A DNA stretch of 64,000 bases from Gluconobacter kondonii. Lineage in GTDB: Bacteria > Pseudomonadota > Alphaproteobacteria > Acetobacterales > Acetobacteraceae. The notes below the pieces were generated by a model. It did not search any database. It was not told the origin of the DNA and worked only from the letters and a program-made list of their open reading frames with translations. Of this stretch, positions 1 to 64,000 are shown one piece after another. Made by a program: the position numbers and the translations under genes. The stretch is from NCBI RefSeq assembly GCF_002723995.1, contig NZ_BEWP01000002.1, positions 1 through 64,000 of the forward strand. Reading direction: 5' to 3'. Each line of letters begins with the position of its first letter. Positions within the stretch are counted from its first letter, which is position 1.

Positions 1-1
1 T

Positions 2-354
2 GGAAAACGATATTTTTTAAAGGATTTTTCTGAAGTAATTGTAATTACTCATTCTATGGGCGGTTTTTTGGTTTTTATCTAAATAAGTATATAGAAATTT
101 ATCTATGCATTGTTTGTAGCCCATATTTATCTCTTTCTTCAGAAGAAATGGACCTTAGCGACAACGATAATAGGGTATTACAGGAGAGGATAAATGGATT
201 TTCCATAGAAAACTATTGTCTAAAGGATGTTAAAATATCAAATTTGGAATTAAAGAATCAAGAAAGACTAATTTTGATAATCGATCCAATCTCGATTGAT
301 GATAAAAAAACAGTTCATATGATCGACAAATTTTTAAAAAAATTAACGTTATAA
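2..354 (+). pseudogene. Broken alpha/beta hydrolase (lipase-like), 5' end outside window
   Basis: The frame opened at base 2 encodes FSEVIVITHSMGGFLVF and then stops at 80-82. This is the strand-turn-helix nucleophile elbow of serine alpha/beta hydrolases, with Ser in HSMGG (53-64). One frame over, an open frame runs from the T-runs at 64-76 through YLNKYIEIYLC and the ATG at 148 to the stop at 354. It continues the expected hydrolase layout (a helix after the elbow, then a strand with CSPYLSLS, and a late strand LILIIDP). The simplest reading is one hydrolase interrupted by a one-base indel in a poly-T run. The N-terminal half lies outside the window. Base composition is far more AT-rich than the rest, so it is probably acquired. 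Whether it was an effector or toxin cannot be told. The 148-354 part could instead be a separate 68-residue gene. Confidence 0.55.
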
Positions 355-478
355 TACTCCAAAATTGTGGCCATTTATCGCTATATTACCTAGAAATAAG
401 TCACATAATAAGTTCATTAATAAGAAACAAGATAAAAAATATTGATAATTCATTCATAAAAAAACAGTTATCGAAATA

Positions 479-985
479 TTGCCATTTTATCTTAATTGTG
501 TTTATTTTAGGAGTTCAAAAATTTGCATTAAAAGCCAAATTTATTATAATAATAAAGAATTTTACGGCGATTATTATTCATTTGTGTACAATACATCCAT
601 CTCAGAGAGCAATAGCTATTATTGTATAATCCTCAATAAATACGGTTGTATTATGAGTTTTTTCCTTTCAAAATTAGGCATTTCTTGGTCATCAATGCCT
701 TTCGCAGAAGGAAAATTTTCTGCTGTTATTATAGATAGTCACAAAAATATATGTTTTTGCTTCTACGACGAACAATTAATTGAAATGGATTATAAAAAAA
801 TTCATTCGGAATTAAATAAATCCGAACATGAGTTTTCTAAAATCCCTTTTTCAAAAGATTTTTTTATAGACTACTTTAATAAACTTACATTTAACGATAA
901 AATTGATCTTTATTCAATAATAAATAGAAAAAAGGTACAAAAAGTCCATTTGGTTCCATTTTTAGAAAAGCTAATTGGATTATAA
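479..985 (+). CDS. Orphan AT-rich hypothetical protein, 168 aa
   Basis: I do not recognise this protein. The first usable start is a TTG at 479. The frame is open upstream to 449 without an ATG, so the start is uncertain and the gene could be a remnant. The product is rich in Lys, Asn, Ile, Phe, Tyr and Ser, with no signal peptide or obvious membrane helix, so it is probably cytosolic. It lies about 120 bp downstream of the broken hydrolase on the same strand and shares its very low GC, so the two were probably acquired together. A toxin/immunity or effector/chaperone pairing is a guess from the arrangement only. Confidence in it being a gene rests on the length of the open frame in a region where random stop codons are frequent. 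Confidence 0.45.
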   Translation: MPFYLNCVYFRSSKICIKSQIYYNNKEFYGDYYSFVYNTSISESNSYYCIILNKYGCIMSFFLSKLGISWSSMPFAEGKFSAVIIDSHKNICFCFYDEQLIEMDYKKIHSELNKSEHEFSKIPFSKDFFIDYFNKLTFNDKIDLYSIINRKKVQKVHLVPFLEKLIGL

Positions 986-1287
986 TATATTCATATTAAG
1001 AAAATTTCTCCGACCAAAAACCAATGAAGTATTCCGTTAATTATACATGCGTGATGTGATCTGAGTTTATCTGTTTACTATGAAAATTCTCTGTACTGTG
1101 GAATAAATATTGTATTTCTGTATTTTTCAAAACCAAACTGGATCAAACATAAAACACCAGAATCAGATTTATTTTGGGGAATGGTTCCGCCAAAGTGAGC
1201 CAGAGACCTGTCAGACAGGTTGACGTCAGCATGTCCTTTTAACGTCTCAGCCAGAATAGTTTTTCTCTGTCTTGATGGGGTGCGAGC
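986..1287 (+). other. Intergenic junction between AT-rich tract and T3SS locus
   Basis: About 300 bases without a convincing gene. Composition changes here from AT-rich to the GC-rich background, so it marks the edge of the acquired tract. The only element I can support is the tts-box-like repeat at 1214-1230, which serves the gene starting at 1288. An open frame on the minus strand (1078-1419) overlaps that gene and has no family features. Confidence 0.5.
1214..1230 (+). promoter_or_regulatory. tts-box-like direct repeat (box 1)
   Basis: GACAG-GTTGAC-GTCAG-C: two RWCAG units 11 bp apart, ending 57 bp before the ATG at 1288. It matches the five-site consensus RWCAGGNTNNNRWCAGM found only at T3SS-associated promoters here. 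It is oriented towards the NolX-like gene and is a likely binding site of the TtsI-like regulator at 17002-17703. Confidence 0.7.
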
Positions 1288-2529
1288 ATGTTGATTGGAA
1301 CTATCGCTTCGGGGGGCACTGAAGGGAGCGCTCAGATCGCTGGTGGGGAACTGGAACAGGCTGGTACGGATAGTACCAAGACGGGAAAGAAAGCCGACAA
1401 GAACGCTGCTTATAATCAAAATCTGGAACAGGGAATGGATACGCTTCAGCAGAGCGATCCTGCCTTGTTTTCAAAGATCATGACAGCCGGAGAGTCCGGA
1501 AACGGCAACAGTCTCGTCGAGGATGAGCTTCAGGCTTACAAGGAAGGCGATCTGACCAAAAATCAGGCGATTGCGGCGATTTCCGGTGCCCAGTCACTTG
1601 CAAACAATAATGGCGGCGGGCGGATCAGCAAGAAAGAGCGAGCCGAGGCGAAAGAGGTTCTGGGAGGAAGCTATATCAAAGGCGGCCAGACCCGTGCCGG
1701 TCATGCGATCCTCAAATTCCTCGAAGATACGTCCCCGATTGCGCAGATCGTGAAGGGTATCAAATCCACGACGTCTGACGGTCCGGGTAAGGAAACGATC
1801 CTTCAGGCAGGAAGTGGTGCTTTGTCGACCGCGACACAGCAGGCCATGTCTGATCTGGAGCAGACAGATCCTTCTCTGGCCCAGCAGTTTTCGACCGATG
1901 CCAGCAAGAAGAATGGCAATGCCATGGCGCAGGATCTGGAAGTTGCTGGTGAGGAGGCGGCCAGTTCTGGCGGGGCATTCTCCGATGCGGATGCTGCGGC
2001 ACTGGGAAGCCAGATCGGACAGATGGGGGCAGGCAAGGTCTCGAAGAAGGACGCTGCGGAGTTCGAGGCAGAATTCGGTGAAGGCACGATTGATCGTGGC
2101 AGCACGAAGGCCGCCAAAGGATGGGACAAGTTTGAGACGGGGATAGGTAACTTTCTGTCTTCTATGGTCTCTCCGCTGACGGACGGTGTCGGCATGATCG
2201 ACCAGTTTGCCAAGGGCAACAAAAGTCAGGGTTTGAAAGATCTGGGCGGAATGTTCGAAGGCGTTGCCAGCGATGCAGCGCTGCTTTTTGTCCCCGAGAT
2301 CGCGCCGGAAGTTGATGGGGCTGAAGCTGCTGCCCGCGCGGCTGATGGTGTTGCGCAGAGTGCTGAAAAGGGAGCATCTTCGATTGGCGATATTCTCAAA
2401 AGTGCTGCCGGGAAAGTCGGCAACGGACTTATGACTGGTCTGGATACAGCCGATTATGGCTATAATCTTTACAGCATGGGCCAGGGCGACCCAATTGTGC
2501 AGCAGCACAAAAATACAGGCGAAGCCTGA
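1288..2529 (+). CDS. HrpF/NolX-like secreted protein, putative type III translocon component
   Basis: 413 residues, no cysteine seen, rich in Ala, Gly, Ser and Gln, with no N-terminal signal peptide. An imperfect internal duplication covers about residues 50-137 and 187-275. Both copies begin with a L(Q/E)Q(S/T)DP(A/S)L segment and contain G(R/K)(I/V)SKK followed by acidic helices, at a constant offset of about 137 residues. The C-terminal third carries moderately hydrophobic stretches near 285-300 and 320-340. Two N-terminal repeats plus C-terminal hydrophobic segments is the layout of Xanthomonas HrpF and rhizobial NolX, which are secreted translocon proteins. I infer a translocator role from this layout, from box 1 upstream, and from its position beside an Rhc-type system; sequence homology is not proven. 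The start is the ATG after box 1. Confidence 0.55.
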   Translation: MLIGTIASGGTEGSAQIAGGELEQAGTDSTKTGKKADKNAAYNQNLEQGMDTLQQSDPALFSKIMTAGESGNGNSLVEDELQAYKEGDLTKNQAIAAISGAQSLANNNGGGRISKKERAEAKEVLGGSYIKGGQTRAGHAILKFLEDTSPIAQIVKGIKSTTSDGPGKETILQAGSGALSTATQQAMSDLEQTDPSLAQQFSTDASKKNGNAMAQDLEVAGEEAASSGGAFSDADAAALGSQIGQMGAGKVSKKDAAEFEAEFGEGTIDRGSTKAAKGWDKFETGIGNFLSSMVSPLTDGVGMIDQFAKGNKSQGLKDLGGMFEGVASDAALLFVPEIAPEVDGAEAAARAADGVAQSAEKGASSIGDILKSAAGKVGNGLMTGLDTADYGYNLYSMGQGDPIVQQHKNTGEA

Positions 2530-2542
2530 GAGAGACCGTGTT

Positions 2543-2566
2543 ACGCCACTTTGGTGGCGTTTCGGT
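2543..2566 (+). terminator. Hairpin after the NolX-like gene
   Basis: ACGCCAC-TTTG-GTGGCGT perfect 7-bp stem starting 14 bases after the stop codon, followed by TTCGGTTT. The tail is only partly T-rich, so termination strength is uncertain. Confidence 0.5.
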
Positions 2567-2585
2567 TTGATGTTCTGAAATCAGA

Positions 2586-2623
2586 AGCCATGAGCCGGAG
2601 CAATATCGCCCCGGTTCATGGCT
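2586..2623. terminator. Long inverted repeat between convergent genes
   Basis: AGCCATGAGCCGG pairs with CCGGTTCATGGCT (13 bp with one G-U) around a 12-base loop, between the convergent genes ending at 2529 and 2642. The placement suits a bidirectional transcription barrier. There is no clean T-tract on either side. Confidence 0.45.
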
Positions 2624-2641
2624 GTTTCGCCTGATGCCGGA

Positions 2642-3583
2642 TCAGGCGTCTCCGAAATCTGCCGTGTAATGCTGGCTTGTATCCTGTGCCATAGTCATCG
2701 GATTGGAACTGGTCGCGTTACGATCGTCATCCGGATGGATATAGGCGTTCCCCGTGCCCAGTTTTGACTCCATATAGGCTCCGCCGTCTTTCATGTCCTG
2801 CGTTGAGCCGTCATACCATCCGGTTACGGTCGCACGCCCACCTGCGTCCTTCGTGATGGCGTTGGAAGGGGCATCGTTAGCAATGCTCTGGCTATCGCCT
2901 GCGGTTTTGCCGTTGCCGTCAGAGACCTTGATGGAGGCGTTGCGTCCGTCGATGTAGCTGACATCGTCGTTATTGACGCCCTTGGCATCCGCGTAGAATT
3001 CCAGACGGCTGGCGGTGGACTGGAAATTGCCGGACGAGTCTGCTTCGGCGTCATAGCCGCCTTGGCCATTCTCGTATTTCAGCGTGCCGGTCTGGCCGGG
3101 TTTGAGGTCGATCTCGGCTGTAGGCTGGGTCGTGGAGCCGCCATTGAGAAACTGACCGATCTTTTCGTCGTGATTGCTGGTATTTGTGATGGTGGTCGTG
3201 TTGGGGCCGTCTCCTGCACTGGTGCTGGACGTGCCAGACGTTGTGGCAGCAGGGCTGGACGCGTCACTCGAAGCCGGGGTTGTGGGCGACGTAGATTCTG
3301 CGGTCGGTGTCGCAGAGGCGGAAGAGCCAGCAGCCGGAGAGATAGCCGGGCTTGTCGTATCGGAGCCGGAGTTTGTGGAGCCTTCCTGGTTCCCCTGCTT
3401 CAACAGAGCCATAAGTTCCTGAAAGACTTCCGCAAGTTTGGCCTCTTCCTGCGAGTTCTGGGTCCCAGTGCTCTGGCCTGTGCCGCTTGCGCTTCCGGTC
3501 CCGGAAGACAGGCTTCCGGACTGCATTGCGGCCAGCAGTTCCTGGATCAGGCTCTGGGTGTCGGGCGTGATTGAAGTGCTCAT
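2642..3583 (-). CDS. Harpin-like cysteine-free secreted protein with a C-terminal beta-rich domain
   Basis: 313 residues, no cysteine seen. The N-terminal 65 residues are amphipathic, with LIQELLAAM and VFQELMALLKQ helices split by a Ser/Gly/Thr linker. Residues about 66-135 are low-complexity Ser/Thr/Pro/Ala. Residues about 138-313 look folded and beta-rich (for example GTLKYENG, RLEFYADAKGVNN, YIDGRNASIKVSDG). An acidic, glycine-rich, Cys-free protein with QELLxxM-type helices resembles harpins and helper proteins secreted by type III systems. I do not recognise the C-terminal domain. It has its own upstream box 2 (3668-3684) and is transcribed separately from sctU, which ends at 3701. The substrate role is inferred. 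Confidence 0.6.
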   Translation of the reverse strand: MSTSITPDTQSLIQELLAAMQSGSLSSGTGSASGTGQSTGTQNSQEEAKLAEVFQELMALLKQGNQEGSTNSGSDTTSPAISPAAGSSASATPTAESTSPTTPASSDASSPAATTSGTSSTSAGDGPNTTTITNTSNHDEKIGQFLNGGSTTQPTAEIDLKPGQTGTLKYENGQGGYDAEADSSGNFQSTASRLEFYADAKGVNNDDVSYIDGRNASIKVSDGNGKTAGDSQSIANDAPSNAITKDAGGRATVTGWYDGSTQDMKDGGAYMESKLGTGNAYIHPDDDRNATSSNPMTMAQDTSQHYTADFGDA

Positions 3584-3667
3584 GTCGTCCTCATCGTGCG
3601 GCTGAAAGCGGGCATGGCAAACGGATTCATGGCCGCGTTTTTCTGCACGGTCTGTTTACGATGCAAA

Positions 3668-3684
3668 GCTGACGTCAGCCTGAT
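3668..3684 (-). promoter_or_regulatory. tts-box-like direct repeat (box 2)
   Basis: Read on the minus strand: ATCAG-GCTGAC-GTCAG-C, with RWCAG units 11 bp apart, about 85 bp before the start of the harpin-like gene at 3583. It sits just past the stop codon of sctU (3701), which argues that the harpin-like gene has its own promoter. Confidence 0.7.
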
Positions 3685-3700
3685 TTGAGCCCTAACCACA

Positions 3701-4744
3701 TTACGAGGGAAGGTTCTGAAGAATACGCGCAACCGGCTGAAAAAATTCAGGCGTGATTGTTGTTCCGGGTTTGAATTTTTCCGCAAGGTTTCGCGCAAGT
3801 TCATAATCCCAGACGACAGGAATACGGCTCTCCTGAGCGATCGTGCGATAGATCTCCGCCTGTTCTCCATGCGCCCGACAGACAATGCGCGGAAGAGGCG
3901 TCTGCGGCGGTTGATAGCGCAGGCCGATGGCAACAGCGTTTCCACAAATCATGACGCTGGCCTGCTTCGGGCCAAGCGGTGCGGTATTGCGACGGGCCTG
4001 GCTCTGGAGGCGCCGCTGCTGGCGCTTGATGAGCGGATTGCCCTGACTTTCCTTGCGTTCGTTCTTCGCTTCGGTGGGCGTCATCCGCATTTCCTTGAGG
4101 AACATCTGCCGCTGGATCAGCAGGTCGATCACGCCGGCAACCATGTAGAAAACACAGGCGGCACTGAAGATCGGCATCAGCAGCGTGAAGAGAATGCGGG
4201 GCAGTTCGGTAATTCCGGCTTCCGGCACACGGACGAGGCCGCCAATCGCACCATGAATAATGAGCGCCAGTGTTCCGCCGAAAAACAGAACTTTGACCAG
4301 TGACATGCCCAGATCCACGAAAGTCCGGGCTTTAAAGAGATTTGCGAACCCCGAAACCGGATTGATCTTCTCAAACTTCGGCATCACAGGATCGAGTGCG
4401 AAAACAAACCCGCCATTGGTCAGCAGCCTGACGAGAATGCCCGTGACGACGGCCAGAGCGAGAGGAGTCAGGGCGTCTTCAAAGCAGATGGTCCTCAGAG
4501 CCTGACCCACGCTTGCGATCCCGGATCTGAAATCCATCGTAAGCGCGTTCCCGACCGCATCCATCATCGCTTGCAGATGGATGGCAATCGCGTTTCGCCG
4601 CAGGAGAAGCCAGCCGATCAGGATGATGGTCACCACTCCGGACTGAAGATCCGGAGCCTTGGCGATATGGCCTTTGCGACGTTCATCCGCGAGCTTCTTG
4701 GCAGATGCCGGGAGAGATTTTTCTTCGCTACTGCTTCCGCTCAT
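3701..4744 (-). CDS. sctU: SctU (RhcU/FlhB family) export-gate switch protein, NPTH motif missing
   Basis: Inner-membrane component of the export apparatus. In the family it self-cleaves at NPTH and helps switch secretion from early to late substrates. It has 347 residues, the usual length. The N-terminal KKLADERRKGHIAKAPDL is the canonical cytosolic entry segment, followed by four hydrophobic segments (about 35-55, 90-110, 148-170, 186-210), a basic linker, and the cytosolic domain with the expected LRY and late PVVWDYELAR motifs. Where NPTH should precede the AVALRY-like strand, the sequence is CGNA (residues 267-270, bases 3935-3946), so autocleavage by the known Asn-Pro mechanism is not expected. 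The start overlaps the sctT stop by 4 bp (ATGA). Last gene of the sctI-U operon. Confidence 0.93.
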   Translation of the reverse strand: MSGSSSEEKSLPASAKKLADERRKGHIAKAPDLQSGVVTIILIGWLLLRRNAIAIHLQAMMDAVGNALTMDFRSGIASVGQALRTICFEDALTPLALAVVTGILVRLLTNGGFVFALDPVMPKFEKINPVSGFANLFKARTFVDLGMSLVKVLFFGGTLALIIHGAIGGLVRVPEAGITELPRILFTLLMPIFSAACVFYMVAGVIDLLIQRQMFLKEMRMTPTEAKNERKESQGNPLIKRQQRRLQSQARRNTAPLGPKQASVMICGNAVAIGLRYQPPQTPLPRIVCRAHGEQAEIYRTIAQESRIPVVWDYELARNLAEKFKPGTTITPEFFQPVARILQNLPS

Positions 4745-5547
4745 GGCTTCAGCAGTTGGTGCATGGTGCCAAGAACATCCCGCGAGGCGACAAGATCATG
4801 CCTCATGTATGACACGAGCCACGCGCAGTAGCCGAACATCATCAGGATGAAGACCAGATTGCGCAGGTTCGGGGCGAGATCATAGAGGTGCAGTTTCGGG
4901 ATGGCGCGCATCAGGAGAATAACGCTCGCCTCACACAGCAGCATCGCCAGCATGACGGGAGCGCCGATTGAAAGGCTCACAGTTTCCAACCGGTCAAGCA
5001 GACCCAGCAGAACCATGCCGAACCCCGGCTGCGGCGCCAGCGCCAGAGCGAGCGGAGGCCAGAGTGTTTCGGACGACAGCAGCGTATCGGCCAGAAGATT
5101 GAGCCCCCCTGACAGGACAAACAGCGTCGTGACGGCAAGGGCAAAAAAACCGGCGGTTGTGGACTCCTGATTGCCGCTCCCCGGATCTTCGGCCTGTCCC
5201 TGCGTTGCGCTGCGCTGGGTGTCGAGCAGTTCGCCCGCGCACTGTACGCCCCAGATCGGCAGACCGATGAGCAAACCGATGATGACGCCGATCACCATTT
5301 CCTTGGCCCCGAGCATACCGAGCGCCATCAGGGAGCGGGGATCGGTGAGCAGTCCCGCATGGATCATGGGGGTTGCGGGAATAGCGAGCGCGAAGGCAAT
5401 AGCCCCCGTGATGGGGCCGCCAAGCTGCATGCGTGTAAAGACCGGCAACACGATGGCCGCCCCCGCCGGGCGGCTCATCGCCAACGCGATGGAGCTCAGC
5501 CAGGGCATCATCTGTTGTAGGACAGTAATGGCGTCAGTGGCAGGCAC
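4741..5547 (-). CDS. sctT: SctT (RhcT) export apparatus protein
   Basis: 268-residue polytopic membrane protein, SctT/SpaR/FliR family, which forms the export pore with SctR and SctS. Family features are the N-terminal MMPWLSSIALAMSRPAGAA segment, the GPITGAIAFALA helix, KEMVIGVIIGLLIGLPIW, and the GELLDTQRSA motif with the adjacent cytosolic loop. It is followed by SctU with a 4-bp overlap and preceded by SctS with a 3-bp gap, so it is translationally coupled within the R-S-T-U block. Confidence 0.95.
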   Translation of the reverse strand: MPATDAITVLQQMMPWLSSIALAMSRPAGAAIVLPVFTRMQLGGPITGAIAFALAIPATPMIHAGLLTDPRSLMALGMLGAKEMVIGVIIGLLIGLPIWGVQCAGELLDTQRSATQGQAEDPGSGNQESTTAGFFALAVTTLFVLSGGLNLLADTLLSSETLWPPLALALAPQPGFGMVLLGLLDRLETVSLSIGAPVMLAMLLCEASVILLMRAIPKLHLYDLAPNLRNLVFILMMFGYCAWLVSYMRHDLVASRDVLGTMHQLLKP

Positions 5548-5550
5548 GGC

Positions 5551-5823
5551 TCAGAAGCGCGTCATGGCCGGGAAATCGGTCAGGACGTGTTCGGTAAAGG
5601 CCAGCAGAGGCGGAAAGAGTGTCGAGGCCATAAGCACCAGTGTCGCGCAGACGGCGACGACCTTGAAGGTCAGCGGCATTGTCTGGTCTTGAAGCTGAGT
5701 TACAGCCTGCAAAAGCCCGATCAGAAGCCCGACCACCAGCGCGATCGCCAGCGGCGGTCCCGCGATTGAGGCGAACAGGAAAAGCGCGGAAGAGAGTTCC
5801 TGCGTAAGGGCCGCATCATCCAC
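5551..5823 (-). CDS. sctS: SctS (RhcS) export apparatus protein
   Basis: 90 residues with two transmembrane hairpins, the standard size for SctS/FliQ. The hydrophobic segment around PPLAIALVVGLLIGLLQAVTQ and the following QDQTMPLTFKVVAV are the conserved FliQ-family core. It lies between sctR (38 bp upstream) and sctT (3 bp downstream). It packs with SctR and SctT as the pore of the export gate. Confidence 0.95.
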   Translation of the reverse strand: MDDAALTQELSSALFLFASIAGPPLAIALVVGLLIGLLQAVTQLQDQTMPLTFKVVAVCATLVLMASTLFPPLLAFTEHVLTDFPAMTRF

Positions 5824-5861
5824 AGGCAGTGTTCTTCCGCAGATGCGCGCGAAGTGGCGGC

Positions 5862-6512
5862 CTACGCATAGCTCATCACCAGTCCGTGCAGCAGGCGTGT
5901 CCAGCCGCTGGCCAGAACGAACAGCAGCAGCTTGAGCGGAACCGAAATCGTGTTGGGCTGCACCTGAGACAGGCCCATCGCGATCAGGATTGTGGTCACG
6001 ACGAGGTCAATGGTGATGAACGGCAGATAGATCAGGAAGCCGATTTCAAACGCACGTTTGAGCTCTCCCGTCAGGAAGGACGGCAGAAGGATCGGGAGAG
6101 ATTCCGGCGTCAGGCTGTCGCGCATGTCCTCGGGCCACAGGCGCTGGGTGGCGTTCATGAAGAAGTTGCGTTCGGGCGCCTGTGTGAAGCGGAGCAGATG
6201 CTGGGCGACAGGCGCCTGTACGCGTTCATAGGCATCCACATAATCCGTCAGTGTCTCGTATTTCTGGTCGCTCTCCATGGCCGCCTTGTAGATGTCGTGG
6301 CCGAGAGGCGCGGAAATGAAGAGCGTGAGGATCAGCGAAATCGCATAAAGCACGATATTCGGCGGAGACTGCTGGATGCCGAGCGCGGTGCGCAGCAGGA
6401 ACAGGACGACCGAGATTTTCACGAACGACGTAGTGGTGATGACCGCGAGGATCAGGACGCCGAACCCAAGGGTCAGGACAAGGGCCGTGACGAGATTGGT
6501 CGAGCCGATCAT
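5862..6512 (-). CDS. sctR: SctR (RhcR) export apparatus protein
   Basis: 216 residues, SctR/FliP family. Features are TTTSFVKISVVLFLLRTALG near the N terminus (FxKx3V/LxxLRxALG signature), the QQSPPNIVLYAISL segment, the large periplasmic loop, and the C-terminal LPSFLTGELKRAFEIGFLIYLPF and DLVVTTILIAMGL motifs. The start overlaps the sctQ stop by 4 bp. SctR is the nucleating pore subunit of the export gate. Confidence 0.96.
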   Translation of the reverse strand: MIGSTNLVTALVLTLGFGVLILAVITTTSFVKISVVLFLLRTALGIQQSPPNIVLYAISLILTLFISAPLGHDIYKAAMESDQKYETLTDYVDAYERVQAPVAQHLLRFTQAPERNFFMNATQRLWPEDMRDSLTPESLPILLPSFLTGELKRAFEIGFLIYLPFITIDLVVTTILIAMGLSQVQPNTISVPLKLLLFVLASGWTRLLHGLVMSYA

Positions 6513-7558
6513 GCGGTGATGATCCGCGTTACCCGGATGGCGACGGAGGACCCGAGATCCACGAGTTCGCCTTCGCCAATGCGGCGGCCATTGGCCATGA
6601 TCGACACGGAACGCTCCGTGAGCGCGCCGATATCAATCACATGTCCTTCTCCGATCGTCCTCAGCTCAGCCAGCGAAACCGGCATCCGCGCCAGTTCAAA
6701 AGTCAGGGGGATCTGAAGCTGTTCGATGGCGGAGGCTTCGACTGTCGTGGACTGGTGAGGGTCGGTCGCGGAGGACGGAGGTGTTTCAGTCATGCTATTC
6801 CAATCTGCTGGCCAAATCCGGGCGAGAGGCAGAAACCCGCCCTCAAAAACAATCCTGCTGCCGTCATGCCGGACCGCTGCGCCCAGCATCTCGCCCGCAA
6901 CAATCACATGTCGGACTTGCGCTGCCGTCCCGAGGACCAGTCCGAAACCGGGGCCGAGCGCCATGAGGTCTTCGGGCGAGAGCAGAACGCTGCCGATCCT
7001 CAAAGATAACATCACCGGCGGATCGGGAAAGCGGCGCACAAGCGACGGTGCGAGAGGGTGCAGCACAGGCATTAATGCCGGAGGCAGACGCAGCAGTCCG
7101 CAAAAGCTGTCCGCTGTGTCAAAACGGGCTTCAAATCCGATTTCGACAAACGCGGGCATGTGGGATGTGGCCTGCTGCGCCGGTTCGATCCGCGTGAACC
7201 GGATCGGTGCAATTATCGCTGCCTCCAGCGTCGTCAGGCCCTGATCCAGCAACATCTCAAGCAGCAGCAGGGCTGCCGGCGCTTCCATCGGGGCGCGAGG
7301 CTTCGGCTCCGCCAGCGAAACCAGCCTCTGAAGGGTCTCGTGAGGGAGAACACATTGCCCCTCCCTATCATCGATCCGAAAACAGATCGCACTCCACTGT
7401 GCTGGTAAGAGGATCGGCGGCGTAAAGCGCACCGAAAGCCGCTCTTCACCTACAAACAGCGCAAAGTCTTGCCGCCCGAGCAGACCTGCTGCCGAAGCGT
7501 CATAGCCCAGCGGCCTCGGTGTAAGGCGATGTATCGCGCGTGATAGAGACAGCGTCAT
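6509..7558 (-). CDS. sctQ: SctQ (RhcQ) cytoplasmic C-ring/sorting-platform protein
   Basis: 349 residues. The C-terminal roughly 70 residues (LQIPLTFELARMPVSLAELR, then GHVIDIGALTERSVSIMANG and GEGELVDLGSSVAIRVTRII) form a typical SpoA domain. The N-terminal part is divergent, as usual. SctQ forms the cytosolic sorting platform with SctK and SctL under the ATPase. It overlaps sctO by 4 bp and sctR by 4 bp. Whether an internal start makes a short SpoA-only product, as in some systems, cannot be seen with confidence. Confidence 0.9.
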   Translation of the reverse strand: MTLSLSRAIHRLTPRPLGYDASAAGLLGRQDFALFVGEERLSVRFTPPILLPAQWSAICFRIDDREGQCVLPHETLQRLVSLAEPKPRAPMEAPAALLLLEMLLDQGLTTLEAAIIAPIRFTRIEPAQQATSHMPAFVEIGFEARFDTADSFCGLLRLPPALMPVLHPLAPSLVRRFPDPPVMLSLRIGSVLLSPEDLMALGPGFGLVLGTAAQVRHVIVAGEMLGAAVRHDGSRIVFEGGFLPLARIWPADWNSMTETPPSSATDPHQSTTVEASAIEQLQIPLTFELARMPVSLAELRTIGEGHVIDIGALTERSVSIMANGRRIGEGELVDLGSSVAIRVTRIITA

Positions 7559-8100
7559 GGAGCGTTGAACCGCGACGTTGTGCTGCGTTGGCGGGTGAGC
7601 CGTCCGCTGCTCTGGCGCATCATGGCAAGTTCCGCGATGTCCTGTTCCTCGTGCTGTTCCTGCGCCGTGCGGCGTTCTGTCAGAACGCGCTCCAGCAGGT
7701 CGCGCGCCTGTTTTTCGCGCTGTTCGTACTGCATCAGGAGGCGACGTGCTGCGGCGACGAGCTGCCGAGCTTTTTCGACGTCCCGTTCCGCTTGCGCGAT
7801 CCCGTCTTTCAGGCGTTTTTCGTGACGGGCGAGCTCTTCAATATGCTCATGATCCCGACGCAGGAGCACGGCGCTGACCGGCGCATTCTGTGCGCGTGCA
7901 GCGATCTCCGTCTGAACCCCAAGCTGATGTGCTTGATGGTCGGACAGGATCTGGCTGGCGTGGTTGAAACGAGCCAGACGCTGATCGACCTGCGATGTTG
8001 CCGCCGACAGAAGTTGACGCGCCTCTGCGGCACGGCGCTGGCGCAGCGTCACAAGCTGTCCCGCCGCCTGCGGGCTCAGGCGCAAAGACGGTTCAGCCAT
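7555..8100 (-). CDS. sctO: SctO (FliJ/YscO-like) stalk protein
   Basis: 181 residues, almost entirely charged heptad-type helices (Arg/Glu/Gln/Ala-rich coiled coil), in the conserved position between the ATPase gene sctN and sctQ. YscO/FliJ proteins enter the ATPase hexamer as a central stalk and link it to SctV. The N terminus overlaps the 3' end of sctN by 25 bp. Primary sequence conservation is low in this family, so the call rests on coiled-coil character, size and synteny (y4yJ position in rhizobia). Confidence 0.8.
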
Positions 8101-9794
8101 TCCAGCATCTCCGCAAAAGACGTCCGCTCGTCATTGCCCTGACGCAGGAAACCCCGCAGCGCGCCGATTTTGGCAATCGCCTCATCCGCCAGTGCGTCAC
8201 CGCCGGGCTTGTATTCGCCGACCTGCAACAGAAATTCGATCTCCTGATATTTCGCCCACAGGCTCCGGATTTTCGTGGCCGCCGCCTGATGACGGGGATC
8301 GGTCACGAGAGACATCACGCGCGACCGGCTGGTCAGGACGTCAATGGCCGGATAGTGCCCCGCCGCCGCCAGTGCGCGCGACAGAATGACGTGGCCGTCC
8401 AGAATGCCGCGTGTTTCTTCAGCAATCGGATCATCCATCCCATCCTCGACCAGCACGGTATAAAATGCCGTGATCGACCCCCTCACCCCCATGCCCGCGC
8501 GCTCCATGAGCTGGGGCAGAGCCGCGAAAACCGAAGGGGGGAAGCCGCGCCGCGTGGGCGGTTCCCCGGCAGCCAGCCCGATCTCGCGCAGGGCCCGGGC
8601 GTAACGGGTGACATTGTCCACGAACAGCAGGACCTTCAGCCCCTGATCGCGGAAATATTCCGCAACTGTCGTGGCGGCCTGTGCACAGACGACACGCTCG
8701 GCGGCGGGCCGATCGGAAGTCGCGACGATCAGGACAGCATTTTTCAGCCCGTCCGCCCCCAGATTATGCTCGACGAATTCGCGGACTTCACGGCCACGCT
8801 CGCCCACCAGCGCCACGACCGCGACATCGGCAGAACTGCCCTTGACGATGGCGGACATCAGCGTGGATTTGCCCGCCCCGGCCTCGCCATACACCCCGAG
8901 CCGTTGCCCTTCGCCACAGGTCAGCAAGCCGTCCAAAGCCCGCAGCCCGACGGGTAGCGGCCGGGCAATAGGCTGACGCTCCATGGCAGGAGGGGGCGCG
9001 GCATAGACAGAGCGTGATGGTCCGGCTGGCAGTGGTCCCAGACCATCAATCGGCGTACCAAGCGCATCAAGCACCCGGCCCAGCAACCGTTCGCCGACCG
9101 GGAAGCTGCGTCGCCCTCCGGTCGTGACGACTTCCGTGTCCACTGAGACGCCTTCGAGGCCGCCCATCGGCGTCATGAGGACTTCGTTTCCGTCCAGCCC
9201 CACCACTTCGGCATCCAGAAACCAGTCCCGGTCGCGGTTCTGCAACCGGCACAGATCGCCCACGGCTACATTCGGCAGAATGGCACGAATGATGGTTCCA
9301 GTGGCGCTCACGACACGTCCCTGCATGGGATGTGTGTCGATCCCCGCCGCACGTGAGCGCAGCATGGGCAGGAGGGTTTTCATCCGCGCGATAACATGAT
9401 CCGCCGTCTGCGACGGATCGCGGCTCACCTGCATCCGGGGCAGAGGATCAGCCTGCCGGTCCTGCATCACGGGCGCGCCGGAAAGACGGGGCATGTTTTC
9501 CGGCTCCGGGTTTTCTGAAGCCGGATCGCGTTTGATGAGAGACGCTTCGGACTGATTGGTCCGGGCGTCTTGTGTTTCGGGACCGGGACGGGAAACGGCC
9601 TGTTCCGCGTCTTCGGGGGGCAGGTCCTGCTCCGGCTGCGTCTTGTCTGTCTGCTGAAACATGTGCAGGCGGACGAAATCTGCTTCCAGCGCACTGGCGA
9701 GAGACACAGCCGGGCGCGCGGCATCCATGATCCCGTCCATGGAAACCGTGTCGTCCGGAGCCTGAGAAGGCGACGTGAGCGGGATGTCAGTCAT
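8076..9794 (-). CDS. sctN: SctN (RhcN) secretion ATPase with unusual N-terminal extension
   Basis: Hexameric ATPase that strips chaperones and unfolds substrates. It has 572 residues from the ATG at 9794, which overlaps the sctL stop by 8 bp; family members are usually near 430-450. The catalytic core starts around residue 137. Walker A is GEAGAGKST (303-311), followed by [11 protein letters not shown], Walker [15 protein letters not shown], and the [20 protein letters not shown] segment. The first roughly 130 residues are a low-complexity acidic/Pro/Gln-rich extension without a recognised domain. Internal Met codons at residues 101, 110 and 121 could give a normal-length protein, but the overlap with sctL favours the long form. 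Confidence 0.93.
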
Positions 9795-10386
9795 GCTGCA
9801 TCCACTGTGCGCTGAGATGCTCCCGAAGCACGGCAAGCTGGGCGTCGACGCCCAGTTCCGCCACGCCCAGTTCGCTCTCCAGCACACACCGTCCGGGCGA
9901 CAGCATCGGGTCGATCTCAAGACGCAGGCCGGGATTATGGACCGTCAGGTCTTCCACGACCGGGCGCAGGATGTCGGCGCAGTCGGACGCCACCCGCAGC
10001 GTGGCGAGCGTGCCATGCCGGATTTTCCCCAGCGTATGTCTGATAGCAGCCGGAAGAGCGCTCCCGATATCAAGCCGACCGAACAGATCCGTCACGACAT
10101 CCGTCACAATGGCCGGAAGGCTCGTTTCCAGATCCCGGAGCACTTTTGCGACCGCTTCATCGGTCACGAGAAGACGACGCGCCATTTCTGCGGAGGCTTT
10201 GTCATGCCCGGTCTGATAGCCACGCCGACATTCCGCATCATAGGCGTTCCGTGTGGCGGAGAGCAGCATCGTGGCGTTGCGGATGGCGGTGTCATAGGCC
10301 AGCGACGCATCGCACCAGGCGCTCATGTCTTCGGGGCGCAAGACCGTCGTGGAAGGCCGCATCCGCGAAAACATCCGTTCAGACAT
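9787..10386 (-). CDS. sctL: SctL (RhcL/NolV) stator protein
   Basis: 199 residues, FliH/YscL family, regulating and anchoring SctN. It lies directly upstream of sctN, with an N-terminal helical Ala/Arg-rich part and the C-terminal globular domain ([14 protein letters not shown], then [20 protein letters not shown]) typical of HrpE/YscL/FliH. The [10 protein letters not shown] block is the best-conserved element. It overlaps sctK by 8 bp and sctN by 8 bp. Confidence 0.88.
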
Positions 10387-11014
10387 GCGAGGCGATCCCT
10401 TCCGCGACTTTCAGGATAATCGGATCGTACGCGCTGGAGGCTGCGGGCAGAAGGGTCCTTGCGGGCAGCTTCAGCGTGGCGAGACGCCCGTAATCTCCGG
10501 CCAGACTGTCGCGCCAACGAATCAGACAGGACCAGCCGCAATCCGTGATAGTTCTGGTCAGGCCGGCAAGGTCCATGTTGGGTTCGGTCGGTGCTTCTGC
10601 GTCCGGGATTGACAGACCAGCCTGCGCCCAGTGAGCTCCGTTGCGGATACCAAACAGTCTGACGCCTTCGCCCAACGCGGCATTAAGGACCGTAATCGCC
10701 TGACGGTCCACCTGTTTCGCCAGACTACGCCAGTAAACGACCGCACCCATACGACGTCCTGCGCTCTGAAGACGATCCTCTGACTGAAGCGCCAGAGCTT
10801 CCAGCGGGCCTTGTGGAGCGTGGGCTGGTGGCAGTCCCTCACAATCCAGCAATGCAATCAGACGTTCTGATAGTCTCGAACAGGTCTGGAGTTTCTGGAC
10901 CGTATCGCGGTGCAGCATCGGCAGGCGCAGTTGCAGATGGGACGGATGAATACTTGCCAGCATCTGACTGTAGTCTGACCCGGAAGATGCGCTCATGCTG
11001 TGGGCTACGGTCAC
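10379..11014 (-). CDS. sctK: SctK (NolU-like) sorting-platform protein
   Basis: 211 residues in the nolU/sctK position between sctJ and sctL, as in rhizobia. The family is poorly conserved. Supporting features are the mostly helical, soluble character, the size, and the overlaps with both neighbours (4 bp with sctJ, 8 bp with sctL). SctK links the cytosolic pods to the inner-membrane ring. A second in-frame Met six codons in (MSASSG) is an alternative start. Confidence 0.72.
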   Translation of the reverse strand: MTVAHSMSASSGSDYSQMLASIHPSHLQLRLPMLHRDTVQKLQTCSRLSERLIALLDCEGLPPAHAPQGPLEALALQSEDRLQSAGRRMGAVVYWRSLAKQVDRQAITVLNAALGEGVRLFGIRNGAHWAQAGLSIPDAEAPTEPNMDLAGLTRTITDCGWSCLIRWRDSLAGDYGRLATLKLPARTLLPAASSAYDPIILKVAEGIASHV

Positions 11015-11769
11015 GCAGCCTCACGCGGCACGATGGCCAGTTCCGTCGTGGTCGGCACCGGTTTCCTGCGAAAGCGCCGCCACAGGAGGCTGGCGCCATA
11101 TCCGGCAGGGAAGGCGAACGCGAAAAACCATCCGGTCCAGCCGAGCGGACTCATCCATTCCGCCTGAACCGGCGGAAGATGCGGAACCGCGACTGGCAAA
11201 AGAATGACGGAGACCCGGTCATAGGCCAGATCCTGGACGGCATTGGCGACCATCAGCTTGATCTTGGGCAGCAGCCCCGATACAGCCGTTCCGGAATCGT
11301 ACCGGATGACGACAGAGGCCGTGGCCGGTTTGTCCACACCCGTCACCGGGTCGCTCGCGGCAGGTGCGATATGGACACGCGCATCAATCACACCATCAAT
11401 ATCATTGAGCGTGTGCCCAAGCTCCTGACTGATGCCGTAATACAGCTTGGCGCGCTCGGCCGTGGGGGTGCTGATCATGCCCTGCTGCTGGAAAATCTTG
11501 TCCATGCTGTCATATCCGTTGCGGGGATAATGACTGCTGCGCAGGATGGAGACGGCATCCGCCACATGCCGTTCCGACACTTCCACAGTGGAACTGCCGT
11601 CCTTGGCGATCAGGCGGGTGGCGGAAATCCCGTGCTGCAGAAGGATGGCGATCATCTCCATCGCATCGCGTTCCGAAAGCTCGGTGTAGAGCACGGTCTG
11701 ACACGCCGTGAGGGACAGGAGAAGGAGCAGGGCGGGAAGGGTGAGAAACAGGCGGCGGATACGGAACAT
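11011..11769 (-). CDS. sctJ: SctJ (RhcJ) inner-membrane ring lipoprotein
   Basis: 252 residues, YscJ/PrgK family. A lipoprotein signal ends in SLTAC with acylated Cys at residue 23. The periplasmic ring-building motifs follow: LYTELSERDAMEMIAILLQHG, then the second domain with LGHTLNDIDGVIDARVHIA and a conserved PATASVVIRYDSG segment. A C-terminal membrane helix (about residues 209-230) is followed by a basic tail. It lies 4 bp after sctI and overlaps sctK by 4 bp. It forms the inner-membrane ring with SctD. Confidence 0.95.
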   Translation of the reverse strand: MFRIRRLFLTLPALLLLLSLTACQTVLYTELSERDAMEMIAILLQHGISATRLIAKDGSSTVEVSERHVADAVSILRSSHYPRNGYDSMDKIFQQQGMISTPTAERAKLYYGISQELGHTLNDIDGVIDARVHIAPAASDPVTGVDKPATASVVIRYDSGTAVSGLLPKIKLMVANAVQDLAYDRVSVILLPVAVPHLPPVQAEWMSPLGWTGWFFAFAFPAGYGASLLWRRFRRKPVPTTTELAIVPREAA

Positions 11770-11773
11770 GATC

Positions 11774-12328
11774 TCAGCCTCCCGGTGTGAGGAGGCTCTT
11801 CAGCGTGGAGGTCATATTCTGTGACGACACGGTGATGATATGGGTTTCGAATTCGGAATTGGTGAATGCCATCTGTCGCGTCAGGGCCTCGTTATACATC
11901 GCAATCCCCTCCTGCTCGACTTTCTCGAACAGACTGTTCAGGGGGGCAGTCTTTCCATCCGCCTTGCCTGCGGAAGCGACATTGGAAGCGGCTGAAAGTC
12001 CCGCTGTTCCGACGCTGCCCTGCGGAAGAGCCAGGTGTTCCGTTCCCGTCGTCGGAATAACAGTCGGCGCCAGCGTATTAAGCGTGGAAAAAGCGCTGCT
12101 GATCCGCCCCAGTCCGGACAGGATCTGGTCCCCCAGTGTGTCTGTCGTGGAGAGGGACTGCGTCTCGTATGTCTGGCGGGCAGGTGTGCTCTGCAGGAAG
12201 GCAATCTGATCGTCGACGGGCGCAGGCGCTCCTGCGGCCATGCCGCTTGTCTGGTCGGTGAGAGAGCGCTGGGCCAGCGCTGTCGCATCCAATCCCGTAA
12301 TGCCTGTCATACCTGCGACCCCGAACAA
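11774..12328 (-). CDS. sctI: SctI (NolB-like) inner-rod protein
   Basis: 184 residues from a TTG at 12328; an ATG at 12310 (MTGITGLDA) is an alternative giving 178 residues. It sits just upstream of sctJ, the nolB/sctI place in rhizobia. The N-terminal two-thirds is low-complexity Ser/Thr/Ala/Gly. The last roughly 60 residues (LFEKVEQEGIAMYNEALTRQ, then FETHIITVSSQNMTSTLKSLL) are an amphipathic helix pair typical of inner-rod proteins that polymerise through their C termini. First gene of the long apparatus operon, with box 3 upstream. The call is mainly from context and the C-terminal pattern. Confidence 0.7.
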   Translation of the reverse strand: MFGVAGMTGITGLDATALAQRSLTDQTSGMAAGAPAPVDDQIAFLQSTPARQTYETQSLSTTDTLGDQILSGLGRISSAFSTLNTLAPTVIPTTGTEHLALPQGSVGTAGLSAASNVASAGKADGKTAPLNSLFEKVEQEGIAMYNEALTRQMAFTNSEFETHIITVSSQNMTSTLKSLLTPGG

Positions 12329-12376
12329 TTTCCTGCAACAGGCCCGGACCTATCGGGATCAAGCCTAGGGACGAAA

Positions 12377-12393
12377 GCTGATCTGAACCTGAC
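12377..12393 (-). promoter_or_regulatory. tts-box-like direct repeat (box 3) of the apparatus operon
   Basis: Read on the minus strand: GTCAG-GTTCAG-ATCAG-C, with units 11 bp apart, ending 49 bp before the TTG start of sctI. It lies in the divergent gap between sctI and rhcC1 (ATG 12475), so it could influence both genes, but its orientation points to the sctI-U operon. Confidence 0.7.
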
Positions 12394-12474
12394 CTTCAAA
12401 CGAGTTGTCCGAAAGTGCCTTCAGGCGTTCGGCAAGAATTGTCGGGCCTCTGCGCGCGGTCTATAGAAGAACAG

Positions 12475-13098
12475 ATGAAGCAGAACTCCAATTGCAGTTC
12501 AGAAAAGACGGCGACGTTGCACCAGCGATTTCTCTCCGGCGTTCTGCGGGCCTCTGTGGTGTTGGGCTCTGTTGTGCTGGCACTGCCGCATAGCGTCCGG
12601 GCCGAGCCGCTCCCGCTACCCGATCAGGGACGCTATACGGTCATCCATCAGACTTTGCCCGATGTCCTGACCCAGTTCTGTGAAGACGTGAATCTGCGTG
12701 TCGTCGTGGACCCATCCATTCAGGGGAATGTACGCTCCGGTTTTACCGCCGAGACGCCGCTGGCATTCCTGAATGCGCTGTCTACCGAATACAGGCTGGA
12801 CTGGTATTATGACGGCAACACGCTGCACGTTACGCCATCATCCGCGACGACGACACAGTCTTTTCCGCTGGGTGGTGTGTCTTATGCGGCGTTGATGCGG
12901 GCTGTAGACGCGAAGAAAATGCTTGAGCCCCATTATTCGGTCCACACCGATGATCGCGGGCGTTCCGTCAGTGTCTTCGGGCCGCCCGATCTGCGCGATC
13001 GCATCAGCCAGACGATCCAGTCCCTCAGCGGACCGGGCGCAGGCCATCGGACAGTCAGGATTTTCCGGGGAAGTGCCGTTCAGGACGTCTCGAAATAG
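12475..13098 (+). CDS. rhcC1: RhcC1 (NolW-like), N-terminal half of a split type III secretin
   Basis: 207 residues. A signal peptide (hydrophobic about residues 19-36, ending HSVRA) is followed by an N0-type domain and an N1-like fold: YTVIHQTLPDVLTQFCEDVN, VVVDPSIQGNVRS, FLNALSTEYRLDWYYDGNTLHV, and VSVFGPPDLRDRISQTIQSL. These match the periplasmic N-terminal domains of YscC/HrcC secretins. The protein ends before any pore-forming domain, exactly as rhizobial NolW/RhcC1 does. It is transcribed divergently from sctI. The pore half would be the separate secretin at 15546-16985. The ATG at 12475 gives a clean signal peptide; a GTG at 12415 is open upstream but less likely. Confidence 0.88.
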   Translation: MKQNSNCSSEKTATLHQRFLSGVLRASVVLGSVVLALPHSVRAEPLPLPDQGRYTVIHQTLPDVLTQFCEDVNLRVVVDPSIQGNVRSGFTAETPLAFLNALSTEYRLDWYYDGNTLHVTPSSATTTQSFPLGGVSYAALMRAVDAKKMLEPHYSVHTDDRGRSVSVFGPPDLRDRISQTIQSLSGPGAGHRTVRIFRGSAVQDVSK

Positions 13099-13123
13099 AT
13101 CGGGACGTTTTTTGACGAACGGA

Positions 13124-13164
13124 TATAAAAACTCTTCCCGATCAGAAATTGTGACCGGGAAGAG
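13124..13164 (-). terminator. Rho-independent terminator of the 13180-13716 gene
   Basis: CTCTTCCCG / CGGGAAGAG perfect 9-bp stem with a 15-base loop, followed on the minus strand by TTTTTATA. It lies 16 bases past the stop of the minus-strand gene and may also limit read-through from convergent rhcC1. Confidence 0.75.
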
Positions 13165-13179
13165 AAGTGCGCGCAGGTC

Positions 13180-13716
13180 TCAGGACGTCTGCTGCGAGGG
13201 AATGGCGGCCGGATCCGACAGCTGTCCGGTCGTGCCGGAAGCATCGGTTCCCGAAGCGCCACCGGACGTTTCCGTATCCTTCACGCTACTTCCGTTGGAA
13301 CTGCCGGAAGAGGCCTTGTCCTTGGCCTCTTGTGCCTGAATGAACGTGACCAGGCTGGCAATCTGCGTGAGGGACCCCAGCGGAACGGTCAAAGGCTTCA
13401 GGATCTTGTCGAATTTATCGCCAAAATCCTTTGCCTTGTCGCTTTTGGACTTGGTGGGCTTTGCTTTCGGCTCTGCGGTAGCGGTCTCGGTTTCAGTATG
13501 AGGGGGGTGCTCAGCAGGCACATGTTCAGACGCTATCGATGGGGGATGCATTCCCGAATCCTGCGAATAAACGGAGCTGGTAGGTCTCGGGGCCGTGTTA
13601 TGATAGGCCTCGTTGAAATTCGTAATTTCGCTCTGAGGGTTAGAGGTGCTTTCGCCAGTGTGGGGTACAGACGTATGCGGCTCAGGTTCCCTAGATCCAA
13701 CGCTATGAAGGGTCAT
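13180..13716 (-). CDS. Cysteine-free Ser/Thr/Pro-rich putative T3SS substrate
   Basis: 178 residues, no cysteine seen. The N-terminal roughly 80 residues are polar and disordered (Ser, Pro, His, Thr, Glu), as is common for type III export signals. A Lys-rich region (about 83-105) follows, then one apolar amphipathic stretch around ILKPLTVPLGSLTQIASLVTFIQAQEA and a Ser/Gly/Thr-rich tail. There is no Sec signal peptide and no recognised family. It sits between the two secretin-part loci and carries its own box (13818-13834). A helper or effector role is inferred from box, composition and position only. Confidence 0.6.
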   Translation of the reverse strand: MTLHSVGSREPEPHTSVPHTGESTSNPQSEITNFNEAYHNTAPRPTSSVYSQDSGMHPPSIASEHVPAEHPPHTETETATAEPKAKPTKSKSDKAKDFGDKFDKILKPLTVPLGSLTQIASLVTFIQAQEAKDKASSGSSNGSSVKDTETSGGASGTDASGTTGQLSDPAAIPSQQTS

Positions 13717-14023
13717 CTCTGGCTCTCTCTATAAATCAATGTTGCGTTCATCACCGAAATGCTGAAAGACCGGGACAGAGGGGCAAATCGGCGTGCTTTC
13801 ATTCTGTAAGAGAGCAGTCTGTCTTTATCCTGATCTGGCTTTAACATTTACAAAGCGCTGTTCCGGTTTCACGGAACCATAATAATCTGATGGAAATCAG
13901 GCTTTTGAGCCCTGTCAAAAAAATTCCATATTTCAAAAGGCCGCCTGAAATCGTCAGCATCGAATAAGATTGATAGGTTGCGCCCCTCAGGTCTGTTCTG
14001 CGCTTCGTTACGAAAGTTTTTCC
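13717..14023. other. Divergent intergenic region
   Basis: About 300 bases between the divergent genes starting at 13716 and 14024. It holds box 4 for the minus-strand gene. I see no tts-like box facing the plus-strand TPR lipoprotein gene, which may therefore be expressed independently of the box-controlled set. Confidence 0.5.
13818..13834 (-). promoter_or_regulatory. tts-box-like direct repeat (box 4)
   Basis: Read on the minus strand: ATCAG-GATAAA-GACAG-A, with units 11 bp apart, 102 bp before the start at 13716. It shares the downstream extension ACTGCTC with box 5, which makes these two sites the most similar pair. Confidence 0.7.
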
Positions 14024-14869
14024 ATGCGGGTTTCTTTTCCGTCACGTGCTGTGTTCCTTGCTTTCGCGCTGACGGTGCCTCTTGCCGGCTGTGTCTCAAA
14101 CGCTTCACATAACACACAGGATGTCGCGCGAGAGCGACAGGCGGCGCGAAACCCCGAGACCATGATGAAAGTCGGCGACAGTGCGCGCGCACGCGGAGAC
14201 TGGACCACCGCCGCAGCCTTTTACGGCCGGGCCGTTGCACTGCGCCCCGGACAGCCGGATTATGTCGGGCCTTATGCCGAAGCGCTCATGCATCAGGGGC
14301 GGACGAACGAGGCAATTGAAGCCATTCATGGTGCCGAAGCCAACGCGACGCCTGCCGAACGTGTGCGTCTTGCGCTGCTGCTTGCCCAGTTGCTCAATAC
14401 CGCACAGCGGTCACAGGAAGCGATCGGGGTTCTCCTCCCCGTGATCCAGCAGAACCCCAATTCCGCTCCTTTGCGGGTGGCGCTGGGAATTTCGTATGAA
14501 ATTTCCGGAGATGCACAGGGTGCGCGCCAGAGTTATCGCGATGCGCTGCGGATCGACCCGAACAATATCGCCGCCGCCAATGATCTCGCCCTTTCGGAAG
14601 CCCTTGGAGGGCAGCCTCATCAGGCGCTGAACGAGCTTCTGGCCCTGAGGACGCAGGCCGTCGAGCGCGGGGCTTCAGCGGCCTCGCTCTCCACGATCGA
14701 CGGGAATCTGGCGATTGTTTACGCTCTTGAAGGCAAATTATCGGATGCGCGGCAATCCGCACGCTCGGCGGCCCTCAGCAGCGAACAGATCCAGCAGAAT
14801 ATGCGGTTCTATACGCTCCTGCACGCCGCTCAGGGCGTGGATGCCGCCTCGTCCGCAACGGGGGGCTGA
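14024..14869 (+). CDS. TadD-like TPR lipoprotein, putative secretin pilotin or assembly factor
   Basis: 281 residues. The lipoprotein signal ends in LAGC (Cys 23). About four tetratricopeptide repeats follow, for example ARGDWTTAAAFYGRAVALRP, and later a repeat with AQGARQSYRDALRIDP. The pattern resembles TadD, the TPR outer-membrane lipoprotein of Tad (Flp) pilus loci. It faces rhcC2 and the CpaD-like gene, so all three Tad-like outer-membrane parts are together, while no Tad ATPase, prepilin or platform gene is present. I infer that it helps target or assemble the secretin. Its 3' end overlaps the convergent CpaD-like gene by 40 bp. Confidence 0.75.
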   Translation: MRVSFPSRAVFLAFALTVPLAGCVSNASHNTQDVARERQAARNPETMMKVGDSARARGDWTTAAAFYGRAVALRPGQPDYVGPYAEALMHQGRTNEAIEAIHGAEANATPAERVRLALLLAQLLNTAQRSQEAIGVLLPVIQQNPNSAPLRVALGISYEISGDAQGARQSYRDALRIDPNNIAAANDLALSEALGGQPHQALNELLALRTQAVERGASAASLSTIDGNLAIVYALEGKLSDARQSARSAALSSEQIQQNMRFYTLLHAAQGVDAASSATGG

Positions 14870-15549
14870 GACGCATCAGTCTGCGTCGTGGTGTTTGTGG
14901 ATGTTGCCGGACTGTCGCTTCCAGTCGTCGCAGACGAACTGGCACCCCCCATGCTTCCACCGCCGATGGCGGACGGGACATTCGACGTCGCAGACGTTCT
15001 GTTCTGCGAAGTGCGATCCATCCCCGCCTCCCACAATTCCACAACGCGCCCAAACCGCGCGCCATTGGCCGGTTGCAGATGGGCAGGCTCCAGCAGATCC
15101 CCCGGATTGGCAATTTCCGCGGCGAGCGCTGCGGCCTGAAGGCATTGTCCAAGGGGATAAAGGCTGTCGGACGTGTCTCCGGTCCAGGATGGGCGGACGG
15201 CCTGACGACAATCGGGTTGGGCTACGACATACGCCCTGAGAACGAGTGTGTTGGACGCATCGTGGACCACGCGGATCCGCGCCGGTTCCACACCGGCACG
15301 GACGAGCGCGTGCGTCACCAGAGCCGTAATCTGCGGGTCCGCACCGTTGATCGTGGCGTGAACAGCGCGCGGATCGCCCAGTTTGGTGAGCGCGGCATCG
15401 AGCGCACGGTCTGCGTCGGCGGAATCAAGAGGAATGCGATGCTGGTTGACGCCCAGAAGAAGCGGCGGCGGAGGGCCAGACGAACGCGTGCCGCTGAAGG
15501 TGCATCCGGCCAGCGACAGTGCGAGAAGGGCGAGGAGCGCGTGTCTCAT
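14830..15549 (-). CDS. CpaD-like outer-membrane lipoprotein (y4xK position)
   Basis: 239 residues. The lipoprotein signal ends in LAGC (Cys 16), and a conserved CpaD-like region covers roughly residues 40-175: ADRALDAALTKLGDPRAVHA, GVEPARIRVVHDASN, DCRQAVRPSWTGD and the GDLLEPAHLQPANGARFGRVV block near the end. The C-terminal 60 residues are Ser/Thr-rich and disordered. CpaD/TadB-type lipoproteins accompany the CpaC secretin in Tad pili. Rhizobial T3SS loci have an analogous lipoprotein gene after rhcC2 (recalled from family knowledge). The start overlaps the rhcC2 stop by 4 bp, so the two are co-translated. Confidence 0.8.
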   Translation of the reverse strand: MRHALLALLALSLAGCTFSGTRSSGPPPPLLLGVNQHRIPLDSADADRALDAALTKLGDPRAVHATINGADPQITALVTHALVRAGVEPARIRVVHDASNTLVLRAYVVAQPDCRQAVRPSWTGDTSDSLYPLGQCLQAAALAAEIANPGDLLEPAHLQPANGARFGRVVELWEAGMDRTSQNRTSATSNVPSAIGGGSMGGASSSATTGSDSPATSTNTTTQTDASQPPVADEAASTP

Positions 15550-16985
15550 TCGTAAAGAAACCCGGCCGCACCCTGAAGATGAGGCATGCGTGTGGGATCG
15601 GGCGCATCTATTGCGGCGGCCGCCGAGCGTCGGAGCAGCAGCGCCTCGATGGCGGATGTCGGACGGATATAGTCGGTCGGCAGCGCCGGAACACGATCGG
15701 ATGGATGAACGATATAGGCCGTGACGACGATCAGCAGTTCGCTCTCGTTGCGCTGGAACGACGTGGAGCGAAACAGCGATCCAAGTACCGGAATATCCGC
15801 CAGCCCCGGCACCTTGGAGATGGTATTGCTGGCATCGTTTGAAATCAGACCGCCGATAGCAAAACTCTGACCCGATGCAAGCTGAATGGTCGTATCAGCC
15901 CGGTTGGTGCGGATGGCGGGAACGACGCTGCTGCCGGAAATGGAATACGCCCCTTCCGACGCTTCCGTGGAAACGGAACTGACTTCCGGTGCGACATGCA
16001 TGCTGATGGTGCCGTCAGACAGGACCGTTGGCGTGAAATCGACGCTGACGCCATAATTTTTGTAGGTAATCCCGACAGTGCCCAGACCCTGCGGGATCGG
16101 AACGGGGAACTGCCCGCCGGACAGGAACTTGGCTGTCTCGCCCGACATGGTGGTGAGGTTGGGTTCTGCCAGCATGGTCGCAAGCCCCTCCGTCGCCATG
16201 GCGTCCAGTGTGCCTGTGACGGACGAACTCCCGCTCGTATAGCTTCCCGAAAGCGCATTGCTTGCGCTCGACAGGGCCTTGATGGCGCTGGGAACACCAC
16301 TCAGTCCGCCCGTAGCGGCACCGATGGCGAAAGAGCCCACACCGTTGAAAACTGTCGTCCAGTTAAAACCCAGATCCTGCGAGAGCTGCCGTTGCACTTC
16401 CGCAACGCGCACGACAAGATTGACCTGAACCGGCTCGCTGATGGTCAGGCGGTTAATCAGTTTCGCACCACTCCCGCCATATTGCCGGGCGAGAGCCTCC
16501 AGATGCGCGGCGGCTTTGGCATCCGGAACAGAGCCGGACAGGACGACACCTTCAGGCGACATTTGCACCTGAACATTCCGGCCCCCTTCCTTGGCGATCA
16601 TGGTACGCATCGCGTCCTTGTTGAACGTGACCGTCACGTCGCCGGAAATCATTTTCTGGCCGCTCTGGTCCAGCACGATAAGTGTCGTATGGCCGGGTTT
16701 TTTGCCGAAGATGAACAGGCCGTCATTATCGGTATATTGCACGTCCATAACCGTCGGATCGGCAATCATGACATTGCCTGCCGCGCGGGGAAGCTGGATC
16801 AGCTGCGCTCCTCCGACCGATAGCGTCATGGACCCACCGTGGCGGGCAGACTGCACCTGCGCGGCTGCGTTTTGCGGAATGGCGCCGACGCATACGGCGC
16901 CGAAGAGCAGAAAAGATCCCTGCAATGCGCCTGTGCGGGCGGCCTGCCAGAACCGTATGCGGTGTGTTGAACGGCCTGAAATCAT
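15546..16985 (-). CDS. rhcC2: RhcC2: Tad/CpaC-type secretin serving the type III system
   Basis: 479 residues from the ATG at 16985 (a TTG at 17042 would overlap the regulator gene). An N-terminal signal ending near NAAAQ precedes a pilus-secretin N-domain (LIQLPRAAGNVMIADPTVMD, GLFIFGKKPGHTTLIVLD), then a BON-like part (MSPEGVVLSGSVPDAKAAAH). The secretin core contains EVQRQLSQDLGFNW, LAEPNLTTMSGETAKFLSGG, and VPGLADIPVLGSLFRSTSFQ with the closing ESELLIVVTAYIV. These are the hallmarks of CpaC/RcpA rather than YscC. With RhcC1 at 12475 it would make a two-protein outer-membrane ring. It lies 16 bp after the TtsI-like gene. Confidence 0.9.
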   Translation of the reverse strand: MISGRSTHRIRFWQAARTGALQGSFLLFGAVCVGAIPQNAAAQVQSARHGGSMTLSVGGAQLIQLPRAAGNVMIADPTVMDVQYTDNDGLFIFGKKPGHTTLIVLDQSGQKMISGDVTVTFNKDAMRTMIAKEGGRNVQVQMSPEGVVLSGSVPDAKAAAHLEALARQYGGSGAKLINRLTISEPVQVNLVVRVAEVQRQLSQDLGFNWTTVFNGVGSFAIGAATGGLSGVPSAIKALSSASNALSGSYTSGSSSVTGTLDAMATEGLATMLAEPNLTTMSGETAKFLSGGQFPVPIPQGLGTVGITYKNYGVSVDFTPTVLSDGTISMHVAPEVSSVSTEASEGAYSISGSSVVPAIRTNRADTTIQLASGQSFAIGGLISNDASNTISKVPGLADIPVLGSLFRSTSFQRNESELLIVVTAYIVHPSDRVPALPTDYIRPTSAIEALLLRRSAAAAIDAPDPTRMPHLQGAAGFLYE

Positions 16986-17001
16986 ACTGAAAAACTGTTC
17001 A

Positions 17002-17703
17002 TCATGCCGTAAGTCCCATGTCCTTATCGAGCCGTGCCGCAAGACGATAACCCACGCCGCGCACGGATTCGATCGTCACGAGGGAGCGTGCCTTTGCAAG
17101 CTGCCGCCGAATGCGGCTGACACGCACCTCAAGGGAGTTCGGGCAGTACTCGGCCTGTGCGCCGTAAACGTCATGCTCAAGTCCGGCGCGGGGCACGACG
17201 TGACCACGGCGGCGCATCAGTGATTCCAGAATGAGCGTCTCTCGGCGCTGGAGCGTGAGTTCGAGATTACCGACCCGCACTTCACGTGTAGCGGTGCAGA
17301 GGGTGAGGTCACTGAACTGATGCTGCTCTGCCGACCGGATGCGCGGGCGACGCATGATAGTGCGAACACGTGCGACCAGTTCGCGGGGGCTCACATCGCG
17401 CGTCACGCTGTCATCCGCGCCCGCTTCAAGGGCCGCGATCCGCTCGTCCTGACAATTGGCGATGAGCACGAGGAATTCGTCGCCGTCATGTCGCCGGCAG
17501 CGACAGCGCGCCTGCCACCAGACGCTATAGACGCCATCGCCACTTGTGGAATCCAGCAGGACAAGACTGTAATTCGAAGCCGTCAGGGCCTCGTTGGCAT
17601 CGTCGAGCGTCGTGAAAACATCCGCGCCGAAACCGGCGCTCTGAAGGTTTTTGGCAAGGCTGTCGGCATACCCGCTATCGGGGGACATGATCATCAGTCT
17701 CAT
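17002..17703 (-). CDS. ttsI: TtsI-like OmpR-family response regulator with an eroded receiver
   Basis: 233 residues. The ATG at 17703 has a GGAGA ribosome site; an upstream open frame to 17820 lacks these features. Receiver domain about 1-118, with the putative phospho-acceptor Asp51 in LVLLDS. The acidic pocket is reduced to one residue (SPD at 7-9), the usual Lys is Arg (VTRDVSPRELVARV), and the region after Asp51 is unusual. The C-terminal winged helix is typical (LTLQRRETLILESLMRR, SLEVRVSRIRRQLAKA, SVRGVGYRLAARL). No sensor kinase is nearby. It sits between sctV and rhcC2, matching the rhizobial ttsI-rhcC2 order. TtsI activates T3SS genes through tts boxes; the five repeats found here are its likely targets. 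Confidence 0.72.
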   Translation of the reverse strand: MRLMIMSPDSGYADSLAKNLQSAGFGADVFTTLDDANEALTASNYSLVLLDSTSGDGVYSVWWQARCRCRRHDGDEFLVLIANCQDERIAALEAGADDSVTRDVSPRELVARVRTIMRRPRIRSAEQHQFSDLTLCTATREVRVGNLELTLQRRETLILESLMRRRGHVVPRAGLEHDVYGAQAEYCPNSLEVRVSRIRRQLAKARSLVTIESVRGVGYRLAARLDKDMGLTA

Positions 17704-17734
17704 GTGCGTTTCTCCTGCAAAATCCGTTGATCTG

Positions 17735-19876
17735 TCATTGCTGTCTGGCAATGGCTGCATCGGCCCCGAACACGTCCGTTCCGATGGACGCGATGGGATG
17801 GACCGGGAATTCGTCGGCAAGGTCCTGATACGAGAGAACGGGGTTGTCGAAGCCGTTCCGGATCAGGAATCCCCTGACGAAGCGTCGCGTGTCGACCGAA
17901 CACACGATGATGGGTTTGGTGGTTTCCGCTTCCGCACCGGATTTCCCGGGGGCGTTGGCCAGACGCTCGCGGACGGCCTCCAGAAGTTTTTGGGACGCAT
18001 CCACTTCCAGCGCCAGAAACGAACCGGCTGGTGTTTCGCGGACGGACTGTCGCAGAAGCTGGTCCGTTGCCTGCGACAGAACGATCGCGGGGATCGCCCT
18101 GTGGTTCGTCGCATAACGGTGGCAGATCTGACGGGACAGGGCATTGCGGACATGTTCGGCCAGCATCGGCACCTTGTTTTCGGTCTCGCCCCACTCCACG
18201 AGCGTTTCCAAAATAAGGCGCATGTTACGCAGCGACACATCCTCTTCCACGAGACGCCTGAGAACTTCGGCGAGACGCTGGACGGGCACGAGTTTCGTGG
18301 CCTCGCGCGTCAGATCGGCATATTGTGCTTCCACGCGCTGGACGATCTGCCGCGTTTCCTGAAGCCCAAGGAAACGCCCGGCATGGCGACGCAACGCAGC
18401 ACGGAAGCGGAAAGCAATGATCCCGGCATGATCATGAAACCCTATCCCCGCCGCCCGGAGCCGCCCTTCGCTGACGGAGGGAACCCAGAGGGACGGATCA
18501 TTGGTCAGCAGAGCAACGCCTTCCTCGCCATCTATTCCGGCAAGGTCCAGATGAACCGGATCGTCATGCAGCAGAAGGAAGTCCTTGCGGAGTTCATGCT
18601 CCTCGATGGGAACGTCTTCCAGATCGATCGAAAATCGCAAATCCCCGCTGTCGTCGCGCTGTCGGAGCGTGGGGGGCGGGAACTGGAAGCCTAGATCGTT
18701 GCCGATTTCCATGCTGACGCGCGCCAGAAGACGGGTCAGACGTCCCTGATCCAGAGTGGCGTTCAGCTTCTGGCTGAGAGTAATCGCCATCAGGGGGGTG
18801 AAGTTTTCCTGAAGTGTCGTGCTGGCGTGCCCCGCCGGTGAGGCGGCGGAGAAGACATCGTCCTGCGCGCCGGGATGCGTTTCGGCGGAGCGTCGGAACA
18901 CGCGGTTCGTCAGGCCCTTCCAGTCCGGGCGACTGCCGCAGAAGAAAATTGCCGCCAGAATGAGGAAGACGGGTTTAGGAAAACCGGGGATCAGCCCCAT
19001 CGCCAGAAGCACGACCGACGCCACGCGCAGGGCGCTGCTGTTTGCGGTAAGCTGGGTCGCCATATCGCGGCCCAGATCCATGCCATGACCGCCCACGCGC
19101 GTGACCACGACGGCCGCCGTGATGGACAGCAGAAGCGCCGGAATCTGCGAAATCAGAGCATCGCCAACCGTCAGCAGCGTGTAGGTCTGCATGGCTTGAC
19201 CGATCGCCATGCCATGCTGCGCCACACCAATGCCGATCCCGCCCACCAGATTGACCACGATGATGATCAGCCCGGCAATCGCATCGCCCTTCACGAATTT
19301 CAGGGCGCCATCCATGGCACCATGCAGGGCGCTTTCGCTGGCCAGTTCCGTGCGACGGCGTCTAGCCTCGATCGCGTCGATATCGCCCGACCGCAGATCG
19401 CTGTCGATGCTCATCTGCTTGCCGGGCATGGCATCGAGCGTAAAGCGCGCCCCCACTTCGGCAACACGTTCGGTGCCTTTTGTGACGACGATGAACTGGA
19501 CCGTGGTGACGATGGCGAAGACCACCAGACCGACGACGATGTTTCCGCCAATGACGAATTCGCCGAACGTTTCAACAATCGCCCCGGCATCCGCCGTCGT
19601 GAGGATCAGCCGCGTGACCGTGACTTCAAGCGCCAGCCGGAACACGGTCGAAACGAGGATCATGCCGGGAAGCGCTGTCAGATCCAGCGGCGACCGCAGA
19701 TAGACCGCCACCATCAGAAGCAGGACCGACAGGCTGAGATTACATCCGATCAGCACGTCTGCGAAGGCTGCAGGCAGCGGCATGATGAGCATGCCAATCG
19801 TCAGGACCAGCACCAGAACGAGGGCCAGATCTTGCCGCTGGCTCATGACCCGGAAAAAGGGCGTGAGATGCTTCAT
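17735..19876 (-). CDS. sctV: SctV (RhcV) major export gate protein
   Basis: 713 residues, SctV/FlhA family, full length. The N-terminal membrane domain has about eight helices and the conserved cytosolic loop (QFIVVTKGTERVAEVGARFT, MPGKQMSIDSDLRSG, GDAIAGLIIIVVNLVGGIGI). The C-terminal nonameric ring domain runs from about residue 340 to the end and includes VQRVEAQYADLTREATKLVP and LRRLVEEDVSLRNMRLILE. It receives substrate-chaperone complexes before the SctRST pore. The start overlaps the upstream TPR gene by 4 bp; the TtsI-like gene follows after 31 bp. Confidence 0.97.
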   Translation of the reverse strand: MKHLTPFFRVMSQRQDLALVLVLVLTIGMLIMPLPAAFADVLIGCNLSLSVLLLMVAVYLRSPLDLTALPGMILVSTVFRLALEVTVTRLILTTADAGAIVETFGEFVIGGNIVVGLVVFAIVTTVQFIVVTKGTERVAEVGARFTLDAMPGKQMSIDSDLRSGDIDAIEARRRRTELASESALHGAMDGALKFVKGDAIAGLIIIVVNLVGGIGIGVAQHGMAIGQAMQTYTLLTVGDALISQIPALLLSITAAVVVTRVGGHGMDLGRDMATQLTANSSALRVASVVLLAMGLIPGFPKPVFLILAAIFFCGSRPDWKGLTNRVFRRSAETHPGAQDDVFSAASPAGHASTTLQENFTPLMAITLSQKLNATLDQGRLTRLLARVSMEIGNDLGFQFPPPTLRQRDDSGDLRFSIDLEDVPIEEHELRKDFLLLHDDPVHLDLAGIDGEEGVALLTNDPSLWVPSVSEGRLRAAGIGFHDHAGIIAFRFRAALRRHAGRFLGLQETRQIVQRVEAQYADLTREATKLVPVQRLAEVLRRLVEEDVSLRNMRLILETLVEWGETENKVPMLAEHVRNALSRQICHRYATNHRAIPAIVLSQATDQLLRQSVRETPAGSFLALEVDASQKLLEAVRERLANAPGKSGAEAETTKPIIVCSVDTRRFVRGFLIRNGFDNPVLSYQDLADEFPVHPIASIGTDVFGADAAIARQQ

Positions 19877-20196
19877 GCCGCAGCGTGCCGCGTATAGTGC
19901 GCAAAACAGGTGCGCGCTTCGTCGAGCCGACCAAGCTGATGCAGCGCCCGCGCTCTCAGAAGCGCGTTGCCCGCATCGGGAGTGGTCTCAAGCCTGTCGA
20001 GACAGTCGAGCACGACGAGGGCGAGTTCACTGCGGCGGATGACGGTATAGACATGCGCCAGCATTCTCAGACATTCACGGTCTCCCGTGCGCTGGGCGAG
20101 CACCAGCAGCAGCATGGGCAGAGCCCGCCAGGGCCGTCCGCAGCAGATATAGAGATAGGCCAAAGACAGCAAAAGATCGCGTTGATCGCTCTCCAT
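19873..20196 (-). CDS. Small TPR protein upstream of sctV (SctY-like)
   Basis: 107 residues made of helical TPR-like repeats: DLLLSLAYLYICCGRPWRAL, then ECLRMLAHVYTVIRRSELAL and NALLRARALHQLGRLDEAR. It overlaps the sctV start by 4 bp. In Yersinia-type systems a similar-sized TPR protein, YscY (SctY), is encoded just before sctV and binds both SctX and SctV. Rhizobial loci also have a small TPR gene near rhcV. I infer a SctV-associated export chaperone role from size, fold and position; homology is unproven. Confidence 0.65.
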   Translation of the reverse strand: MESDQRDLLLSLAYLYICCGRPWRALPMLLLVLAQRTGDRECLRMLAHVYTVIRRSELALVVLDCLDRLETTPDAGNALLRARALHQLGRLDEARTCFAHYTRHAAA

Positions 20197-20198
20197 GC

Positions 20199-20579
20199 CT
20201 AGCCGCCGATCAGACTGTTGGACGCCTTGAGCAACTGCTCCAGAGCCGCAAGCTCATGCCTGAGCGTCTCCAACCCACCAGGGACGACAGGTGCTGTGCT
20301 GGAGCGTGAGGAAGCCTGTTCTTCCAGCCGTCGCAGCAGTTCCTGTCTGCGGGATGGCAGAAGAACCGCCGGGTTGCGGAGATGTGGCATGATGTGGGCG
20401 TACACCGCGCCAATGACAGTGGGCGGATCGATGGTTTCGGACAGTGCGTTTTCAGGCGCAAGCGTCTGGCGAAGGGCAGCAACTTCAGCGTTCAACAGAC
20501 TGTCGTCATGCTGAAGCGACAGATCCTGCAGAGCGCGGTCGAGACGAACAGTGCCTTCAGACCAGACCCTCTGAACCAT
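20199..20579 (-). CDS. Uncharacterised 126-aa T3SS-linked protein (SctX position)
   Basis: I do not recognise the family from sequence. It is 126 residues, soluble, mostly helical (LDRALQDLSLQHDDSLLNAE, SRRQELLRRLEEQA, LRHELAALEQLLKA), with no cysteine seen and a Ser/Pro break near residues 90-100. It is followed 2 bp later by the Y-like TPR gene and then sctV. The sizes and order (about 120, about 110, SctV) match yscX-yscY-yscV of Yersinia, so an early-exported SctX-like partner is a reasonable hypothesis; a gatekeeper-type protein is an alternative. Confidence 0.5.
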   Translation of the reverse strand: MVQRVWSEGTVRLDRALQDLSLQHDDSLLNAEVAALRQTLAPENALSETIDPPTVIGAVYAHIMPHLRNPAVLLPSRRQELLRRLEEQASSRSSTAPVVPGGLETLRHELAALEQLLKASNSLIGG

Positions 20580-20615
20580 CTATACTGTCTCCGGCTGATC
20601 TACCGGTGAAGCAGA

Positions 20616-21518
20616 TCAGTACTGAAAGTTAACAGGCCGTAAACCCTTGTGCATTATTACGGTATGTTTCCGTATTTCTGAAAGAGACAATCCTGTGACA
20701 ATTTCAGTGCCGACCCGGTAGCGCTGCGAATGCACGACAATATTGGGATTTTTTCCGCTCCAGACGGCCTGAATGGGCACATCAACCGGCGCAGACTCTG
20801 GCGCAACTGAGACGTTCGAAACCCAGACCGCCTGCGTTCCGAAGGACGCATCGAACCATTTTTCGACATCCCGAAATGTTTTCATTTCCTGAGCCGAGAG
20901 ACTTCCATCGATGATGATAACGCCGGAAGAGGCACTGACCTTGAGTTCAGGAAGATGATTTTGCGTTAGCTGCTGCACAACCAGACGTCCAAGCTCGGCA
21001 TCGCTGACCGTCTGCTGGGTGGAAGCTGTTTCCAGATCGGGCGTGCGGGAAGGAGAGACGCTGGCCGTTTTGTGCGCGGGCGTTGCGGAGCGTGACAGCG
21101 CCTGCATTACGACGAGCATCAGAACAATCGCCATCCCCCCGACGATCATAAATGTGGGATTGGTTTTTCGTTTTGTATCAGGAATATCTTCGGTTGTAGA
21201 GGTAAGCGTTTCCGGCGGAGCCGCGATGGTGCCATCAGAACCCAGATGAAGGGAAACAGTGCCAAGCAGGAGTGTTGCGGGACCTGTGACGGTCGTGCTC
21301 TCACCAGACGGAAGCGCCACCGTATTCACTACGACATCCGGTGCAAGGGCCTGTAAAATATAGGTACTACCAGACTGTTGCCTGATCGAAAGATGTTGTG
21401 CCGCGATGCCGTCATCAAGCAGCGCCATGGTCGCATCCGGGCCTGAGCCGATAATGACAGGCTCTGTGCCGAACGTCATGACGGCATCGCTGTGCAACCC
21501 GTTCTGAACAACCAGCAT
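20616..21518 (-). CDS. sctD: SctD inner-membrane ring protein
   Basis: 300 residues. The N-terminal FHA-like cytosolic domain (about 1-95: GTEPVIIGSGPDATMALLDD, and AAQHLSIRQQSG) is linked to one transmembrane helix (about 122-140) and a periplasmic ring domain (LGRLVVQQLTQNHLPELKVS, GVIIIDGSLSAQEMKTFRDV). This is the YscD/PrgH architecture, here with a short periplasmic part. SctD forms the outer of the two inner-membrane rings with SctJ. It lies between the small needle-like gene and the X-Y-V block, all on the minus strand. Confidence 0.85.
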   Translation of the reverse strand: MLVVQNGLHSDAVMTFGTEPVIIGSGPDATMALLDDGIAAQHLSIRQQSGSTYILQALAPDVVVNTVALPSGESTTVTGPATLLLGTVSLHLGSDGTIAAPPETLTSTTEDIPDTKRKTNPTFMIVGGMAIVLMLVVMQALSRSATPAHKTASVSPSRTPDLETASTQQTVSDAELGRLVVQQLTQNHLPELKVSASSGVIIIDGSLSAQEMKTFRDVEKWFDASFGTQAVWVSNVSVAPESAPVDVPIQAVWSGKNPNIVVHSQRYRVGTEIVTGLSLSEIRKHTVIMHKGLRPVNFQY

Positions 21519-21626
21519 GATGCGTCCCGGCTTGGGAGGACAGGTCCTCCAGGTGATAAAAACGGAAAATGGCCCGCACGACGGGATCTGCTCCCGACAT
21601 GCAGGCCATGTCCGACGATGCGGAAA

Positions 21627-21815
21627 TCAGTCCTTCGTGAAGGCAGACTTCGCGTTGCTTTCCATCGTCTGGGCAAAGTCGTTTGCAAACGTCTGGGCGT
21701 TGGAGATTTCAGACATCTGTTCCTGCTTCTGCAGGTTCTGGTCTTCCATGGCTTCGGACTCCTGCATGATCTGCTGCATGGTTGAGTCGCTGCTGGCAGA
21801 GATGGAACCGCTCAT
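21627..21815 (-). CDS. Small helical protein, needle/pilus (SctF/NopA-like) candidate
   Basis: 62 residues from the ATG at 21815, which is preceded by GGAG at 7 bp; the ATG at 21827 (66 residues) lacks a good ribosome site and contains this GGAG. No cysteine. The polar N terminus is followed by a continuous amphipathic helical region (MQQIMQESEAMEDQNLQKQE, ISNAQTFANDFAQTMESNAK). Size, helicity and location just before sctD fit a needle or pilus subunit (rhizobial NopA, Ysc-type SctF), a component not otherwise found in this locus. No diagnostic motif was seen, so this is inferred from elimination and context. Confidence 0.5.
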   Translation of the reverse strand: MSGSISASSDSTMQQIMQESEAMEDQNLQKQEQMSEISNAQTFANDFAQTMESNAKSAFTKD

Positions 21816-21943
21816 TTTGTTCTCCATGACATTGTTAGTGACTAAAAACAGCGCCGTTTTCTCTCAGCGCCATTCGGAAATTCACATGAACTCCCGAAAA
21901 CCGTGACGTTCGTAGCGAACGCCTGAATACGCTCTGCACCCTC

Positions 21944-21970
21944 CCCGCACCCCGAAGGCGCGCGGGGCAG
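21944..21970 (-). promoter_or_regulatory. GC-rich hairpin, possible attenuator or RNA-stability element
   Basis: On the minus strand, CCCCGC pairs with GCGGGG, with further pairing around a CTTCGG-type turn, beginning about 12 bases after the stop codon of the harpin-like gene. No T-tract follows. It could protect the upstream mRNA or reduce read-through into the needle/sctD block. Confidence 0.35.
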
Positions 21971-21981
21971 AATGCCGGGCG

Positions 21982-22662
21982 TCAACCCAGTGCAGACTTC
22001 AGTTCAGACGCAGCGGAGCTGCCGTTGAACGTGCCGGACTGAATTTCGCTGGCCAGCATCTTCGCAACATCGGCAAGGCTGTTGTTGCCAGCGTTCGAGG
22101 CTTCGCGAGCCAGAGCATTGAGATTGTTGAACTCATCCGAGCCGGACTTACCGGACTGCAGGGCATCCGCAATCGTGTCGACGTTGTTGCTCAGCGCATC
22201 GACGCTGTTGCCCTGAAGAGCCTGCTTGATAGCATTGCTGCTGCCACCCTGGTCGTAGGTACCATCCGACAGGCTGCGGCCAATATTGCCCGCAACGGAA
22301 GAGTCGAGGCCGTTACCCTGCTGGCTGGCTTCCGACGAAACAGCCTGAGCATACTGCTGGAGCGTATTGCCGTTCGTGCCGTTCATGTCGACGAGCGTCT
22401 TCAGCGTTTTCATGTCATCGCTGAGATTGCCGGTCAGGGACAGACCCGTGTTTCCAACGGGTGTAGGTGTCGAAGAACCGGTACCGGACGACCCCGTGCC
22501 CGAAGCGTTGCCGCTTGCTTCCATTTCCTGCAGGAGCTGGATCAGGGCCTGCTCCATTTCCTGTGCCGTTTCCGTGCTCAGGTTCTGGCCGGTGACTGAA
22601 GTGTTGAGGTCGCCCGTGCTCATCGGGCTAAATGTTGTGTTGTAACTGTCAACCGAGGACAT
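21982..22662 (-). CDS. Harpin-like cysteine-free secreted protein
   Basis: 226 residues from the ATG at 22662, chosen because GGAG lies 7 bp upstream; an ATG at 22734 is in frame but has no ribosome site. No cysteine seen, rich in Ser, Gly, Asn, Ala and Gln. An early helix (AQEMEQALIQLLQEMEAS) is followed by a Gly/Ser/Thr linker and helical segments with repeated ALQ(S/G) and NALA motifs. Small acidic, Gly/Ser-rich, Cys-free proteins of this kind are typical harpins or helper substrates. It is the first gene after box 5 and may head the block that runs through sctD-sctV-ttsI-rhcC2. Confidence 0.62.
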   Translation of the reverse strand: MSSVDSYNTTFSPMSTGDLNTSVTGQNLSTETAQEMEQALIQLLQEMEASGNASGTGSSGTGSSTPTPVGNTGLSLTGNLSDDMKTLKTLVDMNGTNGNTLQQYAQAVSSEASQQGNGLDSSVAGNIGRSLSDGTYDQGGSSNAIKQALQGNSVDALSNNVDTIADALQSGKSGSDEFNNLNALAREASNAGNNSLADVAKMLASEIQSGTFNGSSAASELKSALG

Positions 22663-23182
22663 GCGGCTCTCCACATCAGAAAATCTGTGATCAGAGAGCA
22701 AGATATCGCTTACCCTCTTACCCGAACGTTCCATCAGATGCGGCTGCAGTTCTTATGGTCGTTTCGGTCTGACGAAAGAGATATTTGAGCAGTCTGACCA
22801 AAACCTGACGTAAATTTCTTCAGAATTAATTTCTGGGAAAAACCGGAAAATGTTCACTAAATTGCAATCAAAAAGCTACGCGGGCTTAAAAATCCGGAAG
22901 AGCGTGTTCCTGATACAGGAACGATCTGGCTGTTCCGTGAACACCTGATGACGCCAATCAGTGTTGTTGAAGTTCCGGAAAACGATTTTTAATATCTTTC
23001 AAAAAGGACTGATAAAAGAAATTTTTGAGATTTAAGAATTTATTTTCAATTAAAACGGTAATTTACTAAAAAATTTGGCTTTTCAGAAGAATTTTTACTC
23101 ACACTCAGATGTAACTTCCTCATCTTCAGAAAGTCGCATATCTTTCCGGCACATTGTTTCTATTTCGAAAAGCCGACACACC
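22663..23182. other. Long intergenic region upstream of the harpin-like gene
   Basis: About 520 bases between divergently oriented genes. It contains box 5 and an extra single GTCAG unit (minus strand, about 22769-22773). The stretch 22850-23080 is noticeably AT-rich with no gene I can support. The plus-strand membrane protein starts at the ATG at 23183; the open frame upstream to a TTG at 23075 is probably not translated. Confidence 0.5.
22793..22809 (-). promoter_or_regulatory. tts-box-like direct repeat (box 5)
   Basis: Read on the minus strand: GTCAG-GTTTTG-GTCAG-A, the most perfect repeat of the set, with units 11 bp apart, about 130 bp before the ATG at 22662. It is the only box upstream of the needle-candidate/sctD/sctV/ttsI/rhcC2 block, so it may drive that block too and give autoregulation of the regulator. 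Confidence 0.72.
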
Positions 23183-24280
23183 ATGCCAGACTTCCCCCAG
23201 AATGGTCCGCAGGACAACACCCGCTCCGTTCTGGTCGCCTTATTGGCAAGCGCGATTGTCATCAGCGCTATCTGGATCCTCAAACCATTTCTTCCAGCCA
23301 CAATCTGGGCCGTCACCATCGCGGTGACCACCTGGCCCCTGTTACACCGCCTTCAGACTGTCGTCGGAAATAGTCGCCGGATGGCGGTCTCATTGACAAT
23401 TCTGATCGCCATGCTGGTTTTCCTTCTCCCGCTCTGGCTCGCCATTACCACCGTTTCCAGTCATTTTGGCGATATTGCCGCCCTGATTTCCATGGCTTCA
23501 ACACTTCATATTCCCAATGAACCAGAATGGCTCGGCCGCCTTCCTCTGATTGGCCCGCATATCGCGCCGCTCTGGGACCGTGTTCAGCACATGCAACTCC
23601 CGGAAATGATTCAAAAAATTATTCCCGCGCCGGAAACGATGATCCACACCTTCCTGGCTTACGCCGGCAGCTTCAGCATTCTGGCCCTGCAATTCATCCT
23701 CACGCTTGTCATTCTCGGTGCTCTTCTGATGCGCGCGGAGTCTGCGACTGCCATTGCCAATACTCTTGTCACCATTCTGGCAGGCCAGCGGGGCAGGGAA
23801 ATGTTGCAACTGGCCGCCTGCACAATTCGAGGCGTGGCTTTTGGCGTCACAGTGACCGCCGTCGTAGAATCTACCGTTGCTGGCATCGGACTAAAACTCG
23901 CAGGTGTCCCCTGGGTCAGTATTCTTACCGCCGTCACATTCATGATCTGCCTCTTGCAAGGCGGACCGGGCTTTACCCTGATCCCAGCCGTAATCTGGGT
24001 CTATTTTGAACGTGGCCTCGTGCCCGCTGTACTTCTGTTTGCCGTCACGATCATCACGATTATCATCGATAACGTGCTGCGTCCGTTCCTTATCCGCAAA
24101 CAGGCCGATATTCCGCTCATTCTCATCATGCTCGGCGTTATCGGTGGGCTGGGCGGGCTGGGGCTTGTCGGCATCTTCATTGGCCCACTGATCCTGTCCG
24201 TTGCTTACACGCTGACCAAAAGCTGGATCAATGACTCCGCTCAGAAAAACCCTTCCCTCACACCTCCCACGGAACCCTGA
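23183..24280 (+). CDS. AI-2E/PerM (YdiK-like) family membrane protein
   Basis: 365 residues from the ATG at 23183. It has a polytopic AI-2E transporter-family layout with paired N-terminal helices (about 16-35 and 70-92), a central amphipathic region with the PEMIQKIIPAPETMI segment, and the C-terminal helix bundle with the family-typical LLQGGPGFTLIPAVIWVYF and IIDNVLRPFLIRK motifs followed by GGLGGLGLVGIFIGPLIL. The transported substrate is unknown; YdiK-like members have been linked to small-molecule export. It ends 10 bp before the convergent LysR gene and is not part of the secretion locus. Confidence 0.85.
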   Translation: MPDFPQNGPQDNTRSVLVALLASAIVISAIWILKPFLPATIWAVTIAVTTWPLLHRLQTVVGNSRRMAVSLTILIAMLVFLLPLWLAITTVSSHFGDIAALISMASTLHIPNEPEWLGRLPLIGPHIAPLWDRVQHMQLPEMIQKIIPAPETMIHTFLAYAGSFSILALQFILTLVILGALLMRAESATAIANTLVTILAGQRGREMLQLAACTIRGVAFGVTVTAVVESTVAGIGLKLAGVPWVSILTAVTFMICLLQGGPGFTLIPAVIWVYFERGLVPAVLLFAVTIITIIIDNVLRPFLIRKQADIPLILIMLGVIGGLGGLGLVGIFIGPLILSVAYTLTKSWINDSAQKNPSLTPPTEP

Positions 24281-24290
24281 ACCGACGACG

Positions 24291-25217
24291 CTACTCGGCC
24301 GCTACTAGCCCATAATTTTGCCTGATACGTCGGGCCTGATGAATGAAATAAAGCTTGGCACCTGTCATGCGGACAGAACGAAACACCAGATAAAGCGGTG
24401 CCGTCAGGGCCGTGCGAGAGGATAGCGGAATATAGGCCACCTGTCCGGCATGATGCTGCTGCATGGACTGCGGGACGAGAGAGATTCCCAGCCCCCCGGC
24501 AACCAGATTGAGAGCCGCTAGAAGCTGCGGCCCCTTCTGATGGATCCGTGGTGTAAAACCCGCTCCCAGACAGGCATCCACGATCGTTTTGTACAGGCCG
24601 TTATTGTATTGGCTCTGGTACAGGATGAAGTCCTCATTCTCGAGGTCAGTCAGTTTTAGACCTGAAGCCGGAGCATCTTTCGCCAGACGGTGCGTTCGAG
24701 GAACCGCCACCACCATAGGTTCTTCCACGATCAGTTCGACCACAACATCCGACACATCGGGAATGGACGTCCGCACAAAAGCGACATCCACCGTATCCTC
24801 CCGCAAGCCTCCCAGAAGCTGGCTGGAATTGCCCTCAGTCAGCGTCAGGCCAACGTCCGGCCAGGTTTCGCGAAACTGTCCCAGCATGTCCGGCAGACTG
24901 GGATGACACAGAGCGGAGTTGGTGAACCCGATCGACAGTTCCCCAGTCTCCCCCCGCACGATCCGGCGGACATCTTCGACGGTCTCGTCCATACGCGCGA
25001 TGACATCATACGCTCCTTTGAGCATGCTCCGTCCTGCGGACGTTAGCCGCATGCCCTTTGCATGACGCTCGAAGAGTTGAACCCCCAGTTCCTGCTCCAC
25101 TCCTTTGAGAAGCCGCGTCAGCGGGGGCTGCTGAATTCCCAGCCGCTCGGCAGCCCGGGTGAGGTTGCGCTCCTCGGCAATGGCGATGACGGCATGGAGG
25201 TGTCTGAGTTCGATCAT
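24291..25217 (-). CDS. LysR-family regulator divergent from icd-acnA
   Basis: 308 residues. The N-terminal winged helix (residues about 1-60, with LTRAAERLGIQQPPLTRLLK) is of the CatM/BenM subgroup. An effector-binding domain follows (ELSIGFTNSALCHPSLPDML, VALLxP-like SLVPQSM region). It is divergently transcribed from the isocitrate dehydrogenase gene with 115 bp between starts, the usual LysR arrangement, so it probably controls icd and acnA in response to a TCA-type organic acid. The inducer is unknown. Confidence 0.9.
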   Translation of the reverse strand: MIELRHLHAVIAIAEERNLTRAAERLGIQQPPLTRLLKGVEQELGVQLFERHAKGMRLTSAGRSMLKGAYDVIARMDETVEDVRRIVRGETGELSIGFTNSALCHPSLPDMLGQFRETWPDVGLTLTEGNSSQLLGGLREDTVDVAFVRTSIPDVSDVVVELIVEEPMVVAVPRTHRLAKDAPASGLKLTDLENEDFILYQSQYNNGLYKTIVDACLGAGFTPRIHQKGPQLLAALNLVAGGLGISLVPQSMQQHHAGQVAYIPLSSRTALTAPLYLVFRSVRMTGAKLYFIHQARRIRQNYGLVAAE

Positions 25218-25332
25218 TCCATACCTTTAAAGTATGATGAAACCCCTCTGCAAACATTGGTTCAGACACGGAACTTCTTTAAGGTCCGCAGCGTCACAGA
25301 CACATATCCTTTTGACCGGACAGGAACGCGCC

Positions 25333-26355
25333 ATGACCAAGACCATTCCCGCCACACTCATCGCCGGTGACGGAATTGGCCCGGAAATCATGCAGTCGGT
25401 CACGACCGTCATGGACGCCCTCGACGCCCCCTTCCTCTGGGATCACCAGAGCGCAGGCGTCGGCGCGTTCGATCAGCACGGAACCGCCCTCCCCGAGGCT
25501 ACACTCGACAGCATCCGCCGTACTGGACTTGTGTTGAAAGGTCCGCTGACCACCCCCGTCGGCAAGGGCTTCCGCTCCATCAACGTCACGCTGCGTCAGG
25601 CGTTCGATCTGTACGCCAACGTCCGCCCGACCCAGACGATCGTGCCCGGCGGACGGTATGAAAACGTCGATCTGGTCGTGATCCGCGAGAACATCGAAGG
25701 CCTTTATGCTGCGATGGAGCATTACATGGCCGTGGACGGAGACCCTGAAGCCGTGGCGTATGGCGCCGGCTTCAATACCCGCGCGGAATGCAACCGGATC
25801 GTCCGCTTCGCCTTTGAATACGCCATCAAGAACAACCGCAAGAAGGTCACGCTCGTCCACAAGGCGAACATCCTGAAAATTCTGAGCGGCCTGTTCCTGC
25901 ATGAAGGTCGCAAGGTCGCCGCGGAATATGAAGGCCGCGTGGCGCTGGAAGAGCGTATCGTCGATGCCTGCGCGATGGAACTCGTCATCCGTCCCGAAAA
26001 TTACGATGTCATCGTCACGACCAACCTGTTTGGCGACATTCTGTCCGATCTGACAGCAGGTCTTGTGGGCGGCTTGGGCATGGCGCCGGGCGCGAATATC
26101 GGCGAGAAAATGGGGATCTTTGAAGCCGTGCATGGCTCCGCGCCCGACATTGCCGGGCAGGGCATCGCCAATCCGCTGGCGCTGATGATGGCGGGAAGCA
26201 TGATGCTCGCCCATGTCGGACGACTGGACCTGTCCGAACGGCTTGACGGTGCGATGAAGCAGATCCTTCAGGTCGAAGGCCTCCGTACCCGCGATCTGGG
26301 CGGCAACGCCACCACACAGGACGTCACGCAGGCCCTTCTGCGCGCCATCCAGTAA
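25333..26355 (+). CDS. icd: NAD-type isocitrate dehydrogenase
   Basis: 340 residues from the ATG at 25333; the longer in-frame Met at 25234 lies in the promoter region. It is a member of the isocitrate/isopropylmalate dehydrogenase family: LIAGDGIGPEIMQSVTTV at the start, FRSINVTLRQAFDLYANVRP, DLVVIRENIEGLYAAMEH, the catalytic Tyr/Lys region and TTNLFGDILSDLTAGLVGGL, then FEAVHGSAPDIAGQGIANP. The ENIEGLY form and short length fit NAD-dependent isocitrate dehydrogenase (oxidative decarboxylation to 2-oxoglutarate). Adjacent aconitase supports this over isopropylmalate or homoisocitrate dehydrogenase, which remain possible from family alone. Confidence 0.88.
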   Translation: MTKTIPATLIAGDGIGPEIMQSVTTVMDALDAPFLWDHQSAGVGAFDQHGTALPEATLDSIRRTGLVLKGPLTTPVGKGFRSINVTLRQAFDLYANVRPTQTIVPGGRYENVDLVVIRENIEGLYAAMEHYMAVDGDPEAVAYGAGFNTRAECNRIVRFAFEYAIKNNRKKVTLVHKANILKILSGLFLHEGRKVAAEYEGRVALEERIVDACAMELVIRPENYDVIVTTNLFGDILSDLTAGLVGGLGMAPGANIGEKMGIFEAVHGSAPDIAGQGIANPLALMMAGSMMLAHVGRLDLSERLDGAMKQILQVEGLRTRDLGGNATTQDVTQALLRAIQ

Positions 26356-26388
26356 TTTTCTGACAGCCCTCCAAGGAACATTCCTATC

Positions 26389-29079
26389 ATGAAACAGGTT
26401 GGACACGACCTTCTGGACTGCCAGCGCGACCTTTCGGTTGAAGGGCGCTCCTATCGCTATTTTTCACTGCCCGTCGCGGCTGAAAAACTCGGAGACATTT
26501 CACGCCTGCCCGTCAGCCTGAAGGTTTTGCTCGAAAACGTGCTGCGTTTTACGGATGGCACGACCTATCGCGTTGAAGACGCACAGGCGATTGTCGACTG
26601 GACGAAAGCTGCACACTCCACCGCGGAAGTCCCGTTCAAGCCCGCGCGCATTCTGATGCAGGATTTCACCGGCGTTCCGGCCGTGGTCGATCTGGCCGCC
26701 ATGCGCGACGGTATTGTCTCGCTCGGCGGTGATCCGCAGAAGGTCAATCCGCTCGTCCCCGTCGATCTGGTCATCGACCATTCCGTCATGGTGGACGTGG
26801 CCGGACGCAAGGACGCGCTCCAGCAGAACGTCTCGCTGGAATTCGAGCGCAATGGTGAGCGTTATGCGTTTCTGCGCTGGGGTCAGGAAGCATTCGACCA
26901 GTTCCGCGTCGTCCCGCCGGGAGCGGGCATCTGCCATCAGGTCAATCTGGAATATCTGTCTCAGGTGGTCTGGACGGGCACGGTCGGGGACGTCACTTAC
27001 GCCTATCCCGACACGCTGTATGGCACGGATTCCCACACCACCATGGTCAACGGGCTTGGCGTTCTGGGCTGGGGCGTTGGCGGGATCGAAGCCGAAGCCG
27101 CCATGCTCGGCCAGCCGATTTCCATGCTCATTCCCGATGTCGTGGGCTTTCGGATGGACGGACGTCTGCCAGAAGGCACGACCGCGACCGATCTGGTGCT
27201 GACGGTCACGCAGATGCTGCGCGCCAAGGGCGTAGTTGGCAAGTTCGTGGAATTCTTTGGCCCGGCGCTCGATCATCTGCCGGTCGCAGATCGTGCGACC
27301 ATCGCCAACATGGCGCCGGAATATGGCGCAACCTGCGGCTTCTTCCCTGTCGATGCGCTGGCGCTCGACTATTTGCGCCAGACCGGCCGTGACGAACACC
27401 GCATTGCCCTGACCGAAGCATGGCTGCGCGCGCAGGGCATGTTCCGCGATGCCTCCACGCCGGAGCCGGTCTTTTCGGACGTTCTGACGCTGGATCTGAG
27501 CACAGTCACGCCCTGCATTTCCGGCCCCAAGCGCCCGCAGGACCGGATCGAACTCTCCGCTGCCACCCCGGCTTTCGAAAAAGCCCTAACGGAAGCGCTC
27601 GGCGTCAAACCGGACGCGATTCACAAGACTGCCCCCGTCGCTGGCACGGATTATGCGATCGGGCACGGTTCCATCGTCATCGCCGCCATCACATCCTGCA
27701 CCAACACGTCCAATCCCGCCGTTCTGGTCGCAGCCGGACTGGTGGCCCGCAAGGCCCGTGCACTCGGTCTGATGCCGAAGCCGTGGGTCAAAACGTCTCT
27801 CGCACCGGGCTCGCAGGTCGTGACAGACTATCTGGATCGCGCCAATCTGAGCGCCGATCTGGACGCGCTGGGTTTTGAGACGGTCGGTTATGGCTGCACG
27901 ACCTGCATCGGCAATTCCGGCCCGCTGGCGAAGGAACTGGTGGACACGATCGAAGGCAATGGTCTGGTCGCAACGTCTGTCCTGTCCGGCAACCGCAACT
28001 TCGAGGGCCGGATTTCGCCCAACGTGCGGGCCAATTATCTCGCAAGCCCGCCGCTTGTCGTCGCCTATGCGCTGCTGGGAACGATGCGCGAGGACATCAC
28101 GACGGCTGTGCTCGGACATGGTCCCGACGGCACGCCGGTCCACCTGCGCGATATCTGGCCGGCCAACCATGAAATCGCCGAGCTCGTCGGCTCCGCCGTC
28201 ACGCGCGAAGCGTTCGTCGAGCGCTACAGCCACATCACGGAAGGCACGAAAGAATGGCAGGCTCTGGCCTCTGCCGGAACCTCAGCCACCTATGACTGGC
28301 AGCCCGGCTCGACCTATGTGCAGAACCCGCCCTATTTCGACGGGCTGACGGCCGAACCCGCACCTACGAAAGACATTTCAGGTGCGCGGATTCTGGCACT
28401 GCTGGGCGACAACATCACGACCGACCACATCTCGCCGGCCGGTGCGATTGCGGCCTCTTCTCCTGCGGGCGTGTATCTTCAGGAGCATCAGGTTGCGGTG
28501 AAGGATTTCAATTCCTACGGCTCCCGTCGCGGCAATGACCGCGTCATGGTCCGGGGAACCTTCGCCAATATCCGCATCCGCAACGAAATGGCGCCGGGAA
28601 CCGAGGGCGGTGTCACGCTGCATCAACCGGACGGCACGCAGATGTCCATCTATGATGCTGCCAGCCGCTACGCACAGGACGACGTACCGCTCGTGGTGTT
28701 CGGGGGCAAGGAATACGGGATGGGCTCATCGCGTGACTGGGCCGCGAAAGGCACGCGCCTGTTGGGTATCAAAGCCGTCATCGCCGAGAGCTTCGAGCGC
28801 ATCCACCGCTCCAACCTCGTCGGCATGGGCGTCCTGCCCCTGACCTTCGAGCCGGGCACGACGCGGAAAACACTGGGTCTGGACGGAACGGAGACGATTG
28901 CCATCCACGGCATCGAAACCCTGACGCCGCGCCAGACCCTGACCATGACGATCACCCGTCAGGATGGCAGCACACAGGACGCCCCCCTACTGTGCCGTGT
29001 CGATACGGTCGATGAGGCGGACTATTACCGCAACGGAGGCATCCTGCCTTACGTTCTGCGAGGAATGGCGTCAGCCTAA
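26389..29079 (+). CDS. acnA: Aconitate hydratase
   Basis: 896 residues, full length for AcnA, converting citrate to isocitrate with a 4Fe-4S cluster. Cluster cysteines are visible in [11 protein letters not shown] and in [14 protein letters not shown]. Other signatures are [54 protein letters not shown] and the swivel-domain [16 protein letters not shown]. It lies 33 bp after icd, so the two steps from citrate to 2-oxoglutarate form one operon. A strong terminator follows. Confidence 0.96.
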
Positions 29080-29111
29080 AAAAAGGGCGGGGTTTCGGCC
29101 CCGCCATTTTG
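29078..29111. terminator. Bidirectional terminator between acnA and the LysE-family gene
   Basis: A-run, then GGCGGGG-TTTCG-GCCCCGCC, then TTTT. It sits between convergent stops at 29079 and 29121 and is usable from both strands. Confidence 0.9.
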
Positions 29112-29120
29112 GTTTGAAGT

Positions 29121-29753
29121 TCAGGCTCTGCGGCTCAGCGCCAGTTTGAGACTGAACGCCAGAAAAATACTGCCCGTCAGCCGGTCCATGCGGCGCACGA
29201 CCGTCGCACTCGACAAAAACCGTCCGAGAGGCACCGTCAGCACAACAAGCAGCGCCAGCCACGAGAACGACAACAGCGCCTGAATGGCCGTCAGAAGGAG
29301 CGAAAACTCCTTTACGTTCACATGCGGCGGAATGAACTGCGGCATGAACGTCATGTAGAAAATGCCGACTTTGGGATTGAGCAGATTGGTTAGCAGCCCA
29401 CGGCGAAAGGCCGCCCGGGCATCAGCCTGTACCGGCACTGCATCTGCTGTTCCAAGGGACGTCCGGGGATGGAGGATCAGCCCGATCCCAAGCCACGCCA
29501 GATACAGCGCACCGGCCCATTTGACGACCGTAAACGCCGTTTCCGACGCCGCAAGCAGGGCCGTCAGGCCAAATGCCGCCGCAAGCCCCCAGATCCCAAG
29601 TCCAAGACAGATCCCCACAACCGCGGCCAGACCGGCCTTCCAGCCCGACGTCGTAGCGGTTCGCAGCGTCATGGCCGTATCGAGGCCCGGTGTAATCGTG
29701 AAGACGGCAGCCGCAGCCGCAAAAGTGAGAAGGGGGATCAGATAAGGGTGCAT
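29121..29753 (-). CDS. LysE/RhtB-family amino-acid exporter
   Basis: 210 residues, about six membrane helices. Family signatures are FTITPGLDTAMTLRTATTSG near the N terminus, AGLAAVVGICLGLGIWGLAA, and KVGIFYMTFMPQFI in the middle (the N-P-K region, here LLNPKVGIF). RhtB-type carriers export amino acids such as homoserine, threonine or lysine; the substrate here cannot be assigned. It converges on acnA and shares its terminator. Confidence 0.9.
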   Translation of the reverse strand: MHPYLIPLLTFAAAAAVFTITPGLDTAMTLRTATTSGWKAGLAAVVGICLGLGIWGLAAAFGLTALLAASETAFTVVKWAGALYLAWLGIGLILHPRTSLGTADAVPVQADARAAFRRGLLTNLLNPKVGIFYMTFMPQFIPPHVNVKEFSLLLTAIQALLSFSWLALLVVLTVPLGRFLSSATVVRRMDRLTGSIFLAFSLKLALSRRA

Positions 29754-29799
29754 GATCGAAACCTACACCCCGTCCTGAAAATCCCCAATCCCCTTTTCT

Positions 29800-31371
29800 T
29801 TATCCGGCTTTTGCAGCCACGGGCAGACGAATCAGGTAATCGAAGGCGGACAGGGACGCCTTGGCCCCCTCACCCATGGCAATGACGATCTGCTTGTACG
29901 GGACCGTCGTCACATCTCCCGCTGCAAACACGCCGGGGACGGATGTCGCACAGTGGTCGTTAATAACGATCTCGCCATACGGGCTGAGTTTCAGCGCGCC
30001 CTTCAGCCATTCGGAGTTGGGCAGCAGGCCGATCTGAATGAACACGCCATCCGTCTTGATCTGATGCAGCCCACCATCACCGTCGCTATAGGTCAGACCC
30101 GTGACTTCCTTGCCGTCCCCTTCGATCTTCGTGGTCAGGGCGTTCGTCAGGACCGTGACATTCGACAGGCTCAGCAGCTTGTCCTGCAACACCTTGTCGG
30201 CTTTCAAATGCGCGCCACGCTGCAAGAGCGTGACATGCGAGACAATGCCTGCAAGGTCAATTGCTGCTTCCACACCGCTATTGCCGCCACCAGCCACCAC
30301 AACCGGGCGGCCCTTGTAGAACGGACCATCGCAATGCGGGCAGTAGGCCACGCCCTTGGTGCGATATTCGTCTTCGCCCGGAACCCCCAGATGCCGCCAG
30401 CGCGCGCCGGTCGCAATAATAACCGTCTTCGAACGGAGCGTCGCGCCGCTTTCCAGAACGATCTGGTGCAGACCACCGACGTCCTCAGCCGGGATCAACT
30501 TGGCTGCCAACTGCGAGGCGATAATCTGCACGTCATACTGCCGCACATGAGCCTCAAGTGCTGCTGACAGTTTCGGACCTTCCGTTTCCTGCACGGAAAT
30601 GAAGTTCTCGATCCCGGCCGTGTCCATGACCTGACCACCAAACCGTTCTGCCACAAGACCGGTCCGTAGGCCCTTACGAGCGGAATAGATCGCAGCTGCA
30701 TCACCAGCAGGCCCGGCGCCAAGCACCAACACGTCAAACGGAGCCATATCGTTCAGCTTTTCCGCCGAACGCGCGACCGAGGCCGTGTCCAGCTTGGCCA
30801 GAATATCCGCCACTTCCATCCGGCCAGACGCAAAAGGCTCACCATTCAGATAGACCTGCGGGACCGAGCGGATGCCGAGGCGCTCTACTTCTTCCTGAAA
30901 ATCCGCGCCATCAATAGCGGTGTGATGGATTTTCGGGTTCAGCACACTCATCGCATTGAGCGCCTGCACCACGTCCGGGCAGTTCTGGCAGGACTGTGAG
31001 AAATACGTCTCGAAATGGAACTCCCCGTCCAGCGCGCGGATCTGTTCGACAACATCCGCATCGATCTTCGGCGGATGGCCGCTGACCTGAAGCAGCGCCA
31101 GAACCAGAGACGTGAACTCATGCCCCATCGGCAGACCCGCAAAGCAGACCTGAATATCCGTATCCGGACGGCGGATGACGAATGACGGCGTACGGGAACC
31201 CTGCCCCTTGTCCGAAAACGTGACCTTGGGGGACAGGCTGGCAATATCTTCCAGCAGGCCACGCACTTCTGCCGACCGGGCATCTGCGCCAAGGGTCGCC
31301 TCAAGCACGACCGCATCACGCAGGTACTCCATATAGGCGCGCATCTGGGTTTTCAGGTCGTCCTGAAGCAT
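29800..31371 (-). CDS. ahpF: Alkyl hydroperoxide reductase subunit F
   Basis: 523 residues, full-length AhpF. The N-terminal double thioredoxin-like domain carries CQNC (about residue 129), followed by an FAD domain with [20 protein letters not shown], the redox-active CPHC in [13 protein letters not shown], the NAD(P)H motif [18 protein letters not shown] and the closing [26 protein letters not shown]. It passes electrons from NADH to AhpC. It lies downstream of ahpC on the same strand with about 125 bp between them. Confidence 0.97.
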
Positions 31372-31495
31372 CTTTTTTCTCCGGATTACGGGACTGAATA
31401 TTTGGAACCGGAAGACTGTCCGGCGCAGCCGCCCCTCTCAGGAGGCGGAAGCGGGTGGAGCCCGAAAGCCCCACCCTGATCAGATCCGGGAAGGA

Positions 31496-32059
31496 TCAGA
31501 TCTTGCCGACGAGGTCGAGGGACGGCTTGAGCGTTTCGCCGCCTTCCTTCCACTTGGCCGGGCAGACTTCGCCCGGATGGCTTGCGACATACTGTGCAGC
31601 CTGGATCTTCTCCAGCAGTTCGGTCGCGCTGCGGCCGACGCCACCGGCAGTGATCTCGATGTACTGGATCTTGCCTTCCGGATCGATCAGGAACGTGCCG
31701 CGATCGGCCATGCCAGCTTCTTCGATCAGCACATCAAAGTTGCGTGCAATCGCGCCCGTCGGGTCGCCCAGCATCGTGTACTGGATCTTGCCGATGGCCG
31801 GGGACGTGTCGTGCCAGGCCTTGTGCGTGAAATGCTTGTCCGTGGAGACGGAGAAGATTTCCACGCCCAGCTTGTCGAAAGCGGCCTGGTTGTCGGCGAG
31901 GTCTTCGAGTTCCGTCGGGCAGACGAACGTGAAGTCGGCCGGATAGAAGAAGAAAACGGACCACTTGCCGCGCACGTCGGTGTCCGTGACCGTGAGGAAC
32001 TCACCGTTGCGGAAAGCATCGGTGGAGAAGGGCTTCAGCGGGGAGTTGATGCGTACCAT
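31496..32059 (-). CDS. ahpC: Alkyl hydroperoxide reductase subunit C (2-Cys peroxiredoxin)
   Basis: 187 residues from the ATG at 32059, which has AGGAGAC upstream; the in-frame Met at 32110 is less likely. Peroxidatic Cys47 is in [19 protein letters not shown], resolving Cys166 is in [10 protein letters not shown], and the GGVGRS segment is typical. It reduces H2O2, organic peroxides and peroxynitrite, with AhpF as reductant. It is divergent from oxyR with 246 bp between starts, consistent with OxyR control. I looked for an OxyR operator in that gap and found no convincing match. Confidence 0.97.
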
Positions 32060-32305
32060 CAGACTGTCTCCTGACCTTGGGTTGGTGTTGTGTTGCGGAC
32101 TCTGTGTCACACAGAAAGAGAGGGACAGGAAACAGTTCCTGTCAATATGACTGATCGCTAAAACCGAACTTATGAGATGAAGATATCAAGACTCCCGATC
32201 ATGATATGAATCCTGCCCGCAGGAAACCGCCTCTTCCGACGTTATTTTTCTTTAACAGGCAGAACCGCACTTCCCCATAACGTTATTCGGTCTTATCTAT
32301 GGGAT

Positions 32306-33244
32306 ATGAGCTATGTTCCCCTTTCCGGCCTATCCCTGCGCGATATCGAATATGTGGTGGCGGTCGATGACCTGCGCAACTTCTCCCGCGCTGCCGAACG
32401 CTGCGGCGTCAGTCAGGCCGGGTTGTCAGAACAGGTCCGCAAACTCGAACAGCTTCTGGACGTCACACTTTTCGAGCGTTCGCGGCGTCACGTCGCCCCG
32501 ACTCCTGATGGCGAGCGTCTGCTCGCGCTCGGACGGGAGGTTCTCGCAGCGGCCCGCAACCTGCTTGAAGTCGCCCGCGCCCAAACCGGGCCGATGGAAG
32601 GCGCACTCCGGCTCGGCGTCATTCCCACGCTCGGCCCGTATTACATTCCGGGCCTTCTACCCCGTCTGCGCGAGCATTATCCAGCACTCAGCCTGCGCCT
32701 GCGCGAAAGCATGACGGACACGCTGGTCCATGCCCTGCGCAACAGCGAACTGGACGTCGCCCTGATGGCCCTGCCCGCGCCCTCAGACGCTCTGGAAAGC
32801 GCACCAATTTTTGAGGAATCTTTTCTTGCCGTGTTTCCGAGCACGCATGAACTGGCGCAGAAACCCAAACTTTCCCTCAGTCAGCTCGGCCGGCCGGACC
32901 TGCTGCTTCTGGAGGACGGGCATTGCCTGCGCGATCAGGCCCTGTCCATCTGCCCGACCGTTCCGCGCGAGGGCGAACAGCGTCTGGCCACCAGCCTTGA
33001 AATGCTGTGGTACATGATCGGAGCGGGCGAAGGCTTTTCTCTCATCCCCCAGCTTGCACTGCGCAACCGGGTGGACTTCGAGGATCTCATCACCGTTCGC
33101 CCGCTTCCCGAACCCGAAGCGCGCCGCACGATCGGTCTGACCTGGCGCGCATCGGACCCACGGGCTCCAGTCTTTCGCGATTTCGCAGCCTATCTCCGGA
33201 GCATCACACCGGAAAACTGCCACGCCATCGCCAAAGAACGGTAA
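32306..33244 (+). CDS. oxyR: OxyR peroxide-sensing LysR regulator
   Basis: 312 residues. The N-terminal winged helix is LRDIEYVVAVDDLRNFSRAA and following. The OxyR-specific redox pair is present: Cys207 and Cys216 in EDGHCLRDQALSIC, spaced as in Escherichia coli Cys199/Cys208. MLWYMIGAGEGFSLIPQLA is also characteristic. It is divergent from ahpC-ahpF and is the expected activator of that pair. Confidence 0.95.
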   Translation: MSYVPLSGLSLRDIEYVVAVDDLRNFSRAAERCGVSQAGLSEQVRKLEQLLDVTLFERSRRHVAPTPDGERLLALGREVLAAARNLLEVARAQTGPMEGALRLGVIPTLGPYYIPGLLPRLREHYPALSLRLRESMTDTLVHALRNSELDVALMALPAPSDALESAPIFEESFLAVFPSTHELAQKPKLSLSQLGRPDLLLLEDGHCLRDQALSICPTVPREGEQRLATSLEMLWYMIGAGEGFSLIPQLALRNRVDFEDLITVRPLPEPEARRTIGLTWRASDPRAPVFRDFAAYLRSITPENCHAIAKER

Positions 33245-33252
33245 AAGCCGGC

Positions 33253-33711
33253 TTATTCGGCAGCGTTGCAGCGATGGGTTGAGCCGGGGAAATCCGAGCA
33301 TTCGCCCTTCACGGAATCCCAGCGGAAATCCATTTCATCACCCGCCATGCCGTTCTTCTGGTACGCGGTCGTCACCGCGCTCACATTCGTCACATGGCCT
33401 TTGGTGTAAACCAGTTCCACATAACCGTTATAGAAACCCGGGATCTTGCCCACACCTTCGAAATAGGTCGGTTTGCCGTCTTTCCCCGGTACTGCGAACA
33501 GCTTGACGACCTGAGCCGGGGTTGCATGTTCCAGCTTGCGCAGGAACTCTGGTGAAAGGGTCTGACAGCTGATTTCCGGGCGTGGGTCTTCGCCCACATT
33601 CGACTGCCAGCAGGCCGTCTGGCCCGGCAGCGGCGTCGCGGACGCCAGATGCGGCGCAACGAGCGCCGCCCCAAAAGCTGCGGCCATCGTGACATGCTTC
33701 AAACGTATCAT
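33253..33711 (-). CDS. Hypothetical periplasmic protein
   Basis: 152 residues from the ATG at 33711. A signal peptide (hydrophobic residues 5-22, likely cleavage after SATP or near LASA) precedes a mature part with four cysteines (TACWQSN, ISCQTLS, GECSDFP, HRCNAAE), spaced so that two disulfides are plausible. The mature region around GKPTYFEGVGKIPGFYNGYV shows no family I recognise. It converges with oxyR (8 bp between stops). An in-frame start at 33792 would destroy the signal peptide. Confidence 0.75.
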   Translation of the reverse strand: MIRLKHVTMAAAFGAALVAPHLASATPLPGQTACWQSNVGEDPRPEISCQTLSPEFLRKLEHATPAQVVKLFAVPGKDGKPTYFEGVGKIPGFYNGYVELVYTKGHVTNVSAVTTAYQKNGMAGDEMDFRWDSVKGECSDFPGSTHRCNAAE

Positions 33712-33816
33712 CTGTAAAATGCTCCAGCAGAATTCTCTGTTTTCCGAACCTATCACAGCCCTCTTCCGGAACCCACAGACCCTGCCGAACACCTTTTACG
33801 GAAATACCCACCCCTA

Positions 33817-35091
33817 TCAGGCCGGAGGCACTTCAACTGCGGAAGGCCTCTCGGGATACAGCCAACGCGCTACCCGCCCCATACTCAGGCCCTGAACAAT
33901 GATCGTGAACACCACAACACCGTAGCACACAGGCAAAAGCGTATCGCGCAGTTCCCCCGCCGGGAGCCCCAGCGCGAGCGCAACAGAAATACCGCCCCGC
34001 AGCCCGCCCCAAGTCAGGAGGCCCAGCGCACGCCCCCGCTCTCCGGGTTGGAGCTGCACGGGAATGGTACACAGGAAAACACTTGCCCCGCGCACCAGAA
34101 CCGAAAGCGGAATGGCCACCACCATCATCAGGAACGGCGCCAGATGAGGCCTGATTTCCAGCAGTTCAAACCCGATCAACAGAAACAGCAGAGCGTTCAG
34201 GATCTCGTCGATCAGGTTCCAGAACCCTACCATTTCTTCACGGGATTGCGGCGTAATGGCCCTGTGCCCCGCCTTGCTGGCCAGACTCATTCCGGCCACT
34301 ACGACCGCGATTGGTCCGGACATATGCAGCCCGTTCGCAAGGCTATAGGTACCCGCCGCCAGCGCCAGAGAGCCCAGAAGATCGATCTGCGCATCCTCGA
34401 CGCCGCGTAGCAGCGTCACTGCCAGCCAGCCCGTGAAGGCTCCGAACAACCCGCCTCCCACGGCTTCGACCAGAAAACGCAAGATGAAATCACTGGCCGA
34501 GACGGACGCGATGTCTCCCGTAGCCATCCCGATCATCGTTCCGTAAATGACGACACCTACGCCATCATTGAACAGGCTCTCTCCCGCGAATGTCGCCTGA
34601 AGCGAGGGCGGCAGCCCCAGACGCCGCAACATGCCCACAACCGAGACCGGGTCGGTCGGCGCCAGCATCGCGCCCAGCAGCACGCACCAGCTGAAAGGCA
34701 CAGCAAGCCCGAATACGGGAAAAATGAACCAGACCGGAACCGCCAGAAGTGCTACGGCCAGCGATGTTCCCACAATCGCCAGCGCCGCGACCGCCTTACC
34801 GCGAGATACGATCATTCCCAGATCGACCTGCATCGCCCCTGCGAACAGCAGGAAGGACAGTGCCCCGTCGAGTAGTGTCCGAGGCAGGTTGATCGTGCCC
34901 AGCAAGCTCCGGGGAACCTCTTGCAGATCATAGCCCTCAAAAAGCGGATTCAGGAGCACCACGACCAAAGAAATCAGCATCGAAAACAGCAGGATTCCGA
35001 TGGCCAATGGGAGTTTCAGGGTTCGGTAATTGATGATTCCAAGCAGCGTTGCCACGGCCAGCAGCAGAGCAAACAGCCCCAGAGAATTCAT
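33817..35091 (-). CDS. CPA1-family Na+/H+ antiporter (NhaP-like)
   Basis: 424 residues from the ATG at 35091, about twelve membrane helices. CPA1 signatures are GAMLAPTDPVSVVGMLRRLG, FAGESLFNDGVGVVIYG (the ion-binding ND pair), and the late LLTWGGLRGGISVALALGLP. It exchanges Na+ or K+ for H+ across the inner membrane and could matter for an acid-producing bacterium. The open frame extends upstream to 35169 without hydrophobic sequence, so the shorter start is preferred. Confidence 0.92.
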   Translation of the reverse strand: MNSLGLFALLLAVATLLGIINYRTLKLPLAIGILLFSMLISLVVVLLNPLFEGYDLQEVPRSLLGTINLPRTLLDGALSFLLFAGAMQVDLGMIVSRGKAVAALAIVGTSLAVALLAVPVWFIFPVFGLAVPFSWCVLLGAMLAPTDPVSVVGMLRRLGLPPSLQATFAGESLFNDGVGVVIYGTMIGMATGDIASVSASDFILRFLVEAVGGGLFGAFTGWLAVTLLRGVEDAQIDLLGSLALAAGTYSLANGLHMSGPIAVVVAGMSLASKAGHRAITPQSREEMVGFWNLIDEILNALLFLLIGFELLEIRPHLAPFLMMVVAIPLSVLVRGASVFLCTIPVQLQPGERGRALGLLTWGGLRGGISVALALGLPAGELRDTLLPVCYGVVVFTIIVQGLSMGRVARWLYPERPSAVEVPPA

Positions 35092-35319
35092 AACCGCACT
35101 GTCCCTTCCCGATCTCTGCCCCCGCAACGACAGACGCCATGACAAGCCAGCCGCGGACAGATCCATCATGCTTAACTACGCGGAGCACCCGGAAGTTTCT
35201 TTTGAAAGACGCCACGCACTATCACCAGCACGCTTACGCTTCCTTACCGTTCCTGACATGACAGACGTTACGGCAGCACGCATTCTTTGGCGGAACAGCA
35301 ACCGGAGGAAACGGAATTC

Positions 35320-35541
35320 GTGAAAAAGGTCTGCACCGTAACCGTTTTCATCCTGCTCGCAGCCTGCGCCTCGCACGCACCGGCCGACATGGCATCAGCC
35401 GCCAATGACGACGATGACTCCGGCTACACAGTCAAAAGTGATCGCGGGCACGGCGGTGGTGGCATGGGCGGTAACGGCAGCGTCTGGGGAGAGGTTTTCA
35501 GAACCGCCCTCCAGACCGGCATGGGCTTCGTCCACCATTAA
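35320..35541 (+). CDS. Small Gly/Asp-rich lipoprotein
   Basis: 73 residues starting at a GTG (35320) with GGAGGAAAC just upstream, which decides the start; an ATG 33 bp earlier includes the ribosome site and would bury the signal. The lipoprotein signal KKVCTVTVFILLAACAS has lipobox LAAC. The mature part is short, with DDDDSGY, GHGGGGMGGNG and a C-terminal amphipathic segment. The family is not recognised. It ends 3 bp before the convergent GST gene. Confidence 0.7.
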   Translation: MKKVCTVTVFILLAACASHAPADMASAANDDDDSGYTVKSDRGHGGGGMGGNGSVWGEVFRTALQTGMGFVHH

Positions 35542-35544
35542 GCC

Positions 35545-36192
35545 TCAGTAAAGCAGCCGCCACTCCGCCGGTTCGGCCTCCGCCAGCGCATACCATTCCT
35601 GTATCAACGGCTGATCGAGCATCGTCCGCACCCAGACCTTCACGACCGGATCAACGGTCAGCTCAAACGTGTGAATGCGGATGGCAATCGGCGCATACAT
35701 GCAGTCCGCCACCGTCATCCGGTCCCCGAACAGGAACGTCGTCGGCTGCCCCGAGCGCAGAAGTGCGTCTTTGAGTGTGCGGCTCAGCAGCGCCACATCG
35801 GCCGCCAGTTCCTCGCTGATTTCCGCCAGAGGCGCAGGAGTACGCTCAACATCCATAGAGCAGTTCTGGCGGATCGGACGGAAACCGGCATGCATCTGCG
35901 CGCTGATGCTGCGTGCATGAGCCCGCACAATCCGGTCTTCGGGCCACAGAGACGGTGCGATTTCCGCGCAATATTCGCAGATCGCCAGACTTTCCCAGAC
36001 ATCCGCACCGTCATGCTGAAGATACGGCACCATCCGGTTGGGGGAGCGGACATGAATCTCGGTCGTCCGGCCACCGCCCTTGAGCGCGATAACCTTTTCC
36101 GTCACGTCCAGCCCGGCCAGCCGCACCGCCAGCCAGCCCCGCAGAGACCAGGACGAATACCGACGCGATCCCAGAAGCAGCATTCCCGCCAT
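35545..36192 (-). CDS. Glutathione S-transferase family protein
   Basis: 215 residues. The N-terminal thioredoxin-like domain contains LLLGSRRYSSWSLRGWLAVR (active-site Ser/Arg region), the cis-Pro motif SPNRMVPYL and ESLAICEY. The C-terminal helical domain includes FLFGDRMTVADCMYAPIAIR, the GST N-capping region. It probably performs glutathione-dependent detoxification. The start shares one base with the mnmA stop, so the two are coupled. Confidence 0.9.
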   Translation of the reverse strand: MAGMLLLGSRRYSSWSLRGWLAVRLAGLDVTEKVIALKGGGRTTEIHVRSPNRMVPYLQHDGADVWESLAICEYCAEIAPSLWPEDRIVRAHARSISAQMHAGFRPIRQNCSMDVERTPAPLAEISEELAADVALLSRTLKDALLRSGQPTTFLFGDRMTVADCMYAPIAIRIHTFELTVDPVVKVWVRTMLDQPLIQEWYALAEAEPAEWRLLY

Positions 36193-37277
36193 CAGGCCTC
36201 TCCCGCAGTAATGAAGCCGCCGCCCAGCACGCGGCTTCCATCATACAACACACAGGCCTGACCGGGCGCAGGCATCGCGGTCTCGTTCAGTTCCACCAGT
36301 GCGCCACCATTTTCCAATGGCTTTACGACAGCCTCGCGCAGCTTCTCCCGCGCGCGGATCTGCACACCACAACGCACACCTTCAGCAGGGGCATCAATCA
36401 GCCAGTTCATGTCCCGCAGATGCACGGTCCGGCGGCTGTCGGCTTCCGAAAGCTGCACACGCGGCCCGACCACGATGCGCCGCTTGGGCACATCAATGCG
36501 CGTCACCATCTGGCGCTCGCCGGTTGCGGTATGGATGTCGCCCAGACGCTTGCTCTGCCCGACCGTATAACGCGCCACGCCTTCGTGACGGCCCAGAACC
36601 CTGCCGTCCTCGTCCACGATCTCGCCCTCGCCCCGCACTTCCGGGCGCAGCTTCTCGACCAGTTCGGCATAGGAGCCGGTTGGGACGAAACAGATATCCT
36701 GACTGTCGGGCTTGGCCGCAATCGACAGGCCCAGTTCTTCGGCCAGCGCACGGACATGCGCCTTGTCCGGCATCTCGCCCAGCGGAAAGCGCAGATAGTC
36801 GAGCTGATCTTTGGTCGTGGCGAACAGGAACCAGGTCTGGTCCCGCTCGGCATCGACGGGACGGTGCATTTCCGCCCCGTCCGGCCCGTCGACACGGCGG
36901 ACGTAATGCCCGGTCGCCATGGCCTCGCAGCCCAGATCCCGCGCCATGCCCAGAAGATCCGTGAACTTCACGCCCTGATTGCAGGCCACGCAGGGAACAG
37001 GCGTCTCGCCACGCGCATAAGCGTCCGCAAAGCTCTCGACCACGCTGTCACGAAAGCGCGTTTCCGCATCAATGACATAGTGCGGAAAGCCCAGACGGTC
37101 CGCCACGGCGCGCGCATCCATGATGTCACGCCCCGCACAGCATGCACCCGGCTTGGCGGCCTGTCCGTGGTCGTAAAGCTGGAGGGTGGCGCCAATCACC
37201 TCGTGGCCCTGCCGTTTGAGCAACGCGGCCACTACGGAACTGTCCACGCCTCCCGACATGGCAACGAGGATCCGCAT
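36192..37277 (-). CDS. mnmA: tRNA 2-thiouridylase MnmA
   Basis: 361 residues. The ATP-pyrophosphatase loop is MSGGVDSSVVAALL at the N terminus, with catalytic cysteines in CVACNQGVKFT and in KPDSQDICFVP. Also seen are ATGHYVRR, RYTVGQSKRLG and the C-terminal barrel with ARYTVG and GQACVLYDGSRVLGGGFI. It thiolates wobble U34 of Lys, Glu and Gln tRNAs using persulfide sulfur from a cysteine desulfurase. Two such genes and a ferredoxin lie directly upstream on the same strand, so the sulfur supply is encoded in the same cluster. Confidence 0.97.
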   Translation of the reverse strand: MRILVAMSGGVDSSVVAALLKRQGHEVIGATLQLYDHGQAAKPGACCAGRDIMDARAVADRLGFPHYVIDAETRFRDSVVESFADAYARGETPVPCVACNQGVKFTDLLGMARDLGCEAMATGHYVRRVDGPDGAEMHRPVDAERDQTWFLFATTKDQLDYLRFPLGEMPDKAHVRALAEELGLSIAAKPDSQDICFVPTGSYAELVEKLRPEVRGEGEIVDEDGRVLGRHEGVARYTVGQSKRLGDIHTATGERQMVTRIDVPKRRIVVGPRVQLSEADSRRTVHLRDMNWLIDAPAEGVRCGVQIRAREKLREAVVKPLENGGALVELNETAMPAPGQACVLYDGSRVLGGGFITAGEA

Positions 37278-37282
37278 GGTGC

Positions 37283-37597
37283 TCAGCCCGCCTTCGGAAG
37301 GCGGACGGTCAGGCCATCCAGCGCATCCGTCATGACGATCTGACAGCCTAGACGGGACGTCTTTTCCAGACCGAACGCCAGATCAAGCATGTCTTCCTCG
37401 TCATCGGTGGGCGTGCCCAGCTTGGCAGCCCAGTCCGGATCGACGACCACATGGCACGTCGCGCAGGCCAGCGATCCTTCGCAGGCGCCTTCAAGATCGA
37501 TGTCATGCTTGTGCGCGATTTCCAGCACCGACAGTCCGACAGGCGCGTCCACGTCACGACGGGTTCCATCACGCTCGATAAAGGTCATCTTGGGCAT
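37283..37597 (-). CDS. fdx: 2Fe-2S ferredoxin (ISC/adrenodoxin type)
   Basis: 104 residues. Cluster ligands are [10 protein letters not shown] plus a distal Cys in RLGCQIVM, giving the C-x5-C-x2-C...C pattern of adrenodoxin-type ferredoxins. It is likely an electron donor for Fe-S cluster assembly. It lies 5 bp upstream of mnmA and 21 bp after the first cysteine desulfurase gene. Confidence 0.93.
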
Positions 37598-37618
37598 AGG
37601 TCGTCCGTTTTTCCGGTT

Positions 37619-38761
37619 TCAGTTGGGTTGGCACGTCCGCGCGGCTGCGATCATAAGTTCGGCCGCACGGTCAATATCGGCCTTGGAGGTAGAGCGTCCG
37701 ACCGACAGGCGCAAGCATTGCGACGCCTTCTGCGCAGAAAGTCCCATCGCCGTCAGCACATAAGAGGGCGCAATCTCCGCTGCCGTACAGGCCGATCCGG
37801 TCGAAGCGGCAACATCCGGGCAGGCTTCCAGAACGTCAAGCGCCCGGAGTCCCTCAGGCAGACAGACATTCAACGCCCCCGCCAGACGCGACGCCCTCCC
37901 CCCGTTCAGGGCAATCCCCGGCAGGCCGTTTTGAAGCTGCGCCCACAAATCGTCCCGCAACAGGCCCAGCCGCACGGCCTCATCCGCCATGTTCTCAACA
38001 GCCAGTTCCGCAGCCACCCCAAACCCGACAACAAGCGGTGTCGGCAGCGTTCCAGACCGGAATCCGCGTTCCTGCCCGCCCCCCGAAAACAACGCCTCCA
38101 GCCGGACACGCGGTCGTCGGCGGACATACAGCGCCCCGATCCCTTTCGGCCCATACATTTTGTGCGCGGAAACAGACGCCAGATCCACATCCTTCAACGA
38201 CACCGGTATTTTCCCGGCCATCTGCGCCAGATCGACATGCATCAGCGCGCCTGCAGCCTTCACAAGTGCCGCAAGCCGCGGAATATCCTGCAACACACCC
38301 GTCTCGTTGTTCGCAGCCATCATGCTTACGAGCAGTGTCGGCACCTTCAGAGCCTCCCGCAAAGCCTCAGGATCAACCCGCCCGTCAGAATCCACGCCGA
38401 GCACGACCGCCTCAAAGCCCTCAGCCTCCAGCGCCCGCACCGACTCCAGAACGCATTTATGCTCCGTCGCGACCGTGATGATCCGCCGTCGCGGATCGCC
38501 CAGCCGTACCAGATACCGCGCCCCTCCCTTGATGGCGAGATTGTTCGCTTCCGTCGCGCCGGACGTGAACACAATCTCCCGCGCTTCCACGCCCAAAAGC
38601 CCAGCCACGCCCCCCCGTGCTCGCTCCACGGCCTGCGCCGCTTTCCGCCCCGGCCCATGCACACTGTGCGGGTTGCCGAAATCCTCCCCGAACCACGGCA
38701 GCATGGCCGCTACGACAGCCGGATCGCATGGCGTTGTCGAAAGATAATCGAGATAGATCAT
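37619..38761 (-). CDS. Cysteine desulfurase (IscS/NifS family), copy 1
   Basis: 380 residues. This is a PLP enzyme that makes alanine and enzyme-bound persulfide from cysteine. Signatures are YLDYLSTTPCDPAVVAAM, FTSGATEANNLAIKG, TEHKCVLES, VSMMAANNETGV, DLAQMAGKIPV and the PLP Lys in SAHKMYGPKGIGALYV, with RSGTLPTPLVVGF. The active-site loop Cys is near AASTGSACTAAEIAPSYVL. It forms an operon with ferredoxin and mnmA downstream and the second desulfurase upstream. Confidence 0.94.
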   Translation of the reverse strand: MIYLDYLSTTPCDPAVVAAMLPWFGEDFGNPHSVHGPGRKAAQAVERARGGVAGLLGVEAREIVFTSGATEANNLAIKGGARYLVRLGDPRRRIITVATEHKCVLESVRALEAEGFEAVVLGVDSDGRVDPEALREALKVPTLLVSMMAANNETGVLQDIPRLAALVKAAGALMHVDLAQMAGKIPVSLKDVDLASVSAHKMYGPKGIGALYVRRRPRVRLEALFSGGGQERGFRSGTLPTPLVVGFGVAAELAVENMADEAVRLGLLRDDLWAQLQNGLPGIALNGGRASRLAGALNVCLPEGLRALDVLEACPDVAASTGSACTAAEIAPSYVLTAMGLSAQKASQCLRLSVGRSTSKADIDRAAELMIAAARTCQPN

Positions 38762-38774
38762 GCCCGTTTCCCGA

Positions 38775-39893
38775 TCATTTCCTTAAACGGCGCGCCATCG
38801 CCTCATACGCCTCGCAAAACGCCTCGACCTGAGCCTCCTGCACATTCCAGGGAAGCGAAACACGGATGGCCTGCGCGGCACCCTCCGTCTCCCCCATCGC
38901 CCGCAACACATGCGAAGACGACACTTTCCCAGACGAGCAGGCCGATCCCGCAGAGACGCAGAATCCTGCCAGATCCAGCGTCATAAGCTGCACCTGTGCT
39001 GCCACACCGTCCAGAATCAGACAGCTCGTATTCGGCAGCCGCGCCACCGCTTCCCCGGCAACCCGCGCGCCAACAGTTTTCGCCACAGCTTCGACCCGAT
39101 CCCGAAGACGTTGCACCGGCCCCCAGCCCTGCACACGCGACGCATCAAACGCCGCCGCCATGCCCAGAATGGCCGGAAGCGCCTGCGTTCCGCCCCGGCG
39201 ACCGCGCTCCTGACCGCCCCCCGCCACCAGAGCGTCCATGGGCTCATCTTCCGCCAGCAGCAGCGCGCCAGCCCCTTTCGGGCCGCCCATCTTGTGCCCC
39301 GACACCGCAACACTGCACCCGCCCAACGCAAACGGTACCCGCCCCGCGCTCTGTACAGCGTCCACATGCAGATGCGCGCCCGAGTCGCGACAGACGGCTA
39401 ACACGTTTTCCAGCGGCGAAAGCACCCCCGTTTCGTTATTGGCGGACATCACACAGACCAGTGCCGGACCACTCTCCCGCAGCCGTACGCGGAGGTGTTC
39501 CACATCCAAAATTCCATCCTTGTTTACAGGCAGGATTTCAGCGTCCGGCGCGGCCTTGAGGATGGCATCATGTTCCGTAGCCCCAACAAAAATCCGACAC
39601 CCCTGCCCGAAAGCATGAACCGCCATAGCATCGGCTTCCGTCGCACCGGACGTGAACACGCAAGCGCCGGAAATCCGCCCGAAACCCGCCGCCATCCGGC
39701 TGCGGGCATCTTCAAGAAACCGGCGGGCCTCCCGCCCTTCAGCATGAACCGAAGACGGGTTTCCAGACAGCGTCATCCCCTCCAGCGCAGCGTCCCGCGC
39801 ACAGGGGCGGAGCGGCTCGGTGGCATTGGCGTCCAGATAGGTCGTCGCGGGAACGGTTTTCAGCGCAGTCATCATGTTTTCCAGATTGGGCAA
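38775..39893 (-). CDS. Cysteine desulfurase family protein, copy 2
   Basis: 372 residues (an alternative start at 39875 gives 366). Same fold as its neighbour but only moderately similar: YLDANATEPLRPCARDA, FTSGATEADAMAVHA, TEHDAILKAAPDAE, VMSANNETGV, HVDAVQSAGRVPF, PLP Lys in SGHKMGGPKGAGALLL, RRGGTQALPAILG and the loop Cys in SAGSACSSGKVSSSHVL. Tandem with copy 1 (13 bp apart), probably an old duplication with divided roles such as Fe-S assembly and tRNA thiolation. Which copy does which is not visible. Confidence 0.9.
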   Translation of the reverse strand: MPNLENMMTALKTVPATTYLDANATEPLRPCARDAALEGMTLSGNPSSVHAEGREARRFLEDARSRMAAGFGRISGACVFTSGATEADAMAVHAFGQGCRIFVGATEHDAILKAAPDAEILPVNKDGILDVEHLRVRLRESGPALVCVMSANNETGVLSPLENVLAVCRDSGAHLHVDAVQSAGRVPFALGGCSVAVSGHKMGGPKGAGALLLAEDEPMDALVAGGGQERGRRGGTQALPAILGMAAAFDASRVQGWGPVQRLRDRVEAVAKTVGARVAGEAVARLPNTSCLILDGVAAQVQLMTLDLAGFCVSAGSACSSGKVSSSHVLRAMGETEGAAQAIRVSLPWNVQEAQVEAFCEAYEAMARRLRK

Positions 39894-40011
39894 ACAGGCG
39901 GAAATCGCAATGGCATGTCGATTTTGGTGGAAATCGGCTTTTGCGAATCGGTATACACAGCACCACCGGACGGCAGAGTTCCAATCCTGCCTGACACAGC
40001 GCGAGAGTATT

Positions 40012-40677
40012 ATGCCTGAAGTGATGTTCGCCGGCCCAGACGGCCGGCTTGAGGGTCGTTACCACCACTCCAGCGAACCCAACGCTCCGCTCGCCCTGGT
40101 GCTGCATCCCCATCCGCTCCACGGCGGCACCATGAACAACCGCATCACCTACACGATGTATCGCAGCTTCGAGAAAATGGGCTTCTCGGTCATGCGCTAC
40201 AATTCGCGTGGCGTCGGCCGCTCCCAGGGCCGTTATGACGGCGGTATCGGCGAAATTTCCGATGCGGCTGCCGCCCTTGACTGGATGCAGATGGTCAATC
40301 CGAACTCCAACGAACTGTGGATTTCGGGCTATTCCTTCGGCGCGTTCGTCGGCATGCAGCTTCTGATGCGTCGCCCTGAAATCAGCGGCTGGATCAGCGT
40401 GGCCCCCCCGGCCAACGACTACGATTTCGGCTTTCTGGCCCCCTGTCCCTGCGGCGGCCTCATGATTGCCGGCGGCAAGGACGAAATGGCCCCCGAGCCC
40501 GGCATCCGCAAGCTGGTAGACAAGCTGAACACCCAGAAGAACGTGACCGTCGACTACCGTATCTTCGACGACGCCGACCACATCTTCGCCAAACAGGCCG
40601 ACCGCGTCGGCGAGGCGCTGGAAGATCACGTCAATACGATGCGTGGCCGCAAGGCACTGGCTCTGGCCGCAGACTGA
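40012..40677 (+). CDS. Alpha/beta hydrolase, conserved alphaproteobacterial type
   Basis: 221 residues from the ATG at 40012. Alpha/beta hydrolase fold: LVLHPHPLHGGTMNNRITYT (oxyanion region), YNSRGVGRSQGRYD, the nucleophile elbow SGYSFGAFVG with Ser, acid region GGKDEM, and the catalytic His in DDADHIFA. The DAAAALDWMQ and APCPCGGLM segments are typical of a small conserved family with unassigned substrate. It is a single gene with a strong terminator behind it, divergent from the desulfurase pair. Confidence 0.88.
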   Translation: MPEVMFAGPDGRLEGRYHHSSEPNAPLALVLHPHPLHGGTMNNRITYTMYRSFEKMGFSVMRYNSRGVGRSQGRYDGGIGEISDAAAALDWMQMVNPNSNELWISGYSFGAFVGMQLLMRRPEISGWISVAPPANDYDFGFLAPCPCGGLMIAGGKDEMAPEPGIRKLVDKLNTQKNVTVDYRIFDDADHIFAKQADRVGEALEDHVNTMRGRKALALAAD

Positions 40678-40707
40678 TCCGGGACGAACATCCCGACAGA
40701 CACCTTC

Positions 40708-40739
40708 AAAAAGGCTCTCCCTCGCGGAGAGCCTTTTTG
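40708..40739 (+). terminator. Rho-independent terminator after the hydrolase gene
   Basis: AAGGCTCTCC-CTCGC-GGAGAGCCTT, 10-bp stem followed by TTTTT, about 30 bases after the stop at 40677. Confidence 0.93.
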
Positions 40740-40846
40740 ATTCCGGCTCCACAAATCCCTGTCAAACGCCGAAATTTCCGCTCCCGCGCCGGTCATGCTA
40801 GGGTCCGTGTCCCTTCTTTTCAGCAGCAGCGTAGCAAGACCGACCC

Positions 40847-42097
40847 ATGCCAAAGAGTCCGTTCCTCCTCGAAGCCCAGGCGCGTGGCCTGATCTTCCAA
40901 TGCACCGACCTCGACGCCCTCGACGAGGCCCTGCTGGCCGGACCGATCACCGCTTATGTGGGTTTCGATCCGACAGCGGACTCCCTGCATGTCGGCAATG
41001 CGCTCTCCATTATGGCGCTACGCCTGCTCCAGAAACATGGCCATCGCCCGATCGCCCTGATGGGCGGCGGCACAGCCAAAATCGGCGATCCATCCTTCCG
41101 CGACGAAGCCCGCTCCCTCATGACGGGCGAAACGATCGCGCACAACATCGCCGGGATCGAGAAATCCCTGCGTCAGTTCATCACCTTCAGCGATGAAGAC
41201 CCTTCCAGCGGCGCCATCCTCGCGAACAACGCGGACTGGCTGGACAAACTGTCCTACATTGACCTGCTGCAAGACGTGGGCGTTCATTTCTCCATCAGCC
41301 GCATGCTCGCTTTCGACAGCGTGAAGCAGCGCCTGGAGCGGGAACAGGGTCTAACGTTTCTGGAGTTCAATTACTCCATCCTCCAGTCCTACGATTTCCG
41401 CGAACTGAACCGCCGCCATGGCGCCATCCTTCAGATGGGCGGCTCGGACCAGTGGGGCAACATCGTCTCCGGGATTGATCTGGCCCGCCGGACGGACGGA
41501 AAACAGATCTTCGGTCTGACTACGCCACTCGTCACCACGTCCTCGGGCGCGAAAATGGGCAAGTCCGCCAACGGCGCGACATGGGTTCGGGCCGAGCGTC
41601 TGCCCGCATTCGAATACTGGCAGTTCTGGCGCAACACCGAAGACGCCGATGTCGGCCGCTTCCTCAAACTCTTCACGGATCTTCCCGTCGAGGAGTGCGA
41701 ACGGCTTGGGGCGCTCGAAGGCGCGGACATCAACGAGGCCAAGAAAATACTCGCCACCGAAGCCACCGCCATCTGCCACGGTCGCGCGGCGGCTGAAGAC
41801 GCCGCCGAAACGGCACGCCGCGTCTTCGAGCAGGGCTCCACTCAGGCTGCCCTGCCAGAAATCGACCTGCCTGCCACTCTGATCGCTGAAGGTCTGCCCG
41901 CATTCCGCGTCTTTCAGGAGGCCGGACTGGCCGCAAGTGGCGGAGAAGCCCGCCGCCTGATCCGCGGCGGCGGCGGTCGCGTCAACGACGTGGTAGTTTC
42001 GGACGAAAACCAGACTTTCACGCTCGACGACCTGCGCGACGGTGTTCTGAAGGTGTCGTCCGGCAAGAAAAAGCACATCCTGCTCCGTCCGGTCTGA
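40847..42097 (+). CDS. tyrS: Tyrosyl-tRNA synthetase
   Basis: 416 residues, class I synthetase. [20 protein letters not shown] contains the HIGH-type motif (HVGN). [39 protein letters not shown] and the KMSKS-type [12 protein letters not shown] are typical of TyrRS. The C-terminal S4 RNA-binding domain (about residues 350-410) includes [19 protein letters not shown]. It charges tRNA-Tyr in the cytosol. The ATG at 40847 is preceded by a moderately purine-rich stretch. Confidence 0.97.
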
Positions 42098-42206
42098 CAT
42101 CCGTCATGACCGATGTCATCCGCGACTCCTGACACTGCACCCTGTTTTTTCTCCGCCGGAACGGGCATCCTCGCCGCAGGTTGCCCCCAACGGAGACGCA
42201 GCGCGG

Positions 42207-42758
42207 ATGATGACGGAACGCAAAAACTGGCGTGGCCTGCTGACTGACTGCGCAGGTCTGGCCTTCGCAGCCGTCTGGGCCACACGCGGTGCACAGGCGG
42301 GCAAACTGCCCACAGCCTTGACCATCGCACTCATCGCCATCCCGACGCTTCTTCTGGTCCTCGGTTTCGCCCGCCGCGACCTCATCCTGCGACGCCCCGA
42401 AATCTCCGTTGACCCGAAGCTGACGCGTCGCATCAAAATCCTGCGTTTCGTAGGGATTTTCGCCGCCGCGTCATGGACCCATTCCCATCACCGGCTGGAC
42501 CTGTTCTATCCGATGCTCGGGGCCATCATTGGCCTGTCCTACGTCCCGCTGGGCCGCGCCCTGCAAGAACCGGTGCATGTGTTCATGGGCGGCGCCATCG
42601 TCCTGATTTCGGGCCTTTCCATGCTTCTGCCCGAACCGCACCATCTGGAAGTCGCAGGTTTCGGCACGGCCCTCGCCATCTGGGTTGGCAGCGCGATACG
42701 ACTATGGCGGTCCGGCCTGTTCCTGCCTGCCGAACCGGCCTCCATCACCCTCACCTGA
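42207..42758 (+). CDS. Conserved membrane protein upstream of a two-component system
   Basis: 183 residues with about five hydrophobic segments (near 15-27, 37-52, 73-88, 98-112 and 126-141, with more apolar sequence to about 165) and short polar loops. The central SWTHSHHRLDLFYPMLGAII region is distinctive. No enzyme motif recognised. The stop codon shares one base with the start of the sensor kinase gene, so the protein is likely produced with, and may work with, that kinase. Confidence 0.72.
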   Translation: MMTERKNWRGLLTDCAGLAFAAVWATRGAQAGKLPTALTIALIAIPTLLLVLGFARRDLILRRPEISVDPKLTRRIKILRFVGIFAAASWTHSHHRLDLFYPMLGAIIGLSYVPLGRALQEPVHVFMGGAIVLISGLSMLLPEPHHLEVAGFGTALAIWVGSAIRLWRSGLFLPAEPASITLT

Positions 42759-43882
42759 TGGCCGCAGATTCCCTCTCCCGCCATCTGGCGGATCGTAAAA
42801 CGCCCTGGCCGCACTTCAACCACTATCTGGTGGCCTATCTGAGCTACCTGCTGTTTTATCCGGTTCCCTGGCTGCTGGGCTATCACCGCCCCACGCTGCC
42901 GGGCGTCCTGTTTTCGGCAGCGGCCATGCTGCTGTTTCTGCTGGTCTATTTCGCGCCCTACCGCAAAGATCGCTATTACGGCTATGGCGAAATCATCCTC
43001 ACCGATCTGATCGGCCATGCCTGTGCCTGGACGCATGGCGACTGGGAAGTCTACTGTATTTTCGCTGCTGGAATGTGTGCGCGCCTGCCCGAAAGGCGAC
43101 AGTCCATTACGATGGTCATCCTGTTGCAGGTCGTACTCATCATTTCCGGCCATTTCCGACACAAAACCACGCTTGAAGTCATTCCCGGCGCCTTTTTCAG
43201 CATCATCACCTATATGGGAACACTCGTGCAGTGGCAGCTCGGCATCCGCAATTTCGAACTGCGCGAAGCCCAGAACGAAATCCGTGCGCTCGCCACAACC
43301 GCCGAGCGCGAACGCATCGCCCGTGACCTGCATGATCTTCTGGGCCATTCCCTGACCGTCATTTCCGTCAAGGCCGAACTCTCCGAACGCCTGTTTACAG
43401 CCGATCCGCCCCGTGCCCGACAGGAAATCAACGAAATCAGCCAGATCGCCCGCACGTCCCTGCGCGAAGTCCGCGAGGCCGTGTCCGGCATGAACGGGGC
43501 GTCCCTCCTGCGCGAACTGGAGCGTGCCCGCAAAGCCCTGCACACGACAGGCATCACGCTCGTTCTCGAGGGCCGCGAGCCTCCTGCTGATGCCCCCCCA
43601 AACAGCGTACTCGCCCTCGCCCTGCGTGAAGCCGTTACGAACGTCATCCGTCATTCCGACGCCCGAACCTGCACCCTGACCTTTCTGTACGACGCCAGCG
43701 GGCACATCCACACCTTCACCCTCGAAGACGACGGCCCGCTTCAGGCCGCACAACCCGCCCGGACCATCGTCGAAGGCAACGGTCTGCGCGGCATGCGCGC
43801 CAGATTGGCCGCCTCGGGCGGCACCCTGACCATCTCTCCCCGCCCCCGGGGTTTCACACTGACTGCGACGACCCTGCCATGA
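42758..43882 (+). CDS. DesK/NarL-type sensor histidine kinase
   Basis: 374 residues from the ATG at 42758, which overlaps the previous stop by one base. Four to six N-terminal membrane helices (about 22-145) have no large periplasmic domain, so the signal is probably sensed in the membrane. The HisKA_3 phospho-acceptor motif is ERERIARDLHDLLGHSLTVI (His in DLHD). The ATPase domain has LREAVTNVIRHSDARTCTLT (N box) and NGLRGMRARLAASGG (G box). This is the DesK layout, associated with membrane-state sensing in Bacillus, but the stimulus here is unknown. Confidence 0.92.
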   Translation: MAADSLSRHLADRKTPWPHFNHYLVAYLSYLLFYPVPWLLGYHRPTLPGVLFSAAAMLLFLLVYFAPYRKDRYYGYGEIILTDLIGHACAWTHGDWEVYCIFAAGMCARLPERRQSITMVILLQVVLIISGHFRHKTTLEVIPGAFFSIITYMGTLVQWQLGIRNFELREAQNEIRALATTAERERIARDLHDLLGHSLTVISVKAELSERLFTADPPRARQEINEISQIARTSLREVREAVSGMNGASLLRELERARKALHTTGITLVLEGREPPADAPPNSVLALALREAVTNVIRHSDARTCTLTFLYDASGHIHTFTLEDDGPLQAAQPARTIVEGNGLRGMRARLAASGGTLTISPRPRGFTLTATTLP

Positions 43883-44484
43883 TCCGCCTCATCCTTGCCG
43901 AAGACCAGACCATGCTCCTCGATGCCTTCGAGGCCCTGCTCCATCTTGAAGACGATATCCAGATCGTCGGACGCGCCACGGACGGGCGCGAGGCGCTCGA
44001 GCTGATCCGCGAGCACCGCCCCGATGTGGTCCTGACCGACATCGAAATGCCCCATGTCACGGGCATCGAACTTGCCGAGAAAATCCTTCAGGAAAATCTT
44101 CCCAGCCGCGTCATGATCGTGACGACCTTTGGACGCTCCGGCTATCTGCGCCGCGCGCTTCAGGCCGGGGTGCGCGGCTACATGCTCAAGGACGCCCCCA
44201 TCACACAGCTTGCCGCCGCCATCCGCAAAGTCGCCGCAGGGGGGCGGGCGATCGCACCCGATCTGGCCGAAGCCGTCTGGGACGCTCTGCCCGATCCGCT
44301 TTCCGAACGCGAACGCACCATGCTTCGTCTGGCCGAAGCCGGACGCACGAACCGTGAAATTGCGGAAGAACTGTCCCTGTCTTCAGGAACAGTCCGCAAC
44401 TATTTCTCGGAAATCGTCCAGAAGCTGGACGCTCGGAACCGCATAGAAGCCGGCCGCATCGCCCGCGCGAACGGCTGGCTGTAA
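43879..44484 (+). CDS. NarL/DesR-family response regulator
   Basis: 201 residues, start overlapping the kinase stop by 4 bp. Receiver domain about 1-120 with acidic residues AED near the N terminus, phospho-acceptor Asp in PDVVLTDIEMP, and Lys in YMLKDAPITQL. The LuxR-type helix-turn-helix is in LSERERTMLRLAEAGRTNRE and EELSLSSGTVRNYFSEI. Together with the kinase it forms a DesK/DesR-like system; target genes are not visible. Confidence 0.94.
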   Translation: MIRLILAEDQTMLLDAFEALLHLEDDIQIVGRATDGREALELIREHRPDVVLTDIEMPHVTGIELAEKILQENLPSRVMIVTTFGRSGYLRRALQAGVRGYMLKDAPITQLAAAIRKVAAGGRAIAPDLAEAVWDALPDPLSERERTMLRLAEAGRTNREIAEELSLSSGTVRNYFSEIVQKLDARNRIEAGRIARANGWL

Positions 44485-44500
44485 GCGGCCCGCCGTTTTA

Positions 44501-45088
44501 TCAGGGCTGAAGCAGAACGCTCAGAGACCGCACCCCCTGAGCACCGTGCACCAGAACCCCTTCAATATCCGCCGTCGCTGACGGGCCGCTCTGGAACACG
44601 GCATAATGGGCCTGCAACCATTCCGGACGCTGATAGGCATTGTGCAGGTTGTAAACGATCTGGGCGGGGTCCAGCAGGACGATCAGATGCTGTGGCAGAA
44701 AGCCCGTGGTGTTCACATGAAGCTGCTTTTCCGTGAAACACAGCGACCCGGTCTCCGCCACGCCAAACGCCGCACGCAGAACGGCATATTCGACCGGCGC
44801 GATATCCGTGGGCTTCGTCTGGGGGGTGATTTTCATATCCCCCTCAAACTCCGGCACACAGGACACGACAGGCCCCGGCTTGACGATGGCCTGCCGCACG
44901 GGCGCCATCGGATCAGCCACATCCGGAAGCAGCATTTTCCCGCCCATGCGTTCCAGAGATTTCTGGAACAGAGCCTTCAGATCGACTGGGGCTGCCTGAT
45001 CGAACAGCGGCACGGCAGGACGGGGATACTCGCCCTGAAGATGAGTGCTGCGGATTGCTCCCAGAATGGCGTCGCGTGAGCCGCTCAT
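44501..45088 (-). CDS. lutC: LutC (YkgG-like) lactate utilisation protein
   Basis: 195 residues from the ATG at 45088, overlapping the lutB stop by 4 bp. DUF162/LUD domain: APVEYAVLRAAFGVAETGSL and PQHLIVLLDPAQIVYNLHNA, with SGPSATADIEGVLVHGAQGV at the end, which is the characteristic LutC C terminus. Part of the three-subunit LutABC complex that oxidises L-lactate to pyruvate. Confidence 0.93.
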   Translation of the reverse strand: MSGSRDAILGAIRSTHLQGEYPRPAVPLFDQAAPVDLKALFQKSLERMGGKMLLPDVADPMAPVRQAIVKPGPVVSCVPEFEGDMKITPQTKPTDIAPVEYAVLRAAFGVAETGSLCFTEKQLHVNTTGFLPQHLIVLLDPAQIVYNLHNAYQRPEWLQAHYAVFQSGPSATADIEGVLVHGAQGVRSLSVLLQP

Positions 45089-46608
45089 GACTTTTCTCCC
45101 TCGCTCTGCGACTTCCGGTTCTTGCGATACCATTCATTGAAGGTCTGTTTGGGCGTTTCAGGAATGTCGCGCTTGCGGCCCCAGGTATTGAGCTTGTTAT
45201 AGAGCATGAAATGCGGCAGGTGCCGCAGCGCGCTCCGCCCCAGAGGCAGGCTCGCCCGATAGACCACAGGCGACGCCAGAACCTCGCCCGCCGCCTTCAT
45301 CATGACCTTCTTGACCGGAGAAATTTCCCCCTCGCCCGCCAGCGTTTTGCGCCAGTCAGCAATCTGTTCGTGAATATTGATCTTCACTGGGCAAACATTG
45401 GTGCAACTCCCGTTCATCGTCGAAGAATACGGCAGGTTACGGTATTTATGGACGTTGAAAGTCGGATCGATAATCAGCCCGATCGGTCCGGCGTAAGTCG
45501 CGCCATAACTCAGACCACCACTCCGCCGGAACACCGGGCAGGTGTTCATGCAGGCGCCACAGCGGATGCATTTTAGCCCCGGCCAGAACTTCTCCATCCC
45601 CAGACGCTCGGAACGCCCGTTATCCACGAGCACAACATGCATCTCGCCACCCTCACGCGGGCCGCGAAAATGCGAGGTATACTGCGTAATCGGGGACCCC
45701 AGAGCGCTCCGCGACAGCAGCCGGATAAAGACCGGCAACTCGTTCAGGCCGGGAATGAGCTTCTCGATCCCGATGGACGCGATATGCAGCGGCGGCGTAT
45801 TGGCGGACAGATCCGCGTTGCCCTCATTGGTGCAGACAACGAACGTCCCCGTTTCCGCAACCACGAAATTACCGCCCGTCATTCCCGCCTGCGCCGAGAG
45901 GATCAGTGGGCGCGTAGCCTCGCGCTGACATTCTGTCAGGTAGTGCGCATCGGCATTGTCAGGGTCGGAGCCGATCGTTTTGGCAAAAACACTGGCGACA
46001 TCGGTGCGCAACTTGTGCACGGCCGGAACCACGACATGGCTGGGGGCTTCATCATCCAACTGCTGGATGCGTTCGCCCAGATCCGTCTCGATGACCTCGA
46101 CATTATTGTGGGCCATGAACTCCCGGAAGCCGCATTCTTCCGTCAGCATGGATTTGCTCTTGATCAGCCGCTCGACGCCCCTGCTCCGCAGAATTTCCAG
46201 AACAATGGCGTTATGCTCGGCCCCATCCTTCGCCCAGTGAACCTTGATTCCGTTGGCCGTCGCATTTTTCTCGAACAGTTCGAGATAGTAATCGAGCTTC
46301 GAAAGCGTGTGTTCCTTGATGCTAGAGGCAAGGTTGCGAAGCTCCTCCCATTCCTCGATCCCATGCATTTCCTTGTCGCGCTTCTGACGCAAATCCCACA
46401 GGCGCGCGTCATGCATGGCTTCATGTTCGGTCGCGGCCATGAAGCGGTTCGCAGCTTCGGACTGGTCAACGGGGCGGTTGCCACGGATTTTCGCACCCCG
46501 CGGCTGGGGTTCCGAAATCCGGGACTTCAGAGGCGGGGACGAGGCGGCGCCGTGATCGAGGTGTTCGCCATGCGGGTCCGTCAGCTCTTCATGCAATTCG
46601 GCGGTCAT
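45085..46608 (-). CDS. lutB: LutB (YkgF-like) iron-sulfur protein
   Basis: 507 residues. An N-terminal LUD domain (about 80-320: VIETDLGERIQQLDDEAPSH, GNFVVAETGTFVVCTNEGNA) is followed by two 4Fe-4S clusters, CIRCGACMNTCPVFRR and CTNVCPVKINIHEQI, and a C-terminal tail. It is the electron-transferring subunit of lactate oxidation. It overlaps lutA upstream and lutC downstream by 4 bp each. Confidence 0.96.
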   Translation of the reverse strand: MTAELHEELTDPHGEHLDHGAASSPPLKSRISEPQPRGAKIRGNRPVDQSEAANRFMAATEHEAMHDARLWDLRQKRDKEMHGIEEWEELRNLASSIKEHTLSKLDYYLELFEKNATANGIKVHWAKDGAEHNAIVLEILRSRGVERLIKSKSMLTEECGFREFMAHNNVEVIETDLGERIQQLDDEAPSHVVVPAVHKLRTDVASVFAKTIGSDPDNADAHYLTECQREATRPLILSAQAGMTGGNFVVAETGTFVVCTNEGNADLSANTPPLHIASIGIEKLIPGLNELPVFIRLLSRSALGSPITQYTSHFRGPREGGEMHVVLVDNGRSERLGMEKFWPGLKCIRCGACMNTCPVFRRSGGLSYGATYAGPIGLIIDPTFNVHKYRNLPYSSTMNGSCTNVCPVKINIHEQIADWRKTLAGEGEISPVKKVMMKAAGEVLASPVVYRASLPLGRSALRHLPHFMLYNKLNTWGRKRDIPETPKQTFNEWYRKNRKSQSEGEKS

Positions 46609-47348
46609 GCGCGTGCTCCGTTCAGGATCTGGGCGATGTGAATGTATTTGAGATTGGCGCCCATCCGCCGCGCACAGCCTTCCTGATGCATCATGCAGGA
46701 ACTGTCGGACGACGTGACATATTCCGCGCCGGACTTGAGTTGGTCCGTAACCTTGTCCTGACCCATTTTAGCCGAAACACCTTCCTCGAACACCGAGAAC
46801 GTGCCGCCAAAGCCGCAGCATTCGTCAGGGCGCGTCAGATCGGCGAATTCAATACCCTTAACCATCCCCAGCAGCGCCTTCGGCTTGGAAAACGGCTCTT
46901 CCCGACGTTCGCTCATGCTGGCGATCCGCAGGTTCCGCAGCGTGTTGCAGTTGTTGTGCAAGGCAACACGATGCGGGAACTCAGCCCAAGGGAATGCATC
47001 GACCTTGAGAACGTCGTGCAGGAACTCAACCAGTTCATAGGTGCGGCTGCGGACATGTTTGACGGCATCGGTCTGTTCAATGGCGGTCATGTTGTTGCGC
47101 ACCTGATTGGTGCAGCTTCCGGACGGCGTGACGATATAGTCGTATTTCCCGAAATTGCGGACGAATAACTCTTCCGTCTTGGCGGCCTCGCGCTCGCAGC
47201 CGGTATTGGTCATGGGCTGGCCACAGCATGTCTGATCGACCGGATATTCAACGGACAGTCCGAAACGCTCCAGCAGTTCCAGAGTCGCAATTCCTGTTTC
47301 GGGATGAAACATGTCCACATAACAGGGAACAAACAGACCGACCTTCAT
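46605..47348 (-). CDS. lutA: LutA (YkgE-like) CCG-domain protein
   Basis: 247 residues from the ATG at 47348. Two CCG domains: VDQTCCGQPMTNTGCEREA and RPDECCGFGGTFSVFEEGVS, the Cys-rich pattern shared with GlpC/HdrB. MKVGLFVPCYVDMFHPETGI is the standard N terminus. First gene of lutABC. The 200 bp upstream are AT-rich and hold its promoter; no adjacent regulator gene is present. Confidence 0.95.
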   Translation of the reverse strand: MKVGLFVPCYVDMFHPETGIATLELLERFGLSVEYPVDQTCCGQPMTNTGCEREAAKTEELFVRNFGKYDYIVTPSGSCTNQVRNNMTAIEQTDAVKHVRSRTYELVEFLHDVLKVDAFPWAEFPHRVALHNNCNTLRNLRIASMSERREEPFSKPKALLGMVKGIEFADLTRPDECCGFGGTFSVFEEGVSAKMGQDKVTDQLKSGAEYVTSSDSSCMMHQEGCARRMGANLKYIHIAQILNGARA

Positions 47349-47548
47349 GGGAATACCTTTGCCTTCAATCAACGCGTATGATCACAGTCTCATGAAAACA
47401 ACATAAAAACAAAAGACAAGTTTACGGGAGAATCGAAGTCATCATAACCAGAGTATTTTAGTCCTGATAGTAATACCAATATCTGATCGTGATTTGAAAA
47501 GATGATTCTCAAGTATTCATCGAAGAAGATTAAAAAACCAGAATAGTC

Positions 47549-48694
47549 TCAGGCTTTCTGCCTGCCAAGCGCATGCTCGGACGCAACCTTTTCCATTAAG
47601 GCAACGACATGCCCAAGAATACGGCGCTCGTCGTAAGTTTCCAGCGCCAGTCGTCTTGCAGCGTTGCCCATGGCCTCTCTCAACGCCGCGTCCTGCACCA
47701 GAAGACTCAGGGCGCGGGCAAGCGGAGCAGAAAGACCCGGCGGTACCAGAAATCCGGTTGCCCCGTCCACAACCTGCTCTCTGGGTCCGCGAACATCCGT
47801 CGCCACGACCGGCAGCCCCGTCAGCATCGCTTCGATGACCGACATGGGCAGACCTTCAAAATGGCTGGGCAACGCGAAAATATCCGCTGCCATCAGAAGC
47901 TCGGCCACATCCTCCCGATATCCAAGCATCCGCAGACGTGGCCCCAGATGCTCCCCCGCGCGTTTGAATGGCACCGTCAGATCCACCCCGTGATCCGAAG
48001 CCAAACGCTCGCCAACGACCCAGAGTTCGGCATCCGGAACATCTTCCATCGCCCGCAGCAACTCGGGATGACCCTTGTGCCGCACCAGACGCGACACCAC
48101 GATAACCACCGGTCGATCCTGCGGAACCCCAAGCTCCTCGCGCATCCGGGCCCGAATGGCCGGATCGGGATGAAAGCGTTTCGGGTCGCGGCCGTTGCCA
48201 ATGGCAATGGGGTTGCGGTTCAGATGCAGGCGACGCGCATCCCGCGCTTCCTCGCGCGAAACGGTCATATACAGATCCGTCATACGCCCCGCCGCCCATT
48301 CCAACATCAGGGACAGCACCCGACGGCGCCATGATCCCGGCTGATTGAACAGAAAGCCATGGCAGGTATAGGCCACGATCCGCACTCCGCAGAGACGCGC
48401 GGCAAACCGTGCCAGAATACCGCTGATGGGCATATGACCATGCACCAGATCCGGCTTTTCACGCCGGATCAGCCGCAGCAACGCAACAAAAGCGCGATAC
48501 TGGGCAACCGGCGAGAGCGATCGCGCCATCGGAACGCCATGCACCGTAAAGCCCTCGGCCCGCACGGCCTTGAGATGCGCACCTTCGGCACAGGCCCCCT
48601 GAACATCATGCCCGGCCTCGCGCAGTTCCCGCATCAGCGGCAGTAGAAACTGCCTGAGCGCAAAATCCACATTCGTGATTTCAAGGATCTTCAC
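47549..48694 (-). CDS. Glycosyltransferase family 4
   Basis: 381 residues, GT-B fold. N-terminal domain MKILEITNVDFALRQFLLPL; the C-terminal domain has VVSRLVRHKGHPELLRAMED (donor-binding), ELLMAADIFALPSHFEGLPM and EAMLTGLPVVATDVRGPRE (the E-x7-E-type sugar-nucleotide motif). It probably adds a sugar during exopolysaccharide or LPS synthesis at the cytosolic face; donor and acceptor are unknown. The heparinase-like and rpe genes lie upstream on the same strand. Confidence 0.9.
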   Translation of the reverse strand: MKILEITNVDFALRQFLLPLMRELREAGHDVQGACAEGAHLKAVRAEGFTVHGVPMARSLSPVAQYRAFVALLRLIRREKPDLVHGHMPISGILARFAARLCGVRIVAYTCHGFLFNQPGSWRRRVLSLMLEWAAGRMTDLYMTVSREEARDARRLHLNRNPIAIGNGRDPKRFHPDPAIRARMREELGVPQDRPVVIVVSRLVRHKGHPELLRAMEDVPDAELWVVGERLASDHGVDLTVPFKRAGEHLGPRLRMLGYREDVAELLMAADIFALPSHFEGLPMSVIEAMLTGLPVVATDVRGPREQVVDGATGFLVPPGLSAPLARALSLLVQDAALREAMGNAARRLALETYDERRILGHVVALMEKVASEHALGRQKA

Positions 48695-48719
48695 GCCCGC
48701 CCCCTGAACACGAGACGGC

Positions 48720-50375
48720 TTATTCCGGAATACGTTCGAGCAACCATGTCACGCTCTGATGGGTCCGTTTGACCGGCTTCTGCGCTGCGGGTTTTTCAGG
48801 CTCGGGAGCGCTGTCGCCCTCAGGCGGGGCAGCGACCTCGGCAACCGGCTGCGGCGTGATGATGATCTGGCGGCAGATTTCGCGTTTTCCACGCCCTAGA
48901 TACACGTCGTTTTCCAGACGTACGACACCATCGCGTTGCCTGAAACGCCAGATCGTCCCACCGACCTGAAGAATGATGTCCTCGTCATCCTGCGTCACCG
49001 TCACATCCGGGTGGATGTGAAAACGGATAGCGAAATCGATATTGCGTTCGCCGTCGATCAGCTCCTGCCCCCGCAGGTCCTCACCATCAGCACCGAAATA
49101 CAGACGCCGCGTCCATTTCGCGCCCAGCGGGGCATGATAACCGTCATGCGACAGATCCAGCCAGTGCGCGGTCCCGTCCGTCTGATGGTCGCAGGAGACA
49201 GTGACCGGACGGCGCGTCATGCCGCCATCAGGCCCGAAATCTGCCGAAGACAGACCATCCGCGACGAGAACCGTATGGGCCGCACTGCTCCGCATGGCGT
49301 CCCGCCACGCGCCGATTACGGCACTGCCGCAATTGACGAACAGGCGGTGCCGCTGATGCGAGAACTCAAAAGACAGCGTTCCGGCATGGGCGGTTTTATC
49401 GAAACCCGCCGGAGCAGGCGGTCCGCTATCGACAATCAGCAGCGACTTGCCGAGCGCCAGCCGCGTAAAGCGGCCCTGCGGCATGGCAGGCGCGATCAGC
49501 TTCTGGCGCGATCCCTGCGCGAGAACATCCTCCACCGCCGCACTGTGCCGTTCGTTCGCCCCGTTGAAGACCGCAAGCCCTCCATCCCCGTGCCGCATGG
49601 CTCGCAGAACAGGACAGACCTTGTCCAGAGCCCGGTCGATGAACGGAGGCACACTTGCATGGGCCGTGCGGAACATGACGGACATTTCCGCCAGCTCACG
49701 CGCCACCAGAAATTGCGCCTCGGGGCTACGCTCAATCACGGTCCCATCCGCGAGAACAAGGCGCTCCAACTCCGCCGGAAGATAGCGCAGAAAGCGGGAC
49801 ATGAATCCCGTCTGCTCCGGCATCGCCATCGCCGCGGCCAGAAGCCCCCGAAAGGCCATCAACCCACGCGCGCCCTGCGGCGGCAGCGGCAGAAGGGCCG
49901 CAATGGTGCGCCCCTCCACCAGCATCCGCTCCATCAAACGCTGCTGAAGTCGCGGATCAGCGGATGCCAGACAGAATTCGTGGTTCGATAGCCATGAGGC
50001 CAGACGCGATCCCGTCACACAGGCATCGCGGACCAGAGGATCGGTAGGCGGGTGCGCCAGCCAATCACTAACGAGTCCGCGCGCAGTCAGGCGTGCCCTG
50101 TCGCTCCCGAGCGTCCTCAGGTCCCGCAGCCAGCCGAACCCATGCAGCCATTCCCGCGCAGGTTCGGGCCAGGGGCCCCGCTCCCAGTTACCGCTGGGCA
50201 AAACATAATCATGCCGGTCGAAACGGAACTTCCCGCCAATCAGGCGTGCACCGTGCTCAGCATCTCCCTTCCAGGGATCACGGAACACATGCACCGGTCC
50301 TTCGGGGGCAGGCGCGCCAAACGGCAAACGGGCAAGAGAGAGACGCAGACCGCGAAGCCAGGGACTGCCTGTCAT
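48720..50375 (-). CDS. Heparinase II/III-like protein
   Basis: 551 residues. The N-terminal alpha/alpha toroid is typical (FDRHDYVLPSGNWERGPWP, WLHGFGWLRDLRTL, then RFLRYLPAELERLVLADGTV). The C-terminal heparinase II/III beta-sandwich begins near residue 300 with SFEFSHQRHRLFVNCGSAVI and HDGYHAPLGAKWTRRLYF. Alphaproteobacteria carry this conserved family with unproven substrate, probably a cell-surface polysaccharide. The extreme C terminus is a Pro/Glu/Ala-rich tail. The start overlaps the rpe stop by 4 bp. Confidence 0.88.
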   Translation of the reverse strand: MTGSPWLRGLRLSLARLPFGAPAPEGPVHVFRDPWKGDAEHGARLIGGKFRFDRHDYVLPSGNWERGPWPEPAREWLHGFGWLRDLRTLGSDRARLTARGLVSDWLAHPPTDPLVRDACVTGSRLASWLSNHEFCLASADPRLQQRLMERMLVEGRTIAALLPLPPQGARGLMAFRGLLAAAMAMPEQTGFMSRFLRYLPAELERLVLADGTVIERSPEAQFLVARELAEMSVMFRTAHASVPPFIDRALDKVCPVLRAMRHGDGGLAVFNGANERHSAAVEDVLAQGSRQKLIAPAMPQGRFTRLALGKSLLIVDSGPPAPAGFDKTAHAGTLSFEFSHQRHRLFVNCGSAVIGAWRDAMRSSAAHTVLVADGLSSADFGPDGGMTRRPVTVSCDHQTDGTAHWLDLSHDGYHAPLGAKWTRRLYFGADGEDLRGQELIDGERNIDFAIRFHIHPDVTVTQDDEDIILQVGGTIWRFRQRDGVVRLENDVYLGRGKREICRQIIITPQPVAEVAAPPEGDSAPEPEKPAAQKPVKRTHQSVTWLLERIPE

Positions 50376-51049
50376 CCGGGGGTCTGTTCCACGAACGGTC
50401 CTTCAAGCGCCCGGATCGCCGCGTCCCGGTCTTCTTTTCCAAAAATCGCCGAACCTGCGACGAGCATGGTCGCACCGGCTTCGACAACGCGCGGCGCCGT
50501 GCGCGGGTCGATCCCACCATCCACGGCAAGAATGATCTCACGACCACTCTTGCGGATCATCTCCGCCAGCGTCCTGATTTTGGCAAGCTGGCTGTCGAGG
50601 AAGCTCTGTCCGCCAAAACCGGGATTGACGGTCATGACGAGGATGATGTCCACCAGATCCATGACTTCCGACAGCGCCACCGCAGGCGTCGCCGGGCAGA
50701 TCGCCACACCCGGACGGCATCCCAGCGCACGGATGGTCTGAAGCGAGCGGTGCAGATGGGGAGCGTTCTCGACATGCACCGTGATATGGTCGGCACCGGC
50801 TTTTGCTGTCGCTTCCAGGTACGGATCGACCGGATCAATCATCAGATGCACGTCGAATTTCGCGTCCGTATGCTTGCGCAGTGCCGCAATCACCGGAGGG
50901 CCGAACGAGATATTCGGCACGAAATGCCCGTCCATCACATCAAGATGGAGCCATGGCGCACGCGCAATGGAGGCAATCTCTTCCCCGAGGCGGGAAAAGT
51001 CAGCAGCCAGAAGGCTGGGGGCGACAATGATCGAAGAACGCTCAGTCAT
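50372..51049 (-). CDS. rpe: Ribulose-phosphate 3-epimerase
   Basis: 225 residues from the ATG at 51049 (the in-frame Met at 51085 adds 12 unconserved residues). TIM barrel with IVAPSLLAADFSRLGEEI, WLHLDVMDGHFVPNISFG (metal-binding His and Asp), DVHLMIDPVDPYLE, VMTVNPGFGGQSF and ILAVDGGIDPRTAP. It interconverts ribulose 5-phosphate and xylulose 5-phosphate in the pentose phosphate pathway, a central route in acetic acid bacteria. Confidence 0.96.
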   Translation of the reverse strand: MTERSSIIVAPSLLAADFSRLGEEIASIARAPWLHLDVMDGHFVPNISFGPPVIAALRKHTDAKFDVHLMIDPVDPYLEATAKAGADHITVHVENAPHLHRSLQTIRALGCRPGVAICPATPAVALSEVMDLVDIILVMTVNPGFGGQSFLDSQLAKIRTLAEMIRKSGREIILAVDGGIDPRTAPRVVEAGATMLVAGSAIFGKEDRDAAIRALEGPFVEQTPG

Positions 51050-51205
51050 ACACTCATGTATCGGCAAACCCATCGCGCGACGCAAGCCACATCCGTATCA
51101 ATGCTCATCTTCGTGAGGTTCATGTCTGCGTGTCCAACATTTTGGAACTCCGGCGCTTTTGAAACGTCCTGATGCCCAAATCCGCCGATCTGCCCGGAGC
51201 GTCTC

Positions 51206-52465
51206 ATGACCGATCGCCTTTCGCATACCCTGCTCAGCCGCGACAGCTGGATCCGCCGCCCGTCACACCGGGCCTGGCTGGAGATGCAGGGACGTCGCCT
51301 TCTGGACTTCAGCAAAGGCGGATGCGTGGACGGAGGCTTCGCGGGGCTGGATCTGGAAGGCACCCTCCCTGAAAACGCCAAACCCGAAGCTACCCTGACC
51401 GCACGCTGCGTCCATGCCTATGCCCTGGCCGAGTTGCAGGGCCTTCCCGGAAGCGCTCCGCTTGTCGAGCACGGCATTCACGCCCTGCGCACGCACTTCC
51501 GCGATGATGCCCACGGTGGCTGGCAGCATTTCGCGGACAAGGACAATGACCGCAAACAAGCCTACCTCCATGCGTTCGTCGCCCTTGCCGCCTCTTCCGC
51601 CGTCCTGATCGGGGCGGAAGGCGCAGGCGAACTACTCAAAGACGCCACCCATCAGATCGACACCCATTTCTGGAGCGAGGACGAGGGGGTCGTGCGCGAG
51701 AGCTTCGCGCCGAACTGGTCAGATGAAGAAAACTATCGGGGTGCAAACAGCAACATGCACTCCACCGAAGCCTTCATGGCCTTGGCGGACGTCACCGGAG
51801 ACGTGAAGTGGCTGCACCGCGCCCGGCGCATCGTCACCCGCTTCGTGCACGAACTGGCCGCCAGGCAGGGTTTCGCCATGCCGGAGCATTTCGATCGCGA
51901 CTGGACCCTGATGCGCGATTATCACAGCAACAAACCCAATGACGACCTGCGCCCTTACGGCATGACGCCGGGGCATTTCGTGGAATGGGCGCATCTGACC
52001 TTAAAGCTCGAAGCCGCCCTGCTCCGTCATGGACTGGAGGCCCCGGACTGGATGCTGCATGATGCGCAGGCGCTGTTCGAAACGGGCATGAAAACCGGCT
52101 GGAACGCCGATGGACGGCCAGGAATGCTTTACACGATCAACTGGGAGCACGCTCCCCACAACTGTAGCCGCATCCACTGGGCTCAGGCCGAGGCGCTGAC
52201 AGCCGCCATCAACCTCTACAAGCGGACCGGAAACCCCCATTACGAGCACTGGTACCGCACGATCTGGGACTATATCGACACGACCCTGATCGACCGGGAT
52301 TTCGGAAGCTGGTTCAACGAAGTCAGCTCGGAAGGCGACCCCACCGAGACGATCTACAAGGGCAAGGGCGACCTGTATCACGCCTATCAGTCCACACTGG
52401 CCCCCATGATGCCTCTGGCACCTTCTCTTGCCACAGCGATCGAACAGATCGGCGTTCCCTACTGA
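51206..52465 (+). CDS. AGE-family epimerase/isomerase
   Basis: 419 residues, (alpha/alpha)6 barrel of the N-acylglucosamine 2-epimerase family, which includes mannose and glucose isomerases. Signatures are RCVHAYALAELQGLPGSAPL, GWQHFADKDNDRKQAYLHAF, GANSNMHSTEAFMALADVTG (catalytic His region), YGMTPGHFVEWAHLTLKLEA and WFNEVSSEGDPTETIYKGKG with His in KGDLYHAYQS. A sugar aldose-ketose isomerase role is likely. Its substrate cannot be read from sequence. Confidence 0.88.
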   Translation: MTDRLSHTLLSRDSWIRRPSHRAWLEMQGRRLLDFSKGGCVDGGFAGLDLEGTLPENAKPEATLTARCVHAYALAELQGLPGSAPLVEHGIHALRTHFRDDAHGGWQHFADKDNDRKQAYLHAFVALAASSAVLIGAEGAGELLKDATHQIDTHFWSEDEGVVRESFAPNWSDEENYRGANSNMHSTEAFMALADVTGDVKWLHRARRIVTRFVHELAARQGFAMPEHFDRDWTLMRDYHSNKPNDDLRPYGMTPGHFVEWAHLTLKLEAALLRHGLEAPDWMLHDAQALFETGMKTGWNADGRPGMLYTINWEHAPHNCSRIHWAQAEALTAAINLYKRTGNPHYEHWYRTIWDYIDTTLIDRDFGSWFNEVSSEGDPTETIYKGKGDLYHAYQSTLAPMMPLAPSLATAIEQIGVPY

Positions 52466-52466
52466 G

Positions 52467-53048
52467 TCAGCCGGGCGGCGCTTTCGTCAGCACATAAACC
52501 GGAAGCGCCACGGAATCGCGAAACAGATACCAGAGTTCCGCAAGCCGAAACCGGGACGGTGCCGCGCCCGAAACCGCCGACACGCCCGCCCGTTCGAGCG
52601 CCCATTCCGCGCGCAGGACATGAAACCACTGCGTGACCACGACTGCGCCCTGCGGATGCAGGCGCGCAACATGCAGGGCCGTCAGCCAGGTGTTGTTCCC
52701 GTGCGAGTCCACAATGATGGCGGCTTCCGGCACACCCCGCTCCATAAGCCAGTTCGCCATGATCCGGGCTTCGTCACGACGATTGCCGCTCTCGATCGCA
52801 CCGCTCACCATGACCGTCCGGACAAGGCTGCCGCGCCACAGCCGCAGCCCCTCTTCCAACCGTTCACGCAACGCCGGGCGGGGCTGCCCTTTCGCAGTCA
52901 CCGCCGTCCCAAAAATAACCGCCATTTCAGAACGCTCCGGAACAGCCGATACTCCGCGAAACGCCACGAATCCCATCCAGAGTAGAAACAGACCCGGCAG
53001 AACCGCACCAAACGTCAGCCCGCTCACAACCCAGCCCCTGCGCCCCAT
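52467..53048 (-). CDS. YdcF/ElyC-like DUF218 membrane protein
   Basis: 193 residues. One N-terminal membrane helix (about 8-28) is followed by a DUF218 domain: MAVIFGTAVTAKGQPRPALR, VRTVMVSGAIESGNRRDEAR, MANWLMERGVPEAAIIVDSHG and GAVVVTQWFHVLRAEWALER. Members act in envelope biogenesis or vancomycin-sensitivity phenotypes in enterobacteria; the precise activity is unknown. The stop is one base from the convergent epimerase gene and the start shares a base with the MFS gene stop. Confidence 0.85.
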   Translation of the reverse strand: MGRRGWVVSGLTFGAVLPGLFLLWMGFVAFRGVSAVPERSEMAVIFGTAVTAKGQPRPALRERLEEGLRLWRGSLVRTVMVSGAIESGNRRDEARIMANWLMERGVPEAAIIVDSHGNNTWLTALHVARLHPQGAVVVTQWFHVLRAEWALERAGVSAVSGAAPSRFRLAELWYLFRDSVALPVYVLTKAPPG

Positions 53049-54286
53049 CAGGACACCGTTTCCTTACCTGCCTGCGTACGGTGCAAATAAAGCAGCGCCA
53101 CCCCCGCCGCCAGAATCCCGGCCAAAGACCCCACACCCAGCGCCCAGCGCGGCCCCAGCGAATTGGCTACCATCCCCACCAACGGCGCGCCCAGCGGTGA
53201 GGACCCCGCAAAAACCGCAAAACGGATCGACACCACGCGCCCGCGCATGCCCGGATCGGTCGCAAGCTGCATGTAGCTGTTACTCACCGCCGTAAACGTG
53301 AGGGACGCCATGCCGGCCATGACCAGCGTGACCGCAAAAGCCCAGTATCCAGGCGAAAGCGCGCCCAGCAGACACGCCAGACTGAACACCACCGCCCCCT
53401 GCGGCAGCGCCGAAAACTTCATGGTCCTGCGGCTGGCGGCGAACAGCGCGCCCGTAATCGTCCCGACCGCCATAGCAGAATTGAGAACCCCGTAACCATG
53501 CGCCCCGACATGAAAGACACTGACGGCCATGGTCGAAATATAGATCGGGAAATTCAGTCCGAAGGCGCCGAGCAGAAACAGCATGAACAGGATGGTCCGC
53601 AGGTCATCGCGCTTCCAGACATACCGCAGGCCCGACAGCAGATCCTGCTTTTCCTGATGGGCGTTTTCCGGCTTTCGGGCCGAAAGACGGTACAGATCCT
53701 GCGTCCGCAGAGACAGGAGCGACATCAGCACGCCATAGAACGAAAATCCATTGAGGATGAACGACCACCCCGACCCCAGTTCCGCAATGCAAAACCCCGC
53801 CACCGCAGGCCCGATCATGCGACCGGCATTGTAGGACACCGAATTAAGCGCCACCGCATTCGGCAGATCTTCCTCCCCCACCAGTTCACCGGCAAAAATC
53901 TGCCGGACCGGACTGTCAAACGCCGCCACACATCCGCTCAAGAAGGCGAACAGATCCACCTCCCACAGCCTGACCATTCCCGTCACCACCAAGGCCCCAA
54001 GCGCGATGGCCAGTGTACCAAGAGCAGCCTGCGTCAGAAGCAGAAAGCGATGTTTCTCCACCCTGTCGGCGATTTTTCCGGTCCAGAAAATCAGCAGAAG
54101 CGGCGGCGCAAGCTGAAGCGCCGTAACGATCCCGACTGCCGTCGCGTCATGTCGGGTCAGTTCCGTCAGGACCAGCCAGTCCTGCGTCGTCATCTGCATC
54201 CAGGTTCCGATATTCGAAACCAGCGCCCCCATGGCCCAGACACGGTAATTCCGCCGCCCCAGAGACCGGAAGGCCCCGCCCATCAT
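53048..54286 (-). CDS. MFS transporter (EntS-like exporter family)
   Basis: 412 residues with twelve predicted membrane helices, starting FRSLGRRNYRVWAMGALVSN and IGTWMQMTTQDWLVLTELTR, the signature of MFS_3 (EntS/YbdA-like) exporters. Further family elements are TGKIADRVEKHRFLLLTQAA, LNSVSYNAGRMIGPAVAGFC and GRVVSIRFAVFAGSSPLGAP. It is likely a proton-driven exporter of a small molecule such as a siderophore or drug; the substrate is unassigned. It is coupled to the downstream DUF218 gene by a one-base overlap. Confidence 0.9.
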   Translation of the reverse strand: MMGGAFRSLGRRNYRVWAMGALVSNIGTWMQMTTQDWLVLTELTRHDATAVGIVTALQLAPPLLLIFWTGKIADRVEKHRFLLLTQAALGTLAIALGALVVTGMVRLWEVDLFAFLSGCVAAFDSPVRQIFAGELVGEEDLPNAVALNSVSYNAGRMIGPAVAGFCIAELGSGWSFILNGFSFYGVLMSLLSLRTQDLYRLSARKPENAHQEKQDLLSGLRYVWKRDDLRTILFMLFLLGAFGLNFPIYISTMAVSVFHVGAHGYGVLNSAMAVGTITGALFAASRRTMKFSALPQGAVVFSLACLLGALSPGYWAFAVTLVMAGMASLTFTAVSNSYMQLATDPGMRGRVVSIRFAVFAGSSPLGAPLVGMVANSLGPRWALGVGSLAGILAAGVALLYLHRTQAGKETVS

Positions 54287-54414
54287 GGGCAGACCCTGTC
54301 ATTCAGCGCAAAAAGAAAGAGCGGACTGACAACCATGAACGTCAGTGTCGGGAATATCGGCTCCGATGTCGAGACATGTCAGGAAAATGCGTCTTTCACT
54401 TTCCTGAAAAAGCG

Positions 54415-55860
54415 TCAGAAACCCGCCGGAGCCAGTTCATGAGGTATGGACCCCGCTCTCCTGCCTGCGGATTGTGCGGGACTGAAACGGAATTTGGACA
54501 GTTCGGCGAAAAGATCCTTCGCCTCGTTGCTTAGATTCCGACAGGCCACAGTGACCTCCTCCACCATCGCGGCATTGCGCTGCGTCATCTGGTCCATTTC
54601 GCTGATGGCCTTGTTGATCGTCTCAAGACTTTCGGCCTCCCCCGTCGTGGAGCGCGAAATGTCCTCCAGCAGGGCCGTTATTCCGTCCACATGCTCACTG
54701 ATGACCTTCATAGACCGGTCCGCATCCCCAACAAGCTGGACACCCTCTTCCACCTGCCGACCCGAAGACGTGATGATGTTGCGAATATCCTGCGCCGATT
54801 TGGCAGAACGCTGCGCAAGCGCCCGGATTTCCTTCGCCACCACATCAAAACCCTGACCTGCCTCCCCCGCACGAGCCGCTTCGATTCCGGCATTCAACGA
54901 CAGAAGATTGGTCTGGAACGCGATTTCCTCGATCAGGCCCAGAATGCTCTCGATCTGCCGCGAAGACGTCCGGATTTCGCCCATGGCCCGGTTGGCGGAA
55001 TGCATAATGCCCGACACCACGACGGTCTGTCCCCGCGTTTCCAGAGCCGTTTCACGCGCCCGCACCGCAGAACGCGCCGTTTTCCCGACCGTCTGGGTGA
55101 TGCTGTTGATGGAAGCGGCGGACTGGGCCAGCGTGATAGCCTGACGCTCCGTTCGACCGCTCAGTTCCGTCGAAGCCGAGGCGATTTCGGCGGTTCCGTT
55201 AGCGATGACAGAGGTCGCATCGGAAATCTTGGCGATCGCCGTCCGGTATATCTGGATGAGCGTGTTGAAATTCTGCCGGAACTCCTCGAACCGGTCCTGA
55301 AAACCATCGCCGAACGTGAAGGTCAGATCCCCTTCCTTCACAATCTCCAGCCCAGCGCAGATGGTTCCGATCGTCTCATCCTGCACACGGCGGATCCGAT
55401 CGCTGCGGCTGGACAGTTCCTTTTGGATCTGCGCCGCATCGCGCGCTTCTTCCGCCGAATTTTCCTGAAGAGTCAGCTGTTTCTGGCTGTTTTCCCGGAA
55501 CAGCTGAAGAGAGCGTGCCAACCGCCCCGCACAGTCATGATGATGAAGGCACGGAATGGTGATGTTGAGAGCACCAGCCGCGACCTTTTCCGTCGCCGCC
55601 GTAATCTGCTCGAACGGTACGGCAATCACATGAATGGCGAACCGCGCGATCAGAAGTGTCAGCGCAACCTGAAACATCAACCCCATACACTGCGAAAGCA
55701 TCTGTTCATGCCGGTAATGAATAAACAGACGCTCGCAAAGCTGTTCGACCACAAACTGTACCACGGCGATCAGAACAAGAAGTGCAAACAGCACCTTGAT
55801 TTTCTGTCGGACATAGGCGGTTTTTTCAATCCAGTTTAGCATGATCGCCTTTATTGACAT
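54415..55860 (-). CDS. Methyl-accepting chemotaxis protein
   Basis: 481 residues (an alternative start at 55842). Two membrane helices (about 22-42 and 58-80) are separated by only about 15 residues, so there is no periplasmic ligand domain and the receptor must sense via the membrane or cytosol. A HAMP-like segment and a second linker lead into the signalling hairpin with [20 protein letters not shown] and [20 protein letters not shown]. Long coiled-coil methylation helices flank it. No che genes are in the window. Confidence 0.93.
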
Positions 55861-56033
55861 CAGGTCTCACGCTCCGCTTGGACACCAGCGTGATGTTTTT
55901 TGAAAACTATACATGTCGTTATTAATAAAGAATGAAGAATACTCTCGAAATTGTTTGCAACACTCACCCTGCACGGCCCGGACAGAATCTGCTCATATTG
56001 ACAATTTTCCGTCCCCAGACGATCTGTGACGCT
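55861..56033. other. Promoter region between the chemotaxis receptor and the riboswitch
   Basis: AT-rich non-coding stretch (especially 55900-56000) between divergent transcription units. It should hold the promoters for both, but I could not define a clear -35/-10 pair for either. Confidence 0.4.
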
Positions 56034-56148
56034 TCACCGTGGGGAGCCCCGGCAAGGGGCTGAGATTCTGCTGTCATGACGCTTGTCCGTCATGGGCGCA
56101 GTGACCCATTGAACCTGATCCAGTTCACACTGGCGGAGGGATGGTGGT
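56034..56148 (+). ncRNA. TPP (thiamine pyrophosphate) riboswitch
   Basis: The conserved THI-box elements are all present in order: GGGGAGCC early, GGGGCTGAGA, then a variable hairpin (TGTCATGAC...GTCATGGGCG), GTGACCCATTGAACCTGATC, CAGTTCACACTGGCGGAGGG, and a closing P1 pairing of CACC (56035-56038) with GGTG (56143-56146). It lies about 100 bases upstream of the TonB receptor start. With no strong terminator between aptamer and ATG, translational control is more likely. TPP binding should shut off the downstream thiamine uptake genes. Confidence 0.95.
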
Positions 56149-56250
56149 CGCTGCCTGCCGGACGCATTTTCACGAGCCCGCCAGCCAGCAGCTTGAACCT
56201 TTCCTATCAGCGCTGAACTTCCATTGCTTGCAGGCGAGGCGTTTTCCATC

Positions 56251-58677
56251 ATGGCCCACGGACACCCCGGAGACTCTGCTGCACCCCGCCTGCGGTATCA
56301 TGGCATCCTGCCCGCCCTGATCGGCACCACGGTCTGTCTGTCCGTCGCCCACGCGGCCGATACGAACAAACCGCAGACCCATCACACAGCGCCTGCCCCT
56401 TCAGCCGCGACTGCACCGCGCCCGGCATCAGCCGAACATATTATCGTCCACCGAATTCCAGACAGCGCGCCCGGAAACCAGCCGGGAGGCGGCCTGATCC
56501 ACCCACAGGACGGTGTGAAATCCGTCAGTACGGTCAGTCAGGATTTCATTTCCAAACAGGCTCCCATGGCCACGGCCTTCCAGCTTGCCGCCATGCTGCC
56601 CGGCGCCAATGTATCCTCGTCCGATCCAATGGGATTTTCCCCCAATACCGACATCACCGTTCGCGGGCTCGACAACAGCGCCATCGGTTATGTGCTTGAA
56701 GGCATGCCGCTGAACGATGTCGCCGCGTATTCCGGCACGCCCAGCCAGTTCGCGGACAGTGAGAACTATCAGGAAATTGCCCTGTCGCAGGGCTCTGCCG
56801 ATCTGGACAGTCCGGTGCTAAACGCCGCCGGGGGCCTGATGAACCTGACCTTCCGCGACCCCGCCCAAAAAGCGGGTGGTGACGCCAGCGTGTCTTACGG
56901 GTCCTACAACACCAACCGCGAATTCATCCGTCTCGACACCGGCGACATCGCCCATACCGGCATCCGTGGCTTTGTGTCCTACTCCCACGGCGCAACCGAC
57001 AACTGGCGCGGGCCCGGACGCGACGAAAAGCAGCATGTCGATTTCAAGCTCCTCAAGGAATGGGGTCAGGGCAACCGCGCCAGCCTCATCGGCACTTTCA
57101 ACACGACCATCACAAGCTGGTATCCCGAACCCACCATGGACACATGGAAATCGGACGGGATCAAAGGCCAGAACAACCTGCTGGCCCATTATGACAGCAG
57201 CAATCCGGAAAACGGCGCGAATTACTGGCGCCTGTGGCGGGACGGAGAGCGCACGCTTTACGGCGGCGCGCCGGTCCATCTGACCCTGACCGACCATCTG
57301 ACGCTGGACGTCACACCCTACGCGCAGCTTGCCTATGGCAACTGGCCGGGCGGAAGCACCCTGTCCGAAACAGGACTTTATCAGGGCACACAGGCCCTGT
57401 CGGACACGCTGAACCTTCCCGGCGCACAGGACGGCGTGGGCGTAGTCCGCGCAGATTACACCCAGCGCAGCTATCGCTCGGGCTTTACCAGCGCGCTGCA
57501 CTACAAAACCGGCTGGAACGATTTCGTCCTCGGATACTGGTACGATTACGGTGACGACAACGAGCAGCAGCCCTTCACGGCCGTTCAGACCAATGGCTAC
57601 GCCCCGGACATCTGGGCGCAAAACGGCCGCGACGTAATCCGCCTGTCCAACGGCGAACGCCTTCTGGGCGGCAGCTTTCACACCATTTCCCAGACGAACG
57701 CACTGTTCGTCGGCGATCACATGTCCCTGCTGCACGACCATCTGGCCATCGACCTTGGCTTCAAAGCCGTCATGATGAGCCGCGATGGCACTAACAGCAT
57801 GCCGGGCCCGCAATACCATGTCGGCTCCAACAGCATGGAGCCCCTGCCCCGTCTCGGCGTGCGCTGGCGCATTGACGCGGAAAACCAGATCTTCTTCAAC
57901 GCCACGACCAATTTCCGCGCCCCGGACCAGAGCGCGCTGTACAACACCTATGACCCCTCTTCGGGCGAAATGTACGGAACCGGATCGGCTGATGTCCGGA
58001 ACGAATATTCTATCTCCGAAGAGCTGGGATACCGCCGCACGGGGCGCTGGATCATCGGCAGCCTGACGCTGTTCAACTACAATTTCACCAACCGCCAGAT
58101 CTCCACACAGGCCGTCCAGAACGGCTCTATCGTCAGCACGACGATGAACGCGGGTGGCCAGACTTCACGCGGCGTGGACGTAGAAATCGGCCTGCGACCC
58201 TGGCACCATTTCAGCCCCTATGTCTCGGGCGAATACCTGCACGCCACGATCGACAACGATCTGATTTCGGGCGGCGACCTGCTGCGTACCCGTGGCCGCA
58301 TCGCTGTCCGCAGCCCGACCCTTCAGGCCGCGGCCGGGCTGAGCTACGATGACGGACACATCTTCGGCGTCGTCACCGTGCATTACACCGGCCACCAGTA
58401 CGCGACCTTCATGAATGACGAGCGCGTCTCGGATCACACGACCGGCGATCTCGCCATCGGCTACCGCTTTTCGGACCATATCCATCTGCATCAGCCGACC
58501 CTGCGGATGAACTTCATCAACATCACGAACGAACACTACCTTTCCGGCGTGGCAAGCCCGACCATGAATGCGAAAGACACGACCGGCGTGTATGGCACCA
58601 CCATCGCCGGAAGTGCCCCGAGCTACTTCATCGGAGGCGGGTTTGCGGCCCTGTTCACTGCTTCGACGGGATTCTGA
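56251..58677 (+). CDS. TonB-dependent receptor, probable outer-membrane thiamine transporter
   Basis: 808 residues from the ATG at 56251. Signal peptide about 15-36 (LPALIGTTVCLSVAHA). Plug domain about 85-215 with TVSQDFISKQAPMATAFQLA, DITVRGLDNSAIGYVLEGMP and GSADLDSPVLNAAGGLMNLT. The C-terminal barrel ends in TASTGF with a terminal aromatic residue. It is controlled by the TPP riboswitch and followed by a kinase and a PnuC-type carrier, so the ligand is inferred to be thiamine or a precursor, imported with TonB energy. Iron or other ligands would not explain the riboswitch. Confidence 0.9.
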   Translation: MAHGHPGDSAAPRLRYHGILPALIGTTVCLSVAHAADTNKPQTHHTAPAPSAATAPRPASAEHIIVHRIPDSAPGNQPGGGLIHPQDGVKSVSTVSQDFISKQAPMATAFQLAAMLPGANVSSSDPMGFSPNTDITVRGLDNSAIGYVLEGMPLNDVAAYSGTPSQFADSENYQEIALSQGSADLDSPVLNAAGGLMNLTFRDPAQKAGGDASVSYGSYNTNREFIRLDTGDIAHTGIRGFVSYSHGATDNWRGPGRDEKQHVDFKLLKEWGQGNRASLIGTFNTTITSWYPEPTMDTWKSDGIKGQNNLLAHYDSSNPENGANYWRLWRDGERTLYGGAPVHLTLTDHLTLDVTPYAQLAYGNWPGGSTLSETGLYQGTQALSDTLNLPGAQDGVGVVRADYTQRSYRSGFTSALHYKTGWNDFVLGYWYDYGDDNEQQPFTAVQTNGYAPDIWAQNGRDVIRLSNGERLLGGSFHTISQTNALFVGDHMSLLHDHLAIDLGFKAVMMSRDGTNSMPGPQYHVGSNSMEPLPRLGVRWRIDAENQIFFNATTNFRAPDQSALYNTYDPSSGEMYGTGSADVRNEYSISEELGYRRTGRWIIGSLTLFNYNFTNRQISTQAVQNGSIVSTTMNAGGQTSRGVDVEIGLRPWHHFSPYVSGEYLHATIDNDLISGGDLLRTRGRIAVRSPTLQAAAGLSYDDGHIFGVVTVHYTGHQYATFMNDERVSDHTTGDLAIGYRFSDHIHLHQPTLRMNFINITNEHYLSGVASPTMNAKDTTGVYGTTIAGSAPSYFIGGGFAALFTASTGF

Positions 58678-58679
58678 GC

Positions 58680-59834
58680 ATGGCGGAGGCTTCCGGGCAG
58701 TTCGGCGTCAATGGTCCCGAAAGCAGGCGGGACTGGGCCGCCCTATCTGATGCCGAAGCTCGCGATGTCCTCTCCCGTTTTCCGCTTCCTTCCCCCGCGC
58801 GGCAGGTCATCTGGCACGGACGACGCCCCTTTTCCTCCACGGGCGTCGTCCTTCTGGAAGATGGAAGCCGCGTTTTTCTCAAACGCCACGACCATTGCCT
58901 GCGCGATGCGGCAGCGCTTGCGGAAGAACACCGCTTCATCACACATCTGGCAGCGCAGGGTGTTCCGGTCGGCCAGACATGGCGCACCAAAAGCAGGGAG
59001 GCCGCACTCGATCTCAACGGATCGGCCTACGAAGTCTTTTCCATCATGCCCGGCCATGATCTTTACGAGACCGTGCAATCCTGGGAACCGTTCCACAACG
59101 TCCAACATGCTTTCTCCGGCGGCCAGCGTCTTGGCCAGCTTCACGCGGCTTCCAGGAGCTTCGACGCCCCTGCGCGCCCTTCCCGCCGCCCACTTCTCTC
59201 CACATTCGAGGTCATCACATCTCCCGACCTGATGACCGGGCTGGACCGCTGGATCCCACATCAGGCCGGGCTTGCCGAAGCCCTGACACACCACCGCTGG
59301 CGCGACGATATCCCCCTGGCCCTCCTGCCCTTTCATGAACGGCTGAAGCCACATCTCGGCACAATTCAGCCGCGCTGGGGACATGGCGACTGGCACCCGT
59401 CAAACCTGTTTTGGACCAGCACCGGGCCGGAAGCGCAGGTTTGCGGTATTCTCGATTTTGGGATGTCGGACCGCACCTGCGCCGCCTACGATCTCGCTGT
59501 CGCCATTGAACGCACCGCTATCGCGTGGCTCGATCCCGAAAACAACTGTCCTGTCAGTCTCGACCGCCTCCAAGCCTTCCTGTCAGGCTATCGGACACAC
59601 TATGCCCTTTCGACGAAAGAGCGTCGCCTGGTGCCGCTTTTCCTGCCTCTCGTTCACGTCGAATATGCCCTGTCCGAAGTCGCCTATTACGAGACACTGG
59701 TTCATGACAGAGCCGGAGTGAAAGCCGCCTATACGGACTATCTTCTGGGTCACGCCCACTGGTTCTCGTCTCCTGCGGGGCAGCAATTCCTGCACTGGCT
59801 GACGGATAATCTCCAAACAGCGCCATGTCCCTGA
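58680..59834 (+). CDS. Aminoglycoside phosphotransferase-fold kinase, probable thiamine kinase
   Basis: 384 residues, protein-kinase-like APH fold: GVVLLEDGSRVFLKRHD (ATP-binding Lys), EEHRFITHLAAQGVPV, the catalytic loop HGDWHPSNLFW (Asp and Asn) and the Mg site ILDFGMSDRTCAAYDLA. It starts 2 bp after the TonB receptor and overlaps the PnuC-like gene by 10 bp. In the context of a TPP riboswitch and a facilitative carrier, trapping imported thiamine by phosphorylation is the likely role, as with other APH-fold thiamine kinases. Substrate assignment is contextual. Confidence 0.82.
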   Translation: MAEASGQFGVNGPESRRDWAALSDAEARDVLSRFPLPSPARQVIWHGRRPFSSTGVVLLEDGSRVFLKRHDHCLRDAAALAEEHRFITHLAAQGVPVGQTWRTKSREAALDLNGSAYEVFSIMPGHDLYETVQSWEPFHNVQHAFSGGQRLGQLHAASRSFDAPARPSRRPLLSTFEVITSPDLMTGLDRWIPHQAGLAEALTHHRWRDDIPLALLPFHERLKPHLGTIQPRWGHGDWHPSNLFWTSTGPEAQVCGILDFGMSDRTCAAYDLAVAIERTAIAWLDPENNCPVSLDRLQAFLSGYRTHYALSTKERRLVPLFLPLVHVEYALSEVAYYETLVHDRAGVKAAYTDYLLGHAHWFSSPAGQQFLHWLTDNLQTAPCP

Positions 59835-60406
59835 TCGAAATTCTGGGGGCCGTCCTCAGCGCACTTGCCGTCTGGCTGACATCGCGGCGCAGCATGATCT
59901 GCTGGCCCGTGTCTCTGGCCGCGGCAGGGCTTTATTCGTGGATTTTCCTTCAGGCCCGACTTTACGCCGATGCCGGGCTTCAGATCGCATTCTGCCTGTA
60001 TGTCGTCTACGGCTGGCAGCACTGGCGCAAGATGGCGAAACCGGATGGCCGCATCCACGTCCGCCGCCCGACACGCCCCACACTTCTGAAAGGGCTGCTC
60101 TGCGGCGCGACGGGAAGTGCTGTCTGGGCGTTCGTCCTTGCCCGCTTCACCAACGATCCCACGCCCATCATGGACGCCACCCTCACGGCCTACAGCATTC
60201 TCGCCCAGTACTGGGACACCATGCGCTATCGTGAAACCTGGCTGCTATGGATTGTGGTGGACAGCGCCTATGTCGCCCTGTTCATAAGCCGCGGCCTTTA
60301 TCCGACAGCCCTGCTCTATGCCGGTTTTGTCGTGCTGGCGGCAAACGGATACCGGCTCTGGAAACCCGAAATTTCTGCCGGAGCGGCATCCGGTCCGCAC
60401 CCCTGA
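59825..60406 (+). CDS. PnuC-family inner-membrane carrier (PnuT-like thiamine transporter)
   Basis: 193 residues, six to seven helices. NMN-transporter (PnuC) family features are LTSRRSMICWPVSLAAAGLY, the aromatic WIFLQARLYADAGLQIAFCL with YVVYGWQHW, ILAQYWDTMRYRETWLLWIV, and VDSAYVALFISRGLYPTALL. PnuC carriers are energy-independent and rely on phosphorylation of the substrate after entry, which fits the adjacent kinase. Riboswitch control points to thiamine (PnuT) rather than nicotinamide riboside. A terminator follows. Confidence 0.88.
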   Translation: MSLIEILGAVLSALAVWLTSRRSMICWPVSLAAAGLYSWIFLQARLYADAGLQIAFCLYVVYGWQHWRKMAKPDGRIHVRRPTRPTLLKGLLCGATGSAVWAFVLARFTNDPTPIMDATLTAYSILAQYWDTMRYRETWLLWIVVDSAYVALFISRGLYPTALLYAGFVVLAANGYRLWKPEISAGAASGPHP

Positions 60407-60410
60407 ATGA

Positions 60411-60444
60411 AAAAAAGCCGCCCTGAATTTTCAGAGCGGCTTTT
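60411..60444. terminator. Bidirectional terminator between thiamine operon and the gene at 60458
   Basis: A-run, AGCCGC...CTGA-ATTT-TCAG...GCGGCT stem, then TTTT. It sits between convergent stops at 60406 and 60458 and is usable from both strands. Confidence 0.9.
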
Positions 60445-60457
60445 ATCAAGACAGCAT

Positions 60458-60805
60458 TCAGTCGACCGGTTCATCCTCCGGCAGAGGCTGGATCTGACGC
60501 AGCTTGCCGTAGCGGTCGTAATAAAAGACCGACGTTCCCCGCCGTTCGGCATAACCGTCCGGCTGACCGTCCTTCGTCTGGAACAGCAGCCGGAAGGCAT
60601 CCGGCTGCTCAATCACTTTGTCCCCGGGCGGGCGATACCGATACCGGCTAAAATCGGCATGGCTCTTGGGCAGCGACGAGTTGTGATACAGGTCGTGCAT
60701 GCTCGGCTTCTTGGGACCGTCATCCGCATCCTGCGCCACGGCCGTACCAAGGGCCGCGCCTGAAACGGCAAGAACGGCCAGTACTGGGACAATCAACCTG
60801 CGCAT
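60458..60805 (-). CDS. Hypothetical periplasmic protein
   Basis: 115 residues. A signal peptide with cleavage likely after GTAVA (residues 1-23) precedes a mature part rich in Asp, Lys, Arg and Tyr: HDLYHNSSLPKSHADFSRYR, AFRLLFQTKDGQPDGYAERR, and a C-terminal TSVFYYDRYGKLRQIQPLPE. No family recognised. It lies just downstream of the efflux outer-membrane gene on the same strand but is separated from it by 12 bp only at the level of start and stop, so co-transcription is possible. Confidence 0.75.
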   Translation of the reverse strand: MRRLIVPVLAVLAVSGAALGTAVAQDADDGPKKPSMHDLYHNSSLPKSHADFSRYRYRPPGDKVIEQPDAFRLLFQTKDGQPDGYAERRGTSVFYYDRYGKLRQIQPLPEDEPVD

Positions 60806-60817
60806 GATGCTCTCCGG

Positions 60818-62284
60818 TCAGTGCGTTTGTGCGGGCACCTTAGGCGAAACCGTCTTCTGGCTCCACCCACCACCGAGCGCGCGATACAATGTCACAATAT
60901 TCTGGAACCGCGCAGCTTTGACCGTGATTGCATTCTGCTGCGCCTGATAGAGGGTGCGCTGCTGCGTCAGGGTGGTCAGATAGCTGTCGATGCCAGCCTT
61001 GTATCGCATGTTGGCCAGATCGAACGCCTGCTGCGACTGCGCCACCAGCTCGTCCATGTGGCGCTGCTGGGTCGTATAGGTTTCCCGTGCCGTCAACGCA
61101 TCCGAAACTTCACGGAAGGCCGACTGTACGGTCTTTTCATACTGTGCCGCATTCTGACGGGACTGCGCCTTGGCCATCATCAGGTTCCCTTCGCTCTGCC
61201 CCCATGTCAGCAGCGGAACGCTGATGGACGGGGAGATGCTCCAGGTTTCAGCACCCGGTGTGAACAGCTTGCGGAACTGAAGCGAACTGGTACCTTCCGA
61301 AGCCGTCAGCGTAAAGCGGGGGAAGAACGCCGCGCGCGCTGCACCAACATTCGCATTGGCTCCCAACAGAGTGTGCTCGGCCGCACGAACATCCGGCCGC
61401 TGCTCCAGCAGATCCGAAGGCAGACCCTCCGGCAGATCCGCAATCATGGTCTGCGACCCGAAAGGCGCCGGTTCCGGCAAAGTCGACGGCAGCGGCGAGC
61501 CAACAAGAAGCTGAAGCGCATGCTCGTCATCCGCCAGCGCGCGCGTATATTGCGCCTCGTAGGCAGAAGCCTGCTCGACCTGTGTCTTGACCTGCGCCAG
61601 CGTCAGCGCATCCGTTTCGCCATTGTCATAGGAAAGCTGTGTCAGCCGCAGCGTATCGCGCTCTGACGCCAATGTGGCGCGCGTCACCCGGAGCTGCTCG
61701 CGATCAGCCAACCACTGGATGTAGGTCGTCCCGATCTGCGAGACCGTCGTGATGAGAACGTTCCGCGCGTTCTCGACGTTGTTCAGCACCGTTTCCTTCT
61801 GCTGACGCGTCAGGTTGCGGATGCGACCCCACAGATCGATTTCGTAAGACGAAAATCCGATCGACGTCTGATACAGACGCAGGGTCGAGATATGCTCACC
61901 AACGCCCGGCGCAAACGAAAAACCTGCCGTGTCGGATGGCGCCATGAACATCCCTTGCCCGCCAGCCGAGATGATCGGGAACAGGGACGCATTCTGGATC
62001 TCATACTGGCCGCGCGCCACGCCCACAGCATCAAGCTGCGCTGCGATGTCGCGGTTGTTTTTCAGAGCCAGTGCCACGAGCGCCTTCAAACGCGGGTCGG
62101 TGAAGAAATCCTCCCACCCGAGATTGGAGGCAGCCTGAGCCGCAGGTGTGTTCTTCGATGCCGTATCTGCAGGGTAGCTGTTCTGGATGGCCTGTGTGGG
62201 TCGGTGGTAAACCGGCGCCATGTTACAGGCCGAGAGCATCAGCATCCCGGCAAATCCGGAAGTCAGTCCGAGACGGGCCTTCAT
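60818..62284 (-). CDS. RND efflux outer-membrane lipoprotein (NodT/OprM family)
   Basis: 488 residues. The lipoprotein signal ends in LSACNMAPVYHRP (Cys 20), as in OprM-type factors. Two repeated outer-membrane efflux domains follow, with LIxAxxxxPxxTLTAxxG-type motifs seen as ARAAFFPRFTLTASEGTSSL, and SISPSISVPLLTWGQSEGNL. Coiled-coil periplasmic helices include LTQLSYDNGETDALTLAQVK. It forms the exit duct of a tripartite RND pump. It overlaps the RND permease stop by 4 bp. Confidence 0.95.
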   Translation of the reverse strand: MKARLGLTSGFAGMLMLSACNMAPVYHRPTQAIQNSYPADTASKNTPAAQAASNLGWEDFFTDPRLKALVALALKNNRDIAAQLDAVGVARGQYEIQNASLFPIISAGGQGMFMAPSDTAGFSFAPGVGEHISTLRLYQTSIGFSSYEIDLWGRIRNLTRQQKETVLNNVENARNVLITTVSQIGTTYIQWLADREQLRVTRATLASERDTLRLTQLSYDNGETDALTLAQVKTQVEQASAYEAQYTRALADDEHALQLLVGSPLPSTLPEPAPFGSQTMIADLPEGLPSDLLEQRPDVRAAEHTLLGANANVGAARAAFFPRFTLTASEGTSSLQFRKLFTPGAETWSISPSISVPLLTWGQSEGNLMMAKAQSRQNAAQYEKTVQSAFREVSDALTARETYTTQQRHMDELVAQSQQAFDLANMRYKAGIDSYLTTLTQQRTLYQAQQNAITVKAARFQNIVTLYRALGGGWSQKTVSPKVPAQTH

Positions 62285-64000
62285 GCGCCGTGCTCCCCTT
62301 CGGCGACAGATGCCGCCTTGTTGTCCAGATGGGCATACGGGTTCTTGCGGTCCTTGATCCGGCTGACCCGGAACAGACGCAACACCACCACGAAGAAGAC
62401 CGGGACGAAATAGACCGCCAGCAGCGTTGCCGAGAGCATGCCACCCACGACACAGGTTCCGATCGCCACGCGCGCCGCAGACCCGGCACCGGTCGCGATC
62501 GCCAGCGGAAACACACCGCAGACGAAGGCGATCGACGTCATGAGGATCGGACGCAGACGCTCACGCCCGGCTTCCAGAACCGAGTCTTCCAGAGTTTCGC
62601 CGTTTTCAAAGAAGGCCTTGGCGAATTCCACGATCAGGATCGCGTTCTTCACCGACAGACCCACCGTCGTGAGCAGTCCAACCTGGAAGTAAACGTCGTT
62701 GGCCAATCCGCGTCCCAGCGTCGACGCAATGGCACCCAAAACACCGAGTGGGAGCACGAGCAGCACCGCGAACGGAATGGCCCAGCTTTCATAAAGAGCC
62801 GCCAGACAGAACATGATGACCACAACAGCCAGAGCATAAAGCGGTCCGGTCGATCCACTCGACGCAAGCTGCTCGAACGACAGGCCCGTCCACTCATAGC
62901 CAATGCCACGCGGCAGTTTGGCCAGAAGTTTCTCCATTTCCACCATGGCCTGCCCCGAACTCGACCCCACGGCAGGCTGACCCTGAATTTCGTAGGAGTT
63001 CAGGCCGTTATAGTCCTCGACCTTCTGCGGCCCGTTGACCCAGTGTCCGGAAGCGAAGGCATTGAACGGCACCATCGTCCCCGTCGTATTGCGGACATAC
63101 CAGCGGTTCAGATCCTCCGGCGTCATACGCGCCCAGGCTTCACCCTGAATATAAACCTGCTTGACGCGGTCATTGCGCATGAACTGGTTGACGTAGATGG
63201 AACCCAGCGCCCCTTCGATCGTCGTGTTGATGTCCGCATTCGTCAGACCGAAAGCATTGGCGCGCTCACGGTCAATATCGAGCTTGAACTGCGGCGCATC
63301 ATCCATGCCCAGCGGACGAACAGCCATCAGAAGCGGATTTTTCGCCGCCTCGCTCAGAATCTGGTTTCGTGCCGCCAGCAGGGCTTCATGCCCCAGATGT
63401 CCGGTGTCTTCCAGTTCCAGATCGAAGCCGGTCGCATTACCCAGTTCCATCACAGCAGGCGGATTGACCGCAAAAATCTGCGCTTCCGGATCCATCCAGA
63501 AATGCATCATGATCTCACGCGACACGGTCATGGTGGTGTGTGCAGAGCCCGGGCGCTTGTCCCACGGCTTCATCCGGATAAAGAACGCACCCGCACTCTG
63601 GCCCTGCCCCGCGAAGCTGAAGCCCGTCATGGTAAAGACGGACTCAACATACGGACCGTAGGTTTTGAGAACGTAGTCCGTAATCTTACGGTTGACGGCC
63701 GCCGTCTGCGCTTCGGTCGCCCCGTTGCGCATTGTGACCTGACCGAAGATGATTCCCTGATCCTCGTCTGGCAGGAACCCACCCGGCACGCGCAGGAACA
63801 GGAACCCGACGAGCGCCGTCAGCAGAACGAACCCGATCATGCTGACAACCGGCACGCGGATCAGCCATTTCACGCCGCTAATATAACCGTTCGTCAGGCG
63901 GCCAAACCCCCGGTTGAACCAGGCCGCAGGCCCATGCTCATGTCCTTTATGCGTCGGTTTGAGCATGGACGCACAGAGGGCCGGCGTCATGACCATCGCC
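62281..64000 (-). CDS. RND efflux permease (HAE1/AcrB family), 5' end outside window
   Basis: The reading frame is open to the window edge, so only the C-terminal part (573 residues seen) is present. VMTPALCASML is the conserved end of the N-terminal membrane half, followed by the second periplasmic half (DEDQGIIFGQVTMRNGATEA, LDIDRERANAFGLTNADINT) and the C-terminal six helices with VLLVLPLGVLGAIASTLGRG, QVGLLTTVGLSVKNAILIVE and FVCGVFPLAIATGAGSAARV. A proton-driven inner-membrane drug or solvent pump. The adaptor protein gene presumably lies beyond the window. Confidence 0.96.
   Translation of the reverse strand, partial: AMVMTPALCASMLKPTHKGHEHGPAAWFNRGFGRLTNGYISGVKWLIRVPVVSMIGFVLLTALVGFLFLRVPGGFLPDEDQGIIFGQVTMRNGATEAQTAAVNRKITDYVLKTYGPYVESVFTMTGFSFAGQGQSAGAFFIRMKPWDKRPGSAHTTMTVSREIMMHFWMDPEAQIFAVNPPAVMELGNATGFDLELEDTGHLGHEALLAARNQILSEAAKNPLLMAVRPLGMDDAPQFKLDIDRERANAFGLTNADINTTIEGALGSIYVNQFMRNDRVKQVYIQGEAWARMTPEDLNRWYVRNTTGTMVPFNAFASGHWVNGPQKVEDYNGLNSYEIQGQPAVGSSSGQAMVEMEKLLAKLPRGIGYEWTGLSFEQLASSGSTGPLYALAVVVIMFCLAALYESWAIPFAVLLVLPLGVLGAIASTLGRGLANDVYFQVGLLTTVGLSVKNAILIVEFAKAFFENGETLEDSVLEAGRERLRPILMTSIAFVCGVFPLAIATGAGSAARVAIGTCVVGGMLSATLLAVYFVPVFFVVVLRLFRVSRIKDRKNPYAHLDNKAASVAEGEHGA

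Follow-up and report, generated by a model that had tools for sequence, protein, structure and literature searches.

Five short direct repeats in the type III secretion system (T3SS) cluster of the 64,000-nt window (the whole stretch of DNA analyzed here) are very probably tts boxes, the putative operators through which the TtsI-like protein encoded at 17002..17703 would switch on the T3SS. They match the boxes of rhizobia, carry a TA at a constant distance, are conserved before the same genes and occur together with the gene of the regulator. The fact that the Gluconobacter boxes located ahead of T3SS genes are of the same kind as the rhizobial on-switch points to a shared regulatory circuit.

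T3SS Genes and Associated Boxes

Judging from its gene sequences, the T3SS has a rhizobial, Rhc-I-like layout: the order nolB-J-K-L-N-O-Q-R-S-T-U was found together with a divergent split secretin, K and O being assigned by position and weak matches. Box 1 (1214..1241, + strand), which comprises the half-sites and the TA, lies upstream of the gene 1288..2529 (+) encoding a Cys-free protein. The NolX-like label previously given to this protein agrees with a profile match over 39 columns, but the match is weak (E 0.019, probability 2.4%). Box 2 (3657..3684, −) precedes the gene of a Cys-free protein (2642..3583, −), for which the name harpin-like is taken from the preliminary description. Box 3 (12366..12393, −) heads the nolB/sctI-position gene (11774..12310, −), which was identified by synteny and matches the NolB profile weakly (E 0.0048, probability 7.3%), and the sctJ-K-L-N-O-Q-R-S-T-U row (3701..11769, −). 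The gene encoding the N-terminal part of the secretin, in the RhcC1/NolW position (12415..13098, +; Pfam Secretin_N 6e-05, below the cut-off; 29% identity to NGR234 NolW), diverges from box 3 and has no box of its own. Box 4 (13807..13834, −) is located upstream of the gene of a Cys-free candidate T3SS substrate (13180..13716, −).

Box 5 (22782..22809, −) precedes a row of genes on the same strand. The first encodes a Cys-free protein (21982..22662), again called harpin-like in the preliminary description, for which neither a family match nor a relevant NCBIfam family was found. It is followed by a needle-like gene of 62 aa (21627..21815), assigned to the sctF position by its place in the row and having counterparts 43–85% identical in G051, G183, G082, G100, and G158, by sctD (20616..21518; Pfam Y4YQ_C 3.1e-14 and YscD domains), by sctV (17735..19876; NCBIfam TIGR01399 2.1e-237, above the cut-off) and by ttsI. 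A weak terminator-like site is present between sctF and sctD. As in NGR234 and M. amorphae, ttsI is directly followed by the secretin gene in the RhcC2 position (15546..17042; Pfam Secretin 8.5e-46; 40% identity to NGR234), the start of which is uncertain and the frame of which overlaps ttsI, and the CpaD-type lipoprotein gene (14830..15549, −; Pfam 9.5e-08) is the third in the ttsI-secretin-CpaD row. The first genes behind the boxes would encode substrates.

Sequence and Position of the Five Sites

The pattern RWCAGGNTNNNRWCAGM has exactly five matches in the window, all of them at the places and on the strands reported previously; no sixth match was found on either strand of the 64,000 nt. 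All five sites are intergenic (the gaps amount to 1662 of the cluster's 21975 bases) and face T3SS-linked genes, as had been claimed, and their half-sites are 11 bp apart. Boxes 1–5 are separated from the start codon that they face by 57, 84, 66, 101, and 58 or 130 bases, respectively, the two values for box 5 reflecting alternative in-frame ATGs (22734 and 22662) of the harpin-like gene. A site with one mismatch, 10963 (−), was rejected: it is located inside the sctK-position gene and has no TA at the right place.

In 100 dinucleotide shuffles of the window, the number of matches to RWCAGGNTNNNRWCAGM averaged 0.03, with a maximum of 1; since this pattern was fitted post hoc to the sites, the shuffles by themselves overstate the case; pattern R1 and the relaxed pattern also owe their form to these sites. 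Genome-wide (3.27 Mb), there are 12 matches, five of which fall within the 22 kb of the cluster, and a backwards control pattern gave three. A TA is placed precisely 10 bases past the second half-site in all five cases, the background frequency of TA in the cluster gaps being 0.033; this element had not been used in defining the sites. T occupies the sixth position of the putative −10 element in 9 of 16 sites. The five sites are not due to chance.

Similarity to Rhizobial tts Boxes

The likeness to the rhizobial tts box, noted in the preliminary description, was assessed with a count matrix based on all 15 matches to a search pattern that was derived from the published consensus. These matches fall at four loci (L061–L064); L065, a second stretch of NGR234, was outside the scan. 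Among the 127,938 positions of the window, four of the sites took ranks 1–4 (box 3, box 5, box 1, and box 2, in that order). Three of the 15 training boxes are located inside annotated genes, one being antisense within a long gene and two just within the annotated nopP start; when these were removed, the resulting 12-box matrix ranked box 3 first, box 2 second, box 1 third to fifth and box 5 fifth to sixth, with a smaller margin and with other window positions intermixed at ranks 3–6. Box 4 (13834, −) scored poorly with the rhizobial matrices, ranking only 102–134. Letter-by-letter scoring of the sites 1214, 3684, 12393, 13834, and 22809 gave ranks (with ties) of 7, 2, 21, 71, and 1 against the published NGR234 string and of 2, 11, 10, 27, and 1 against that of B. 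japonicum; it was dropped in favor of the matrix as too blunt (ranks 1–71). The published tts consensus ends in tA, at the position of the TA of the window sites (PMC3009519). The tts box sequence (GTCAG-N6-G..AG-N10-TA) was recognized by matrix rank at four sites and by the TA at all five.

The suggestion that a fixed G at position 6 and the form of the second half-site make this a diverged regulatory code did not hold. The G is present in 5/5 Gluconobacter sites vs. 3/15 rhizobial boxes and the RWCAG second half-site in 5/5 vs. 6/15, and the nolB box of Bradyrhizobium guangxiense shows both features. The second half-site is more regular in Gluconobacter than in most of the 15 rhizobial boxes. 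A box is carried by the nolB promoter in NGR234, Bosea, and B. guangxiense.

Conservation in Gluconobacter and Other Acetobacteraceae

The same boxes are found in five further species of Gluconobacter, ahead of the orthologues of these genes. In the six species together, the half-sites are invariant at 50/50 positions, vs. 146/300 in the 60 bases upstream (five promoters summed). In five diverged Acetobacteraceae clusters, all 11 matches to the relaxed pattern are located ahead of orthologues of the downstream genes or of sctF, and the TA is present in 6/6 diverged-cluster sites retrieved with a pattern lacking it; the genes preceded by a box were those of the Rhc T3SS or its putative substrates at 5/5 sites in the window and 11/11 in the diverged clusters. 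Box 1 has an orthologous box in the five Gluconobacter species, and a box also stands before the orthologue of its gene in G082, G100, and A. thailandicus; boxes precede the orthologue of the box 2 gene in G082, G051, and A. thailandicus and that of the box 5 gene in G051, G183, and G100, and genes related to the one behind box 4 have a box ahead of them in A. thailandicus, G082, and G100, the blastp similarity being limited to short segments (E 2e-8 to 1e-9). A coding-strand box stands at the head of the ttsI-containing row in 9/11 clusters; none was found ahead of the sctD-V-ttsI row of G158.

The concern raised previously, that the motif might be as frequent at random positions as upstream of T3SS genes, was addressed in 26 Gluconobacter genomes, 7 of which carry sctV. 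The 30 profile matches at E ≤ 0.01 are all cluster boxes. Outside the T3SS clusters, the extended pattern occurs 19 times in the 7 sctV-bearing genomes and 36 times in the other 19: it is enriched only at the cluster and is background elsewhere.

Use of the motif in finding remote effectors, also proposed in the preliminary description, yielded one candidate in the own genome, P0002, but the score of this site is no better than background and is equalled in genomes without a T3SS. P0002 has no relative in Pfam, NCBIfam, PDB or plasmids at the thresholds used, its C-terminal piece giving a single chance-level PDB match (E 0.69), and it is confined to its own genome among 26 genomes of the genus and 397 of the family.

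The TtsI-Like Regulator and Other Readings of the Sites

The cluster also encodes, as previously described, a TtsI-like OmpR-family regulator (17002..17703, −; Pfam Trans_reg_C 2e-15), which is 35% identical to NGR234 TtsI over 205 columns. Its position beside secretin and CpaD-type genes is that of a cluster-encoded TtsI. From among the order-level regulator matches with <41% identity, 19 loci (L012–L030, with flanks of ≤1.5 kb) and L050 were examined; none of these has a neighboring secretin or sctV, and a check of the same loci for a CpaD neighbor gave only one weak match (E 0.89). In the tree, which was built without L014, L021, and L029 (order level) or L072 and L075 (own genome), the Acetobacteraceae and rhizobial TtsI form two clades, each with support of 100/100, without a joint clade being shown; a topology in which both sets are united was not rejected either (p-AU 0.536).

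Whether the boxes are real operators bound by a different regulator of the OmpR/PmrA family, the TtsI-like protein being merely a neighbor, has to be considered, since the genome contains 10 further matches to that protein at E ≤ 1e-5, the receiver domain of the protein falls below the Pfam cut-off, and PmrA is the NCBIfam model that fits it best (though far below the cut-off). We regard this as improbable, given that none of the 26 Gluconobacter genomes has a box at E ≤ 0.01 without also having sctV and the regulator, and that TtsI is reported to bind the rhizobial tts box (PMC8780523), although co-occurrence is unable to separate the box, the T3SS, and the regulator, because all three travel together. 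The two-block promoter of a special sigma factor would likewise be consistent with an invariant GTCAG and an invariant TA a constant distance apart, but this is decidedly harder to credit, as the same half-site is present twice, 11 bp apart, and rhizobial boxes have the same form. That five unrelated gap sites were brought together by a pattern built from the sites themselves is practically discounted by the rhizobial matrix, the TA, the orthologous boxes, and the 26-genome scan.

Proposed Circuit and Its Significance

If the sites are tts boxes, a TtsI-like dimer would bind head-to-tail to the two GTCAG-type half-sites, 11 bp apart, replacing the −35 element, and RNA polymerase would be recruited to a −10 element (TAnnnT) beginning 10 bases downstream. 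Class II activation of this kind is that of pho and PmrA-type promoters. The boxes would jointly turn on the entire Rhc-I-like T3SS and its first substrates. Within the gene row of box 5, sctV is followed after 31 bp by the start of ttsI, which has the same orientation; since ttsI thus stands behind sctV in a row headed by a tts box, the circuit is probably self-feeding, and its position suggests that ttsI may be autoregulated. The TtsI-like protein would have little or no need of phosphorylation: the phospho-acceptor column contains G, T, and G in G051, G082, and G100, respectively, and E in 3/4 rhizobial TtsI. The D is kept in 8/11 Acetobacteraceae regulators, including that of the window, which would permit phosphorylation.

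A regulatory code described for nodule bacteria now reaches Gluconobacter and its Acetobacter relatives, and the boxes predict which genes belong to the T3SS, which makes a box-based listing of candidate substrates feasible. The Gluconobacter host is associated with fruit and vinegar. In the open-access literature, with subscription papers mostly outside the scope, no paper was found that links the tts box to Acetobacter, or Rhc and type III secretion to Acetobacteraceae, and none of the matches listed (titles and abstract starts) concerned acetic acid bacteria in connection with a tts box or a T3SS regulon. What the TtsI circuit originally served for becomes a testable question. We would tentatively suggest, with somewhat less than even confidence, that the TtsI-tts box pair is an older alphaproteobacterial T3SS circuit rather than a device of rhizobial symbiosis, and that in acetic acid bacteria it forms a self-amplifying loop (ttsI belonging to its own regulon), probably without flavonoid/nod-box input, driving uncharacterized effectors, some of them outside the cluster.

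Comparison with Known Systems

Among the known direct-repeat systems of the OmpR family, the PmrA/BasR and PhoB-type promoters have direct repeats 11 bp apart beside the −10, but their half-site is unlike that of the tts-type sites described here. The solved structures closest in sequence to the TtsI-like regulator are those of BasR (best E 1.5e-23), from which its degenerate receiver domain sets it apart. The rhizobial tts box (S. fredii NGR234, Bradyrhizobium, and Mesorhizobium), like the present sites, consists of a GTCAG repeat with a spacing of 11 bp and a TA 10 bases downstream. In rhizobia, as here, a box is placed ahead of the nolB operon and none ahead of the divergent NolW-type gene; the NolW-type secretin gene of rhizobia is described as divergent and as lacking a box (PMC3973906). 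The T3SS was absent from three stretches of pNGR234a. The ttsI-secretin-CpaD gene row is shared with NGR234 and M. amorphae, whereas the ttsI of NGR234 lies in a separate unit and that of Gluconobacter directly behind sctV; rhizobial ttsI is reported to be located behind a nod box (PMC3973906).

Occurrence of the boxes in the window and the genome

The five sites with the pattern RWCAGGNTNNNRWCAGM reported in the 64 kb window in the preliminary description were all found where it had placed them (they are called here 1214+, 3684-, 12393-, 13834-, and 22809-), versus 0.03 expected in shuffled sequence; when one mismatch was allowed, there were 9 matches in the window versus 1.33 expected. All five are intergenic, the gaps accounting for only 1662 of the 21975 bases of the cluster. 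In the whole genome (3,269,446 bases), 12 matches to RWCAGGNTNNNRWCAGM occur, including these five, and four of the remaining seven fall within open frames longer than 200 codons. The contig start beside the cluster (1-1200) looks AT-rich by eye, unlike the remaining window (59% G+C). Beyond the box at 22809-, genes for an AI-2E-type transporter and a LysR-type regulator are present (23075-25217). In the sctJ-to-sctU row, the listed sctN frame (8076-9920) overlaps sctL and begins about 180 residues ahead of its ATPase match; translation probably starts at a point further inside this frame.

Likeness to rhizobial tts boxes

All five sites carry TA exactly 10 bases past the second half-site, an element unused in the preliminary description, which matches the tA ending the published tts consensus of NGR234 and of B. 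japonicum (PMC3009519). A matrix was built from all 15 matches of a consensus-derived pattern in the annotated clusters of NGR234, Bosea vestrisii, Bradyrhizobium guangxiense, and Mesorhizobium amorphae (loci L061-L064). With these rhizobial boxes alone, 12393-, 22809-, 1214+, and 3684- came first to fourth, in this order, among 127,938 positions, and a gap separated them from rank 5. The remaining site, 13834-, took rank 107-114 depending on the pseudocount, or rank 8 among gap positions only. Three of the 15 boxes sit within annotated genes. A matrix of the remaining 12 placed the four high scorers at ranks 1, 2, 3-5, and 5-6, and 13834- at 102-134. Letter-by-letter scoring against the consensus strings was less clear than the matrix (ranks 1 to 71). 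The weaker 12-box result leaves the odds of tts boxes unaffected, since neither the TA nor the orthologous boxes nor the scan of 26 genomes depends on the matrix. Judging from the sequences, the window sites look like tts boxes.

In the preliminary description, the form looked like a diverged regulatory code on account of the fixed G at position 6 and the degenerate second half-site. G at position 6 and an RWCAG second half are already present in 3 and 6, respectively, of the 15 rhizobial boxes (TA in 9), and both the G and a perfect repeat occur together in the nolB box of B. guangxiense. The form in the window therefore lies at one extreme of the variation among rhizobial boxes rather than being a new code.

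Conservation and specificity

Among named species, the regulator encoded at 17002-17703 (-) is closest to those of G. cadivus, G. cerevisiae, G. albidus, G. wancherniae, and G. roseus (98-99%), species that all retain the five boxes, and then to that of Acetobacter thailandicus (65%). Summed over the five promoters in the six Gluconobacter species, the half-site positions are invariant (50/50), as are 123/140 positions of the 28-base box, 146/300 in the 60 bases upstream, and 125/165 in the 33 bases downstream. In five diverged clusters (genomes G051, G183, G082, G100, and G158; about 130 kb), the relaxed pattern RNCAGNNTNNNRNCAGN10TA gave 11 matches, all upstream of orthologs of the five genes or of sctF; the harpin-like gene of G051 has an in-frame ATG about 130 bases past the box. 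Six of the 11 also match the original TA-less pattern, and TA is present in all six. Outside these stretches, boxes precede the counterparts of the gene at 2642-3583 in G051 and G183 (62-67% identity), of that at 1288-2529 in G183 (63%), and of that at 13180-13716 in G082 and G100, where the likeness covers short stretches only (E 1e-9).

In 26 Gluconobacter genomes, RNCAGGNTNNNRNCAGN10TA gave 86 matches (26 with the reversed control). T3SS clusters accounted for 31 of them; of the others, 19 came from the seven genomes carrying sctV and 36 from the 19 lacking it. With scoring limited to the top 150 first-look candidates in each genome, a profile of 16 boxes gave 30 matches at E<=0.01, every one a cluster box, and none outside T3SS clusters. 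Since the profile includes the window sites, near-copies score by construction and only the absence of matches elsewhere is informative.

Candidate remote targets

The sixth-best profile match in the genome (E 0.054; contig 7, 189767) is separated by 49 bases from the start codon (ATG) of P0002, a Cys-free protein of 283 residues (189836-190687, L080:1137-1988) whose gene is flanked by an NAD-kinase-like gene and a TonB-receptor gene. Among 26 genomes of the genus and 397 of the family, P0002 has no relatives besides itself. One stretch is reminiscent of a motif of some ADP-ribosyltransferases; no match of this type was found in Pfam, NCBIfam, or PDB searches. Since equal or better scores occur in T3SS-negative genomes (one match each in 6 of 19), P0002 is only a candidate remote member of the putative regulon. 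Four of these six matches span the same model positions; the only one inspected, in G121, is overlain by an open frame of 245 codons. Off the T3SS contig of G082, a strong tts box (E 7.7e-4) precedes a 296-residue Cys-free protein (contig 67, L089:783-1673) with no Pfam or NCBIfam match, and near the cluster of A. thailandicus, a weaker box with a shifted TA precedes a Cupin_8/JmjC-type protein (contig 7, L088:1572-2648; Pfam 4.4e-32).

The TtsI-like regulator and its gene context

In the product of 17002-17703, the DNA-binding domain is of the OmpR type (E 2e-15) and the receiver domain scores under the cut-off; the protein shares 35% identity with NGR234 TtsI over 205 columns. A tree built from 39 regulators placed the four rhizobial TtsI in one clade and the 11 T3SS regulators of Acetobacteraceae in another (100/100 each). 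Constraining the two sets to join gave a slightly better tree (log-likelihood higher by 1.31, p-AU 0.536), which is compatible with a common origin. The phospho-acceptor column holds D in the window regulator and in 8 of the 11 Acetobacteraceae regulators, G in G051 and G100, T in G082, and E in three of the four rhizobial TtsI, which suggests that phosphorylation may be dispensable in part of the family.

As in NGR234 and M. amorphae, ttsI in the window is followed by secretin and then CpaD-type genes. The arrangement differs from that in NGR234: a spacing of 31 bp separates ttsI from sctV, which precedes it on the same strand, and ttsI belongs to the row starting behind the box at 22809-. 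Terminator-like sites show no excess in 13000-23200 (11 vs 9.9 in shuffles), a weak one lying between sctF and sctD. In 9 of 11 clusters, the row opens with a coding-strand box; the G082 row is truncated at the contig end, and that of G158 lacks such a box. A nod box has been reported ahead of rhizobial ttsI (PMC3973906). Because M. amorphae has a tts-box match about 600 bases before ttsI, feedback may be shared beyond the acetic acid bacteria. For the latter, a change from flavonoid-driven input to feedback is inferred as likely. In our judgement, these patterns point to a rhizobial-type T3SS in acetic acid bacteria whose tts-box-type regulon is conserved; the code is already known from rhizobia, and the surprise lies in the host and the wiring.
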